Below, piece after piece: positions 1 to 64,000 of a stretch of DNA of 64,000 nt. Position 1 is the first letter of the stretch, and every line of letters begins with the position of its first letter. Below the pieces are notes generated by a model. That model did not search any database. It worked only from the letters and a program-made list of their open reading frames with translations, and was not told the origin of the DNA. This DNA comes from Zingiber officinale (Eukaryota > Streptophyta > Magnoliopsida > Zingiberales > Zingiberaceae): contig NC_055991.1 of NCBI RefSeq assembly GCF_018446385.1, positions 121,191,794-121,255,793 of the forward strand, in the 5' to 3' direction. Both the position numbers and the translations under genes were made by a program.

Positions 1-307
1 AATTAGTCCTTATTACCCTGCCGAGTAGGTTGGTTTGGGTTACCCTGCCGAGTATGTTAGTTTTGGAGGTGCCAACTATTCTGGAGCCTCCTCCTAAATT
101 ATTGATCTTTTAATTTTTGGTTCTTGGTTTATGTTTATTCTTTTTGTAGTTGTAATTTACTTGATGATATTTTAAGTCTTGACGTGGCTTAGAATATTTA
201 GATTTTGAATTTGTTGATCTAGGTTTGTATTTTAATTTTTGATTTGGTTTATTTGGTTTTATATAATGTATTTTTTCTTTGGGTATGTAGTATTGGTTAA
301 GTCCTAC

Positions 308-1807
308 TTATGTGGTTAAACACGCTTTCGGAACCCAAGCTTTACTTGTTGGTTTATGTTGGGTTATTAATGATTTAAATGTTTTATTTGAACTTGACTT
401 ATAACCAAGTCCGGTTTTGTTGTAAATTACTTTTTGATTATTTAAGATTAAATCTAAATTTTTAGATCTTGTTGTAAATTTTTCTAACATTTCTTTTAAT
501 TTATTAATTTCTATTTTTAGAGATAAATTCTCCTCCTCAAGTGTTAGATCTCGAGTTGGATTATTTTTTGTAATTTGTTCCTTGAGGTTTTGGTTTTCCT
601 CAAGGAGTAATTTGTTTTCATCTTCTAATTTAACTAATTTTCTATTTAAACAAGAAATAATTTTAAAGAATTTTCTATTTAAATTTAGGTACACCTCTTC
701 GGGACCTTCGGAAACGAGTACGGACTCGTGGCTCGATTCAGGTTCGGACCCGTCTTCCGATTCGTCCTCCGACTCTGCTTTGCGGGCCATCAGCGCGCAG
801 TGACTCTGGTGCTTCTGATCTTCGGCCTTCGATTCGTCCGAGGAAGAGTCGTCCCACATCGCTTTGAGGGTCTTCTTTTTAGTCGTCTTTAGTTTATCGT
901 TCTTCAATCTCGTGCACTCATTCTTGTAGTGGCCCTTCTTGTTGCACCCGAAGCACGTCACATTCCTTGGTTCGGTTGGAGAGTTGATCTTCTTCAGGTC
1001 CTTCTTGTTGAACCTCTTCTTCCTCCTGGTGAACATTTTCCTTACCAGGTTCACCAGGTACTCTTCGTCTTCAGAATCCTCGTCAGAATCTTCTTCAGGT
1101 TCAGGCTTGTTCTTCTTTTCTTTGGAGGAACCTGCAAACAAAGCAATACCTCTCTCGGTTTGGGTGTTAGTCTGTTCGTGTAGTTCTAATTCACAAAATA
1201 GTTCGTCTAACTTTAACTTAGATAGATTTTTTGAAATTTTGTAGGCATCCACGATAGATGCCCACAAATTATTGCGCGAAAATGCGTTTAACGCGTACCT
1301 TATCAGATCTCGGTTTTCCATCTGGTGGCCTATTGCGTGGAGTTCGTTGAGGATATCCTTGATCCTTGCGTGCAGCTGACTCACCATTTCTCCTTCCTGC
1401 ATTTTTATATTAAATATTCTATTTAATAACAAATCTCGTTTCGTTACCTTAGCGTCGTTGGTTCCTTCGTGCAGCTCGATTAACTTGTCCTAAAGTTCTT
1501 TCGTGTTCTGGTGCGGTCCTACCCGGTTCAGCTATTCCCTTGTCAGTCCGCATTGTAGCGTGTTGATTGCCTTGTTCTCTGTCGATGCTTTCTTCTTCAT
1601 GTCCGGAGTCCACTGTTCCGGATCAAGTGGATTTTCGGAGTTGTCAACTGGTGCTCTGTAGGCTTTTGTGACGCTGAGCCATTGGTCAAAGTCCGTCTTC
1701 AGGTAGACTTCCATCCTTTTCTTCCAATAAGAAAAATCATCCCCGTTGAATAGGGGAGGACGTACCGTGCTGAAGCCTTCAATCTGAGACATGATGACCC
1801 TGCACAT
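308..1807 (-). CDS. gag region of LTR element A
   Basis: This is the Copia gag region of element A. The N-terminal part (1532-1807) has the plant Copia gag opening, with a conserved WKKRM-type segment of the DUF4219/UBN2 family. The downstream part (308-1432) has an acidic stretch, one CCHC zinc knuckle (near 917-958, C-F-G-C...H...C) and a C-terminal coiled coil rich in Leu, Lys and Glu. The protein would form the element's capsid-like particle. It is a fossil and appears broken in about one or two places. No protease, integrase or reverse transcriptase is visible in the 307 bases left before the window edge. Confidence 0.8.
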
Positions 1808-3344
1808 AATAAAGCAACGACAAACAAAGTCCCAATACTTAGTCTTGGATTAGTAGTGCAGGAAGAATTAAGAATAATAGAAAGAGCTAAATTGGTGTTG
1901 CACCAATTTAGATTTAATCGCAAAGAATAAATTTCCAAAAAAGTAATAATACCAGTTTGGAATTATGCGAAAAATTGAAAGTCGAAAACTAATAAAAGAA
2001 AAGTTTCACCCCCTTGTCTGATTGATGGTTGCACTAAATCAGAGCGGTATCTGTTCTGATACCACTTGTTGGATCGTGAAAGTCGATAGAGAGGGGGTGA
2101 ATATCGATTTTAAACTTTATCGAGAGATTACGCAGCGGAAAATGTATAAGCGAAAAGAAGAGAACAACGCTAACACAATTCGATTTACTTGGTTCGAAGC
2201 CTGTGTCGACTCCTACTCCAAGGCCCGCACACAAGGGTGCTTTCGATGGACAATTCACTAGCAATTCGAAGGTTTGATTACAAATTAAGTACAAGAATGC
2301 TAATGACAAAATAAAACAATATCGACAAAGAAAGAAACTAGAGGAACAGCGCATTGTCGGAGCTTTGCAGCGTCACAGGAGCACAAGAGATCAGATTGTG
2401 AGTTCTATGTTGTTGTTCTGACTCCAGCCTTGACCCTCCTTATATATGAGGTTCGGGATGCCTGGAAACTTTAGGGCGCCCTGACCATGGCGCTCCACGT
2501 GGTGAGGTGATGCTGAGGATAAATTTTTACCTCCGGACGCCCAGGTACCTCCCAGGCGCCCGGACCCTATTTTCTAGCGGTTTCCTACCTGTAAGAAAAC
2601 GTTAGTCCGAGGAAAATATATATCCTACAAAATAAAGTGTTAGCACAGTTTATCATTAAATAAAATATTAATTAGATTCCGTCTCCTCGAGACCGGAATC
2701 TAGTCAAGATCTCGACTTAGAGTTTCGAAATGATTCTAAGTCGGATCGGCACCTAAGTTCCCACTACAACAAAAACCCTCATAGACATCAGTGGAACAAC
2801 AACGGTTTTAAGCAAAAACCGATGTCTTTGAGTATTTTACACCGGTTTTTCCAAAAACCGATGTCTATGAGCGCAGATTTTAGCTCATAGACATCAGTTT
2901 TTTAGGCGATGTCTATGAGCGCCCTTTTTTTCGTTAATAGACATCGATTTTAACAGCGGTTTTTAAAACCTGGTGTTAATGAACCAAAATAAAATATTTT
3001 AATTTTCCCACCAGCCAAAATTTGTAACACGCTCCAAACCTAAATCTATATCGCGCCCCTTCCTCCGCGCGACCATCTCTCGCCTAAACCTAAACCTAAA
3101 CCTCTGACCATCTCTCTCAACCTCATCTCCCTCTTCCTCCTTCCTAGATCGACGCCCCTTCCTCTCCCGATCAGGATCAAGACACGACGCCCTTGCTTCT
3201 CTGTCCAACCACACCGCATCTTCTCTAACTCCTCTCTTTGGTTGAGAAGAGGAAGCCTTCTTTGCATTCCAGTAGTTTTTCCAACTACTGTTATTGTTTG
3301 TTGTTTGTGTGTGTAATTTTCGACTTCAGGATCTAAAAGAGAGA

Positions 3345-3425
3345 TGGCGTTCAATTTCATCGCCAATGGCGACGATTTGAAAGAATAAAAAAGAGAGATG
3401 GTCGTCCAATTTCATCGCCAATGGC
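3345..3425 (+). repeat. ~60 bp tandem duplication in CACTA
   Basis: The segment containing 'tcatcgccaatggcgacg' occurs twice about 58 bases apart (around 3356 and 3413), each copy flanked by 'gagatgg' and 'atttgaa'. It lies just 5' of the captured serine-rich fragment and may be part of an untranslated leader. It is an ordinary replication-type duplication and no function is proposed. Confidence 0.75.
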
Positions 3426-3485
3426 GACGATTTGAAGGAGGAGGAGCACCACCACCACCACTACAGGCACCATCAATAAGGGTCG

Positions 3486-3836
3486 TTGCCGCGGGGCGCA
3501 AGGCGGACTTTGTCGACCAACTCCTCCTCTGCTTGCGGCGTCGTGACGGCGATCCCCAAGTGCGTGCGTGCTCCGACTACGCACGCCGGTTCCTTCAAGT
3601 GCCGCCTTCACAGGGCGAACTTCCACGGCCACGCGCCGCCCTCTCCGACCTCGATCCCTCCCCCTCGGCCTCCCGTGAACTCCTCCACCACCCACCAATC
3701 CGCCATCGCGATTCTTCCGTCCATTCTCATCTGGAAAAATCCGCTCTCTTCCCAACCATCATCGCTCCAGTGCTTCGTCCGGTGGATCTCTTCGAGTGGT
3801 GGCGAAGAAGACGAGTCGTCAGCTGACTTTGTCTGA
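3486..3836 (+). pseudogene. captured fragment of plant serine-rich protein gene
   Basis: This 116-codon open frame contains APTTHAGSFKCRLHR (nucleotides about 3567-3611). That is the signature of the small plant 'serine-rich protein-related' family (Cys-x-Cys-x-Pro-Thr-x-His-x-Gly-Ser-Phe-x-Cys-Arg-Leu-His-Arg). It is followed by a proline/serine-rich stretch, as in family members. One cysteine of the usual C-x-C-x-P start reads as part of KCVRAP instead of CVCAP. The fragment is GC-rich, unlike the AT-rich transposon body around it, and lies fully inside the CACTA element. It is therefore best read as a host exon captured by the transposon. The family's biochemical function is unknown. The start codon is uncertain, and the frame may be part of a chimeric transposon transcript. 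Confidence 0.6.
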
Positions 3837-4195
3837 TCTCTTCCAGCGCTTGGCAACAGACGTAGTCGCTGAGAAGCATATTTTTCTACCTCTTGTTCTG
3901 CCAGGTATTGCTCTTCCCTGTTCCATCTCAATTCGTTCTTGGGTGCTTACGAGGGAGACTAGCGCAATTTTCATGAGTGAATAAATGGGTTTCTGTTAGG
4001 TTGTTGTTTGGAAGGGAATTCCTCGAGTTCCATGGCTTCCTCAATTTGTCCTGTTCGTTCAAGGATCGCTTTGCAGTTTTGTGCGAATGAACTGTTTGAT
4101 GATATGCTTCAAAGAGATCTGCCTTCTTTTTTACGAAGTGACATGTTACGAAAACTTCTGTGTGCGCACAATGAAGTGGATGGGTTTGGACTAGG

Positions 4196-4366
4196 GAGGC
4201 CGGATCTTCTGGTCCGCAATTTGCGGACCAGGGGATGGTCCACTGTATATGGACCATTGATTTGGATGGAGCCCACCTTTAAGTTGGTAGGGTCCATCCA
4301 AATCAAAGGTCTACAATAATGGACCATCCCTTGGTCCGCAAATTGCGGACCAGAGGATCTGCCCTC
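4196..4366. mobile_element. MULE-type foldback MITE (171 bp)
   Basis: This is a non-coding foldback element with terminal inverted repeats starting GAGGCCGGATCTTCTGGTCC on the left and, reversed, GAGGGCAGATCCTCTGGTCC on the right. The inner arms also carry the palindrome 'ggtccgcaatttgcggacc'. It is flanked by an identical 10 bp direct repeat 'ttggactagg' (4186-4195 and 4367-4376). TIRs beginning GAG with a 9-10 bp target duplication indicate Mutator-like (MULE) mobilisation. It is nested inside the CACTA element and so postdates it. Confidence 0.9.
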
Positions 4367-4645
4367 TTGGACTAGGTGCTAAAATATGTGCTGATGCGGT
4401 ACGATGAATTTGATTTTAGTTGAACGGGAGGCCTTAGGATTGATCGTCTCCATATGAAGCTAGATTTCATATTTATTACATGCTTTGTTAATTGCGATGA
4501 CATATTTCCCTTTTGTGAATTGAAGTCAATCACAGACACTTGCATAGTTGTGTATATGTGGTAAGCTTTCAATTGAATTGGACTTTATTTATGTGTTTCA
4601 TTAATTTAAATTTCATCATTTTTTTGGAATATTTTCCAATTGTAG

Positions 4646-5385
4646 GCATCTATATAGAAAGATACAGGAAAAGATGTTACTGCAGGATTTCAGATTGGTG
4701 GATCCAGTGCCTGTGGAATATGTACCATCAAGAAATCAGAATAGAGATTTCATCCAAGAACAGTTGAATAAAAGGGCTTGTTACTTAAGCAGTAGACTAA
4801 TTGGTACCTCATCTGGTCAATTGGTTGTTGTGCCATGCAACGTTGGGTGAGTAAGAATAACATTATATATCACTCTCACTTGCATATTTTGAGAACTTGC
4901 AAGATGCATATATACACTAATTATATTTCTTTGTGTAGTTTTCACTTGATTTTGACTATCATCAATGTTGAGAAGGAGATTATTTTTTTGTTGGATCCTC
5001 TTAGTCACCGCATTCATGATCAAGATTGGAAATATGTTGTCAACATGTAAGTTTTTTGGCTTCTTTTTTTACCTTTGTTGAAACATGTAAGTATTTTGAT
5101 GTGGCAATACAATTCCCACGGGTTATATGCATAAAGGGCCTTGAAAATGTATAATGCGGAGGCTGGAAGGAAAGGGAAAAAACAACCAACATGGATAGTT
5201 GTCAATGTATGTCCTTTGATTAGCAACTGTTTCACTATCCTTGAAGGAGTTATTCCAATATTTCTTTTCTAACATAGGCTCCTCAACAACCGGATGCGGA
5301 GCAATGTGGTTTTTATATCATGCAATATATGAAAGATATAATTGAAAATTTTGGAGTTGACCACAAGGATTTACTTCCAGCAATG
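4646..5385 (+). CDS. Ulp1-like (C48) cysteine protease of CACTA, four exons visible
   Basis: Four exons with GT..AG borders read as one frame: 4646-4846, 4939-5046, 5137-5206 and 5278-5385. They give a protease core of the Ulp1/SENP (peptidase C48) kind that plant CACTA and MULE elements often carry. The catalytic His is in GFHLIL (codon 4943-4945), where most relatives have His-Trp. The Asp is in LLDPLSHRI (about 4993). The oxyanion Gln (codon 5287) lies six residues before the nucleophile Cys in QQPDAEQCGFY (codon 5305). All four key residues are present and no stop interrupts these exons. Family members remove ubiquitin-like modifiers such as SUMO; for the transposon-borne group the substrate is unknown. 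The N-terminus and last exons were not defined: 4008-4185 upstream and 5883-5930 downstream may contribute. Confidence 0.78.
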
Positions 5386-7565
5386 GTAATAATACAATAT
5401 CTTCCATTTTGCATATAAGCCCTAAAGATAATTTGTTGCATTTTCCAACATTGTTTCAGTATCATAATTGATACAAACTCATTGATTTTGATTGATTATG
5501 AACGTCTCTTAGCTTTTGAGATCTTGCTGCTGCTATGCTTTTCCCCTGGTGCTTGATGTGTTTCTATGTTACAATGATTTTTTTGTGAACAACCGGATGC
5601 TTTTCCCCTGGTGATTTTGATAATTTCTATGCTTTTCCCCTGGTGCTTGCTATGATTTTTTTGATACAAACCGGATGCTATGCTTTTGTTACAATGATTT
5701 TTTGGATACAAACTGGATGCTATGCTTTTGTTACAAACCAGATGATTGCTTTTCTAATTTGTTAAGTACTGATTTCTGACTTACATGCCACTGAAATATT
5801 TTCTAAATCTGAAACACACACTCAGAAGAATTTTTTTTTGTATTATTTGTGTGCCTTTACCTTCATTAGATTCGTCTGGCAGGAAGATGTTGTTGATGAA
5901 TATATAGATTCGTGCATATGTAAGTGAAACCCTTCCCATTGTTTGACAAAAGATGACATATTCTCAGACTGAAGCAACACAATGGCATATTAAAAGGTGG
6001 AGCAAAAGCATGCTCTGGTGGAAGGCCTTGGAGTCTTGCATGTATTATTCGAGGATTCTAAATGTCTTTGCTTGACTTTATCAAGTAGATAGCGTCAAGT
6101 TAAAACAGGTGTTAATGCCTCGTGTGTCAAAATCAAAATTGTTGTTATGCATCGAATAAGAGTTGCAAATCTTTTACTACTTTTTACAACTTTGTTCTGC
6201 AACTTTTGGATAATCTATTGTAGGATGCCCAAGATTGTTCAGCAAGTTTATGATTCTGATTCTGCTTAGGCTCAGTTTCAGTCTATAGCTAGTTGATTCT
6301 AATTTTGACAAAATATGACAAAATTTTTTAATGAACCCATATCAGGTGGTTATTAGTAAATAGGACAAAGAAATATATTATCAACATCAATGAACCCATA
6401 TTTTTGCTAACTATTTGGTCAGCTATATGGTTCTTAGTTCTTACTCCTCAATTGAACTCTATGCAATATGCATGACTAAACCATTGGAGTCTTAATTTTG
6501 TCAAGGTCTTCACTTTGTTTAACTATATTATATATTTTATTGAATGTCATTGAATATGTATATTTTTCTCGTGTTCTGGTTATTTGAATTTACAAACTAA
6601 TTGTACAGATGACAAGGAAGAGGGATGACCGGGAAAAGGGAGGAGCGAACGAGAAAAGGAGAATGGGGTCGGACTTCTACCACTGAGGACTTCAGAGCCG
6701 ACCACTGAACTATGCTATGAGACCTAGGGAAAGGATTGAATGTTGGATCTGGACAGGAAGTGAGGCCTACTGCTCCGTGGGGTACCCATTAATGGTTAGG
6801 GATAGTATATCTATTAGCTGGCTTTTGATGTACAAAGAATGTTTGGGTATTTTATGGATATTGTTCTAAGAAGATTATTTATATAATTTATTAATATTTG
6901 TGTATTTTATGGATATTATTGAATGAAGAATATTTGTATAATTTGTGAATATTTGTGTATTTTTTTTTGTTATTGTCGGTTTTTCATGGTTTCGAAAATC
7001 AAATTTGTGAAAAAATATACATATTACATCGGTTTTCCACCGCTGTAAAACCGGTGTTATTAACTAATATTACATCGGTTTTCCACCGCTGTAAAATCGG
7101 TGTCGTTAAGTGATACTACACCGGTTTTAACCCGATGTCTAAAATGACAGACTTTTAACATCGGCTTCATAGACATCGGTCGAAAATGAAATAGACACCG
7201 GTGGAAAACCGATGTCTATGAAGGTTTTTGTTGTAGTGTCCCTTCCCGGGAACGCGTCCTCACAGTCACTGCCCTCCAGTGACTTACCTTCACTTACCTT
7301 CCAGACGTCTGGTCAGCCCTTCGACTTGTCTGGGCTTCGTGCCAGCTATCCGGTCGGCCCGTCGACCTAGCTGGACTTCGTGCCAAACGTCCGGTCAGCT
7401 CGTCAACCCGTTTGGAGTTCGTGCCAAACATCAGGTCGGCCCGTCGACCTGTCTGGGCTTCTCCTGCACACTCGGTCAGAGTGTTAGATAACGACAAAAC
7501 TAACTTAACCTATTTTGTCATTCATCAAAACTTGAGTTAGACCATTAGTGCTAACCACACCAACA

Positions 7566-8580
7566 GTTCCAACTAGATGTAACTCCACATACATCATGCT
7601 TTCCTCATCTTTAAATTATATTCGAGTTTTTCAATCTTATGCTGAGAAGCATGGTGATATGGTAGTAGCTCTAAAAGAAGATGGTCATAATGTGCCTTCT
7701 AGTGAGGATTAGGATAATGCAAAGAACTTGTGTGATTATTTGGAATGTTTTTATCATGTTATTAATGAAGTTTCTGCTAGCAAGTATGTCACTTCAAATG
7801 ATTTTGTGTCTCATATTAGTGAAATTGATGGTTTGATAAAAGAGTTGAAGAAGAGTCTTGATCTTAACACAAGTGCAATGTCATACTCTATGGGTGAGAA
7901 ATTTGATAAGTTTTGGGGGGATGTATCAAAGATGAACAAAGTTATTTATATGACTGCTGTTATGGATCCAAGATGAAAGTTGGGATACGTTTCTTTCATG
8001 CTTACAAATATGTATGAGAAGGATATAGGTGGAACCTTATTTGATAGTGTAAACGAGCCATGGAGGAGATGTATGATGATTAAAAGAGATTGTATGGATC
8101 GGGAGATTCTTCTGTGACTTCATTATCATCTTCTGTTTCTTCAAGTTCACGAGATGTTCCTGTTTCAGATGCAATAGAGTCCTATGTTTGTGCAAGAAAT
8201 AGAGAAAATGTCAGACATCAATTGGAAATGCAGTATCAGAAATTAAAAGCCAATGTTGTAACTGAATCAACTTCAGAATTACAAAGGTATTTAGCTGAGT
8301 AGACCATCAATATACAAAAGGGTTTGATATCTTATCTTGGTGGAGAAATAACAAGGCAAGATTTCCTATACTTTCTGAGATGGCTCACGATTTTTTTTAG
8401 GAGTTCTTTAACTCCTAGAATCATGCAAGCGTTGATTTGTGCTCAAGATTGGTTTCGAGTTACTGGGTCTCCAATGATAGTTAAGGAAAATTTATTAGAG
8501 TTACAAAAATTTAAAGCAGGTATTATGTTTGACTATTTTACTTTTTATAATGTTTGATTTATATGAAATAAAGTATTAAC
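7566..8580 (+). pseudogene. hAT transposase relic (RICESLEEPER/DAYSLEEPER type)
   Basis: Open segments at 7728-7976, 8090-8302 and 8324-8557 read like the C-terminal half of a plant hAT transposase. The first includes MTAVMDPR, the 'ILDPRxK' landmark, with a TGA directly after the arginine codon. The last includes a shortened hAT dimerisation block: WWRNNKARFPILSEMAHDFF runs straight into RSSLTPRIMQALICAQDWF. The segment between these, which normally holds the SAFSxxGR motif, has been deleted. There are in-frame stops (for example near 7709 and 7974) and the order is otherwise collinear. The coding potential is dead. The relic abuts the LTR of element A (whose 5 bp flank is 'gttcc') and is the older sequence. 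Confidence 0.8.
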
Positions 8581-8604
8581 ATATATTTTTAGTTGTAGAA
8601 TTGA

Positions 8605-9475
8605 ACCTGATGCGGTGATAAAGGGGGGCCTACTAAGGAGGTCAACACCAAAGAACCAACGGGCTTACCAAAGGGTGATCAAGCGGAGCTCTCCTGCAGT
8701 TGCCGATCGGGCATGAATCACGCAATCGACAAAGGGTTGGTCCAAATAGAATGTCCGTACAGCTAAGATCATCATATGCTCATCATGGAGTAGAGGAACA
8801 TTGGGACGACCGAAGCTTAAGTCTAGCCGGGCGGACACAAGCTATCGAGTCAAGTCACCACAAGGAAGAGCAGCCTAGTCCGGCCGAGAGGAGGAGTTTC
8901 CAACCGATCCACTATCTCGCTCGGCCAAGCAGAGGGGTCATTGATGTATCTCTTAATATCTTTCTGGGAAATAGTGCCGCTGACATAAGACATGATCAAC
9001 AAGCGGATCGTACGACGGAAGTTTCTACTGTCTTGTCAAGGATATGCATGCCCTGTTAAGGTATGGTGTCAGAGGCACTTTCCTGAGTCCTTTCATAGGA
9101 TAAATTGGAGAATGTGGCCGTGCCTCGAGTAGCATGCACACTGTCCATTGGAGCACTATATAAAGGGGGGGTTATACACCAGTTGAGGTACACATTATTC
9201 ACTATTCACGCTTGCGCTCATTGTTGCTCCACTTTCTTTTACTATTCAGGTGATTGACTTGAGAGTTGGAGAGTCAACGCCAAGGACCCCTTCCCTGGCA
9301 CGATATTGAAGTTTCTTGTGTTGCAGAGCGGAGCGAAGTCTACATCCAATCAATGCAACAGTCACATCCCCAGCTAGCCATCTTCTTGATTTTCGGCAGG
9401 ATCAGGATCCATCAGAAAAGGATTGTACTTTCTTTGATAATGTGTAGTGGCTTCTCTCTACCAAGATCATTATGC
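8605..9475 (+). mobile_element. Gypsy-like solo LTR, probable
   Basis: A GC-richer block contains a TATA box (ctatataaag, about 9152-9161) followed by an R/U5-like stretch (gagttggagagtcaacgcc... ccccttccctggcacg... cttgtgttgcagagcggagc). I associate this arrangement with plant Ty3/Gypsy LTRs. It is flanked by an 8 bp direct repeat 'agaattga' (8597-8604 and 9476-9483), longer than the 5 bp expected for an LTR element. Either the repeat is partly coincidental or the true ends lie slightly inside. No internal region is seen, so if it is an LTR it is a solo one. The fossil is old and its exact ends are uncertain. Confidence 0.5.
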
Positions 9476-10535
9476 AGAATTGAGAAGCGATTAAGTGAAT
9501 CAAGTGAAAGGCAAGTTTTATGAAAATTTTAAAATATATTCTCAATTTTTTTATTTTATATCTGAAAGTTGGCTTTTTTGCAATCCTTGTTTGAATCTTT
9601 CATTCTCATGTTAACATTTCCATTTCAACACATTTGCATATTTTAAAATTTGAAGTTGAAGAGTTAAAGTTTGAAGAGTGAAGAGTTCAATTTTAAATCC
9701 TTTAGAAATCTTGAATTAGTGTTAGACAAAGAGACAATGTTTGGTGTGTAACATGTGTTGATGTATTTTTGAGATATTTTCGAATGGATAAATTTTAATT
9801 ATGATAGTTAATGGTTATTTAGAAGATGAAGATTGTTGTTATTTGTTAGTGTAACGTTAGATTGTTGGACTTGGATAAATCTTTTCTTGTTGAATAAAAG
9901 TTTGTTTGGCTGCCTACAACTACAAGCTGCTTTATTCAAGTAGTTGTGATTGCTTTCACATAACTTATTTGGTTGATAAACATAGTTTTTAAATATTGCA
10001 AGTGAGTTATTTAGTTGGATATATCTCTTTTTTTTAGGTGAAAATCTAACATATCACTGTGCTAGATGGCTAGTGAAAGAGATGATTGAAAAGGAAAAAA
10101 CAATCATTGATTCAATTTCTAGTTGTTCTACCAAAGCAATCAGTTGTTATTTAAAAGAACAAAGAGATCATACAACACCTTGTCAGAGATCAATTAGTTC
10201 CATGTACAACTACAATTTGATATTTTGTTGTCTGCTCAACTAGATGCTATTACTCAGCCCAAATCTTTCATTTTACACTTTGGTGGCTGTTTGGTAGATT
10301 GCCTACCGTTTAATTTTTGCAGCCACCAGTTTGTTTATGCTCATCTTCTATAGTGTAGTGCAGTGCTTTGGGATGATTATCTCACTGCCACATTGCATAT
10401 CATAATAAATACAAGTATCAGATGCAAGTTCACGCAGCGGTTCAACATCAGTAATAAGAAGATAAGAATAATTTAATCTTTTTAAGGAAAAATATAACAT
10501 AGCTTACCTTGTATAATTACATTTTGCTTTCCCCT
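9476..10535. other. AT-rich spacer, no gene
   Basis: After a short stretch that could be the last codons of the hAT relic (frame ending near 9523), this kilobase is AT-rich with no conserved reading frame, RNA gene or repeat I can support. It may include the 3' end of the hAT element, but no terminal inverted repeat was found. Confidence 0.5.
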
Positions 10536-10815
10536 CATTACAATAAATATGACTTTTCGCATCGCGCAATTATACTATCCGCAGCGTGTATCGCATGATG
10601 CACAACTCCATGTTGTTAAAAGCTAGAACACATATGCAATGTGCGGTTGCGTACTGCAGAAAAGTGCATTTGCAACGCGCAGCTGTGCGCTGTGGAAAAG
10701 TGCATTTGCGTGTGGTTGTGCGCTAAGATAAATTGCATTTGCAGCACGTAGCTGCACGCTGTGGTTAATATCATTCACAGCACGCAACCACGCGCTGCGG
10801 TTAAATGCATATAAA
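10536..10815. mobile_element. CACTA-like left terminus with subterminal repeats
   Basis: The sequence CATTACAATAAATATGACTT looks like a CACTA end with one early substitution (CACTACAA to CATTACAA). It is followed within 20 bases by tandemly arranged, degenerate copies of a palindromic unit close to 'gcagcgcgcagctgcgcgctg', spaced by 'aaaagtgcatttgc'. Such unit arrays are the subterminal binding repeats of CACTA families. No matching inverted terminus was found downstream. The element is therefore truncated, or its other end belongs to debris I did not recognise. Confidence 0.55.
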
Positions 10816-11906
10816 ATAAAATAAAATTATATCACACATAATTATCAATATATTACAATTATAACTAAAGGAATAATTGTGTTACAGGCATATGAAAATA
10901 AAGGAAATAAATATCATATAATTTTTATTTCCAATAGAAATAACTGTGTTACAGGCTGATAAGGTAAAAAAATTATGAGCAACAAGCCTTTCCTCTCTTT
11001 CTGTCTATCTGAAGTAGTGCAAGTAGTTCAAAATTCACATTGATTTCCGATTGCCGCGTTGCTTCTTCTATTTCTCTTGTATTGGAATACATAAAATAGC
11101 CACAACATTATTACACCACTCAGTTCTCACAAACTAACATTCATGAGACAAGTCTTACAAGAATCAAACGACATAAGTTAGCATTAAATAATCAACCACT
11201 GATTCATGTGTTTGAAAAGAATCAAATGATAGTTTTCTTATTCTGAAACAACGGGAGCTGGAAATACATTGATAACATAATAGATAAAAGTTTTGATAGG
11301 GAGGGGCACTCACTAACCTTCTGTGCTTCTACAATTAAAGTATAGTATGCTTAATGTCGGCCCAACTGCAAAGAAAGATTGGTAAGATATTAACATGAGC
11401 ATGAAAAACACAAACATAAACAAGAAGCATGAAAAACACAAACATAAACAAGAAACAATTATCAAGCATTATAAATATATAGAGAATAAAAGTATAATGC
11501 AAGAAAAAAATAAAATGCAATGGAAAGAGAATGAGGATTAGTAAATTTCTACACATCTTAGATACCACTTTTCTTCAAGTAACAAACTATTAGAGGCATG
11601 TTATAAATTGATGACTTTGTCAATTGAAAAATAATAAAACACAAGTATTTAATCATCAATTTATGGAAACAAATTATAAATACAAGCAAACTAATAAAGC
11701 TCATATAGATTTCTACCAAACTAAAAAGGCTCAGATATGATAACAACTGCATGTAACTTAACTTGTGATTTCAGAAGGATTACAAGCTTTCATAATAGTT
11801 GAAGGAAACACTAGGGAATAATAAAACAGAGTGGAAGAAAATCAACTTGCTAACAAAGATGTAAGTTTCTGATTTTTGTCTTTAAAATCTGAGTGATAGT
11901 TGAAGG
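10816..11906. other. AT-rich stretch inside the CACTA debris, no gene
   Basis: There is no convincing coding frame here. One tandem duplication of a 28 bp unit ('catgaaaaacacaaacataa...') is present at about 11397-11455. The region lies 3' of the minus-strand zinc-finger pseudogene and could include its 3' untranslated part. Confidence 0.5.
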
Positions 11907-12744
11907 TCACTCATCAAATTTTAGCAGATGTCTAACTTCATAAATAGGTCGTAGTTGCCTGATCATCTGAACATCCAGATATGCATTACAGTTGAAGCAC
12001 CAAACTGATAGATCACTGCCAGATGTTATTAATCACAAAGCATTTAATAGGCACTCACTTGAAGTTAATCAGCTCATGGACTAAGAGGCCAATTTATCTA
12101 ACCTGAAACTCAAAGCAAGGCAGTGCCCAGTTTCTTGGTGATGGTTCACCATGTGCTTATTGATAAAACGACTGCAGAAAACATCTTTGCAGCTCAAACA
12201 CAACCAGTTTTCAACAGGTTGATGACACCTGAAATTTCCTTTAACACAACCAGTTAACTAAATGATGTTTCGGAGACGTTATTACGAACATATCATGGAG
12301 TTTAGACATAGTAAACCATTTGAATCGAGAAAGGGCTTTACAAAACCTCTAAAATCGTTAGGGTTTATCTCCTACCTTGATTCGTCTTGATCTCCAGATA
12401 CATGGAACTGTAGTTTGATGATTTGCTGTTGAAAAAAAAAGAAACTCAAATCAGATATTTAGATATTCATAAGTTAATGAAGAGGCAAACCTAGAGCAGG
12501 GGGAATCGGAAGAGGAATTTGGGATAGGTCGTAGCACAACAATGGCAGGTGGTCGCAGGTCGTTCCAGCCTCGACCCAGCGCGATTCGACACCAAAGAAC
12601 TCTTCCTCATCCACCTTGAGCTAAGGATCAGAAATACACCCATCACAAGGATCAACCGGGTACTGGCACAATGGATCCAAAGATAAGAAGGCAAAGACAA
12701 GGATCACTTACTGTTCCCGTCGACGAGCTGTGCTCTGCCACCAT
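11907..12744 (-). pseudogene. UBP-type zinc-finger protein gene copy, frameshifted
   Basis: Four minus-strand exons with good splice borders can be followed: 12744-12712, 12620-12491, 12228-12103 and 12015-11907. They read MVAEHSSSTG..., then EEEFFGVESRWVEAGTTCDH, then CHQPVENWLCLSCKD...HMVNHHQETGHCLAL, then SDLSVWCFNCNAYLD...LRPIYEVRHLLKFDE and a stop. This is a ZnF-UBP domain (as in HDAC6 and ubiquitin proteases) that binds the free C-terminus of ubiquitin, and it ends where small plant UBP-finger proteins end. In exon 2 (near 12505) the frame shifts by one base: the expected proline-aspartate-serine-proline-cysteine-serine-arginine end is only readable after adding one C. The copy is probably non-functional. 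A sequencing error would be the alternative. Its introns show it is a genomic, not a retro, copy. Confidence 0.72.
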
Positions 12745-13221
12745 GGTGGCTTGATTTGAAGAAGGGAAAACCGAAACGGTTGAGGGTTCCCTCAACGCCA
12801 AGATGTCGTCTGACTATTATCGAGCTAGAAAAATTGTCGCGTCTCATTCCGTCCCCTTCGTAGATGGTGCTGAGGTGCCTCTACTGAGATAGGGCTCGAA
12901 GGGAGGGCCTCTGCTACTGATGGGTGCCTCTACCGATGGGGCTCGAAGAGGGGCTGCTGATAGGGCTCGAAGAGGGTGGAGGTACCTCTAACGCTGATGG
13001 TGCTCAATACACAATTGCACAAGTTTGTGGTATATCCTCAATGGCTCCATGGTATACGGTTTGAAGAACCAAAGTACCTTGTTGCAAGAAAAGTTCTCTT
13101 TTCTCCAAAGCACCTTCATGCACATATGATGCTTGCTCTTCAAAACATGGTCTTAAAAGATTCTTGTTTTTTCTTAATTTCCACTAATCAGAATCATTGT
13201 TGCTATGCTGCAACAATTTAA
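12745..13221. other. spacer with GC-rich repeats and an unassigned open frame
   Basis: 12850-12975 contains degenerate direct repeats built on 'gatagggctcgaag'. Just after, a plus-strand frame of 81 codons (12976-13221) has a natural-looking core, PQWLHGIRFEEPKYLVARKV followed by a His-Ala-His segment. I could not assign it to a family. It may be a third captured host exon. Confidence 0.4.
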
Positions 13222-14255
13222 CATCTCATAGAGCAACTTTTCAATCTACTTGTTAAGATAAGTTAGTTCCATTTGAAGATACTCCAACCATAGATCTTTT
13301 GAATCAGGGCAAGTCCTGAGACCATTTTTCATGAGAGCACGAGCAACTGCAACATTCAAATTTTGATCAAACTTCCATGCTGCAACATAATTCCAAAGTC
13401 CAAAAAGCTTTGGATGGTATCTAATTATCTGTGCTAGGACCTGCAAATATCAAGAATATTTATACTAAGTAAATTGTCAATTATTATATGAACCTGGTGT
13501 CTATCGATCCACAATGAGAGAGTATTACTTGGAGGACATATCTAATAGCCAAATATATCATTTGTAGATAAAATAAGACATAGTAAAGTTTTTTCTTCAT
13601 TTAAGTTCAAACAGCAAGTTAGCAGATCATTCTAAACTATAAATTAATAAAAAATATAGTTCAAAAAGTGAATTACCATAACTCATTGACGTTCCAACAA
13701 CTTATATCAAAGTCATTTTGATGGAGACTAGGAATGCAACTTAAGCATCATTCTCTCGTAATCAAACAAATTCAAAGACAAAAAAAAAACAAAGAAGAGG
13801 GACTACAAACTCAAAAAACTTCATCTTTGTACCTGCTTCATCCTTCCATGTCTTTTGTCATTGCAAAACTCAAGGTATTTGAACCAGAGAACTAAATCAC
13901 CCCTTTCATCATTGTGACCCTCCGGTATATATCCAACATCCTTAGGACCCCTGTGATGTCAAACAAGGACCTCTTCCATATCTTTGATTTCTTCTTCTTG
14001 TTCTTTTTAAAAATACCTTTGTCACTGAGCTTGTCGCTTGCGGAGGCTATGGAGGGCATCAAGTTGCTTCTTGTACTCAATATATGCTATAAAATCCTCC
14101 TTCAATGGGGAGCGGCGCTTGAGGTGATAACTCAAAGTCCCTATGGTGGCAAACAATCTCAGCAATCTCTTCACTGGAGAAGAGGCCTTGTCGCTCAAGG
14201 TCGTCAAGCTCATTGGTCATCCACTCTATCCAATACTGGATTTAATTTTGAGCTT
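13222..14255 (-). pseudogene. UTP6: UTP6 (U3 snoRNA-associated protein 6) N-terminal fragment
   Basis: The minus strand carries the first ~190 codons of UTP6, a HAT-repeat component of the small-subunit processome that acts in 18S rRNA maturation in the nucleolus. The first exon region (about 14255-13832) includes NELDDLERQGLFSSEEIAEI, SPLKEDFIAYIEYKKQLDAL and, further on, a segment close to DLVLWFKYLEFCNDKRHGRMKQ. A GT..AG intron (13831-13441) follows, then an exon from 13440 with VLAQIIRYHPKLFGLWNY, NLNVAVARALMKNGLRTCP and LWLEYLQMELTYLNK. The native ATG is missing. A one-base insertion shifts the frame near 14125, further shifts follow near 14020-13900, and a TAG stop follows LTYLNK. The C-terminal half is absent. 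It is a broken, intron-bearing partial copy, most likely moved by a transposon. Confidence 0.85.
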
Positions 14256-14758
14256 GAAACCATCGAGGAGACCAGAAGCGCTCCTCAGAGGTAAGAAATC
14301 GAAGCAGAAAGGGAGAGAAAACAAAGCTCGGGATTCAGAAAAGGGGAGTTACTTCATAAACCAAGATCGAGATCCCTAAAGTTCTTCTAACGGCCCGGAG
14401 GAGGCGACGTGAGATGGTTGAGGAGAGCTCTCCCATCCCCTAGAACCCGAATGATAATCGTATTTGATCACCAGATACGTCTCCCTGTCCCTCCCCTGGA
14501 ACCCTAATTTAACCCCCAACTGTGTCGATTGGCTTCTCCACATCCTCCTCGTTCTCATCTTGGAGGGTAATGTGAAGGGTCGCCTCAGCCCAGCGACGAA
14601 GGAGGTGAACGGATAATGAAGATTTTGGTAGGGAGAGGGAACGAAGGTTTCGCCGGTGATGAGACGAAGAGGAAGTCGTGGAGGCATGCGTGAACAAAGG
14701 CTTGAGGATACATTTGTTAATCCTCGTTAATCATATACTTTTCTTTACATAGGAGAAA
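14256..14758 (-). other. unassigned GC-rich stretch upstream of UTP6 fragment
   Basis: Overlapping minus-strand frames (14376-14687 and 14509-14697) show compositional bias like a plant 5' region. The longer begins MPPRLPLRLITGETFVPSPY and the other is Ser-rich with WAEATLHITLQDENEED. No family is recognised. It may be a further captured piece or the UTP6 5' flank. Confidence 0.3.
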
Positions 14759-15180
14759 ATGACAAATAAAATGACACAAACATGTCAACCACTAGTCGAG
14801 GGAGAAGAGTCACAAACTCTATCCACCGAGATCATAAATGATATTTATTATGATGTGGCTGGTAGAAGGATAAAAAACTCCACCCTCTACGACCTTGACT
14901 TCCAAGCTAAAGTGGTATATAATCGTTTGAGGACTCCTAGGGGTCAATCCTAGTTCTGTTTCTTCTACTAAATGTAGTCATTAAGATAAGAAAATCAAGA
15001 ACTAAGGGATCGACTGTTCATAGTGGAGCAGATGATGACTGCTTGGGCGATGAGAGAAGATGTTGTCGTGATCGAGATGCGAGTAGTTATTGCTCAATGA
15101 CCCAATTACAACATCATTTTAAGTCACTGGAGACTCAAGACCCACAGGGCCTTGTTGATTAGCTCATTCTGAGATTTGTT
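14759..15180 (+). pseudogene. CACTA ORF1-type (Ptta/En/Spm, transposase_24) remnant
   Basis: The frame at 14759-14953 contains INDIYYDVAGRRIKNSTLYD. This matches the C-terminal landmark of the plant En/Spm 'transposase_24' protein (…DIYYEVVGGxKKxRVYGLGSQA…). The 100 bases after it keep traces of the coiled-coil tail. Only this fragment survives and stops follow, so it is dead. It supports the view that the surrounding gene fragments travelled with CACTA DNA. Confidence 0.6.
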
Positions 15181-15839
15181 TAACTATAACTTTTTTTTTC
15201 TTTATCATACATAATCATATAAATTATATTTATTTGGTTTTAATATTATAATCTGGTCATTTCTAATTGTATTACATTTTCTTAGAAAAATTTTATCTCT
15301 ATGATTGATATATTCATCATAAGTATTAGGTATCCAAAATATGATCCAGATACCTTTTTTTACATATAAAATTAGTTATATATTACATTTTTACCGCATG
15401 ATTCTAATAATAATCTATCATATTTTACTTTATGTCGGATTTTATAGTACTAACTCATAGGATTGTAATTTGGATGTCTATGTAGTGGATTTGTGCCATG
15501 GTATGAATACTTTATTGTGGATTTGGATACTTTGGATTTCTACCATGGTATTTAGATTTTTTTTATATCTATTGGATTTTGGATATTTTATTGTGGATGT
15601 TTGGATAATATATTGTGGATTATGGACATTATTTATGGAATTAGTTTGTTTGTGTATCTAATGTTTGTATGATTGTGATTGTGGATGTTTGGATTGTCTA
15701 TTGGATAAATTTGTGTATGGATTGTAAATAGATTGTGTTTGTATTGTCATCGTTTGTGATAGTTTATTTTCATATGGAAAATATAAACAAGGTAATTTCC
15801 AAATTTTAAACAATTTTTTTATAATTTTTTTTATTTAGC
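15181..15839. other. AT-rich, TTGGAT-rich low-complexity DNA
   Basis: This stretch has no gene. 15470-15740 is a degenerate array of short 'ttggat(a/t)t.tggatt' units that happens to leave a long frame open, which I do not read as coding. It is probably CACTA interior. Confidence 0.5.
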
Positions 15840-16474
15840 ACTGGAATTATGGTTTCAATCATTAAATATTGACGAAAATCATAATTCAATCGTTAAATAT
15901 CAATATGGAACCATTGTTTGTTATGATAACTATGGATGGAAAACACCATTCTATCAGTAACTACCAATAGAAAACACCATTCTATCAGTATTTACCAATG
16001 AAAGCACTATTCCATCAAAAAATCAATGATATCACACAGTAATTAGTTTTGATAATTAACGACGGAATCGTGTTTTTCGTCAGTGCACAATGACGGAATA
16101 ATTTTTCTATCATAAAATCTATAGTTAATATAGCCACAAAAACAATGATTCCGTTGTTGGTTAAGGACGGAACATACAGTTTCATTGTTTGTATTAACGA
16201 CAAAAATGAAGTTTCTATCGCTATATTAACAATGGATTTTACACGTCCGTTGTTGCTTGAAATGACGGGTTTTTGATTTCGTTGTTATTTTCTTTGACGG
16301 AAATGAACTCTTGTCACAAATTCGAACAGATATCACATTCCGTTGGGAAAAAACTATTTACGAATCAATATTTTATGACGGCCATTATTCCGTCGTTATT
16401 TCGTAGCTATGGGCATATAGTGATCGAATAGCGATAGAAATTTTTGTTATTAGAAGCGATTTTTTTTTGTAGTG
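15840..16474. mobile_element. CACTA right terminus with subterminal repeats
   Basis: The segment ends 'gcgatttttttttgtagtg' at 16474, the inverse of a CACTACAAAAA start. The preceding 600 bases are full of short direct and inverted 'gacggaa/ttccgtc' and 'ggaaaacaccattctatcag' repeats, typical CACTA subterminal DNA. It does not match the degenerate left end at 10536 beyond CACTACAA, nor do the 3 bp flanks match. It is therefore assigned to a different, 5'-truncated CACTA element. Confidence 0.65.
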
Positions 16475-16639
16475 TTGGAATAGGTCAGGTTGATTCATCG
16501 AAATTTAGCCCAGTTTGGGACTGAATCCTCATGCATAGATCTTCTCAAGTTATCTCCAAAGCAAGTTTGAGGGCAATTACAAAATCAAAGAGGCGTAAGT
16601 GAGAAAGAGCGTTCATTATAAAGTTAAAAAAAAATGATT

Positions 16640-16826
16640 AATTAGGTTGGGTAACTTCAAGTCTGGGGCGATCGGTCCAATCCTACGGAAATTTTCCATC
16701 GGCCACCAGCATAAATCGGGAAGCACTCGCAGCGGGCAGCCCAGGAGCCCAGCATCCTTTAGTTGTGTGCCCCATTTGGAAGAAAAATTTCTGTAAATTC
16801 GTCATAGCTGAGGATCGAACCGCGTT
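16640..16826 (-). mobile_element. tRNA-derived SINE, copy 1 (5'-truncated)
   Basis: On the minus strand this runs from a B-box-like 'ggttcgatcc' (16821-16812) through a body with 'ttcttccaaatgg', 'ggatgctgggctcctgg', 'cttcccgat' and 'cgatggaaaa'. Each block recurs in the same order in copy 2 at 17130-17350, on the opposite strand. The A-box part is missing. Non-autonomous and RNA polymerase III-derived by structure, it is an old copy. Confidence 0.7.
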
Positions 16827-16889
16827 GATTATAAAGTAGTGCATAGAGTAGGAGGAGACAAGTTGATTACAAATTAGGTAATATTGCCG

Positions 16890-17110
16890 CCAATAGCAAT
16901 AATAATGCCAATGAAGGAAAGTGCGCCGATTATGAGGATAAGGGTTCGAGCCCTCTTATCAACCCTTTATCTGTCGGATATAGTTCACTGAGGTGCTTTG
17001 CGCACGCTCTTATCAACTGGAGTGGTACTGAGACTCCCCAAAAAATCCTTTCGGGGATTTGTGGGGTATGGGGCCGCAAAGCGGTGGACCCAGTCACTAT
17101 AAAAAGTTTA
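16890..17110. other. possible further SINE-like segment
   Basis: A B-box-like 'gggttcgagccctc' (16946-16959) sits in a short unique sequence between the two SINE copies. It lacks a clear A box, tail or target duplication, so it is reported only as a possibility. Confidence 0.3.
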
Positions 17111-17129
17111 CCCTACCTTAGTTTTGTCC

Positions 17130-17350
17130 CTGGGAATATGATGTCATGGTAGGATATCCAGGTTGATAGGTTGTCCCCGAGGCATCCGCGGTTTGAACCC
17201 CAGCTACGATGTATTTGTAGTCATTTTTCTTCCAAATGGTGGTGTAATCAAAGGATACTGGGCTTCTGGACTAGCAGCCGCGTGCACTTCCCGATTTTTT
17301 TTTGATGGCTGATGGAAAACTTTCGTAGGACCGGATTGATCACCTCCAGG
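17130..17350 (+). mobile_element. tRNA-derived SINE, copy 2
   Basis: An A-box-like 'catggtaggat' lies near 17144, a B box 'ggtttgaacccc' at 17190-17201, then the same body blocks as copy 1 in the same order. The copies have diverged by many substitutions, so both are old. No confident target duplication was found. Confidence 0.7.
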
Positions 17351-17637
17351 GATGACCAATAAAATTAACTAGGATTATTATTATTTTTTCCTAATAAGAA
17401 AGGAAGCGCGACAGTTTTACGGATGCATCCGCACCTTGAGTACTAGTGCCATTTTCTCTATATATGGTAGCAGTATCAATCGGGAAAAGAGTATGCTTAA
17501 GCCTCTCAAGTCTACTATATTTTATTCCATTACATTCTTTTTCACCTAGTTTTTTACAGGACAGACTATCAGAGGGGCCACACCTGTGGCTCCCTTCTAA
17601 TCTCTTTTCAATTTATTTTAAGACAGAGTATTAGATA

Positions 17638-18102
17638 GAGGTGTCAAAATTGAATCCGATCCAACGACTTAATCTAAATCGATCTAAAAAAATTTAGATT
17701 TGAGTTATGTTAGACATTTTCGGGATCATGTTGGAGGATTTTCGAATTGAAAATTTTCTGATCGGGTTCTGGTCAAATTCGGATTGACCCGAATTGAGAG
17801 TTTAGTGGATTTTTACGATTAAATTAAATTTTGTTTTAAACATTAAGATATTTTTTTAATATTAATATTAATATGACAATGTTGAAATATTGAAATAAAA
17901 ATAAAGAATTAATAGAAAATAATCAAAAACTTCGTTTGAATCAGGTTTTCGAATTATTCAGATTGGGTTTAGATTGATCAGGTTCGGATTCGAATTTAAG
18001 AAATTCATATTGAATTCAGATTTAGGTGATTTTAATTTCTTTTTTTTTTTTTTCCAATTCAATTCAAACCTGATCCGATTCATCCTACTCAAATTGACGC
18101 CT
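17638..18102. mobile_element. hAT-type MITE (465 bp)
   Basis: The ends resemble the plant hAT terminus: GAGGTGTCAA on the left and TTGACGCCT on the right. They lie inside an imperfect 8 bp duplication (17630-17637 attagata and 18103-18110 attagagg, six of eight identical). The body is AT-rich with repeated 'gattcgga/tccgaat'-like words and has no open frame. Confidence 0.65.
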
Positions 18103-18901
18103 ATTAGAGGTCTTTCACGGAGCTATCCTCTCCTTTATTGGGCATCCGCTAGAAATCCAACTTATCCGATTAGTTAGCCGCTATAATCTGACCTACCATA
18201 AGTTGACTCGGTAGGAGTCGACCTGTTGGAAGCTAACCTGCCAGAGATTGATCTAATAGGAGTCGATCTGACAGGAGTTAACGGACCCCTTGATCACCGG
18301 ATCAAGTAGTATTGGTATTTTAATTTCATTTGCATTTGTTAATTAGATTTAATTGATAGTATTCTTGTGTAAAATTTATAATAAATTTTATAAATAACGG
18401 ATCCCTTTATTCTTGTGTTATTCTTGTTAGGAAGCCCACTATACTTCTAATGTTTGGGCCTTAATTAAGGGCGCTTCTTCCCTTAATTTCATCTTTTTAC
18501 TCAAATAATTTTAGATTTTAATTTCTCCTCCACTCAAACAACTGAACAAATTCTTCCATAGCCAGTGGAATAAAGGAGGCCACAGTATTGGAAACTAGCA
18601 GTCTGCTCATATAGATTTCAGATTCTTCTTTTTTCCCGAGAAATTTGTGGTCTACAATACGAGCAGTCTCGATCATTTTGAAGCTAAACGATCACATTAT
18701 TACTGGAAAGTCTGATCCCCAAAACTTATAAGATCTTTAATCAGTTTTCTTTTAAATTATTATTTTAAGTGTTCGAAATCTCATTTCAATATGCGAGACG
18801 ATTAAGATGACTGAATAAGAGCTCTCATTATTAATAAAATATAGTAAGCTGCTGAGGTTGAGCAATACAGTTCATGCTTAAACACCTGTGGATCATGGCA
18901 A
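18103..18901. other. intergenic, short tandem words, 3' flank of CCH
   Basis: 18180-18290 has degenerate repeats of 'gtcgacctg.aggagtt.a'. The remainder is AT-rich. The last ~60 bases would be the 3' untranslated region of the minus-strand copper chaperone. No other gene was seen. Confidence 0.5.
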
Positions 18902-19399
18902 TCAAGCTGTTGCCGCAGCAGCAGTGGCTACATCAGGAGCAGCCTCCGGAACAGGCTCAGCCGGAGCCGCCACCGCCTCCGGCTCCGGAGCCGGGGCTGG
19001 TTCTTTGGCTTCCCCCTCCCAGAAAGAAGTCTTCTTGCCTGATTTCGATACGGTTTGGAAAACAGCTTCAGGCGTTACATCGCCTTTAACCGTCACCTTC
19101 TGTTCTTGCAGATCCACCTCGAACGACTCCACTCCTGAAATAAATAAATAATTAAACAAGAAAAAAAAAAAAAAAGGAAGAAAGACAGTGAATTAATCCA
19201 TAACCTTCGATTAATTATGAGGAAATCAATACCTTCCATATTGGTAAGAACTCTCTTAACCGCCCCTGCGCATCCTTGGCATGACATAGCAACCCTCAGG
19301 ACGACGGTCTGCGATATATAAGAAGCAACTACGTATGATAATTAAACATCGAAGCTAAGGAAATCGGTATGGATCTCAGAGATGGCATACCTCGGCCAT
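18902..19399 (-). CDS. CCH: copper chaperone, ATX1/CCH type
   Basis: Three exons: 19399-19391 (MAE), 19308-19233 and 19134-18902. Together they give 105 residues. The protein is one heavy-metal-associated (HMA) domain, with the copper-binding MxCxxC motif as M11-S-C-Q-G-C16 and the usual [18 protein letters not shown] strand. A C-terminal tail follows of alternating Ala, Pro and Glu (about 35 residues), which distinguishes plant CCH from the shorter yeast-like ATX1. It would carry Cu(I) in the cytosol to P-type ATPases such as RAN1/HMA7 at the secretory pathway. The short first exon and both intron phases are as usual for this family. All splice sites are GT..AG and there is no disruption. 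It lies alone between transposon debris. Confidence 0.95.
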
Positions 19400-19448
19400 T
19401 AGAGCAGAGCAGAGTCGCTTGAAAAAGGAAGGTCGAGATCGCTGTGTT

Positions 19449-19456
19449 AATTTATA
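19449..19456 (-). promoter_or_regulatory. TATA box of CCH
   Basis: TATAAATT on the minus strand, about 50 bases upstream of the ATG at 19399, is followed by GA-rich leader sequence (cttcttcttc inverse). The spacing implies a very short leader, plausible but tight. Confidence 0.45.
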
Positions 19457-20801
19457 GAAGAAGAAGAAGAAGACAGAGGAGTACAAAGTATCGTTTTAGG
19501 GTAGATGGCTAAGAAGATTTAGCGTGAGGCAGAGAGAACAATGGAGATAAGGGATTAGGGTTGGGTAGCCAGTACAAACGATCGTGCAGCAGTACAAAGT
19601 TGGGTGGTAGGGCAACAACCATCTTTGTGCAGTAGATAACAAAAGCTAAAATGCTTTTGAATCAGAAAAAGCAAACCGCTGTGCATATATTCTTCTTCGT
19701 TTCTCACCAAACAATCCTGTGCCCACCATAAATCATGGTTCACGGTGACTCTATGGCGAAGCTAGTGCACTACTATATATGGCGACTCTTAGTTATTGTA
19801 TCTCGTTCAAACAGTCGGTACTTCCAATTTACATTCGGTAAGGTGGTAAACTGAGTCAAGTAGAATCAAACTTTATGGTATTAAAGTTTATTTGATAAAG
19901 TAACTAGATAAGGTTAAGCTTAGCTTAAAATAAATTAAGTCGTTTAAATTATTATTCAAGTCGGCCTTGATTCCTTTTTTATGAATTTATCATGAATTTT
20001 ATTTAAGCTTATTTGAAACTTTTTATATTTTAAATCTGTTTGATTGGTTATTGAGCATAAATTTATTTTGAAAGTTTTTATTTATTTTATTTAACAGGTA
20101 GATAATAATACTATTGATGAGTATGATTCACGAATGATGTTTACAAATATTGTTCATGAATATTAATAAGTTAAATATATATATATTCAAATTTGTTCAT
20201 TTAATTTTTATTTGTTAAAGATTATTTATTTAATTGATCTTGTATATATTAAACGGACATACTCTTACCCAATTAAATATCAATTTATTCATGAACATTT
20301 TATTTAGACTAATAATGAAGGCTTTCTTATCTTTTCTTGTCACTTCTTGTTCTCTTAACTCTAAGTTATTGTTGTTTATAAGTACTTCCTCCTCCTCCTC
20401 TCTCTTTCTCAATGATCAATCTTCATGGTGTCTCCATAGAATGTCCAGTTGATTAAAGAATGAGTAAGATATCAATTTCTGATCAACAAATATCCTCAAA
20501 GAAAAAAATCTAATTCACCTCTCAGTTATTTAACAGTTATCAATAAGTTAATCTTATGATTTATCTGTATTTATATAATTTCAATCGGAACAGTGAAAGA
20601 GACGCATGAAATAAATTTAACTCTCATTTTACTAGATGAACCTTCACGTAAAAGGTAGTAAGAAAAAAATTAAAGTTGCTTTTTGTCCACCAAATATCTA
20701 CCCTCTATATATAAATAAATGATAATAATAATAAAAATATCTAAAACGCACGCGAACACATTTTAAATAACTCCACAGCTGATTAGCCGTCTAATTAATT
20801 A
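19457..20801. other. intergenic between CCH and SAP, no gene
   Basis: AT-rich DNA with CT-rich and TA-rich low-complexity patches (for example 20170-20190 and 20390-20410). A 60-72 codon frame pair around 20230-20450 has no conserved features and was not accepted as a gene. Confidence 0.6.
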
Positions 20802-20957
20802 GAGTTGTGATACTCATCTAGAATTTTCATCTAGAAAATTCATCTAGATAGACACATAAAGATGGGACCCACCATTTCACTTTTTGTGGGCCCCATTATT
20901 TATGTGTCTATCTAGATGAATTTTCTAGATGAAAATTTTAGATGAATATCATTTCTC
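20802..20957. mobile_element. MULE-type foldback MITE (156 bp)
   Basis: The two arms of about 58 bases are inverted copies (left GAGTTGTGATACTCATCTAG..., right inverse GAGAAATGATATTCATCTA...), with 'tcatctagaaaattcatctag' the same in both. The element is flanked by the identical 9 bp repeat aattaatta (20793-20801 and 20958-20966). TIRs starting GAG and a 9 bp duplication point to Mutator-like mobilisation. It lies about 740 bases 5' of the SAP start codon and so could affect its promoter. Confidence 0.85.
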
Positions 20958-20966
20958 AATTAATTA

Positions 20967-21007
20967 TCCATCCGGTAGCCCTGTAGCCCCCTCGAATCTT
21001 CTTCCTC

Positions 21008-21044
<37 letters not shown>

Positions 21045-21543
21045 GAACGTAATTTACCTTCCACCGAAATTAAAAAAATAATTTATTATTTTCATATCAC
21101 AATTATATTTTATTATTTATCAATTCTGTTCCTTTTTTCTAGCTCCCTTTCCCTATTAAATATCTAGAAATCGCGATCCAGCCTGGCGGCTTCCTGTTTC
21201 CAATCCCAGCCTCAGAAACCGACTCCACCACCACCGCCTCCTTTCCCTTTCCCTTTTCCCTGCATCTTCTAAACCTCATCGCCTTTCTTAAATCAGTTCA
21301 CCTGCGTGCTTCTTGCTATTCCATCTGCTTTCCCCTTCTTCTTCTTCTTCATCGTCGTCATCTTCTTCTTCAAGGTATTTTGGTTGTTTCGAGACGAAAT
21401 CGACGGATTAATCGATCTTAAAGCCGATTATCTGTTTTTGTTTTGAGGGGAGATGAGGTGCCGTGGTGGATTTGTTTTTTGGTGATATCGATTTGTCTTT
21501 GTGTGTGTAGATCGGACGATCCGGAAGGGGAATAAGCCGGAGG
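20967..21543 (+). promoter_or_regulatory. SAP promoter and 5' leader with leader intron
   Basis: This contains a homopolymer A run (about 21014-21041), a TATA-like 'tattaaatat' (21154-21163) and a CT-rich leader. A leader intron runs 21375-21510 (donor caag|gtattt, acceptor gtgtag|atcgg). Leader introns are common in this gene family and often raise expression. The ATG is 33 bases after the intron. Confidence 0.6.
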
Positions 21544-22056
21544 ATGGCCGAGGAGCAGCGACTGCAGGAGAGCCACCGCCTCTGCGCCAACAACTGCGGC
21601 TTCTTTGGCAGCCCCGCGACGATGGACCTCTGCTCCAAGTGCTACCGCGATCGCTGCCTCAAGGAGGAGCAGCAGCAGCAGCAGCAGCGGCAGAAGAACT
21701 GCCTCGCCTTCCCCGTCTCCTCCTCGTCGTCCCCTTTCGCCGCGGCTGAGGCGACGGGTCCCTCCGCCGCGACCGCCTCCCCGACCTCTTTGTTCTTTTT
21801 GGCGGACGCTGTGGAGGAGGATGCGGAAGAGAAAAAGGGGAAGGCGGTGGCGGTACCTGGGCAGCCGAACCGCTGCGCGAGTTGCCGAAAGCGGGTGGGG
21901 CTGACGGGATTCAAGTGCCGGTGCGGCGCTACCTTTTGCGGCGCGCACCGACTGGCGGAGCTGCACGGCTGCACCTTTGATTTCAAGGCCGCCGGCCGTG
22001 AGGCCATCGCCCGTGCCAACCCCGTCGTCAAGGCCGACAAACTTCAAAAGATCTAA
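21544..22056 (+). CDS. stress-associated protein, A20/AN1 zinc finger
   Basis: This intact 170-residue protein has an N-terminal A20 zinc finger (Cys14, 18, 30, 33; CANNCGFFGSPATMDLCSKC) and a C-terminal AN1 finger from Cys111 (CASCRKRVGLTGFKCRCG...FCGAHR...HGCTFDF). The linker is rich in Gln, Ser and Ala and poorly conserved. This is the classic SAP layout and length, with no coding intron, as usual. Family members act as ubiquitin-binding regulators or E3-like factors in abiotic stress responses, in cytosol and nucleus. The AN1 finger has Leu and Ala-Glu-Leu where many members have Tyr-Ser-Asp-Lys, but all zinc ligands are kept. High GC (near 70%) is usual for monocot SAPs. Which numbered SAP it is cannot be said from this sequence. 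Confidence 0.95.
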   Translation: MAEEQRLQESHRLCANNCGFFGSPATMDLCSKCYRDRCLKEEQQQQQQRQKNCLAFPVSSSSSPFAAAEATGPSAATASPTSLFFLADAVEEDAEEKKGKAVAVPGQPNRCASCRKRVGLTGFKCRCGATFCGAHRLAELHGCTFDFKAAGREAIARANPVVKADKLQKI

Positions 22057-22952
22057 AATGGTTTCCACGGCCCCTGCCTGCCGATCAACTGCTCCGATGT
22101 CGCCGTCGTTGGTTTCCTTTCTCCGGTGTTTGTGCTCTATGATTTCCTTTCTTTTCTTTTCTTATTGTTTTAGTTATTGTTTTAGTGGGAGAAGATGATG
22201 AATTGATGAACAGATCTGGTAAATTATTATTATTATTATTAGATTTTTAATTTATCGACATCAAATTATTAAATTAAATCATAATTAATGCAAATAATGA
22301 TAATAATTGCGGCATCAAATGGGTGTCCTCGTTATAATAAATGCGGCGACAAGTGGTCGTCTTTATTAACTATTATTATTAATGAGTATTATGTTTTTCG
22401 GGGCTAATTAATTTTGAAGATATTGATTCCATAAAAATTTTATAGTTCAATAGCCCAACATCATGGGGTCTTGACGCTGCATCATACCTAAATACATACT
22501 TTGATTTCTTACACGAGTTGCCCGGTTCATGAACCTAATCTCATATGGAATAGCTCGCATCTTTTGGTTGGATATTTTCTTTGACTACATTCATCTAAGC
22601 TTATTCTTAGGCATTAGATAGCTCGAATAGTTGCGATCGCACTAATTTTAAATCAATTTGTCAAACTATTTACGATAAAATTGAGTTCGCAGAGTGGAAT
22701 ATATTTAAACCTCTTAGTTCTCATGTGGGACTGAAATTCCTCTGACAATCTCAAAAGATTAAAAAACTCTCTTAAATTTGACTATATTATACTCTATCGT
22801 TAACAAATAAATCAAAGATCATTTAAACAATATCAAAGAATTTTGGGGGAGGGAAATGCTCAGGCACCTTAACTCTCGATCGCAATATGTTTTCTTGACT
22901 TGGCCTGATGCTGTGTTTTCTCAACTTGTTAGTCGCAATTCATGACACCCAT
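22057..22952. other. intergenic, SAP 3' region, no gene
   Basis: The 3' flank of SAP contains T-rich and 'tattattatt' patches and AT-rich DNA. No conserved frame, RNA gene or repeat was found up to the convergent phosphatase gene. Confidence 0.6.
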
Positions 22953-24049
22953 TCATTTAGCCGTTGATCCAATGCGGCGTTTGGACCACTCTTCTAACCT
23001 TTTCCTGTGCTGAGCATTCATCCTGATCAAAGGACGCTTCTGGCTTATCATCTTCTCGGCATCTTTCCAGCTTTCAGCCACTCCTAACTCAACAAGGAGC
23101 GCGCACATAACACAAACACTCCTGCCATGGCCTGTTGTCGAGCAACCGTAAGGAAGAATGAAGTGGTTAAATAACACAAACATGAACATTTTTCCAAACA
23201 AAGGAAAAGTGCAACATTTATGGATGTGATCAACACAAGAATTAAAAATTCAGGCATTGCAATGGATGAAAGAATAGTCGCATCACTAGTTTTCATCAAT
23301 GGAGGAAAAAAAAGAGTTACCAGTCTCAACCTCTGACCTGACTATAAAAACGACTACCACTACTAGGGTTCAATTATTTGGATGGAAGATATGAAGAGGA
23401 GCAAGGGAACGTAAGAGAAGCATTAACTACACATATTGCTTGCTTTATTTGACAAGAACTCAACATTGAAAAGTAAATAAATGAATAGGGATGTAGAAAC
23501 TAGAAACTAACCATTTGCACAATGAATGTAAACTGGTTTCTTTTCAGACCTCTTTTGGCAAGCCCAACGGACAGCATGTTCTATTTGTGTAGGATCGGGG
23601 GATCTGGAGTCCCATAAAGGGATGCAAAGATAAGATTCTGCAGGAACAAAGTAGCTCCTCGGTAATTCACATGTGCAATCAATCACTGCAGGGTCACCGG
23701 GAGGCAAACGACTCAATGAAGTAGGCCACCCTCCGAGATATAGTTCCTCAGAAATTTCATCATACAATGACTCTCTTCTCTTTGTTCTCTTGAAAACAAC
23801 ATATGCTCGAACTGTCAATAGATATGGGGCAAAAAGAAACTTTGACCAAAGAGGGAAGCTCCCATGAGAGCTCTTTCCTAGAATCAATGGCAAATTTATA
23901 GCCGGATGAGATGCAATGGAGACTGTGTACCCAACCAAAGCACCCAGTAGAAGGGGTGCTGCGGTGTAAGTTCTGCCGTATTTCTTGAGGCAAATAAAAG
24001 CCGAAAAGAGAATTGTTGACAGACATCCCATAACCTTTGATATCCCCAT
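22953..24049 (-). CDS. membrane-anchored dual-specificity phosphatase (YnbD-like)
   Basis: Two exons: 24049-23512 and 23131-22953. They give 238 residues; an upstream in-frame Met at 24112 would add 21. The N-terminal half has three hydrophobic segments (around MGCLSTILFSAFICL, APLLLGALVGYTVSIAS and FLFAPYLLTVRAYVVF), so the enzyme is probably membrane-anchored. The C-terminal half is a dual-specificity phosphatase: ELYLGGWP and DPAVIDCTCELPR, a candidate general-acid Asp in IPLWDSRSPD, and the P-loop HCANGHGRS, the Cys-x5-Arg signature. The single intron falls inside this signature after HCAN. Plant relatives are annotated after the bacterial YnbD protein and their substrate is not known. 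No coding defects are seen. I prefer the Met at 24049 because family members begin close to the first hydrophobic segment. Confidence 0.85.
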
Positions 24050-25689
24050 TTTCTTTGCCGAGCAACAAACAATTGTATTTTTACCTAACCAAAAACAAGG
24101 CTGTGTGATCAAGGAAAAACAGTCTCAAAGAATTAGGAAAGAGACCTTTTTACTGGTAAAAATAACAGGAAAATGAAATCATGAAACCAGTTTATCACAG
24201 AAAATTCCCACAGGATAAGTTTTTTAAGGAATTTTGATACATTACAGCAAGTAGAGAAGCACAAAATGTTCCAAGAGAAAGATGCACGTGTACACATGAC
24301 ATAAACAATCATAAGATCCAAAAAATTGCTGGAGTTTTTGAAACTAAAAGAGTCTAAAAAAAGATTTTTGATGACAGAAAGAAAGAAGAAAAGGAGAGCT
24401 CTTGAAGCACATGAAAAATTTACATTGAGAATCTCAAATTGAGAGAGTTCTTTTTCTCTCTGGATGAATTCTATCTGTCTTTATAAGATACTTATCCTTT
24501 TGCTTCATCAATTTTGTCCGAATCTTCTAAGTGATTTAAAGGTTCAAATTTAGTGCAAAGCATAATTCAGTGTTCACCTTCTCCAAACTGGTGTATGGGG
24601 GGTGATTTTGATTGTCCAGGTGATCTAAAGGCCCAAAAAAAGTAGGATGAATGAAGCTGAAGAGACATAGTCTAACTAATAGGTGTAAACAGATCAAAGT
24701 GGATTGTGTAAATTTCACTCAAATTCGAATTCGTACAATGGAGCAAGCTTCATCTGTCCAGTCAATCTCAGTCTTCTTTCTCCCTGTAAATGAAGCTCCA
24801 ACCACCAAATTTATGCACCCCAATTGACAAACTCTGGTAACCTTATTTCCAAGTCGAGTGAACAATGACTCTTCCTCAGGAGTGAAAGTCGTAGAGGGGA
24901 GGGATAATGATTTTATAGTACCACAGAGAGACTACACCGAAACATAGTTGCACATCATTAGTAGTGGAAATTAACCCTAAGAAACATGACTACTCGCAAA
25001 GGGTAAAATCAAGATACTTATTTACATACACAAGAGAAAACGAATTTTCTGACTTTTGCTGAAACCTAAAAGCAGTTAGAATCTAAATTAATTTTTCTAT
25101 TCAAAGTGAAATGTGTTTATCAACCAAAAGTGTTAGATCAAACAACAGGACGCTCCCAATGTCATAAACCAAGCTGCTCACTACACCCAAAAAGACAAAA
25201 AAGAATAAGGATTTTCTTACTTCCAGAGACCTCGAGGAGACTAGATAAAATGCAAGAGGATCCCAAGATTGTGCCGGAGTAGTTAGTGAACTGGGGAAAG
25301 AGCGAGCGATTGAAAGGCTGAATAGGAGGAAGAAGAAGAGGCGAAGAAGTTGCGGAGGCTTTTGCGAGTGCCTACAGGTGCGGATCGCCGTCCCAGGAGA
25401 GAGGTCCACCGCGAGCGCACCTCGTACGCCCTTGACCACAAACGAGAGACGCCCAAGTGGTTGCTCCAAAGGCACCTGGAGAAAGACCAGCTCAGTGGGC
25501 CCGATTTGGGGAAATCCATTATTATGTCATTCTTATTTTCGCCTACTTATGTATCCTAAGAAATTTTCTTTCTTCTTTATATCTCTCCACTTTTATTTTT
25601 ATTTCTAATAATATCCATATCATTAATTACTCTGTGAATATCAAACGAAAATCACATGTGATGTGAACATAACTTTATTCTCCCCTATC
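24050..25689 (-). promoter_or_regulatory. upstream region of phosphatase gene, possible 5' untranslated exons
   Basis: There is no independent gene here. 25283-25519 (minus) is GC-richer with a Ser-rich frame (FFASSSSSYSAFQSLALSPV) and sits where a far 5' exon or the promoter of the phosphatase could be. A leader intron of about 1 kb would join it, but no decisive splice evidence exists. 24113-25080 is AT-rich with no features. Confidence 0.35.
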
Positions 25690-28156
25690 ACATGTTTTAG
25701 CACCTGCTCGCTCGCAGAAGATTGAGATGCCACCGTTCATGGAGAAAAGTTGGTCGTCGTGCGTCGAAGGTTTAGGGTAGCAACTCACTTCATCGGGAGC
25801 TTTTTGGTTTGTGAGCTTGCTCCTCGAACTCTACTGCACGCCGCCGGCGTGGCTCCTCAAGTTGATGAAGCCGAGGTTGTCGTATTGGTTGACAGCGCAA
25901 ATGGAGCGGGTCTCTTTGATGATGGTGGCGTGGTGGATTCGCTTCTCATATAGGGAGGGCGAAACTGATGTGTTGGTGTCGAACCATGACCACACCACAC
26001 CCTTGACCATGAAGTTTAAGAGACTGATGAAGCTGCTGTCTCTTCTCGTGAATAATGTCACCACCATCAGACACTTGTCGACATTGAGAAGTCAACCTGT
26101 TTGCTGGTGTCTTGGTCACACACCCCGATGTCGTACTCGTTGCAGCGCCCTTTGCAACTGACGAAGATCTTCCGGTCGGCGTTGCTGAAGCTGAGCGTGT
26201 CGACAGTGAAGCTCTTAACTTGGCTGTAGTGGGTGATATGGAAATGGTGACGGAGCTCACTAGTGGAGGTCAAGAAAATGCAGCGATCACGATGCTGTCG
26301 GCGTCAATCAGAACCGGCCCTGATGCGGTCAACACGGGGCTGACGCACAGGGCCCCATTTCTTGGAGGGCCCACTTTTTTTTATATAGTTTATAGCAAAG
26401 TTAACCCATGTAAAAAATTTAATTAAAAGAACCTACTTATAAATTATAAACTATTATGGGCTTTTTTTGTAAAAGTGCCAAAAAAATAACCGCATAGATA
26501 TTTCTTCCTCCATCTTCGCTAAACCTAAAGGTGCCACCTTTTTCTGCTTTTGCTGTTCGCTGAAGGCTCGACAGAGACGTGGTAGTATTACCTGTTAAAT
26601 AAAGCTAATTATTTACATGTTTGATTGTAGTTTGACATGTAATTAACATGCATAATCATGCAAATATTTGATTTTCTTCTGTTATAGCGCACTTATGCAA
26701 TTCCTTTCTTCTTATTGATGATGCAGTTTTACACTTTTTTAGAGACATCTCTTGTTCCTCTTTCTTTGTCTCCCTATTTCTTTGCATTCTTCCAAGATGT
26801 GGAGATACCTAGGACGCCAGTAGCACCTTCCCTAAACGGCTAAACTTTAAGAATTTCCATAAGAGAATCAAGGTAAATTTTTTGATTTTCAATTCTTCCA
26901 GTTTCCCCTCTATTTGGACTATTGTATCTTCATATGAATCATATTTTTCCTTCTCATATGTTTTACTTAGCAATTAGCATGTTGTTTTCTTCAATGATAA
27001 ATGTTAATATGTTATCATATTTTTCTCTCTGCTCATGTTTCTCAATAGCTTCTTGGAGCATGGATTCATTTTCATAGGAAATTACTTCATAGGAAATTGA
27101 GTTGCAAAATGAACATTTTATAATAAATGCTTATCTAATATCTATAATAAATGGTTGTTTGAGAGTTTGATTTTCTTTTTTTTTTTTTTTGTAGAAAATT
27201 AGAATGTCTGAAACTAGAAAGTATTTATCAGGGCATGATAAACAGAAAAAAAGAAAAAGAGTTGAAGAATTTATTGAGTCTCAAAGAGGGAAAATTGACA
27301 GATTTATTATAAAAGAATCGAAAAATTCATTACTTGAAGATTTGGTTAATGAAGAAAAACAAGAAAACAATGGTAATGAATTACATGAAGGCTTAGCCAT
27401 TGAAAATGATATAGAGGGAGATGTGAATGAGATTGAAGACACTGAAAGTGGCGATGACTTAGACTTTAAAAATAAGTATTCTGAAAGTGATGATGATGCT
27501 ATTAATGAAGTGAATGAAGAACCAAGTTCATTAATTCCACTTGACATTTTTTATCCTAAAAATTGGGAGAATTTAGATCCCAAGTGAAAGGATCAATTAG
27601 TGGAAAAGGGTCCTATAAGAGATGTATTAACAGGGAAAGGTCCCAAAGATAGATCAAATAGACGATTCTCTTCAGATTTCTATACTCAGATTTTGTCAAA
27701 TGGTCAAAAGCATCATAGAGATTGGTTGGTCTACTCACAAGCACTTGATAAAGCATTTTGTTTTTGTTGCAAGTTGTTCAAAAGGGGGCCTCAACCAAGT
27801 CAACTAGCAAATAAGGGATACTGTGATTGGGGGCATCTTAGTAGCAGACTTAAAGAACATGAGACAAGTATTGAGCATATCAATTTTATGTTAGTTGGTC
27901 TGAATTGCGTATCAGGTTAATGAGGGGTATAACAATTGATAATGCTATTCAAGATCAAATCAAGAAGGTAAAAGAACATTGGAGGAAGATATTACACCGA
28001 TTAATTTCACTTGTGAAATTTTTTGTTAAACAAAATATAGCATTTCGTGGTAGTAATGAGAAACTTTATGATGATAACAATGAAAATTTTATAGCTGCTG
28101 TTGAGATGATTGCTGAGTGGGACTCAGTGATGAAGGAGCATATTGAAAGAAATACA

Positions 28157-28801
28157 TAGGGCTGCAAATGAACCAAGTGTTCATGAATAAGCTTGGTGTT
28201 CGACTTGGTAAGAGCTTGTTTATGTTCATTCAATATATATTAGATTAATTAAACAAACAAGCTTGAACAACTCATGAAGCTAAACAAATAAGCTTAAACA
28301 CATATGTGTTCATTTCGTTAACGTTCATGAACAATGTTCGTGAACAACGTCCGTGAACAATGTTCGTGAACAACGTTCGTGAACAATGTTCACGAACCAT
28401 ATTTATTAATAAAACTCTTTTCAATATGCTAAATAAACAATAAAATAAAATAAATAAATTTAAATTATCAATCTTAATAATCAATCGAACAATTAAAAGT
28501 TTCAAACAATCAAACAAGCTTGAATTGAGAGTTTGATAACATCTAAAATAACCAAGCTCAAGCCAAGCTCGAACCAAGCTCAAGCCAAGCTTGAATTGAG
28601 AGCTTGATAACATCTAAACGAACCAAGCTCAAGCCAAGCTTCAAACAAGCTCAAGCTCATAAAAAATAAACCAAGCCAAAATTGAACACTCATTTCAAAA
28701 GCTTGGTTCATTTTAAGTTCGGCTTGGCTCGACTTGGTTATCTTATCAAACAAGCTTGAACACCCCAAAGCTCGGCTCGGTTCAGCTTGTTTACAACCCT
28801 A
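28157..28801. mobile_element. hAT-type MITE inside the hAT element (645 bp)
   Basis: Its termini are TAGGGCTGCAAA and the inverse TAGGGTTGTAAA, with a perfect 8 bp duplication gaaataca (28149-28156 and 28802-28809). Both arms carry AAGCTTGA/CAAGCTC repeats. 28318-28400 is a row of about seven 12 bp units with a palindromic gttcgtgaac core. It interrupts the transposase frame, so it arrived after the host hAT. It is related in end sequence and word content to the MITE at 36403. Confidence 0.9.
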
Positions 28802-29621
28802 GAAATACACATCATCATTATCTTAGCCACAAAATTCAGAATGAATTGATATGCTTGTTAGCTTCTCAAATAAAGAGTTCTATTCTTGAAATCATTAAAA
28901 AAGCTAAGTTCTTTTCTGTAATACTTGATTGCACTCCTGATGTTAGTAACCTAGAGCAAATGACTTTAATTATAAGATGTGTTGATGTTTCTACAAGCCC
29001 AATGAAAGTAGAAGAATACTTTTTGAGTTTTTTAAAAGTGGATGATACAACAGGACAAGACTTGTTTGAAGAACTACAAAATGTGTTGAAGAGTTTTGAT
29101 CTTGATATTGATAATGTGAGAGGGCAGGGATATGATAATGGGACAAATATGAAAGGGAGGCACCAAGGTGTACAAAAAAAATTATTGGATATAAATCCTA
29201 GAGCATTGTATACTCCATGTGGTTGTCATTATTTGAATTTAACACTTTGTGATATTGCAAATTCCTGTGGAAAAGAGAAAGACTTTTTGGAAGTAGTACG
29301 ACGGATTTATATAATATTTTCTCATTCTACAAAGAGGTGGAAGATTTTGATAAATCATGTAATGGTAAAAGGTTTAACTCTCAAGCCATTGTCAATCACT
29401 CAATGGGAAAGTCGTACTGAAAGTGTAAAAGCAGTGGTACTTCAAGTTCAACAAATCAGAGAAGCTTTACTTCAAGTTGCAGAAGAAAAAGACACTGACT
29501 CTAAAATAAGAAGTGAAGCTAAGTCTTTAGCAACATTTGAACTTGGAAATTTTGAGTTTTTAGTGAGTATGATTATTTGGTATGAGATATTGGGTAAAGT
29601 TAATATTGTTAGTAAAAGCTT

Positions 29622-30993
29622 ACAATCTGAAAACATGTTTATTGACGTTGCTATGACCAAGATTAAGGGGTTAATTGCTTCTTTTGAAGAGTATAGAGAA
29701 TCTGAATTTGGATAAGCTATCAATATAGCAAAAGAACTTGCTTCAACAATGGAGATTGATCCTGTTTTTCCTGAAAAAAGACAAATATATAGAAAAAGAC
29801 ATTTTGATGAGGTTACATATGAGTCTTCGAAACTACCTCAAGAATCTGCCAAGGAAGCTTTTAGAGTTCATTATTTCTTGTTCATAGTAGAATAAACAAT
29901 TGTGTCATTGAAGGAAAAGTTTGAGCAATATGAGGAATATGAAGATCTTTTTGGATTTCTTTTCACAGCTGAAAAGTTGAGTTCATTGATTGACGAGGAC
30001 TTGAAAGCTCGTTGTAAGAATCTTGAAAGGAAACTACAAAGAAAAAATGGTACAAGACAAGATGTTTCGGATTTAGATGGAGATGACTTGTATCAAGAAC
30101 TGAAAATCATACAATATATTCTGCCAAAGGAAACAAAAACAGCAAGTGAAATACTAATTTTTTTTCCAAAGAATGAATTGTTTCCCGAATTCATTCATTG
30201 CATACAGGATATTATTAACTATTCCGGTGATTGACGCATCTGCAGAAAAAAGTTTTTCTAAATTGAAGTTGTTGAAATCTTGTTTGAGATCAATCTTGTT
30301 TGATCACGACTTTGGGTCATGGTTGATGTCAAACAAGATTTCAACAACTTCAATTTAGAAAAACTTCTTTCTGCAGATGCGACAGTCACCGGAATAGTTA
30401 ATAATATCCTGTATGCAATGAATGAATTCGGGAAACAATTCATTCTTTGTAAAAAAATTAGTATTTCACTTGCTATTTTTGTTTCCTTTGGCAGATTATA
30501 TTGTATGATTTTCAGTTCTTGATATAAGTCATCTCCATCCAAATCTGAAATATCTTGTCTTGTACTATTTTTTATTTGTAGTTTCCTTTCAAGATTCTTA
30601 CAACGAGCTTTCAAGTCCTCATCAATCAATGAACTCAACTTTTCAGCTGTGAAAAGAAATCCAAAAAGATCTTCATATTTCTCATATTGCTCAAACCTTT
30701 TCTTCAATGATCCAATTGTTTGATCTACTATGAACAAGAAATAATGAACTCTAAAAGCTTCCTCGACATATTCTTGAGGTAGTTTCGAAGACTCATATGT
30801 AACCTCATCAAAATGTTTTTTTTTTTTATATATTTGTCTTTTTTCAGGAAAAACAGGATCAATCTCCATTGTCGAAGCAAGTTCTTTTGCTGTATTGATA
30901 GCTTATCCAAATCCAGATTCTCTATATTCTTTAAAAGAAGCAATTAACCCCTTAATCTTGGTCATAGCAACGTCAATAAGCATGTTTTCAGAA
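29622..30993. repeat. ~680 bp near-perfect inverted duplication within hAT
   Basis: The plus-strand segment from about 29622 (tctgaaaacatg) to 30300 recurs as its inverse from about 30993 back to 30320, with a central gap of only some 20-30 bases. The second arm therefore encodes the transposase C-terminus on the minus strand (30869-30258, with the same KLSSLIDEDLKARC block). The arms differ by a small number of substitutions and short indels. A read-through transcript would fold into a long hairpin. Confidence 0.9.
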
Positions 30994-31690
30994 CTGATCT
31001 TCTTTCTAAATTGAGTTTTCGATTGAGAGTGAGTTTTTAGAAAAACTCAATTATGAAAATTTGATTGATGACTTTGCAAATAAAACTGCAAGAAGATCAG
31101 TTTTTCATAGTTAATTGTAATAATTCTGTTTCATTTTCTAATACTGAGTATTAGCAACATTGATATATATAGTGTTTTCATTATTATGGATTTTAGTTTA
31201 TGTGTTCTGTTGATGAATTATTATATAGTATCGATGTTATTATGTTTATCTGAATTTAAAGGGCCCATTTTTTTTTTCACGGGACCCTTGAAAGTCTAGG
31301 ATTGGCCCTGGCGTCAATGTAGCCGATGCCATTAACCTACTGGAAGTCAAGGATGATGGGTGGTGAGCTTCTAAATCCAATCGTAGGCGTGGACCGTGTT
31401 GTTGTGGGAGACGCATCAATCCCCATTAGGGTCAGCACGGATGACTGTCTCGTCGCCAGGAGTGCAGTTGGATTGTGAGCTGGCAAGTTTGAGGTGGTTC
31501 CCGTCGAAGGTGCCCCACCGGCTGACGCGAACCTTGTCGAGGAGGCTATAAAAGAGGGCCTCACGGAAGAGCAACTTCTCAGGTATGTTGGGTGGGATGC
31601 GGAGTTCACCGGTGCAGAGGAGATTGAGGAGCTTGACAAAGCAAGTTAGATTGTGATTGATAAAGTACTCAGCTTCCTCTAGCTGTCGGA

Positions 31691-32112
31691 CGTTTCATGA
31701 ATTATCAAGGTCTCTGAGTAAGAATTTTCAGACGTTCCGTCTGTTATTCATCACCTGCTATTCACGAAGTAATTAATTGTAAGGATATTATTCGAAATAA
31801 AAATAAAAGAGGAGGGATATATATTAGAATGAAAACGTTCTAGGACCTATTTGGAAAAAAATAGGGAATAAGGGTACCTAACCCTAAATTGTCGAATACG
31901 TGTTAATATTCTATTGGATGTCCGGGACTTGCGGAACAGGCAACGTACGGCGAAATGACTGATCCTAGTTTGCGCACGTGTGTCGCTGGTCACCGCAACT
32001 CCGCCGGTAAACTCACCGACGTCACTTTCCCTCACAACATACGCCAACCGTCAATTGCCTACCCGTTTCGATTGCTTCCGCCTCAAGCAACTGTAACCTA
32101 CCCACCCCCACC
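31691..32112 (+). promoter_or_regulatory. MsrA upstream region
   Basis: This is the spacer between the BTB pseudogene and MsrA. It becomes GC- and CT-rich from about 31950 ('ccacccccaccatgctc' precedes the ATG at 32113). No TATA box in a convincing place was seen, as in many plant housekeeping promoters. Confidence 0.4.
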
Positions 32113-35100
32113 ATGCTCCTTATCTCACCCACAGCCGCCGCCCCCTTCGCCGTTCTCGCTGCGCACCGCCTCCCGCACATCCCCGCAAAGCTCTTCGCGT
32201 TCGCTCCTAATTCCAAGCCCTTGCCTTTCGGGTCCTCCTCGCTCTCGCGACTCCGCCCCATGAGCTGGCTCGGCAAGCTAGGGTTCGGCCTCGGCGGCCA
32301 GAGCGGAGCGACGGATGCGGTGTCGTCGATCGCGCAAGGGCCTGACGATGACGTGCCGGCTCCTGGGCAGGAGTTCGCGCAGTTCGGCGCCGGATGCTTT
32401 TGGGGAGTCGAGCTCGCCTTCCAGCGCGTGCCTGGAGTTACGAAAACCGAAGTTGGGTACTCCCAGGGGAACAGCCACGAGCCCACCTACGAGGACGTGT
32501 GCACAGGGAGGACCAACCACTCCGAGGTTGTCCGCGTGCAGTACGATCCTCGTCAGTGTAGCTACTATGATCTGCTCGATGCTTTCTGGGCTCGCCACGA
32601 CCCCACAACTCTTAATCGCCAGGTGAGGTATCAGAGCCTGTAGATATTTGATAAATTGATGCTTTCTCTTGTTACAGAATTCTTCTTTTCTTGATTGGAT
32701 TGAGATAATTGTCCTATGGTAAAAGCTTTTCCTTTATTAGATAAATTGGTTCTTGCTGAATATTTCCGAGCTCTTGTGTGATGTTGTCAAGCTATTAGGA
32801 AACTCTGCTTTCCAGGACATGAATGCTAATATTTGATTATAACTTCCATAAATCGCAAAAACTTGTCAAAATGACTTATTATGTTATCATTACTTGATAT
32901 TAGTCTTGTTTCTTTATAAACTGATTATTTGCGTAGTGAGTTCAAACATCCACGTACTGATTGTTCATTGTTAGATGTTCTATACCGTTGGTTGAGTGAT
33001 AGTCATAAAAATCACGTACTGATTGTGCATTGTTAGATGTTCTATACCGTTGGTTGAGTGATAGTCATAAAAATCAAGGATTTTTGGATTTCAAATGATG
33101 ATGTCAAGATCATGAAAATGTTGTGGAATTGATAATATTGTTGTTGAACTAAAAATTGTTCAGTTAAAAAGTTTCAAACTTGTTGTAGTTCTAAATGTAC
33201 CAGTGGCCACGTTTTTCTTTATTAGAATTGAAGCTCACTATGTAAATTCACTGGTGCATATCATTTAAATAATAATAATAATAATAACAAGACAATTTGA
33301 TGCACTCGTCACTGTATGAATTTCATGGCCATACGTGGATGAAAAATCTTTGGGACCAGCTTGTTCAGCAGTCACCCCTGTTATGTCAACCATAGAAGTT
33401 TTTTATCATTTAATTCCATCCATATGCAAAACCATTATTCTATCTCATTCTGCCTTTGTTTGGGTTGGTTCATTCATGATGTGTCAATTATCTTTCTTGT
33501 TGGTAATCTTTAAGATGTTTATATTTTCTGATGATTTTCATGCTTGCATTTCTCAAATAGCAAACAAGAAGTGATGCATACAAACACAATATGTATAACT
33601 AGTATTCTGATATGCCTCATGGTGGCATCCACTAGTAATTTTTATGTTTGTGCTGCTAGTATTCTGATATGCCTTATGGTGGCATCCACTAGTAATTTTT
33701 ATGTTTGTGCTGCTAGTATTCTGATATGCCTCATGGTGGCATCCACTTGTAGGCTATTTCTTGAGAAAAATCAGTTCAAAAAGCCAATAACAGTTCAACT
33801 TAGCTGGATCAATATTGGTATTTTTTTAATTATGATATAAAAAATGTGGGAATCATCTTGTCTGGGTGAAGTTAAACATCAGACTAACACAATGTTTATC
33901 TTATAATTTCTTTTTCATTTTTTGTCTTTTTCTATTGATCATCTAACTGATGGATGGTGTAGATCAAGATGTGCGTTAAGATTGGTATTGGCTGAGTGAG
34001 GTGTATATTCTTCCCCATCCACTATCTTCTTGTTGGCAGTCTACAGAACTTGTCCCATTTTGCAGTAAGACTTTTTGCTCTCAACCTTAAAACAGAAGGC
34101 TTGTTCACCAATTCTATTATATTTTCTAGGGCTGGTCTAATTTTTAGGGATCTAAGCTCATCCTTCATTTGGTTCCGTACATCCCTTCCAGCAGTAGTGG
34201 TAATCAATCTTAGGTTATTCACAAGTAAGATGCTGACAGTCAAGTTAGCATGATAAATTAGAGCAAATTAAGGGGATTTTTTTGGAGAACTAATCTGTCA
34301 AGGAAATTTTTTGGAACCCGTGATTAAGTTTAACATCTCACATAGTTAAGTCTCATAATTTCTCTTTGTCATTTTTTTCTTGTGGTTCATCAAAGTGTCG
34401 AACTTCCTTTTTTCATCTTTTTCTGTTGATTCATACCTATGTTAGTGAAGTAAGCATGTCAAGGTGTAAATTGCAAATTAAGATTATGTTTGCTATTGGT
34501 CGAGTGATTTATTTTTGTAGGACTCTTTCCTTGTTATTCAGTAAGAAATATTAGGTGTAGGAAAGGGTCATACCATAGTCTGCTATAAAACTTCTCTTTT
34601 ATCCTATGAGAGTGAGACATATGACGATCACTCAAGACTTCAGAACTCCATTTTAACTAACGTCTTTATTTATATCTCCTTGTTAAACCATAGATCAAGA
34701 TATATAGCTCTTACAGGAGTTTCTTATCATCTATTTTGAATATCCTCTCTATTATTAAAATTACATTTCATTAAGTCTGTTAATTTTACTCAACTTAAAC
34801 CTTCAGTTTTCTGTAATTTTTCACTACAATTCAAGTGTAGAATTTAGTCTATTTACATTATTACTAAAACTTAGGGTTGAGTTGTAACAGAGTCTTCAGT
34901 TTGCTATTTGTCTTGTAGGAATACAATTAAATGCATGTTAGTGATGCATTCCTCTCTTGTGCTCAGCTGTGTCTTATCCATGTATATAATTTTGGATTGA
35001 TTCAAATAACAAATCAATCTCTTTACTCTGTTTCTAGATTTTAGATTCAACCAATGCAAGAAATTTTAAGCATTCGGTTCAGATACATGGTTCTATGCAA

Positions 35101-35411
35101 CCACAATAGCATTCACATTGTTGAAATTTTATGTTCATGGCTGTCATAATTGCATTCAGGGAAATGATGTCGGGACACAATATCGCTCTGGAATATATTT
35201 CTACACACCAGAACAGGAAAAGGCTGCTAGAGAATCCATTGAGAAGCAACAGAAAACCTTGAACAGGAAGATCGTCACTGAAATCCTACCTGCAAAGAAA
35301 TTCTATAGGGCTGAGGAGTATCATCAACAATACCTTGAGAAAGGTGGGCGATTTGGTTTTCAGCAATCTGCTGCTAAGGGTTGTAATGACCCTATTCGCT
35401 GCTATGGATGA
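32113..35411 (+). CDS. MSRA: peptide methionine sulfoxide reductase A, plastid type
   Basis: Two exons, 32113-32622 and 35160-35411, give 253 residues and join as [15 protein letters not shown]. MsrA reduces the S-epimer of methionine sulfoxide in proteins, using thioredoxin. The nucleophilic Cys95 lies in [35 protein letters not shown] and [18 protein letters not shown] are the conserved substrate-site blocks. The C-terminus [11 protein letters not shown] supplies resolving cysteines. The first ~55 residues are rich in Ala, Ser, Pro and basic residues with few acids, as in a chloroplast transit peptide, so it is probably the plastid (MSRA4-like) form. The ATG chosen gives that transit peptide. 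Met50, in PMSWLGKLG, is an alternative start for an unprocessed form. The 2,537 bp intron contains the tandem repeats listed separately. No defects are seen. Confidence 0.94.
32950..33077 (+). repeat. ~63 bp tandem duplication in MsrA intron
   Basis: The segment 'cacgtactgattgt(t/g)catt...gtcataaaaat' occurs twice head to tail with a single clear difference, so the duplication is recent. It is intronic. Confidence 0.85.
33599..33750 (+). repeat. 57 bp tandem repeat, 2.7 copies, in MsrA intron
   Basis: The unit starts 'agtattctgatatgcctcat' and repeats every 57 bases. The copies differ at one or two positions. 57 is a multiple of three and the unit has no stop in one frame, which is why an apparent 98-codon frame (33544-33840) exists. 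I do not take it as coding. Confidence 0.88.
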
Positions 35412-36402
35412 AATTGGGCGAGAGGCACCACCTTCGTCTGCATTTGATTGTGCATTTACATCGATGGCCCGTGGAAGTTAAAGAGTATGGTATATCAGTG
35501 TGCTATGGATTAAATTAGTTGTCGGCATGTATCTAATCCAAACTCTGAATCACTTAACTTGCATCATTCATAAAGATGGCTAAAACTTATAGAAGTAAAA
35601 CTGCTGAGTAGTTATAGCGTTGGGGCTGAGAATACAGCCATGCAGTTAAGGTTTCTTGGAGCTTGTGTTTCTATGTAATAACGTCAGACTCTAGAAAATC
35701 ATATAAAAGTAGAAATTGCTAGAGAAAAATTGACTTTTTCTTTCTGTATTTATTTTTAGTTTCAAATTAATTTTGTAATCTCTAGATCATGTCTAACAAT
35801 CCAGTCATGTTTATATATAAACTTAGTTTCAAATATATACATAAATTAATATTATGTTTGTTCTATTTATAATTTGGATGAAATCGAAGAAACCTACAGT
35901 TGAGAGTGTACGCAGAGATCTCTTGTTTCTGTCAATAAGTTAATTTGACCTAATTGTGTTGATTGATTTTTTTTTTTATTTTCTTCTTCTTTAATTCAAT
36001 TATGTTGTCACTTGTGGTAAAAGGTGACTATGTTAATCCGTGTCAATATAGAGAAAATAAATCATAAATAGTTATTAACTTTTAGAATAGTCACCGGCAC
36101 ATAAATAGTTATTAACTTAAAATTATCACGAGTTTTACTAAAAGTCTTCTTTAAAAGATATTTCTTTACTCTACCTGAAAAATTTATGCTTACAAAATAA
36201 TTATAACATCTAATCTACCAAAGACCATTACATAGTTTGACAATAATGAAAAAAAATTATGATCATTCGATTCGTGTATGTATTACAGATGATTATTAAT
36301 TTTTAGAATAATAATTAGTGTATAAAGAAAGTATTATTTCGATCATATCAAAATTTGAACTCTAGACTTTATAATAACAGTACTTAATATATTAACTATT
36401 AG
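35412..36402. other. MsrA 3' flank, no gene
   Basis: AT-rich sequence. The first ~250 bases are probably the MsrA 3' untranslated region. Nothing else is recognisable. Confidence 0.6.
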
Positions 36403-36908
36403 TAGGGGTGTAAATGAGTCAAGCCGCTCGTGAATTATTCGAAACTCGATTCGATAAAAGCTCGTTTGTGCTCGTTTAATGCGGCTCGTTAAGACAAACA
36501 AACCAAACTCAAGCTTCACACTATTCGGCTCGTTAGCTCGTGAACATGTTCGTTAAGCTCATGAATCAACTTTTAAATAAAAAAAATAATAATTTTGATA
36601 TTGAATTTATAGATTTTACACTCTATTTATGAAAAATATAGATAAATTTATTAAATTTATTTATTAGAATAAAATTATAAATTTTAACAAGAATATTATA
36701 ATTTTTAAAAAAATATATAATTTAATTTTTAATGAATATTTAATTTATAATTTATATTTATTAAGCTCGTTTAAGCTCGATAAAAGCTCGAATAAGCTCG
36801 TGAGCCATGAATATATTCGTTAAATAAAACTCGAGCTCGACTCGATTATAGATGAGCTAAATTCAAATATCCAAGAGTTCGACTCGACTCTGCTCGATTA
36901 CACCCTTA
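36403..36908. mobile_element. hAT-type MITE (506 bp)
   Basis: It starts TAGGGGTGTAAATGAG and ends, inverted, TAAGGGTGTAATCGAGC. The 8 bp flanks are actattag (36395-36402) and attattag (36909-36916), seven of eight identical. Its arms repeat 'agctcg(t/a)' words around an AT-rich centre. End sequence and word style match the MITE at 28157, so they are probably one family. Confidence 0.8.
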
Positions 36909-36916
36909 ATTATTAG

Positions 36917-37774
36917 ATTATCACGAGGGGTCATGCATGTATCACAAAAATGGAAAGAGTGGTTGTGGTGGTCTTGTGGATGCGCATGCACATGGAAAAA
37001 AAACTATTTATGAATTATATAATTTGAAGAAGTTGGTTTGAAAATCATGAATCGCACTCAATGGAAAAGAAAAATAAAGAATAGTTTTACAAATTCGTAA
37101 AATTGCAGGTATACCTTAAATAAATTTGAGAATAAAGTGAAGTGCATATATGCTGTTGTTGCTTTTCTTTAATAATAAAAAAACTTAATATCCCACTAGT
37201 TATGACGGGTGGCGCAGAAACTTAATATACCCGTATCTTATTTAGAAAAAAAATATATGTAAATGCATCGTTATTCGGTTGGTAGTCGGTCCGCGTCGTA
37301 CGGTCAAATTAAAAGACAAATTGAAAGGTAGGTTAAAGATGATATTAGACCACATTCAGCTAAGATGAGGCCTCAGTTATGTCAAGCCTGCAACATAGGC
37401 AGCTCACTCCCTCCAAGTCAGTGATTTTGTGTGGTAGAAAGTTAAGTTAGATATTAAAATATGAAAATAAAGAATATCAAAATTCTTAAACTTAAAAATT
37501 TATTATGATCTCCTGAAATAAAACGGTCTCTTAAAGATGGAAAATAAATTTTATATTTATTTATTGTCAGAAGAATGATTATCAGAAAGTCTTTTGCAAA
37601 TCTATGAATCAAATCTCATAGTCTTTCGGACGTTCTTTTTGTCTCTCTATCTCTTTTTCACACACCTTCTATGATGAATAATTTAGATGTATATATATAA
37701 TAGGAATCCCCTAGGGGTATCATGATAATTTCCTTTATTATAAATGGATAATATGTGTATCATGGGTATTTCCA
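36917..37774. other. intergenic, no gene
   Basis: AT-rich sequence with no conserved frame, RNA gene or repeat that I can support. Confidence 0.6.
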
Positions 37775-38758
37775 TGTTTACACTAATAATCATGTTTTGA
37801 TATATGACAAATAGGTTAAAGTTAGATGTGGTGTATGTCTAACCTTTCTACCAAGTGTGCAAGAGTTGACTGGTCTGAAGGACTTGACACTAGGCTGAAA
37901 TCCAGCTAGGTCCGTGGGACCCGATAGCTGGTGGGAAGCCCAAATAGGTCCGTGGGGCCTGATATCTGGTAGAAAGTTTGGTTGGATCCATTGGACTTGA
38001 CAACCGGCCAAAGTCCAGTTGGGTTTGCGAACCTGACAATTTGCGGGAAGACTTGGTGGGTTAAAGGCAAGTCAAGTGACTGCATTTAGTAAATGAAGGT
38101 AAGCAACTGGAGCAGAGATCCAGTGAGGATGTGTTTCCATTGAGGGAACTGTAGGCGTTAGTCCAGCTTAGGTCGATCATTTGGGAAACCTAAGCTGAGA
38201 CCTTGACTAGATCCTGGTCTGGAGAGGCAGGATCTAATTATTACTATTTTATTATATTGTGTTAACTCTATTTTGTAGGGTAAATATATTTTTTGTTGCC
38301 TAAACTAACCCTTTTTTTTGCAAGAAAGAAGCTGCTAAAGAAAAGGAGAGTCTGGACGCCCGAAGCTGGTCGGGCGCCCAGAGTTGGGCTACGCGCCCGA
38401 ACCTAAAAACTTATCCAGGAGCGCGTCGACTGGTCGAGCGACGTCAGCATGGTCTAGGGGCTTGGAATGAGCCTATATAAGGGCCTTCAACCAGCAGCTT
38501 CAGAACATTAACTACTATGACTTTCACTCTTGCGCGGTGCTCCGAAAAAGCTCCTACGAGGTTGTGAAGCTCCTCCGACAACCGGGGATCAAGATTTTCT
38601 TATTTTCTCTGTTGTCGGTAACATTGTTTTTAGTTTTTTTACTTAACTTTTGTAATCATTTGAGCTATTAGTGGATTGTCCAACGAAAGCACTCAACGAG
38701 TGCGAGCCTTAGAGTAGGAGTTGCCGAAGGCTCCGAACCAAGTAAAACTACTTGTGTT
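37775..38758 (+). mobile_element. LTR fragment B, related to LTR of element A
   Basis: It begins TGTTTACACTAAT...GTTTTGAT, which aligns in order with the LTR start of element A. It continues with 'ccgtgggacc' repeats, a palindrome cluster 'cgcccgaagctggtcgggcgccc' (near 38355) and a TATA box (38474-38480). At 38758 it is cut by element C and resumes at 43662-43781. No internal region is seen. It is a solo or truncated LTR fossil, older than C and D. Confidence 0.65.
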
Positions 38759-41700
38759 TGTTGGAACCCCAGGTTGTTTTGATGTGATCAAACAAGTTAA
38801 GTTAGGTCCTGTGGTGTTTTGATCCCTGTGTCTAAGTGTGCAAGAGCTTAGGAGCACAGGAAGTCGAACGTAGCGAGAAGGATGCCACTGGAAGGGAGCC
38901 GACGGGCTCGGTGCATCCGAGGGACGGAAGAGATTCGGAAGAGTACACCGGCGGACGAGAATGGAGCGTTCAGTGTTTTTGAGGGATGAGAAGCGAGAAC
39001 GGAAGATTGCTCGAGGAGCAAGAGACGCAGCCAGCGAGAAGATCGGCACGGGAGAGAGCCGACGGGCTCGGTGCGTCTGAGGGACAAAGAGCTGCGGATG
39101 AGTACGCTGGCGGACGAGAAGGAAGCACGCGACGATTCCGAGGGACGAGAAGGCGGAGCGGAAGCCTGCTTGAGAAGGCCGAAATTGGGTTCAGGTGAGC
39201 CTTATTTCGGTTGGCCGAAATCATCCAAGCGAACGGAGTGGAAGATCTGGACTGAGACAAGCAGAATCAGAGCAGAGAGCCCTGACTGCAAAAAGTCAAC
39301 AATGTTGACTTTAAGGGTCCGGGCGACCAGAATCAATTCTGGCGTCCGGAATCAATTCGGGCGTCCGGAATCAATCTGGGCACCCGGAATGCGACTTTGA
39401 CCAGATCACGTTTGACCGTGATTCGTTGCGAAGGGGATAAAGTTTTAACCCCTTCTAGGCGCCTGGAACCCTCCAGGCGCTCCAACCAAGGGTATAAATA
39501 CAACTTTGGTCCAGAAGCTTTTAAACAACAAGCAATTTGATATTCAACACTTGTATGCTTCTCTTGTTTAGTTTAGCTTCTCATTGTCTGTACTTGAATG
39601 ATGTAAGAGGCTTATCCGCCTGAAGGAGATCTTTATTGCGCTTCAACTTCCTTGGATTAACAACCTCCCCGGTTGTAACCAAGTAAATCCTGTGAGCTTC
39701 TTCTTTTAGCTTATTTCTTTATTTCAATTTATGCAAGTGTTCTTTTAAAAATCCGAGAAGGGTATTTATTTTCATATTGTATGGGGTTATTCAACCCCCC
39801 TTCTAACCGGCCAACCGGACTCCAACAAGTGGCATCAGAGCCAAGACACCTCAGAAAGACTAACCGTCGACTGAAGCAACAAGATGGCCGGAGCTAACAT
39901 CTATCCACCAATGTTCGAGGGGGAGTTTGTGTTTTGGAAGCGACGAATGGAGATATTTCTTAAAATAGATTTCAATATTTTACTAATAATGAAATATGGT
40001 TATGAAGCACCAAAGAATGCGAACGGAGAAGAAATTGAAAAACGCCTATGGACCAAAAAGCAGCGCGACAATTTCATGTCAAACGGTAAGACTGAATATC
40101 ATCTCATAAGTGTACTACCGGTGGAGGATCTCGATAGAATCAGCAACTACCAAAGTGCAAAAGAACTCTGGGAAAAGTTCTTGAAGCTCCACGAAGAACC
40201 GATTGAAGCCGAATCCGACTCCTCTATGGACACCGAGTCATCGTCAGAAGAATCCGAGACCGAAGAAATTACCGGGACAACCCTTATAGCCAAATTCCTT
40301 CCCGAGGACACAGAAAGCTCATCCCAGATGAGGATCGATGAAGGGGGAGAGTCTTCGGAAGAAAACAACTCAACAGAGGGAGCATCAGAAGGTGACAAGG
40401 TAAGTCAAATACGGTCTCTACCACCTGACCAAATGTTCATATTTGTAAAGTTATTAACTAAAGACTGTTGCATGCTAGAAAAAGAAAATAAAGAGTTGAA
40501 ATTAATTTTAGATAAATCTTGTCTGTTAGATGATTTTAAAAGATTAGAATTAGAAAACGATAAATTAAAATTAGAAAATGATTATTTGAAAATACAAGTA
40601 GATATTTTAAAAAATCATGCATGCTCAAATAATCAACGTATTAGAAAATTTTATGGATTAAATTGGTACTTTAGATACCATAAGGGACAAATTAGAAACA
40701 TTTCAAAGAAATATGTCCCGAAGAAATTTCTAATTAATTCAGTTGGCTAGAACCTATATTGGATTCCAAAGTTTTGTTTTACTTGAACTTTGATTTAGAC
40801 TTAACGCTTTCAGCGAGAAAATTAAACGTTTAATTTTCTTATGCGGCTTTGTCTAGAAGTGGTTGATGATCCAATAACCAAGAAGGCCTATTGTCTCCTC
40901 ACAGCAAGCCAAATATTGAATTAAAATGTTTAATTGACTAACTGATAAAACATTAAATTGAAATTAGATAATGCTTTAAAAAGTCTTTTCAAACATTGTT
41001 TTTGGAAATTACTCAAAATTTTTTTGCAAAGTTCTCTAAACTTAGAAATTTCTTTTGCAAAGTTTTCAACTAAGAAATTTTCTTTTTTCTTGAAGTTTAC
41101 TTAGAAAATTTCCAAAGTTTAAATTTTCTAAAATTATTGCAAATTCTTTTTGGTGATATCAAAAATAATCTTGGAATTTTTCAAAGTTTTCAAAGTTATA
41201 ACCCTTAGACTTGTTGTGATACCCCATTTTTTATGTGATCAAAGGGAAAGAAGGAAAATATTAAGTCTAGGGGGAGGTAGATCAAATTTTTGCACTTTCA
41301 TGCAAAATTGATTACTTTTGATTTATGTTGGTTTACCCTATCTTAACTTGGATTGCTCACATCAAAAAGGGGGAGATTGTTGGAACCCCAGGTTGTTTTG
41401 ATGTGATCAAACAAGTTAAGTTAGGTCCTGTGATGTTTTGATCCATGTGTCTAAGTGTGTAGGAGCTTAGGAGCACAGGAAGTCGAGCGAAAGACGCGGC
41501 TAGCGAGAAGGATGGCACGGGAAGGGAGCCGATAGGCTCGGTACATTTGAGGGACAGAAGAGCTACGGAAGAGTACACCGACGGATGAGAAGGGAGCGTG
41601 CGGTGTTTTCGAGGGACGAGAAGCCGGAGCGGAAGATTGCTTGAGGAGTAAGAGACGTAACCAGTGAGAAGGTCGGCACGGGAGAGAGTCGATGGGCTTA

Positions 41701-43661
41701 GTGCGTCCGAGGGATGAAGAGCTGTGGAAGAGTACGCTGGCGGACGAGAAGGAAGCACGCGACGATTCCGAGGGACGAGAAGCCGGAGCGGAAGCCTGCT
41801 CGAGAAGGCCGAAATTGGGTTCGGGTGAGCCTTATTTCGGTTGGCCGAAATCACCCAAGTAAACAGAGCGGAAGATCTGGACCGAGGCGAGTAGAACCGG
41901 AGCAGAGAGCCTGGACCGTAAAAAGTCAACATTGTTGACTTTAAGGGTCCAGGCGCTCGGAACCCTTCCAGGCGCCTGGAATGCGACTTTAACTAGATCA
42001 CGTTTGACCATGATCCGTTGCGAAGGGATAAAGTTTTATCCCCTTCCAGGCACTTGGAACCCTCCAAGCGTAGTCAAGAAGCTTTTAAACAACAAGTAAT
42101 TTGATATTCATCACTTGTACGCTTCTCTTATTTAGTTTAGCTTCTCATTTTCTGTGTTTAAATGCTGTAAGAGGCTTCTCCATCTGAAGGAGATTTTTAT
42201 TGCGCTTCAACTTGTTTGGATTAACAACCTCCCCGGTTGTAACCAAGTAAATCTTGTGAGCCTCTTCTTTTAGCTTATTTCTTTATTTCAATTTATGCAA
42301 GTGCTCTTTTAAAAGCCCGAGAAGAGTATTTGTTTTCAACTTAGAAATTTTCATTTTGCTTGAAGTTTACTTAGAAATTTTTCAAAGTTTAAAATTTCTA
42401 AAATTATAGCAAATTCTTTTTGGTGATATCAAAAATAATCTTCGAATTTTTTAAAATTTTCAAAGTTATAACCCTTAGACTTGTTGTGATATCCCATTTT
42501 TTATATGATCAAAGGGGAAGAAAGAAAATATTAAGTCTAGGGGGAGGTAGATCAAATTTTTGCACTTTCATGCAAAATTGATTACTCTTGATTTATGTTG
42601 GTTTACCCTATTTTAACTTGGATTGCTCACATCAAAAAAGGGGAGATTGTTGGAACCCCAGGTTGTTTTGATGTGATCAAACAAGTTAAGTTAGGTACTG
42701 TGGTGTTTTGATCCATGTGTCTAAGTGTGTAGGAGCTTAGGAGCACAGAAAGTCGAGCGGAAGACGCGACTAGCGAGAAGGATGGCACGGGAAGGGAGCC
42801 GATAGGCTCGGTGCATTTGAGGGACAGAAGATCTGCGGAAGAGTACACCGACGAACGAGAAGGGAGCGTGCGGTGTTTTCGAGGGACGAGAAGCCGTAGC
42901 GGAAGATTGCTTGAGGAGCAAGAGACGTAACCAGTGAGAAGGTCGGCACGGGAGAGAGTCGATGGGCTTAGTGCGTCCGAGGGACGAAGAGCTGTGGAAG
43001 AATACGCTGGCGGACGAGAAGGAAGCACGCGACGATTCCGAGGGACGAGAAGCCGGAGCGGAAGCCTGCTCGAGAAGGCCGAAATTGGGTTCGGGTGAGC
43101 CTTATTTCGGTTGGCCGAAATCACCCAAGCAAGCAGAGCGGAAGATCTGGACCGAGGCGAGCAGAACCGGAGCAGAGAGCCTGGACCGCAAAAAGTCAAC
43201 ATTGTTGACTTTAAGGGTCCAGGCGCCCGGAACCCTTCCAGGCGCCCGGAATGCGACTTTAACCAGATCACGTTTGACCATGATCCGTTGCGAAGGGATA
43301 AAGTTTTATCCCCTTCCAGACACTTGGAACCCTCCAAGCGTGGTCCAGAAGCTTTTAAACAACAAGTAATTTGATATTCATCACTTGTACGCTTCTCTTA
43401 TTTAGTTTAGCTTTTCATTTTCTGTGTTTGAATGCTATAAGAGGCTTCTCCATCTGAAGGAGATTTTTATTGCGCTTCAACTTGTTTGGATTAACAACCT
43501 CCCCGGTTGTAACCAAGTAAATCTTGTGAGCCTCTTCTTTTAGCTTATTTCTTTATTTCAATTTATGCAAGTGATCTTGTAAAAGTCCGAGAAGAGTATT
43601 TGTTTTTATATTGTGCAGGGCTATTCAACCCCCCTTCTAGCCGGCCAACCGGGCTCCAACA
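38759..43661 (+). mobile_element. LTR element C (Copia type, gag-only) with extra LTR
   Basis: The 5' LTR is 38759-39827, the initiator-Met primer site 39830-39841, the gag 39884-40750, a polypurine tract just before 41378, and the final LTR 42648-43661. A third, 3'-shortened LTR (41378 to about 42336) and a second copy of the 3' internal end (about 42337-42647) lie between, so the order is LTR, gag, tail, LTR, tail, LTR. The flanks carry a perfect 5 bp target duplication gtgtt (38754-38758 and 43662-43666). There is no sequence for protease, integrase or reverse transcriptase. The element entered LTR fragment B. The LTR copies differ by some percent. Confidence 0.92.
39884..40750 (+). CDS. 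gag of LTR element C
   Basis: 288 codons, opening with the Copia gag N-terminal module (FEGEFVFWKRRMEIFLKIDF, DUF4219-like), then ELWEKFLKLHEE, an acidic Ser/Glu stretch and a long coiled coil (about residues 185-245), ending RYHKGQIRNISKKYVPKKFL. It is shorter than the gag of elements D and E and has no zinc knuckle. It is an LTR-element fossil. The frame looks whole over this length. Confidence 0.85.
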   Translation: MAGANIYPPMFEGEFVFWKRRMEIFLKIDFNILLIMKYGYEAPKNANGEEIEKRLWTKKQRDNFMSNGKTEYHLISVLPVEDLDRISNYQSAKELWEKFLKLHEEPIEAESDSSMDTESSSEESETEEITGTTLIAKFLPEDTESSSQMRIDEGGESSEENNSTEGASEGDKVSQIRSLPPDQMFIFVKLLTKDCCMLEKENKELKLILDKSCLLDDFKRLELENDKLKLENDYLKIQVDILKNHACSNNQRIRKFYGLNWYFRYHKGQIRNISKKYVPKKFLINSVG

Positions 43662-44708
43662 GTGTTAGCGAGTGATTGTCTTTCTTCTTCTAGCTTCTCT
43701 CTTTTATTCTTCCGTTGTGTACTTCGATTTAATTCACTCGTGATTTTCAAAAAACATTATTCACCCTCCTTTAGTGTATTTTGTTGGAACTCCAAGATGT
43801 TTTGATGTGATCAAATAAGGTAAGTTAGGTCTTGCGCTGTCTAACCCTTGTGTTTAAGTGTACAGGAGCTTAGGAATACAGGAAGTCGAGCGGAAGACGC
43901 AGCTAGCGAGAAGGACGGCATGGGGAGAGAGCCGACGGACTTGGTATGTCCAAGGGACGAGGTGACCGCGGAAGAGTACACCGGTGGACGAGAAGAACGT
44001 GTGCGACGTTCGAGGGACGAGAAATCGGGAAGGAAGGCTGCTCGAGGAAAAGGCCGGAACTTGGGTTCGGGTGATCCCTATTCCGGATGGCCGAGATCAC
44101 CCAAGCTAGCGGAGCCGGAGCGAACAAGACCCGGACCGAGACGAGCTGAACCAGAGACGAAAAAGTCAACGTTGTTGACTTTGGGCTCCGGTGCGCCCGG
44201 AGCAGTCCGAGACGCCCGGACCTGGATTTTGACCAGGATCGCGTCAAACGCGATCTGATCGTTGGGGGATAAAATTTTATCCCCCCGAGGGCGCCCGGAA
44301 CCCCTTCGGGGTGCCCCGACCAGTGCTATAAATATAGCACTGATCTGCACTGTTAAATCAATGAACTTGTAATTCATTTCTTTCTGTGCTTTCTATTCTT
44401 TTGTACTGTCAACGCTGTAAGAGGCTACTCCGCCCAGAGGAGAATCAGATAGTGCGCCGTCTTTGTCTTTGATTAGCAATTCTCTGATTACAAACCAAGT
44501 AAACTCTCTTGTGTCTGATCTTTTAATTTAGTCTCTTCTTTTTATTATTACAAGTGTCTGTTAATTAGTTGAATATTCGAGAAAGGTTTTTGGTTTAATT
44601 TTTGTAGGGCAATTCATCCCTCCCCTCTTGCCGGCCTCCAAAGGGACCAACAAGTGGTATCAGAGCAAGGACGCTTCAGGAGGACTAACCGCCGATCGAA
44701 GCAACAAG

Positions 44709-45160
44709 ATGGCCAGACCAGGCATCGTTCCACCAAAATTCGAGGGGGACTTCGCAGACTGGAAGCGTCGTATGGAGGTATTCCTAAGAACTGATTTCGA
44801 AATTCGATTTATTATGAAGTATGGTTTTGTAGCTCCGATGAATCAAGATGGAGAAGAAAAAGAGGAGAGCCATTGGACAAAGAAGGAGCAGAACGAGTCT
44901 GTAGCGAACAGCCGTGCGGAATATCACCTACTGAGCGTACTGCTGCCTCAGGAAGTCAACCGCATCGGAAGCTACTCGTCGGCCAACGAACTTTGGGAGA
45001 AGTTCCTGGAACTCCACGAAGGCACGTCCGAAGCGAAGCTTGCTAGAAGAGACATCCTCCGGAACAAACTGATGAACATCCGTCTGGAAAAAGGTGAGAA
45101 GGTAGCCGGTCTACATGCAAAGGTAAAAGAATTAATTACTGGTCTCGAGAACCTCGGTGA
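44709..45160 (+). CDS. gag region of LTR element D, first part
   Basis: The Copia gag N-terminal module starts MARPGIVPPKFEGDFADWKR and runs to the element E insertion point. It includes the LPQEVNRIGSY and LWEKFLELHEGTSEAKLARR blocks that are shared closely with element E's gag, so D and E are one clade. It is a fossil. Confidence 0.8.
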
Positions 45161-48100
45161 TGTTGGTGCAGCAGGGACCGACAAGAGGGGGGTGAATTGC
45201 CTGCAAATAAAAGCTATACCCTCCTCAACCAATTTAAACTCAAATAAATGCAATAGTTATAAATTTAAACAAAACTAAACTATGAACAGAAAAGAAGGAC
45301 TCAGCTATTTACTTGGTTACAACCAAGAAGGTTGTTAATCCAAGGCAGTAATAAAGTGCTATGAACGATCTCCTTCTCTGAAGGCGGAGAAGCCTTTTAC
45401 ACACTTGGAAGTACAGAACTATTGCTAGAATGAAAGTACAGAAATTGTAGTTCGATTTCGTTGTTTACGTTTGCTGTGTTGAATAGCTACCCGAGACCCC
45501 CTTTATATAGGGGTTATAGAGCTTATCAAATAACCTGAACCTTCGGGATCAGGTTTGACTCGAGAGGGATCGGTCGACCGATCCCCAGGTTTGGTCGACC
45601 GAACCTGCTGTACCTGCCCAGTCTTCCGTCCAGGTGCAGTCTCTGTAGATCGAGCTTGGGTTCGGTCGACCGATCCTTATGTTTGGTTGACCGATATGCC
45701 AACGGCCTCCAGCTGAGTTGACCCGATCAAAATGCTCGACTGAGTCTCTGGATAAACTTGGGTTTGGTTGACCGATAACTTCACCGCTGGCTGATGTGAT
45801 GTTGACGTGTCACCAACGGTTGTGCTCTGATGCAAAGGGGTTCGGTTGACCGATCAGGGTGTTCGGTCGACCGAACCATTGACAAGTCAACTTCCAGTTG
45901 ACTTGTTCTGGTTCGGCTTCCTTGGGTGATTTCGGCCATCCGGAATAGGGCTCACCCGAACCCAGTTCCCGACCTTCTCCTTGAGTAGTCTTCCGTCCCG
46001 GCTTTACATCCCTCGAACACCGCGCATGTTCTTCACGCCCACCGGGTGTACTCTTCCGCAGCTCTCTCGTCCTTTGGAAGCACCGAGCCCGTCGGCTCCC
46101 TTCCCGTGCCGTCCTTCTCGCTAGCTGCATCTTCCGCTCGACTTCCTGCGCTCCTAAGCTCCTGCACACTTAGACACAGGGATCAGACACAAAGCAGGAC
46201 CTAACCTAAACTTGGTTGATCACATCAAAAACTACCACGGGGTTCAACAATCTCCCCTTTTTTGATGTGTATCAACCCAAGTTCAGGTTAGGGTTAAAAC
46301 AAATAGATAGTAATTTAAAGAAATTACTAAACTAACAATTCAGGCATAAATTTACAACTTTAAAATAAATTGCAACATGAAAATTTATACTTAAAATTTT
46401 TTTTAACTAACTCCCCCTAACTGAGCTTATCTTTATTCTCCCCCTTTGATCACATCAAAAAAATTCAAAGTTAAACACTTTCTAAGTAAAGATTAAAAAA
46501 CTGAGTTAGGTTTAATTTCAAAAATTTCTAAGTTTTGAAAAATTTTCCAAGTTAAAATAAATTTTCAGAATTTTCCAAAAAATTTCTAAGTAAAAATTTC
46601 AAGAAACATTTTTTCTAGAGAATTAAAAAATTTAAAGAATTTCTAAGGAAATGTTTAAAAACTTTTCAAAGCATTATTTAATTCTAATTTTAATGCTTTT
46701 ATCAGAAAGTTAATTAAATATTTTTATTTCGATATTTCGGTTTCCAGGTCGTGACGAGACACTTGGCCTTCTTGGTTATTGGAGCAACAACTACTTCCTT
46801 AGACAAAACTTCCATAAAGAACCTCAATGTTTAATTTTCTCACTGTAAGCTTTTAACCAAAAGAGAAATTTAAACCAGTAAAGATTTTGGAACGCAATAA
46901 AGGTTCCTACCTACAGGGTTGGTCAAAAACTTAAGGGGTACATAGTTTCTTGGTATTTTCCTAAGTTGACCCTGATGCTTTCTTATGTACCAATTTAATT
47001 TTTCATATAACTTTAATTTTGAATGTGGAAAAATATTTTTAAAACATGCATCAGTTTTCAATTTTTTAATTTCTAATTTTAAAACTTCATTTTCTGATTT
47101 CAAATATTCATTTTCCTTTTCTACTTTATCTAATTCTTTAGAAAGAGCTTTAATAAAATAAAAGGACTGTTTAGGGTTTAGGGCACGTACCTTACTTACC
47201 TCGTCTTGTGATGCTCCCCCTTCATCACAGCCTTCTTCTTCTGTTGTTCCTCCCCCTTCATCTATGCTCATTTCTGAGCTAGACGTTTCTTCTAGTTGAT
47301 GATTGGCCATCAGTGCTAGTCCCGAGAATTCTTCGACTTCGGATTCGGAGGACGATGAATCATCCCACGTGGCCTTTAGGTTGTATTTGGGTCGAGCTGA
47401 CTTCTTACTCTTTTCTTTACTTTTGCTTTTCAATTTTGGGCAGTCATCTTTGATATGTCCTTCTTCGTTGCAATTGTAGCAACGAACCACTCTTTTATTT
47501 TGTTGGAACTTTTTCGACTGCGATCTAAATTTATTAGATTTAAAAAATTTATTAAAGCGTCTTACCAATAGTGCCGCTTCCGATCCATCGATCGAGGCTT
47601 CGGAGTCAGAACCGTTTGTTCTTGCCTTCAAAGCGATGTTCTGACTTATCTTTTCTACTCCGTTGGGCTCTGCAACTCGAGATTCGTGAAGTTCAAAAGT
47701 AAAAAACAAATGTTCTAGAGTACTTACCTCGAAATCCTTAGAGATGTAGTACGCATCTACTAAGGAGGCCCATTCGGGAGTTCTCGGGAAGGCGTTGAGC
47801 GCGTACCGGATCGAGTCCCGGTTCGTTACTTCTTCTCCAAGATTGGTTAGTTGCGTGATCAGCTCTTTGATCCTTGCTTGGAGTTGCGCTACCTTTTCGC
47901 CTTGGTTCATCCAGAGGTTTGTCAACTAGGTCCGGAGGATGTCGCGCCTTGCTAGCTTTGCCTCAGAAGTACCTTCGTGAAGCTCCAGGAATTTTTCCCA
48001 GAGATCTTTCGCGGAGTCGTAGCTTCCAATCCGATTTACCTCCTGAGGTGGCAGAACGCTGAGCAGGTGGAACTCAGCCTTTCCGTTGGCGACAAAATCG

Positions 48101-49423
48101 GCTTGCTCCTTCTTGCTCCATGTGTTTTCTTCTTTATCTTTCGGCGCTGCAAAACCATATTTCATTGTAATAAGAATATCAAAATCCGTTTTAAAGAATA
48201 CCTCCATTTTTCATTTCCATGTAGTGAAATCTCCGTCGAACTTCGGGGGATGAATGTTCGTGCCGGCCATTGTTATGATCTTTGTGCTTCAGATGGCGGT
48301 TAGTCTCTCTTAGACTGTTAGGCTCTGATACCACTTGTTGGTGCAGCGGGGACCAACAAGAGGGGGGTGAATTGCCTGCAAATAAAAGCTATACCCTCCT
48401 CAACCAATTTAAACTCAAATAAATGCAATAGTTATAAATTTAAACAAAACTAAACTATGAATAGAAATGAAGGACTCAGCTATTTACTTGGTTACAACCA
48501 AGAAGGTTGTTAATCCAAGGCACTAATAAAGTGCTATGAACGATCTCCTTCTCTGAAGGCAGAGAAGCCTTTTACACACTTGGAAGTACAGAACTATTGC
48601 TAGAATGAAAGTACAGAAATTGTAGTTCGATTTCGTTGTTTTCGTTTGCTGTGTTGAATAGCTACCCGAGACCCCCTTTGTATAGGGGTTCTAGAGCTTA
48701 TCAGATAACCTGAACCTTAGGGATCAGGTTTGACTCGAGAGGGATCGGTCGACCGATCCCCAGGTTTGGTCGACCGAACCTGCTGTACCTGCCCAATCTT
48801 CCATCCAGGTGGAGTCTCTGTAGATCGAGCTTGGGTTCGGTCGACCAATCCTTATGTTTGGTCGACCGATCGGCCAACGACCTCCAGCTGAGTTGGCCCG
48901 ATCAAAACGCTCGACTGAAACTCTGGATAAACTTGGGTTCGATCGACCGATCATTTCACCGCTGGCTGATGTGATGCTGACGTGTCACCAACGGTTGTGC
49001 TCTGATGCAAAGGGGTTCGGTTGACCGATCAGGGTGTTCGGTCGACCGAACCATTGACAAGTCAACTTCCAGTTGGCTTGTTCTGGTTCGGCTTCCTTGG
49101 GTGATTTCAGCCATCCGGAATAAGGCTCACCCGAACCCAGTTCCCGGCTTTCTCCTCGAGTAGTCTTCCGTCCCGGCTTTACGTCCCTCGAACACCGCGC
49201 ATGTTCTTCACGCCCACCGGGTGTACTCTTCCGCAGCTCTCTCGTCCTTCGGACGCACCGAGTCCGTCGGCTCCCTTCCCGTGTCGTCCTTCTCGCTAGC
49301 TGCGTCTTCCGCTCGACTTCCTGCGCTCCTAAGCTCCTGCACACTTAGACACAGGGATCAGACACAAAGCATGACCTAACCTAAACTTAGTTGATCACAT
49401 CAAAACTACCACGGGGTTCAACA
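45161..49423 (-). mobile_element. LTR element E (Copia type, gag-only), inside D
   Basis: A minus-strand element: its 5' LTR is 48336-49423, the initiator-Met primer site (complement) 48322-48333, the gag region about 48270-46870, and the 3' LTR 45161-46249. The target duplication ggtga is perfect (45156-45160 and 49424-49428) and falls inside D's gag. The LTRs differ at about 11 of the first 410 positions I compared (near 2.7%), so it is young but not the youngest. The internal region (about 2.1 kb) has no pol. Each LTR carries a dense cluster of 'tcggtcgaccga' palindromes. Confidence 0.93.
46870..48270 (-). CDS. gag region of LTR element E
   Basis: The Copia gag region includes an N-terminal module (48207-47926, EVFFKTDFDILITMKYGF and LLSVLPPQEVNRIGSYDSAK), then RYALNAFPRTPEWASLVDAY, a CCHC zinc knuckle (CYNCNEEGHIKDDC), an acidic Ser-rich stretch and a long coiled coil (47925-46870). 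It ends with the RKIPRNYVPLKFLTNPVGRN block that in full-length Copia elements precedes pol; here the LTR-proximal tail follows instead. It is an LTR-element fossil with about one or two breaks. Confidence 0.85.
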
Positions 49424-50430
49424 GGTGAAACGGTAACAAACCGGGACACCATACGCTACGCACTCAACGCATTTCCTCGAACTCCGGAGTGGACATCAAT
49501 CGTTGACGCCTACTATATTTCAAAAGACCTGGAGGTAAGTACTTTAGAAGAGTTGTTTTCTACTCTTGAGTTACATGAAACCAGGTGTGCAGCTACAACA
49601 AAAGACTCAAGTCAGATAATGGCGTTGAACGCAACCAAGAAGGATGAACCCGAGTCAGACTCCGAAGAAGACCAATAAGCATATATGGTAAGAAACTTTA
49701 AAAAGTTTTTTAGATCTAATAAATTTAAAGAAATGCAGAATAAAAAGAATTTAAGAAATAGAAGAAAAGTGTGTTGCTACCAGTGTCAAAAGGAAGGACA
49801 CTTAAGAGAGGATTTCCCAGAACTAAAGAAGGACAAAATGAAGACACCCAAGAAACACAAGAACTTAAAAGCCACTTGGGACGACACTTCATCATCTTAG
49901 TATGAGATTCAAGAATATGCCGGGATAACACTGATGGCAAGCTATGAAGGACAAAGTACATCAGAACCCAGCATCGATGAAGGGGGAGGGGAGCGACCTC
50001 AGATGGAAGTAGCGAAGCAGGGGGAGATTCAGACTTCAGGTCTGATATGGTAAGTGAGGTATGCCTCTTTCCCCCTGATGAACTTTACTTTGGTATTAAG
50101 GCAATGGCAAAATCCATGTATAAATTAGAAAATAAAAATACTAAATTACAAAATGAAATTATAGAAACAAAAAGAATTTTGGCAAAATCATGTCTTATAG
50201 AGGATTTTGAAAAATTAAAAATTGAAAATGAAAAACTAAAAGAATAAATAAAAAGATTGAAAAATCTAATGGCTCAAATATTTCTACTTTTAGAAATTAT
50301 AGAGGTTTAAATTGGTATTATAGATTTCATCAAAGTCAAATTAGAAATATATCAAAAGTCTATGTACCTAGGAAATATTTGATTAACCCTGTAAGAAGGA
50401 ACCTCTGTTGGGTTCCGAAAACATGTTTAA
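49424..50430 (+). CDS. gag region of LTR element D, second part
   Basis: This continues rightward from the element E insertion with the RYALNAFPRTPEWTSIVDAY block, a CCHC-like zinc knuckle (CYQCQKEGHL), acidic and coiled-coil parts and the RNISKVYVPRKYLINPVRR end block. It is a fossil with several breaks. The following 700 bases up to the polypurine tract are AT-rich and non-coding. Confidence 0.75.
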
Positions 50431-52027
50431 CTTGAATTTTTTTAAACTTAGCATTTTTCAACAAGAAAGTTAAACAGATAGTTTCTTTATGAGGCTTTGT
50501 CTAAGGAAGTGGTTGTTGCTCCAATAACCAAGAAGGCCTAGTGCCTCGCCACGACCTGGAAGCCAAAATACTGAAATCAAATGTTTAATTAACTTTCTGG
50601 AAAAAGTATTAAAGTTAGAATTAAATAATGCTTAAAAGTTGTTAAACATTTGTTTTAAAAATTTTGTTTAACTTAGAAAATGTTTCTAATGAAAAAAAAA
50701 ATTATTATTTTTGGATTTTTTTTTAACTTGACTTAAATTTTTTTTATTGCCTCAGAAACTTTTTTATATATAAAAAAAATTCCTTAAATTTTTTTTTTAA
50801 AATTTTTTTTAAGGTATCTATTCTGTTGCACAAAATTTTATTTTTACTTAGAAATTTTTCCAATGTGCCTTAAAAATTTTTTCCTTATGAATATTTTAAA
50901 CTTAGAATTCTTTTAACACTTAAGATTCTTTTTGAGAACTTACCTTAGACTTGTTTAGAAACCCCTATTTTTTATGTGATCAAAGGGGGAGAAGGATGTT
51001 AAGTCTAGGGGGAGGTAATATATTTTTTAATTGAAATATCTTTAGACTTATTTGCAAATTAATTGCAAATTAATTGTTTTTATTGCATATGTTTACCCTA
51101 ACTTAACTTGGGTTGCTCACATCAAAAAGGGGGAGATTGTTGAACCCCAAGGTGTTTTGATGTGATCAAACAAGCTAAGTTAGGTCCTGCGTTGTCTAAC
51201 CCTTGTGTCTAAGTGTGCAGGAGCTTAGGAACACAGGAAGTCGAGCGGAAGACGCGGCTAGCGAGAAGGACGACACGGGGAGAGAGTCGACGGGCTCGGT
51301 GCGTCCGAGGGACGAGGTGACCGCGGAAGAGTACACAGGTGGACGAGAAGAATGTGCGTGACATTCGAGGGACGAGAAACCGGGAAGGAAGGCTGCTCGA
51401 GGAAAAGGCCGGAACTTGGGTTCGAGTGAGCCCTATTCCGGATGGCCGAGATCACCCAAGCTAGCGGAGCCGGAGCGAACAAGACCCGGACCGAGACGAG
51501 CTGAACCGGAGATGAAAAAGTCAACATTGTTGACTTTGGGCTCCGGGGCGCCTGGAGCCCTCCGGGGCGCCCGGAACCCTTCCGGGCGCCCGAACCTGGA
51601 TTTTGACCAGGATCGCGTCAAACGCGATCTGATCGTTTGGGGGATAAAATTTTATCCCCCCGAGGGCGCCCGGAACCCCTTCGGGACGCCCCGACCAGTG
51701 CTATAAATATAACACTGATCTGCACAGTTAAATCAATGAACTTGTAATTCATTTCTTTCTGTGCTTTCTATTCTTTTGTACTATCAACGCTGTAAGAGGC
51801 TACTCCGCCCAGAGGAGAATCAGATAGTGCGCCGTCTTTGCCTTGGATTAGCAATCCTCTGATTGCAAACCAAGTAAACTCTCTTGTGTCTGATCTTTTA
51901 ATTTAGTCTCTTCTTTTTATTATTACAAGTGTCTGTTAATTAGTTGAATATCCGAGAAAGGTTTTTGGTTTAATTTTTGTAGGGTAATTCACCCCTCCCC
52001 TCTTGCTGGCCTCCAAAGGGACCAACA

Positions 52028-55000
52028 TATTTAAGGTCCTACAGGATCATCTGATACGCCTTAAATAGGTTGAGCTAAATTCCACAGCTTATCTCGTTAC
52101 TAACGACTCTGGCTTATTGGAGGGGCCTCCAGTTGGCATCCGAGGGGTCTTCAGTCAATTGAGGTGCCTTGAGTACTATTCATCGAATGGTCAATTTTAG
52201 CATTGAGTATTCCACTTTCCCGCTCGCTTGGGTGATGCTCTGGTCATCCAGAGTTGAGCTCACCTGAACCCAACTCTGACCTTCTTCTCAAGCAGGCTTC
52301 CTCCTCGGCTTCTCATTCCTCAGATGCCCCGTGCATGTTTGTTTCGCTCCACCGGTGTACTTTTCTATAACTTCTCATCCCTCGAATGCACTAAGTCCAT
52401 CGACTCATTTTTCGTGTCATCCTTCTCGCTCATTGCATCTTCCTCTCGACTTCTTATGTTCCTAATTCCCTGTACTCTTAGACATAAGGTATCAAATCCA
52501 CATGGCTTAACTTAACTCGGTTAAGCATATCAAAATTAACCTAAGGTATTTACATCTCTCCATTTTTGATGTATATCAACCTGAGTTAAAGTTATGATAA
52601 ACATAAAAAATAAATAATTTAACACAATTAAATATATAAATTACAATTTAAAGACTATTTTAAAAATTTTAAACTCCACCTTATCTTAACTCATCAAATT
52701 TCTTCCCTTTGATCATATTAAAAAAACCTTTGAAAATTTTTCTAGGGGATGTAAACACATTATACAAGCATGTGTCTTTTCACTTAAGTTATTTGATATA
52801 GAAAATATTTTTTAACAATTAATCCTCAGTTTTATAAAAATAATTTAAAAATTATTTTAATTTTCAAAAAATCCTAATTTTTTTTGTTAAGGCCAAACAG
52901 AAGTATTTAGATTAGGATAAATTTGTTTACAAATAAATAATTTTATTTTAATCAGAATAAATATTTTTGAATAAAAATTGCTATTTTTTTTAATTTATAT
53001 GCTTAAAAATATATTTGAACTTGTAAAAATCTTGCTAATTTTTCTAAACATAGAAAATATAATGTTTATTTACTGAAAAATTAAGTTGTTCAAAAAATCA
53101 ATATTACAAATTTTTTAATATTAATTTTTTTGGTAAAGAATTTATAAAGAAATATATATCAAATGAAAAAAAATCAAAAATATTTATGCTAATAGATAAC
53201 ATTTTTATCTATCTCAAAAAAATATTTAATAGAAAAATCAAATAGATAATATTTAAAGTTATTTTTTCTAAAAAAAAATTCAAACGTGCATATAAAATTT
53301 ATTTCTAACAAAAATAATTTAATGACTCAAAATAGATTTAGATACCTAAAATAATTGCTTATCTACTAGATTTATTAATTAATTTAGTGGGATATTATTT
53401 TTGATATCTTTTTAATTTGACCCTTATGATTTTTCAAATACTAATTAAGTCTTCCAATATTTTTAAAATTCAAAATACATATAGAATTTGAATTTGAGTA
53501 TGAAGAATTCTATTTGATCTTTTAATTTTTTATTTTCAATTTGAATTTATCAAATTGTTCTAAAGGACATGTTGTTGCTAATTTAATTTTGAGATCAATG
53601 TTATCTTTCTTTTTTTTTTTAATTTTAAATACTTGGACCTTAATTTGCATAAAGACCTAGATATCAGTTTAATACCTTAACAAAGTTGGTCAAGAGGTAT
53701 AATACGTACCTCACTTACCATTTCAGTTTCATAGTTTGAGTCTCCCCCTTCATCGATTCTTTTCTCTGAAGTAGCTCCCTCTTCATCGATGCTCTCTTTT
53801 TGGTGACTTGCCATTAATACTAGTTCGGTATACTCCTCAAACTCGGACTCTTCTTATGACGACTCATCTCATGTTGCTTTGAGGTTCCTCTGTTTGGTCT
53901 TTCTTGACCCTTTATCCTTCTCTTTTTCTTTTAAATTGGGACGGTTATCTTTAATATGCCCTTTTTTATTTCAGTTGTAGCATTTCAGTTTCCTTTTTCC
54001 CAAAAAAACTTCTTGCCCTGTGTCTTATTAAATCTATTAGTTTTAAAAAACTTATTTAGCTTTCTTATCATATATTCTTCTTCATCTTCTTTGCTCGAGG
54101 AATATAACCCTTGTTCGTACTTCTTGTTGGCTTTTAGCAATAAATTTTGATTTGACTTCCTTTCTTTTCTTAAACATGCACATCTTGAGTCGTGTAATTC
54201 TAAAGTTGAAAATAGTTCTTAAAGTACTCACCTCTAGGTCTTTTGAGATGTAGTAAGCATTTACTATTGATGTCCACTATTGGGTTTTCAGAAAGACATT
54301 GAGTGCATATTGGATTGAGTTCTGATTCGTTACTATTTCACTGAGGTTGGTGAGTCCAGTAATTATCTCCTTAATCTTTACGTATAGTTGAACCATCGTT
54401 TCTTGTTTTTCCATTTGGAGGTTTGTTATTTGATTTTGGAGGATATCCCATCTTGCCAGCTTGGCCTCCAATATTCCTTCATGAAGCTCTAGGAAATTCT
54501 CCTAGAGTTCTTTAACCGAGTCATAGGTGTTAATCTGATTGACTTCTTAGGATAGTAATACACTTAGCAGATAGAACTCTGCTTTGTTGTTGGCCATAAA
54601 GTCAGCTTGTTCCTTTTTGCTCCAGAGATGTTCTTCTTTTTCTTCTCCGTGCTGATTTTTGAGTGTTACAAAATCATATTTGATTGTAAGAAGAATGTTA
54701 AAATTAGTCTTGAGAAAAACCTCCATACAGTGCTTCAAAAGTGCAAACTCCTCCTCGAACTTCAATGGATGAATGCTTGATTTGACCATCGTCTTGTTAC
54801 TTTAGTCAACTACTAATCTTTCTAAAGTGGTTGACCTCTGATAGTGGACTGTCTAGAGGGGGAGTAAATAACTTACAATAAAAAGTTAACACTTCTCTTG
54901 CTATCAAATGTAGCAAGAACACACAGTTAATTTATTAAAATAATAAGACATAAATAAAGTAAGAGACACAACGAATTTACTTGGTTTACAACTACGAAGG

Positions 55001-55843
55001 TTGTTAATCCAAGGTAGTAGAAGCTCAACTAAAAATATCTCTTTTGTTGATGCCGAAGTAGACTCTTACATACTTTGAAAGCTCAGAAACTAAAGAATGA
55101 ATGTAGAAATAAAGCACAGATTGTGTTATGAACTAAGAGGACAAGCTTTCTATTTATAGCCCAATGGTCAAAAGTGGCAGTTTGCTAATATAGCAGCTTG
55201 AGATGTCTCGGACAGTTGGAGGCACCTCCAAGTAGATAAAGATTTATCCACGCCAATGTTCTCTTTTTTGATTTGGCAGATTGGAGGTGCCTTGAGTAAT
55301 CCACCGTGCCTCAACTACAGTTCATGCAATGCGCCTTGGATCATTTGAGGCGCCTTGAATAGGATGAGTTGGACTCCATAGCTTATATCTTGGCCAATGG
55401 CTCCAGCTTATTGGAGGCACCTCCAATTGACCTGAGACGCTTTGGGTACTATTCATCTGAGGTGTCTCCAATCAATTGAAGCGCCTAGAGCAGTGTTCAC
55501 CGAATGGTTAATTTCAGCATTGACCATTCCACTGTCCCGTTCGCTTGGGTGATATTTCAGCCATCCGGATTTGAGCTCACACGAACTCGACTCTGACATT
55601 CTCTTTGAACAGACTTCCTCCCCAACTTCTGCTCCCTCGAATGAGCCATGCACGTCATTCTCGCTCTACCGGTGTACTATTCCACAACTTCTCATCCCTA
55701 GGATGTATCGAGTCTATCGATTCACTTTTTGTGTCACCCTTTTTACTCGCTCGCGTCCTGCACACTTAGACACAAGATATCAAATCTACAGGACCTAACT
55801 TAACTCGGTTGAACACATTAAAAATAACCCGAGGTACTTATAT
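52028..55843 (-). mobile_element. LTR element F (Copia type), decayed
   Basis: A minus-strand element, the oldest of the group by decay. The right (5') LTR is about 54846-55843, the gag region about 54790-53700, and the left (3') LTR is only partly left (52028-52551), abutting the D insertion. Both LTR parts share the order of U3 blocks with elements C to E and H (for example the conserved block around 55480-55770) and a TATA-like box (minus, 55158-55151). The primer site is degenerate. No pol is seen. It has many breaks. Confidence 0.75.
53700..54790 (-). CDS. gag region of LTR element F
   Basis: Recognisable Copia gag blocks (EVFLKTNFNILLTIKYDF, EAKLARWDILQNQITNLQ, YALNVF and a faint zinc knuckle near 53925-53990) are spread over this interval. 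It is a fossil with many breaks. Confidence 0.65.
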
Positions 55844-55865
55844 CCTCAATCCGAATGTGGGTGAC

Positions 55866-56023
55866 CAGTGGCGAATCCAGATAAAAAAGGAAGAGGGTGC
55901 TTAAAGAAGGGAGCTGGAGCTTGTCTTCCTTCTCGTTGCCCCTCGGACTACAACATACTGGTGAAATTTTTCGAGAGAAAAGGAGTGCTCAAGTACACCC
56001 CCGCTCCCCTAGATCCGTCACTG
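55866..56023. mobile_element. hAT-type MITE (158 bp)
   Basis: The ends CAGTGGCGAATCCAG and, inverted, CAGTGACGGATCTAG form the terminal repeat. A perfect 8 bp duplication tgggtgac lies at 55858-55865 and 56024-56031. It is non-coding, and is inserted just beyond the LTR of element F. Confidence 0.9.
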
Positions 56024-56031
56024 TGGGTGAC

Positions 56032-56687
56032 GGGGTGCTTGGAGAGGGAAACGTGAGTGGCGTGTCTCTCTCCTTTAGGGTAGTATAAATAAGAGCTCGT
56101 TCCATATCCTGCGGATAGGGAGACAATTTTTTATTTTTTTTTCTCTCTAGTTACTATGGGTCTGACTTGAACATCAAAGTAACCGAGCCAAGACCTGTCT
56201 TTAACTTCCATTCTAATTCTATTTGACTGCTACATAGATTAGCTTGTGTATTTCTAGCTGGGTGAGATCCACAGTGAAGACCTCCGACCTGTCATCTGCT
56301 TCATCCTGGATGGTTCTCTCCTCGATTTGGGACCGGTTTACATTTTAAAGTGCAATTAGTACAAAAATAGACTCAATTATATTTTTGACTGATTCAACAA
56401 TTACTGAAAGCTTACATGCCCACTCTAGCATAATTAATCTTTATGTGACTTTAATTAAATACATTTTTGGATTGGAAATAATTGTGAAAATATTGAAAAA
56501 AAAAGCCAGCATTAATTAATTCAGAAGTGATATTTTATTTTTCCAAAAAAAAAAAAAATCAGAAGCCCCATCGAAGACAACTGAAAGAAAGAGTAGGTGA
56601 AGTTTGAAACGATCAGCACAAAGATGGCCGCACACTCAATTTGTTGCAAGTCAACAACCACCGCACTGGTGCAATGTGGGCCAATGG
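56032..56687. other. 3' flank of arogenate dehydratase, no gene
   Basis: AT-rich spacer. The 100-170 bases next to 56688 are the likely 3' untranslated region. A homopolymer A run lies at about 56547-56559. No gene was found. Confidence 0.6.
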
Positions 56688-57932
56688 TCAACTGTCTGTG
56701 GTCCACGGGGTCATGTCCATGGGGTAGCTGCCGAGGACTCGGAGGAAGGAGGTGAACTCCTGGACCTCGGCGAGGGCGTTCTGGGCGCGGGGCTCCGCCA
56801 GCGACGCCTGGAAGTCCAGGTAGAAGGTGTAGTCGAAATTCTTGGCCGTGGCCCTTGTCTCCTCCTCCGGCACCCCCCGCTGTTCCTCCTCCCGGATCGG
56901 CCGCCGGCGTTGAGGCCGGCTCTCGATCTTGGTCAGCCCGATGTCGCGGAACGCAAAAGCCGAGAGCACCTTGAACAGCACCGAGGTTCCCTCGTGGTCG
57001 TGCGCCGCGAACACGATGCTGGTCTTGAACGGCCGGTCGGCCCGCGGCACGATCGGCTCCCGCGCCAGCATCACGAACCGCGTCACGTTTCCTTGGTCGT
57101 CCTGGATCCCTTTCGCCAAGATCTCCAGCCCGTAGAGTTCGGCCGCCCGCGCCGATGCGATGGCGGCCGTGTCCCTCAGGCCGTTCGCCGACACGTACTC
57201 GGCCGCCCCGGCAGTGTCGTAGAAGGCCTCGCGCACCACGGTCAGCCCCAGGGCCGTGAGCGTGTCCTCGCACTGCGCCAGCGCCTGCGGGTGGCTGATG
57301 ACTCGAGTGAGCTGTTCCCGGCGCACGCCCGGGAGCGCCAGCAGGCAGTGGTGCACCGGCAGTTGCACTTCGCCCACGATGTGGAGGCGGTGGCGCAGGA
57401 GGAGGTCATAGTTGCGGTGGATGCTGCCTCCTAGCGAGTTCTCCACTGGGAGGACGGCGCGGTCGGCCACCCACTGCTCCACGGCCTGGAACGCCGCCTC
57501 GAACTGGTCGCAGGGGATGGCATCGCAGTTGGGGTAGGCCTTGGCGGCGGCGGGCTCGCTGTAGGCGCCCGGCACGCCCTGGTACGCCACGCGCAGCTGA
57601 GATCCGTGTTTTGGGGCGAGCGACGGGTCGGCGATGGTGAGTGGCTGTGGGAGGCAGAGGGGCACGATGTCCATCATGGAGCCAGAGGAGGAGGATGTAG
57701 TTGCCAGAAGATCATGGTTGTCCTCAGCTGGATTCTGCGGTGGCGGTGGCTCTTGATGTTGGTGGGAGGAGACGTTGCTGGAGAGGATGGAGCAGGCGCT
57801 GAGCCAATCGGAACGGCTGGAGACGACGGCGCTGTGGAAGAAAGGGGAGGTGCCAGGCCGGTGAACGCAACGAACCAAGTGGCTGGATGATCGTCCCAAG
57901 AATGTAGGAGGCGTCAAGATTGCAGCCGCCAT
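56688..57932 (-). CDS. ADT: arogenate/prephenate dehydratase, plastid, intronless
   Basis: Intact, 414 residues, no intron. It makes phenylalanine from arogenate (the last step of the shikimate-to-Phe route) in plastids. Residues 1 to ~110 are a Ser/Pro-rich transit and linker region. The prephenate-dehydratase catalytic domain follows ([13 protein letters not shown] from 114, [18 protein letters not shown] near 161-178, [11 protein letters not shown] near 212-222, and the catalytic TRF triplet at 284-286). The ACT regulatory domain follows (from about 303, [23 protein letters not shown], with the phenylalanine-binding ESRP at 337-340). Both domains are needed for feedback control by Phe. The very high GC and single exon are usual in grasses and related monocots. 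Whether it also uses prephenate cannot be read from the sequence. Confidence 0.96.
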
Positions 57933-58033
57933 TTTAGGAAATGATAGTTGATTCTGTGTGTTTAGGGTGAGCTCGAGGGAAAGAGTATTGAGTTTCCCTG
58001 GGAAGCTGAGGAAGTTATCAGGAACAGGGGAGT

Positions 58034-58041
58034 TTTATATA
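58034..58041 (-). promoter_or_regulatory. TATA box of arogenate dehydratase
   Basis: TATATAAA on the minus strand, about 102 bases upstream of the ATG at 57932, well placed for a short leader. Confidence 0.7.
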
Positions 58042-58053
58042 CATGGAGGGAAC

Positions 58054-58150
58054 GGTAGGTGTGGTTGGGTGGGAGGAGGATTGAAGTTGACAAGGAAAAT
58101 GAAAGATGGTTAGGTGGTTATTGTGGTCAAATCTTGAGAACTCACCAACC
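58054..58150 (-). promoter_or_regulatory. two AC elements (MYB sites) upstream of ADT
   Basis: ACCTACC (AC-I; minus strand, 58060-58054) lies 13 bases upstream of the TATA box. ACCAACC (AC-II; plus strand, 58144-58150) is 84 bases further. AC elements bind R2R3-MYB factors and are typical of phenylpropanoid and Phe-supply genes. Seven-base matches alone are weak evidence; the gene context makes them credible. Confidence 0.5.
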
Positions 58151-58340
58151 TCAGTTTAGTTTTTTTTCCACATGGCACCTTGTTTTAACCGTGTTACATT
58201 AGATTAATTAAAGATAGTTCACCTGCTAAGTAATAAATATGTCAATTTGGTAATTTAATTGGATCCGTGGGGTTGATCCACCCTTCAGATAATTTAAATA
58301 GATTATATTAAATTTTTATCAACCTATTTAAAAATGCGTA
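58151..58340. other. ADT distal promoter, AT-rich
   Basis: No distinct element is seen. It is followed by the repeat region. Confidence 0.4.
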
Positions 58341-58745
58341 AGATGGGATTCAAAAGTTCTGCCGAACAATATGACATAGATCTATCGAGCAAGACTATTA
58401 AGTCCTTCCGAGTAATACAGTCAAGTTCTACCAAGCATGACTATTAAGTCATTCCGAACAATATAGCGGGTGTCTTCCGAGCAATATATCTAAGTTCTAC
58501 CGAGCAATACTATTAAATCCTTCCAAACAATATAGCGGGGGTCTTCCCAACAATATAGTGGTGGTCTTTCGAGCAATACAGTTAAGTCATTTTGAGCAAT
58601 ATTATGGGGGTCCATCAAATAATTTGGTTAAGTCATTCTGAGCAATATTATGGGGGTCCATCAAATAATTTGGTTAAGTCATTCTGAACAATATAACTAA
58701 ATTTCATTGGATAATCAAATTGAGGTACATTGGGCGATACGACTA
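58341..58745. repeat. degenerate tandem array, ~22-50 bp unit
   Basis: About 14 imperfect copies of 'aagt(c/t)cttccgagcaatat' alternate with 'agcgggggtctt' or 'actattaagtc'. A 53 bp subunit (58573-58680) is repeated almost exactly. No gene. It may be decayed transposon or satellite DNA. Confidence 0.75.
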
Positions 58746-58984
58746 ATATCTACCCAGTGATACAATCAAATGTAGATATGCTACATTAACGACCCTCCTA
58801 GTGCCGACCCCACGAATATGGAGGGAGGTACATGTAGGTACACAGGCGTCAGGCGTATGATGGGATAAACCCCAGATCGTCAGTTCTTGAGAATCGACCC
58901 CTGACCATTATGCTAAAGATGTCATGGACCCACCGTCTGACAATATAATCCAATCTTGCCGAGCATTAGAAGTTTTGAAATTTC
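58746..58984. other. spacer with unidentified repetitive-looking DNA
   Basis: The segment 58790-58930 reads like older repeat DNA (for example 'ccctcctagtgccgacccca'), but no family is recognised. Confidence 0.35.
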
Positions 58985-59240
58985 TGGTCAATTATACATG
59001 ACGGTCAATGATTGAAAAAGTGAGTAGTGGGTGTCAGATCTGGTTCCCTTGATCCTTGCCTCTCGATATATGGCGATCAATGAATGAAGAAGCGAGTAGT
59101 AGGTGTCAGATCCGGTTCTCTTGATGTCTTCCTCTCCATACGTGACGATCAGTAAACAAATAAGTGAGTATTGGGTTTTAAATCTCATTCCCTTGATGTC
59201 TTCCTCACAATACATGATGATCAATGAGTGGAGAAACGAT
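58985..59240. repeat. ~79 bp tandem repeat, three copies
   Basis: The unit contains 'gatcaatga.tgaagaa.cga', 'gtagt.ggtgtcagatc' and 'ttgatgtcttcctct' and repeats about every 79 bases. Identity falls from left to right. On the minus strand the copies leave a 78-codon repeat frame, which I do not consider a gene. Confidence 0.8.
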
Positions 59241-59586
59241 AACAGATTGTTAGAGACCTTGTCTTCACTAATTCACGTGGGAAGAAGTAAAAGGGTGTGA
59301 AATATCTGGCATAGAGATGTTATTCACATAGTTATACAAGCACTGGGAGGATGTCAGAGGTATGTTGGTTTTCTTATTCCTACATAGACATCTCTTTTCC
59401 AATGAGCTTTCTTCTTCTTCCTCTCTTTTTGATGACTAACTTGAGCATTGGAGGGGTTATGCTGGTGAGCCATCCAAAACGCTAATCTATGTTACTTCTC
59501 AGGGTGTTGGATCTTGCGAGTTGGGAAGCAGATCTAGTTTTTTGGAAATGAGGAGCTCGAGTCGACAAAAAAAGAGACTATCAAAT
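59241..59586. other. spacer, no gene
   Basis: No recognisable feature. It ends at the target-site word caaat next to LTR G. Confidence 0.5.
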
Positions 59587-61313
59587 TGTTGGATCAAAAA
59601 CGTTGGAGGAGGAGGAGGAGGAGGAGGAGGAGGGGGGGGGGGGTGAATTGCACTCGTGACTTTTACTTTTCATTTCAGAAGAATAAGAGTAAACGTAGTG
59701 GAAATAAGAACAAACAGCGCAAACACCAAAATTTACTTGGTTCGGAGCCTTGGGTGACTCCTACTCTAAGGCCCGCGATCGTTGATCGCTTTCGGTGGGG
59801 AATCACTATCAATTCGTAAATTTTTACAACTTTGAAGTATAATTAAATGCAGTAAAATATACCAACGACAAAAGAGAATAGTGAACTTGAAGTTTCTGGT
59901 CTTCGGAGTCGAGTTACGGCTTTGTCGGAATGTTCTTTAGGCAGCACATGGAAGATGGACCATGTTTCTGATGTTGTTGCTTGCTGTTGCTCGAGACCTG
60001 CTTATAAAGCTCGTGGAGGGCACCTCCAACACCATGGAGGGAACCCTCAACCTCTCCAAATCCGCAACATGGATGAGCTCTGACCCGGTCACTGTCTATC
60101 CGCCTGAGGGCGCCCTCAACCTCCATGAGGGCACCCTCGCACCAGTGTCCAGGGCGCCCTCAAGCTCCATGAGGGCACCCTCGCGCCTTGCTGCGAGAGG
60201 GTCTTCTCCAGGTTCCTTGAGGCAAACACTCCAATTCACTTCCTACAAAATACGTTAGTACAACATATCCTGCAAAACAGAGTTAAGACATAATAAGACA
60301 TAGAATTCAAAAGTCATCAGACTGTCCGGTTTTGACTTCGGATTCTCGATCGGAAAACCTAGGTCGAACCGACGTTTACTGTTCCCTCACCGGGGAACAC
60401 ATCCTCACTTACTCCACTCAGGAGAGTTTACTTGTTGCTCGTTGATCCTCCAGACCAACTAAACTTTTGCTCAGCGCCCAAGGCTCCAGGACTTTTCATT
60501 GGACGCTCGCTCCACGATCCGCCCAACCTTTCACTTGGTTCGCGACACCAGGACTTTCCACCTAGAGTCCTCGACTCTAGGACTTTTTGCCCGAAGCCCT
60601 TGACCCGCCAAGACTTTTCGCCCATGGTTACCACCCCTTAGAACCTAGGGTTATCTCTCCTTAGGGTTTTCCACCTGCCTAACCGCAGCTAGGACTTTTG
60701 CCTAAGTACACTTAGGACTTTCTTGCAAACTCATTCAAACACATTAGATAACAAAACAACTTAACTTTGGATCCTTTGCCATAATCAAAACACAGGTTCG
60801 ACCGTCGGATGCTTCCCGCACCAACAATCTTCCTCTTTTTTATTATGGCAACATGGTACAAAGTCAAGTAAAATATAACAAAATAATAAAGAAATTTAAG
60901 CAACTTTAAGCATGATCATACAATAATTTGAAAAAAAATTCCTTATGCTCCCCTTTTAAATTCCTACTTAACTTTAACTTTTCTCGTCCCCTCTTGACAT
61001 AACTAAAAAATTAATACTAAGTAAAGAGAAGGTTGTTAAAAACATATCTAAGCTCCTTTGAAGGGCAACACTTAGCTTTGAGAATAATTTCTTTGAAAAA
61101 CATTTAGCTAAATTAGAAATTCTTGTGAAAATACTTAGTCTTTTCAACAAAAACTTAACTTTGAAAGGATTTTGATAAACAATTATGTTGATAAAAGCTT
61201 AGTTTTGATACTTAATTTTATGAAAGTTTTGAAAAAGACTTAGTTAAAAATACTCAGTTAAAAAAGGATTTTGATTAAAGCTTAGTTAAAATGATAAAAA
61301 CTAAGTTAAGTAC
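59587..61313 (-). mobile_element. LTR element G (Copia type, same family as A), 3' part
   Basis: The LTR is 59587-60826 (TGTTGGATC...CACCAACA), followed by a polypurine tract (complement at 60827-60842) and AT-rich internal 3' end (60843-61313), so the element is minus-strand and its body lay to the right. The LTR order of blocks matches the LTR of element A (for example 'acttggttcggagcc' and 'ctcctactctaaggcccgcg'). The TATA box is at 60008-60001. It is cut by element H at 61313 and not seen again in the window. Confidence 0.8.
59603..59643 (+). repeat. GGA microsatellite plus G run in LTR G
   Basis: About nine GGA triplets are followed by a run of roughly twelve G, near the LTR end. The related LTR of A has only 'gagaggggg' here, so it has expanded in this copy. 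The G-rich strand could form quadruplexes. Confidence 0.85.
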
Positions 61314-64000
61314 TGTTGGTGCAGCGGAGATCGGCAAGAGGGGGGTGAATTGCTGAATACAAAAATGAAAATACCCTCCTCGTACTTTCAACTCAGTTAG
61401 TGCAATAGTTAACAAAATAATAAAACAGTAAAAGAAAGACACAGAAGAATTAACCTGGTTACAACCAAGGAGGTTGTTAATCCAGGGCAATAGAAGCGCA
61501 CTAAAAGAAACTCTCCTTTGCTGAAGGCGGAGAAGCCTTTTACACTTTCAAAAGCTCAGAACTATTGCTAGGAAACACTACAGATTGATTGCTTGAGTTG
61601 TTGTTGAATTCCTAGCTCCAGGGGCCTTTTTATAGCTCCTGGAAAGTCTATCCCGAGGGTCCAAGGCGCCTCCAACAAGGTTCAAGGCGCCTCCAGCTCG
61701 GTCAGCGGATAAAACTTGCGCCTTCAACAGGCTTGAAGGCGCCTTCAAGGGCGCCTTCCAGGACGCCTTCCAGGGCGCCTTCAAGGGCGCCTCCAAGCTT
61801 CCAGCTTAGTTTCTTCAGCTTCCTTCGCTCCGTTCTTTTGGGTGATTGCGGCCAACCGAAATAGGGCTCACCCGAACCCAATTCACGGCCTTCCTCGAGC
61901 AGCCTTCCGTCCCGGCTTAACGTCCCTCGAACGCCACACACGCTCTTCACGCCCACCGGAGTACTCTTCCGCAGCTCTCTCGTCCTTCGGACGCACCGAG
62001 CCCGTCGGCTCCCTTCCCGTGCCGTCCTTCTCGCTAGCTGCGTCTTCCGCTCGACTTCCTGTGCTCCTAAGCTCCTGCACACTCAGACACAGGGATCAAA
62101 TACAACGCAGGACCTAACCAACTTGGTTAATCACATCAAAACTACTATGGGGTCCAACAATAATCTCCCCCTTTTTGATGTGCATCAACCCAAGTTCAAG
62201 TTAGGGTTAAAAATAGACAAAAAAATAGTAATTTTAAAGAAAAATTACTAAACTAACAAGTTAAGAATAATTTTTGCAATTAGTAAAATTGCAACACATT
62301 TTATAAAAATAATAACAGAAAATTTAAAATTTTCTAACTCCCCCTAAACTTGTACTTTTCTCTCCCCCTTTGATCACAGCAAAAATGGGGTCCTAATTAG
62401 AGGGAACTTTTTAAAAAAATTCCAAGTAAATAAACTTTTAGAATTTTCCAAAAGAATATTTCGAAATTTTTTTTTAAGGATTTTCCAAAAAAAATTTCAA
62501 GGCAAAAAGCAAATTAAGTCTTTAGAATTTTTTCCAGGAAAAAATATTTCTAAAAATGAATTTATATATAAAAAAAAAATTAAAAATGTTTGATTAAACT
62601 TTCAAAGCATTATTTAATTCTAATTTTTAAATGCTTTTTCAGAAAGTTAATTAAACCTTTCATTTCAATATTTCAGCTTCCAGGTCGTGGCGAGCCACTA
62701 GGCTTTCTTGATTATTGGAGCAACAACCACTTCCTTGACAAAGTTTTATAAAGAAATTACTGTTTAATTTTCTTCTCTGAAAGCGCTAAGTCTAATATTG
62801 CAACTAAGATCAAATATTATGATTTTTAAATTTCTATTTTAACTTCTCATAAGTTCTTAATTCATAGTTTTTTAGAATTATGACAAAAAATATTGAGCAT
62901 GCAAAAAATTGTACATTTTCTATTGTTAGTTTGTCAAAATCTTTTAATTGACAAATTGTGTCTTTTAACTCAATATTCTTTAATAGTTTTTTATTTTTTA
63001 ATTTAAAATATTCTTTCGACGAAATAATTTGTAATTCACGAAAACTTTTCGACAATATTTCAATTGAAACAATTAATTTGCCAAGAGGTGGAGACCATAC
63101 CTGACTTACCTTGTCGGCGGTTGATTCTCCCCCTGTTGAGTTGTTTTCATCTTCTGATGTTTCTCGCCCTTCATCGATGCTCATTTGTGATGAGCATTCT
63201 AGGTCTTCAAGTTGGAGTTCGGTTACTGGTTCTGTCTCGGCACTTACCTCAGTTTCGGACTCTTCTGACGTCGAATCAGTGTCCATCGAGGAGTCAGATT
63301 CAACTTCAATTTGTTCTTCGTGGAGTTTTAAGAACTTTTCCCAAAGTTCTTTTGCGCTATTGTACTCTCCGACTTTGTCGAGATCTTCATTTGGTATTGT
63401 GGTTAGAAGATGAAATTCAGCTCGTGCATTTGCCATAAACTCGTCACGTTGCTTCTCGTTCCAGAGGTATTTCTCGAGCTCTTCTCCGTTTGCTTTCTTT
63501 GGTACTTCATAACCAGATTTCATTATTAGATAAATAGAAAAATCAGAGTTAAGGTATACCTCCATCTTTTGCTTCCATGAAGCAAACTCCCCCTCGAATG
63601 CAAGTGGGTAGTCACTGTCTCCGGCCATCGTTTTGATCGTTGTGCGTCAGTCGGCGGTTAGTCCTTCTGAGCGGTCTGGCTCTGATACCACTTGTTGGTG
63701 CAGCGGAGACTGGCAAGAGGGGGGTGAATTGCTGAATACAAAAATGAAAATACCCTCCTCGTACTTTCAACTCAGTTAGTGCAATAGTTAACAAAATAAT
63801 AAAATAGTAAAAGAAAGACACAGAAGAATTAACCTGCTTACAACCAAGGAGGTTGTTAATCCAGGGCAATAGAAGCGCACTAAAAGAAACTCTCCTTTGC
63901 TGAAGGCGGAGAAGCCTTTTACACTTTCAAAAGCTCAGAACTATTGCTAGGAAACACTACAGATTGATTGCTTGAGTTGTTGTTGAATTCCTAGCTCCAG
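61314..64000 (-). mobile_element. LTR element H (Copia type, gag-only), window-truncated
   Basis: The left (3') LTR is 61314-62159, the internal region 62160-63692, and the right (5') LTR begins at 63693 and leaves the window. The primer site complement (gctctgatacca) is at 63679-63690. The 5 bp left flank is agtac. The two LTRs differ at only 4 of the 308 positions visible in both (1.3%), so this is the youngest insertion here. The internal region (1.5 kb) holds gag and an AT-rich tail but no pol. It lies in element G. Confidence 0.92.
62834..63628 (-). CDS. gag of LTR element H
   Basis: 264 codons beginning MAGDSDYPLAFEGEFASWKQ, with the Copia gag N-terminal module, ELWEKFLKLHEEQIEVESDS, an acidic Ser/Glu stretch and a coiled-coil end. 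It is closest in layout to element C's gag, including the direct step from LHEE to the acidic stretch without the mid-gag part and zinc knuckle. It is an LTR-element fossil; the frame looks open over this length. Confidence 0.85.
   Translation of the reverse strand: MAGDSDYPLAFEGEFASWKQKMEVYLNSDFSIYLIMKSGYEVPKKANGEELEKYLWNEKQRDEFMANARAEFHLLTTIPNEDLDKVGEYNSAKELWEKFLKLHEEQIEVESDSSMDTDSTSEESETEVSAETEPVTELQLEDLECSSQMSIDEGRETSEDENNSTGGESTADKVSQVWSPPLGKLIVSIEILSKSFRELQIISSKEYFKLKNKKLLKNIELKDTICQLKDFDKLTIENVQFFACSIFFVIILKNYELRTYEKLK

Follow-up and report, generated by a model that had tools for sequence, protein, structure and literature searches.

Promoter-proximal U3 in a set of ginger LTR retrotransposons carries arrays of short palindromes, and the positional pattern upstream of the TATA box is real. 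We give a probability of about one half (0.52) to the reading that this part of U3 is an exchangeable module of short palindromic sites for a trans-acting dimeric factor that aids transcription. The sites, commonly 17-22 bp apart, would form an array whose end lies upstream of the TATA box. Each palindrome would most likely be a putative target of a trans-acting protein that binds a specific DNA sequence as a dimer. The candidate protein may be a transcription factor of the host, or an anti-silencing factor from host or element, and its binding would help transcription of the element. Gain and loss of units would make the array grow, shrink and homogenise, and modules would move between LTR families via recombination. 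We propose that an element whose modules are exchanged by recombination could therefore switch factor with the rest of the LTR unchanged.

Palindrome arrays in the window and in the genome

The window is a 64,000-nt stretch of Zingiber officinale (NC_055991.1, 121,191,794-121,255,793, forward strand). Masked BLAST places C, D, E, F and H in a single LTR family (family 1) and A, B and G in a second (family 2), so the eight LTR groups are not independent. The D element (43782-52027, plus strand) has LTRs at 43782-44652 and 51138-52027 and a target-site duplication, TATTT. Nested inside it is the E element (45161-49423, minus strand), with LTRs at 49423-48336 and 46249-45161 and the duplication TCACC. 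D LTRs run from TG to CCAACA, and both elements show the TG...CA ends and target-site duplication of Copia LTR retrotransposons. Four element ORFs were scanned, giving two matches: a Copia-type gag in D (PF14223, E-value 2.1e-10) and a zf-CCHC knuckle alone in E (E-value 3.4e-7). The scanned ORFs of C and H matched no domain family. No pol-like ORF was recognised among ORFs of at least 90 aa, of which the four element ORFs had been scanned for domains; the copies may be degraded. The primer binding site, assigned to initiator methionine tRNA, is TGGTATCAGAGC beside the 5' LTR in D, E and H, and TGGCATCAGAGC in C. By LTR ends, gag and primer site, the host elements would fit a gag-only, non-autonomous Copia type (TR-GAG-like). 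Rfam gave no match at gathering scores across the window.

The arrays were found in the window with the sequences and positions that the sequence-only reading reported. Significance was assessed against 300 dinucleotide shuffles per LTR over the 400 bp that precede the TATA box, shortened to 250 bp in A and B. In family 1, C (39318-39482, plus strand) consists of partly decayed 19-bp units, GGGCGTCCGGAATCAATTC, with a GGCGCCTGGAACCCTCCAGGCGC hairpin; TRF returns a period of 19, and its 15 hairpins compare with 1.5 in shuffles (reached by 0 of 300). Both D arrays, on the plus strand, carry GGGCGCCC, with 18 hairpins against 1.6 in the 5' LTR (44188-44320) and 25 against 1.6 in the 3' LTR (51540-51690), where the units are 19 bp. 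Both E arrays, on the minus strand, carry TCGGTCGACCGA: the 3' LTR (45568-45880) has palindromes every 21 bp and 19 hairpins against 1.4, and the 5' LTR (48740-49055) has 14 against 1.4. The remaining arrays of this family lie on the minus strand: F (55212-55490), a degraded GGAGGCACCTCC/GGAGGTGCC array with 7 hairpins against 1.3 (2 of 300), and H (61662-61800), a AGGCGCCT array of 12-bp units with 13 against 1.6. In family 2, G (60014-60190, minus strand) is a GAGGGCGCCCTC array with 10 hairpins against 1.2. The promoter-proximal U3 of A (2446-2600, minus strand) is weak; it holds GGCGCC palindromes, 4 perfect ones of at least 8 bp against 1.11 in shuffles (reached by 5 of 300), and 0 hairpins. 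B (38355-38402, plus strand; TATA downstream at 38474) has GGGCGCCC-type repeats not above chance.

A palindrome cluster had been claimed for every LTR, which overstates the case. Counted as inverted repeats with 6-bp arms, an excess is present in eight of the ten window LTRs (C, D1, D2, E1, E2, F, G and H; 0-2 of 300 shuffles reach the count). A had none by this count and so was not above chance, and B was at chance, being matched by 76 of 300 shuffles (109 of 300 for palindromes). The check originally suggested, perfect palindromes of at least 8 bp against shuffles, is less favourable in the window. The shuffles out of 300 reaching the observed count were 5 for A, 109 for B, 233 for C, 14 for D1, 20 for D2, 11 for E1, 0 for E2, 58 for F, 25 for G and 14 for H. 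B, C and F fall short on this count alone, as do D2 and G once a 5% level is applied. Hairpin-rich stretches are not limited to LTR promoters. Among 33 overlapping 250-bp bins with at least 8 hairpins and z of at least 4, manual sorting put 16 in LTR promoter regions and 17 elsewhere; the top two (z 20 and 21) both lie in D.

From 80 fetched loci we obtained 98 LTRs, and scored 71 family-1 LTRs with a downstream anchor, one per locus, all from one contig. The excess at the promoter-proximal position holds in this set. Inverted repeats there reach 12.7 times the dinucleotide shuffles, with an excess in 70 of 71 LTRs; hairpins number 13.7 against 1.09 expected, and perfect palindromes of at least 12 bp, present in 44 of 71, number 1.10 against 0.07. 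Distal U3 and R-U5 of the same 71 LTRs are near expectation for hairpins (0.61 against 0.66 and 1.44 against 1.16). Simple GC bias, named beforehand as something that would undo the pattern, does not explain the arrays, because distal U3 at 61% GC has ratios of 1.2 and 2.6 whereas the array at 52-55% GC has 11.7 and 14.5. The 12-bp E palindrome, TCGGTCGACCGA, has 47,023 exact copies in the genome (23 for its control), and the G palindrome, GAGGGCGCCCTC, has 4,704 (20 for its control).

Replacement, sharing and turnover of arrays

A typed palindrome core is present in 69 of the 71 LTRs. No LTR of the 71 scored for D together with H cores, or for E alongside a core of another type; D and C cores do mix. 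Mapped on a tree of distal U3, palindrome labels change 14 times against 31.9 with shuffled labels (0 of 200 shuffles as low), although the four E rows taken by themselves show no clear clustering there (28 of 500). Palindrome type does follow subfamily, as had been proposed. Strict specificity is unsupported, because identical palindromes recur in other LTR backbones.

The array is replaced between conserved flanks. E and H share 0.87 identity in distal U3 and 0.73 in R-U5, as similar as H is to H (0.87 and 0.74), yet their arrays match at 0.44 against 0.42 for shuffled sequence and are therefore unrelated. This agrees with the cassette-like replacement first suggested. The U3 block GCGAGAAGGACGGCACGG, said to be common to C, D, E, F and H, is exact in E1 and H only. 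It has one mismatch in E2 and both D LTRs, 3 and 2 in the first C LTR, and 1 and 2 in extra C-type LTRs. In F it was not found within three mismatches; F itself aligns to the block region at about 69%, and an F-like fragment at 52412 has the block with three mismatches.

E-type and G-type palindromes also occur in LTR backbones that show no detectable mutual similarity, a new observation. Family placement covered 14 loci chosen by palindrome (8 for TCGGTCGACCGA and 6 for GAGGGCGCCCTC) and used BLAST with palindromes masked. Of the eight TCGGTCGACCGA clusters, one was in family 1, two were in family 2 and five were in a third group matching neither; in seven of the eight the palindrome sits 22-71 bp upstream of the TATA box. 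The six GAGGGCGCCCTC clusters divided into three of family 1 and three of family 2. Two backbones share a promoter segment: from approximately the last palindrome through the TATA box, two family-2 E-type LTRs show 65-71% identity to six E-type LTRs of family 1, against 49-55% to their fellow family-2 LTRs A, B and G. Exchange of a promoter module with the flanks kept is seen in the E-for-H replacement and in this E-type segment common to two families; for G-type arrays, exchange between families was not borne out.

The claim that arrays change fast fared well. Counting indels from a conserved block inside the LTR, we found, also as a new observation, that in all 16 scored pairs an array indel of at least 10 bp separates an element's two LTRs. 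These roughly unit-length indels span 11-95 bp, and 15 of 21 contain a core; the segment from TATA through R-U5 has none in the 16 pairs. Core CpGs in these pairs were lost by transition in 10 of 64 cases, compared with 106 of 645 for other CpGs of the same LTRs. Core CpGs thus decay like the others and leave no footprint of protection, so protection of the cores from decay is rejected.

It is possible, if unlikely, that mutation alone is responsible, with units created and homogenised, to no benefit of the element, by slippage and template switching when it is reverse-transcribed or replicated. The indels in every scored pair, the homogeneity of units within an LTR and the hairpin-rich stretches elsewhere in the window are consistent with this, and hairpin-templated correction could yield covarying arms. 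However, the 11.7- and 14.5-fold excess in promoter-proximal U3 stands far above the rest of the elements, and mutation alone does not lead one to expect one palindrome in separate families or an adjoining R-U5 without large indels. A recognition array could also attract silencing. Host recognition of the arrays by small RNA or methyl-DNA machinery, which the arrays change to escape, would account for their fast change and replacement, but a palindrome harmful to its element would hardly be expected to recur across families, and we consider this highly improbable.

Binding sites, folded DNA or RNA

The sequence-only reading had left the choice between a recognition array and hairpin DNA. Dimeric DNA-binding-site arrays are favoured, because we see no selection on an RNA strand and symmetry is lost outside the E 12-mer. 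Beyond that 12-bp palindrome, 20 of 50 positions in E arrays are paired, with 24 expected. GGTCGACC arms match their own partner at 4.07 of 7 positions against 3.77 with other palindromes in the LTR (p 0.07), and GGCGCC arms at 3.40 against 3.45 (p 0.5). With flank symmetry and arm matching at about chance, pure self-complementarity of the array units is disfavoured.

Cruciforms, or folds of single-stranded cDNA, might instead open or shield the TATA box, with sequence mattering only as self-complementarity. Proximal U3 alone does fold strongly on both strands (MFE z about -6), and the TATA box is enclosed by a dyad whose arms covary in one LTR group, a further new observation. In the D 5' LTR the dyad is GACCAGTGC-TATAAATA-TAGCACTGATC (44318-44345, plus strand), and its covariation was scored in 33 genome LTRs; in the D 3' LTR (51693-51720, plus strand) one arm is mutated. 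The E 3' LTR has ACCCC-TATATAA-AGGGGGT (45496-45514, minus strand) and H has TCCAGGAGC-TATAAAA-AGGCCCCTGGA (61617-61643, minus strand), of which the related form CTATATAAA was also counted. Within the TATAAATA group (n=33), pair position 2 is GC in 18 and TA in 12, and this position is 0.91 paired against 0.48 with arms re-dealt (maximum of 1000 deals, 0.76). A GATAAA dyad (n=52) behaves similarly, with one pair G-C in 23 and C-G in 16, at 0.81 against 0.37. By a cruder score, a stem of at least 9 pairs at the TATA box occurs in 34 of 86 LTRs against 12% with arms re-paired. Covariation is weak in a second TATA group, family 3 contributed no scored TATA dyad, and scoring with a common centre across all LTRs gave no clear covariation. 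Structure alone would need neither the 47,023 exact copies of the E 12-mer nor its reuse in other backbones, and symmetry in the E array ends at that 12-mer. We consider structural DNA a doubtful account of the arrays as a whole.

The genomic RNA carries a transcribed U3 at its 3' end. Hairpins there could act in packaging, stability, export or poly(A) control, and the strong predicted folding of proximal U3 is in line with this. The two strands fold equally, however (-117.0 kcal/mol sense, -118.5 antisense; the sense value is the lower one in 29 of 71 LTRs), and the predicted excess of G.U is missing: stem mismatches are 33 G.T to 51 A.C (p 0.06), and 9 to 14 in 100 listed TATA dyads. Sense-strand RNA structure is disfavoured, and RNA hairpins are a very unlikely explanation.

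Several observations count against the binding-site module that we favour. The covarying TATA and GATAAA dyads are unexplained by fixed-sequence sites, core CpGs decay as others do, and palindrome spacing is 19, 21, 22, 17, 20 or 12 bp, that is, not one helical repeat. Nor are consensus sites of several factor classes enriched in the 71 LTRs: HSF-type GAAnnTTC and TTCnnGAA number 4 against 10.0 and 10 against 10.8, E2F sites (TTTSSCGC), which would mark an E2F-regulated promoter, 1 against 4.9, and G-box, LBD (2-base spacer) and TCP sites show no enrichment. [TA]GGCGCC[TA] occurs 100 times against 1.7 expected, but this motif simply represents the array core. Likewise CGGAA...TTCCG spaced by 3 bases (10 sites in 9 of 71 LTRs against 0.1) belongs to the D unit. 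We also see GTCAAC..GTTGAC, a W-box-like dyad, in 29 of 71 LTRs against 0.0 in shuffles. A bolder version of the module, speculative and on balance improbable, would have the palindromes as interchangeable addresses for a few trans-acting dimeric factors, perhaps element-encoded anti-silencers, traded among at least three LTR families, with a structure-conserved TATA dyad gating firing.

Relation to known promoter modules

The phenomenon is a variant of known LTR promoter-module evolution. Subfamilies of Tnt1 of tobacco reportedly differ chiefly in U3 regulatory repeats, and a review notes a variable U3. The ginger arrays resemble that description, as distinct from the Tnt1 sequence, in having U3 repeats that vary by subfamily. 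VANDALs, which are DNA transposons, offer another parallel. Short motifs recognised by VANC accumulate in non-coding parts of Arabidopsis VANDALs by tandem repeat formation and evolve together, and one set of these motifs occurs as well in the unrelated element AT9TSD1 (PMC5735166). The ginger arrays likewise are dense short motifs in non-coding DNA with tandem-repeat gain and loss; VANDALs encode VANC, an anti-silencing protein, and the word palindrome is absent from the main text of that source.

In HERVH LTR7, promoter modules recombine between subfamilies and a factor motif, SOX2/3, is known (PMC8912925). By comparison with that account, a ginger palindrome type spans separate LTR families, and sister LTRs show indels in the module, which is an array of palindromes. 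For ONSEN and Brassicaceae COPIA LTRs, heat-responsive elements are described as gained in several families, the ONSEN one by duplication of a proto-site (PMC5059998). Both cases would place factor-binding elements, putative sites in ginger, in Copia LTRs. Unlike ONSEN as presented there, the 71 ginger LTRs have no excess of nGAAnnTTCn or nTTCnnGAAn (ratios 0.4 and 0.9), and several different palindromes form arrays. A literature search on palindromes in ginger-family LTRs had a chloroplast paper as its sole match, from which we do not claim absence from print; no LTR paper by title was among the matches listed for GGTCGACC.

The covarying TATA-box dyad is a second question, separate from the arrays. 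If the arrays are binding sites, the ginger genome would offer a natural setting in which to study how a retrotransposon switches its driving factor, whether of host or element origin. TCGGTCGACCGA alone has 47,023 copies and is found in three LTR families, and because the arrays of one element's two LTRs already differ, the speed of change is measurable.

Palindromes upstream of the TATA box

Clusters of short palindromes, here called arrays, stand upstream of the TATA box in promoter-proximal U3. The sequence-only reading had placed such a cluster at every LTR of the window, which spans C6:121191794-121255793. Compared with shuffles, 8/10 window LTRs have an excess, while that of group A is weak and group B fails. 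If perfect palindromes of at least 8 are counted, B, C and F fail, D2 (the second D LTR) and G are marginal, and the rest remain above chance. Hairpin-rich bins are not confined to LTR promoters, as 17 of 33 such window bins fall elsewhere. Short repeats of CATAGACATCAGT- and ACATCGGTTTTCCACCG-type at 2750-3000 and 7021-7128, MITE-like by eye, show hairpin excess outside LTRs.

C, D, E, F and H belong to a single LTR family (family 1) with a conserved block in distal U3; a second (family 2) comprises A, B and G. The block, GCGAGAAGGACGGCACGG, matches exactly at 3,632 sites on the forward strand and 3,638 on the reverse in the 3.09 Gb and 211 contigs searched. For a genome sample, we took the loci around 98 copies among the first 100 matches listed, all on contig C1. 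An anchor downstream of the TATA box was present in 88/98 LTRs; of these, 71 remained after taking a single LTR per locus whose anchor lay at a normal distance. Proximal U3, a 280-bp stretch that stops 70 bp short of the anchor and includes the TATA box, holds 13.7 inverted repeats per LTR (6-bp arms, loops 0-12) versus 1.09 in dinucleotide shuffles, and 70/71 LTRs exceed their own expectation. Perfect palindromes of at least 12 average 1.10 versus 0.07 (44/71 LTRs). Folding z is -6.3 in proximal U3, -0.9 in distal U3 and -1.0 in R-U5, and hairpin counts in the latter two are near the shuffled expectation. In 18 two-LTR elements, the proximal-U3 interval exceeds expectation 14.5-fold in one LTR and 11.7-fold in the other; the ratio is 6.4 and 3.9 in the adjoining bin and 0.6 to 3.4 in the remaining bins.

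Within the window, the E element (TSD TCACC) is nested in opposite orientation in the D element (TSD TATTT) at 43782-52027. There is a Copia-type gag ORF in D and a zinc-knuckle ORF in E; no pol was recognized among the window elements, of which four ORFs were scanned. C-type LTR sequence stands in tandem at 41062-43664 (period 1,270 bp; 41062-42336 against 42332-43606, 96%), as if by head-to-tail LTR recombination. An F-like LTR fragment at 52137-52622 (76% to 55454-55748) adjoins the end of D. A GC-rich stretch at 56688-57932, minus strand, contains a single uninterrupted ORF of 414 aa in which a prephenate dehydratase domain is recognized (PF00800, E 1.8e-61). It resembles a plant gene for arogenate/prephenate dehydratase, without introns and lying amid LTR elements.

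Array types and turnover

Each of the 71 family-1 LTRs was labeled by rule with its commonest palindrome core: 30 are H type (AGGCGCCT), 23 D type (GGGCGCCC), 12 C type and 4 E type (GGTCGACC), and 2 lack any typed core. Palindrome identity had been proposed to follow subfamily, and it does: the distal-U3 tree needs 14 type changes versus 31.9 with shuffled labels, and the R-U5 tree 12 versus 32.2 (each 0/200 as low). The number of switches is unsure because branch support is low (starred inner branches, 1/68 and 12/68, respectively) and the four E rows alone do not clearly cluster on the distal-U3 tree (28/500 shuffles as low). Cassette-like replacement also held up. Across 40 pairs each, E and H flanks are as similar (distal U3 0.87, R-U5 0.73) as those of H pairs (0.87, 0.74), whereas their arrays are unrelated, at 0.44 versus 0.42 shuffled and 0.68 within H. 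In the most similar E-H pair, identity is 0.94 over distal U3 and 0.42 over the array. One LTR, L055, joins a D-clade distal U3 to an H-type array, its TATA not matched by the pattern used; it is possibly a recombinant.

The suspected fast change of arrays is borne out by sister LTRs. Two elements (L061, L063) were dropped as the anchor was absent from one LTR. All 16 scored pairs have an array indel of at least 10 bp, 21 in 4,518 bp, compared with 4 in 2,640 bp of distal U3 and zero in 4,400 bp of TATA-R-U5. Their lengths run from 11 to 95 bp, nine being 19-21 or 38, and 15 of the 21 contain a palindrome core. TATA-R-U5, at 0.022, has a lower substitution rate than distal U3 (0.045) and array (0.044), which are similar. 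Sister LTRs are usually identical at the outset (PMC4379980), so arrays turn over within the age of a single insertion.

Structure or site

The two strands of the 71 proximal U3 regions fold alike (sense -117.0, antisense -118.5), and G.T does not exceed A.C among stem mismatches, either in 87 LTRs (33 and 51) or in 100 TATA dyads among the matches listed of 12,892 (9 and 14). Both results make selection on sense RNA less likely. For the E palindrome, we used 50 sites among the matches listed of 17,120, both sides free, adjoining CGGTCGACCG. The outer position was paired in 20 versus 24 expected, and the inner was nearly fixed (46/50), which reads as a fixed 12-mer being recognized, not as retained self-complementarity. 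In GGCGCC arrays, an arm matches its partner no better than it matches arms of other units of that LTR; in GGTCGACC arrays it matches its partner only slightly better (p 0.07).

In many LTRs, the TATA box itself is enclosed by an inverted repeat; CCAAGGCTATAAATATAGCCTTGG occurs 4,195 and 4,317 times versus 0 for the control. In the TATAAATA group (33 LTRs), pairing is 0.91 at position 2 (GC 18, TA 12) versus 0.48 with arms re-dealt (maximum 0.76, 1000 deals) and 0.91 at position 3 (AT 18, GC 12) versus 0.52 (maximum 0.79), and position 1 lies within the re-dealt maximum. In the other TATA group (29 LTRs), position 2 alone exceeds its own re-dealt maximum, 0.52 versus 0.48. The second flanking pair of an upstream GATAAA dyad is G-C in 23 and C-G in 16 of 52 (0.81 versus 0.37); all these counts are of LTRs, not events, and few independent changes may underlie the covariation. 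At the TATA dyad, structure or hairpin-templated correction may operate, the sole mechanisms we would defend. Another dyad, GTCAAC..GTTGAC, occurs in 29/71 promoter-proximal U3 regions (family-1 LTRs, L009-L088) versus 0.0 in shuffles; it consists of two W-box-like cores in facing orientation.

The same palindromes in separate LTR families

The E-type 12-bp palindrome TCGGTCGACCGA has 47,023 copies genome-wide versus 23 for its reversed control, and the G-type GAGGGCGCCCTC 4,704 versus 20. The eight TCGGTCGACCGA clusters fetched include one family-1 LTR (L094) and two of family 2 (L093, L095); the others (L089-L092, L096) are mutually similar, without a match to either family at E 1e-4 over the stretch compared. 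The last palindrome starts 22-24 bp upstream of TATA in L089-L092 and 69-71 bp upstream in L093-L095; in L096 the TATA box was not placed with confidence. Over 100 bp through TATA, the two family-2 E-type LTRs share 65-71% identity with six E-type LTRs from family 1 (z 7.4 to 11.5). The value is 49-55% against the family-2 groups A, B and G (z 0.6 to 2.7) and 51-58% against six family-1 H-type LTRs (z 1.5 to 5.5). The E case therefore looks like exchange of a module. The six GAGGGCGCCCTC clusters fetched divide between family 1 (L097, L098, L102) and family 2 (L099-L101), with matches flanking the array on both sides. Without their palindromes, the arrays have little in common between families (z -1.2 to 3.4; at least 16 within), so the G case seems to reflect unit exchange or else independent gain. 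Some 8-9-base spacers are similar by eye between the two families' arrays.

Most economically, these would be promoter-proximal arrays of putative dimer sites, read upstream of TATA by a factor acting in trans, amplified via unit turnover and traded between LTR families. In mode of working, we liken the ginger arrays to VANC-read motif arrays, HRE gains in Copia LTRs and LTR7 modules. Unlike HRE-bearing Copia LTRs, the proximal U3 of the 71 LTRs has no enrichment of sites matching the HRE consensus. Because the palindromes recur in separate families, we infer that the array benefits the element.
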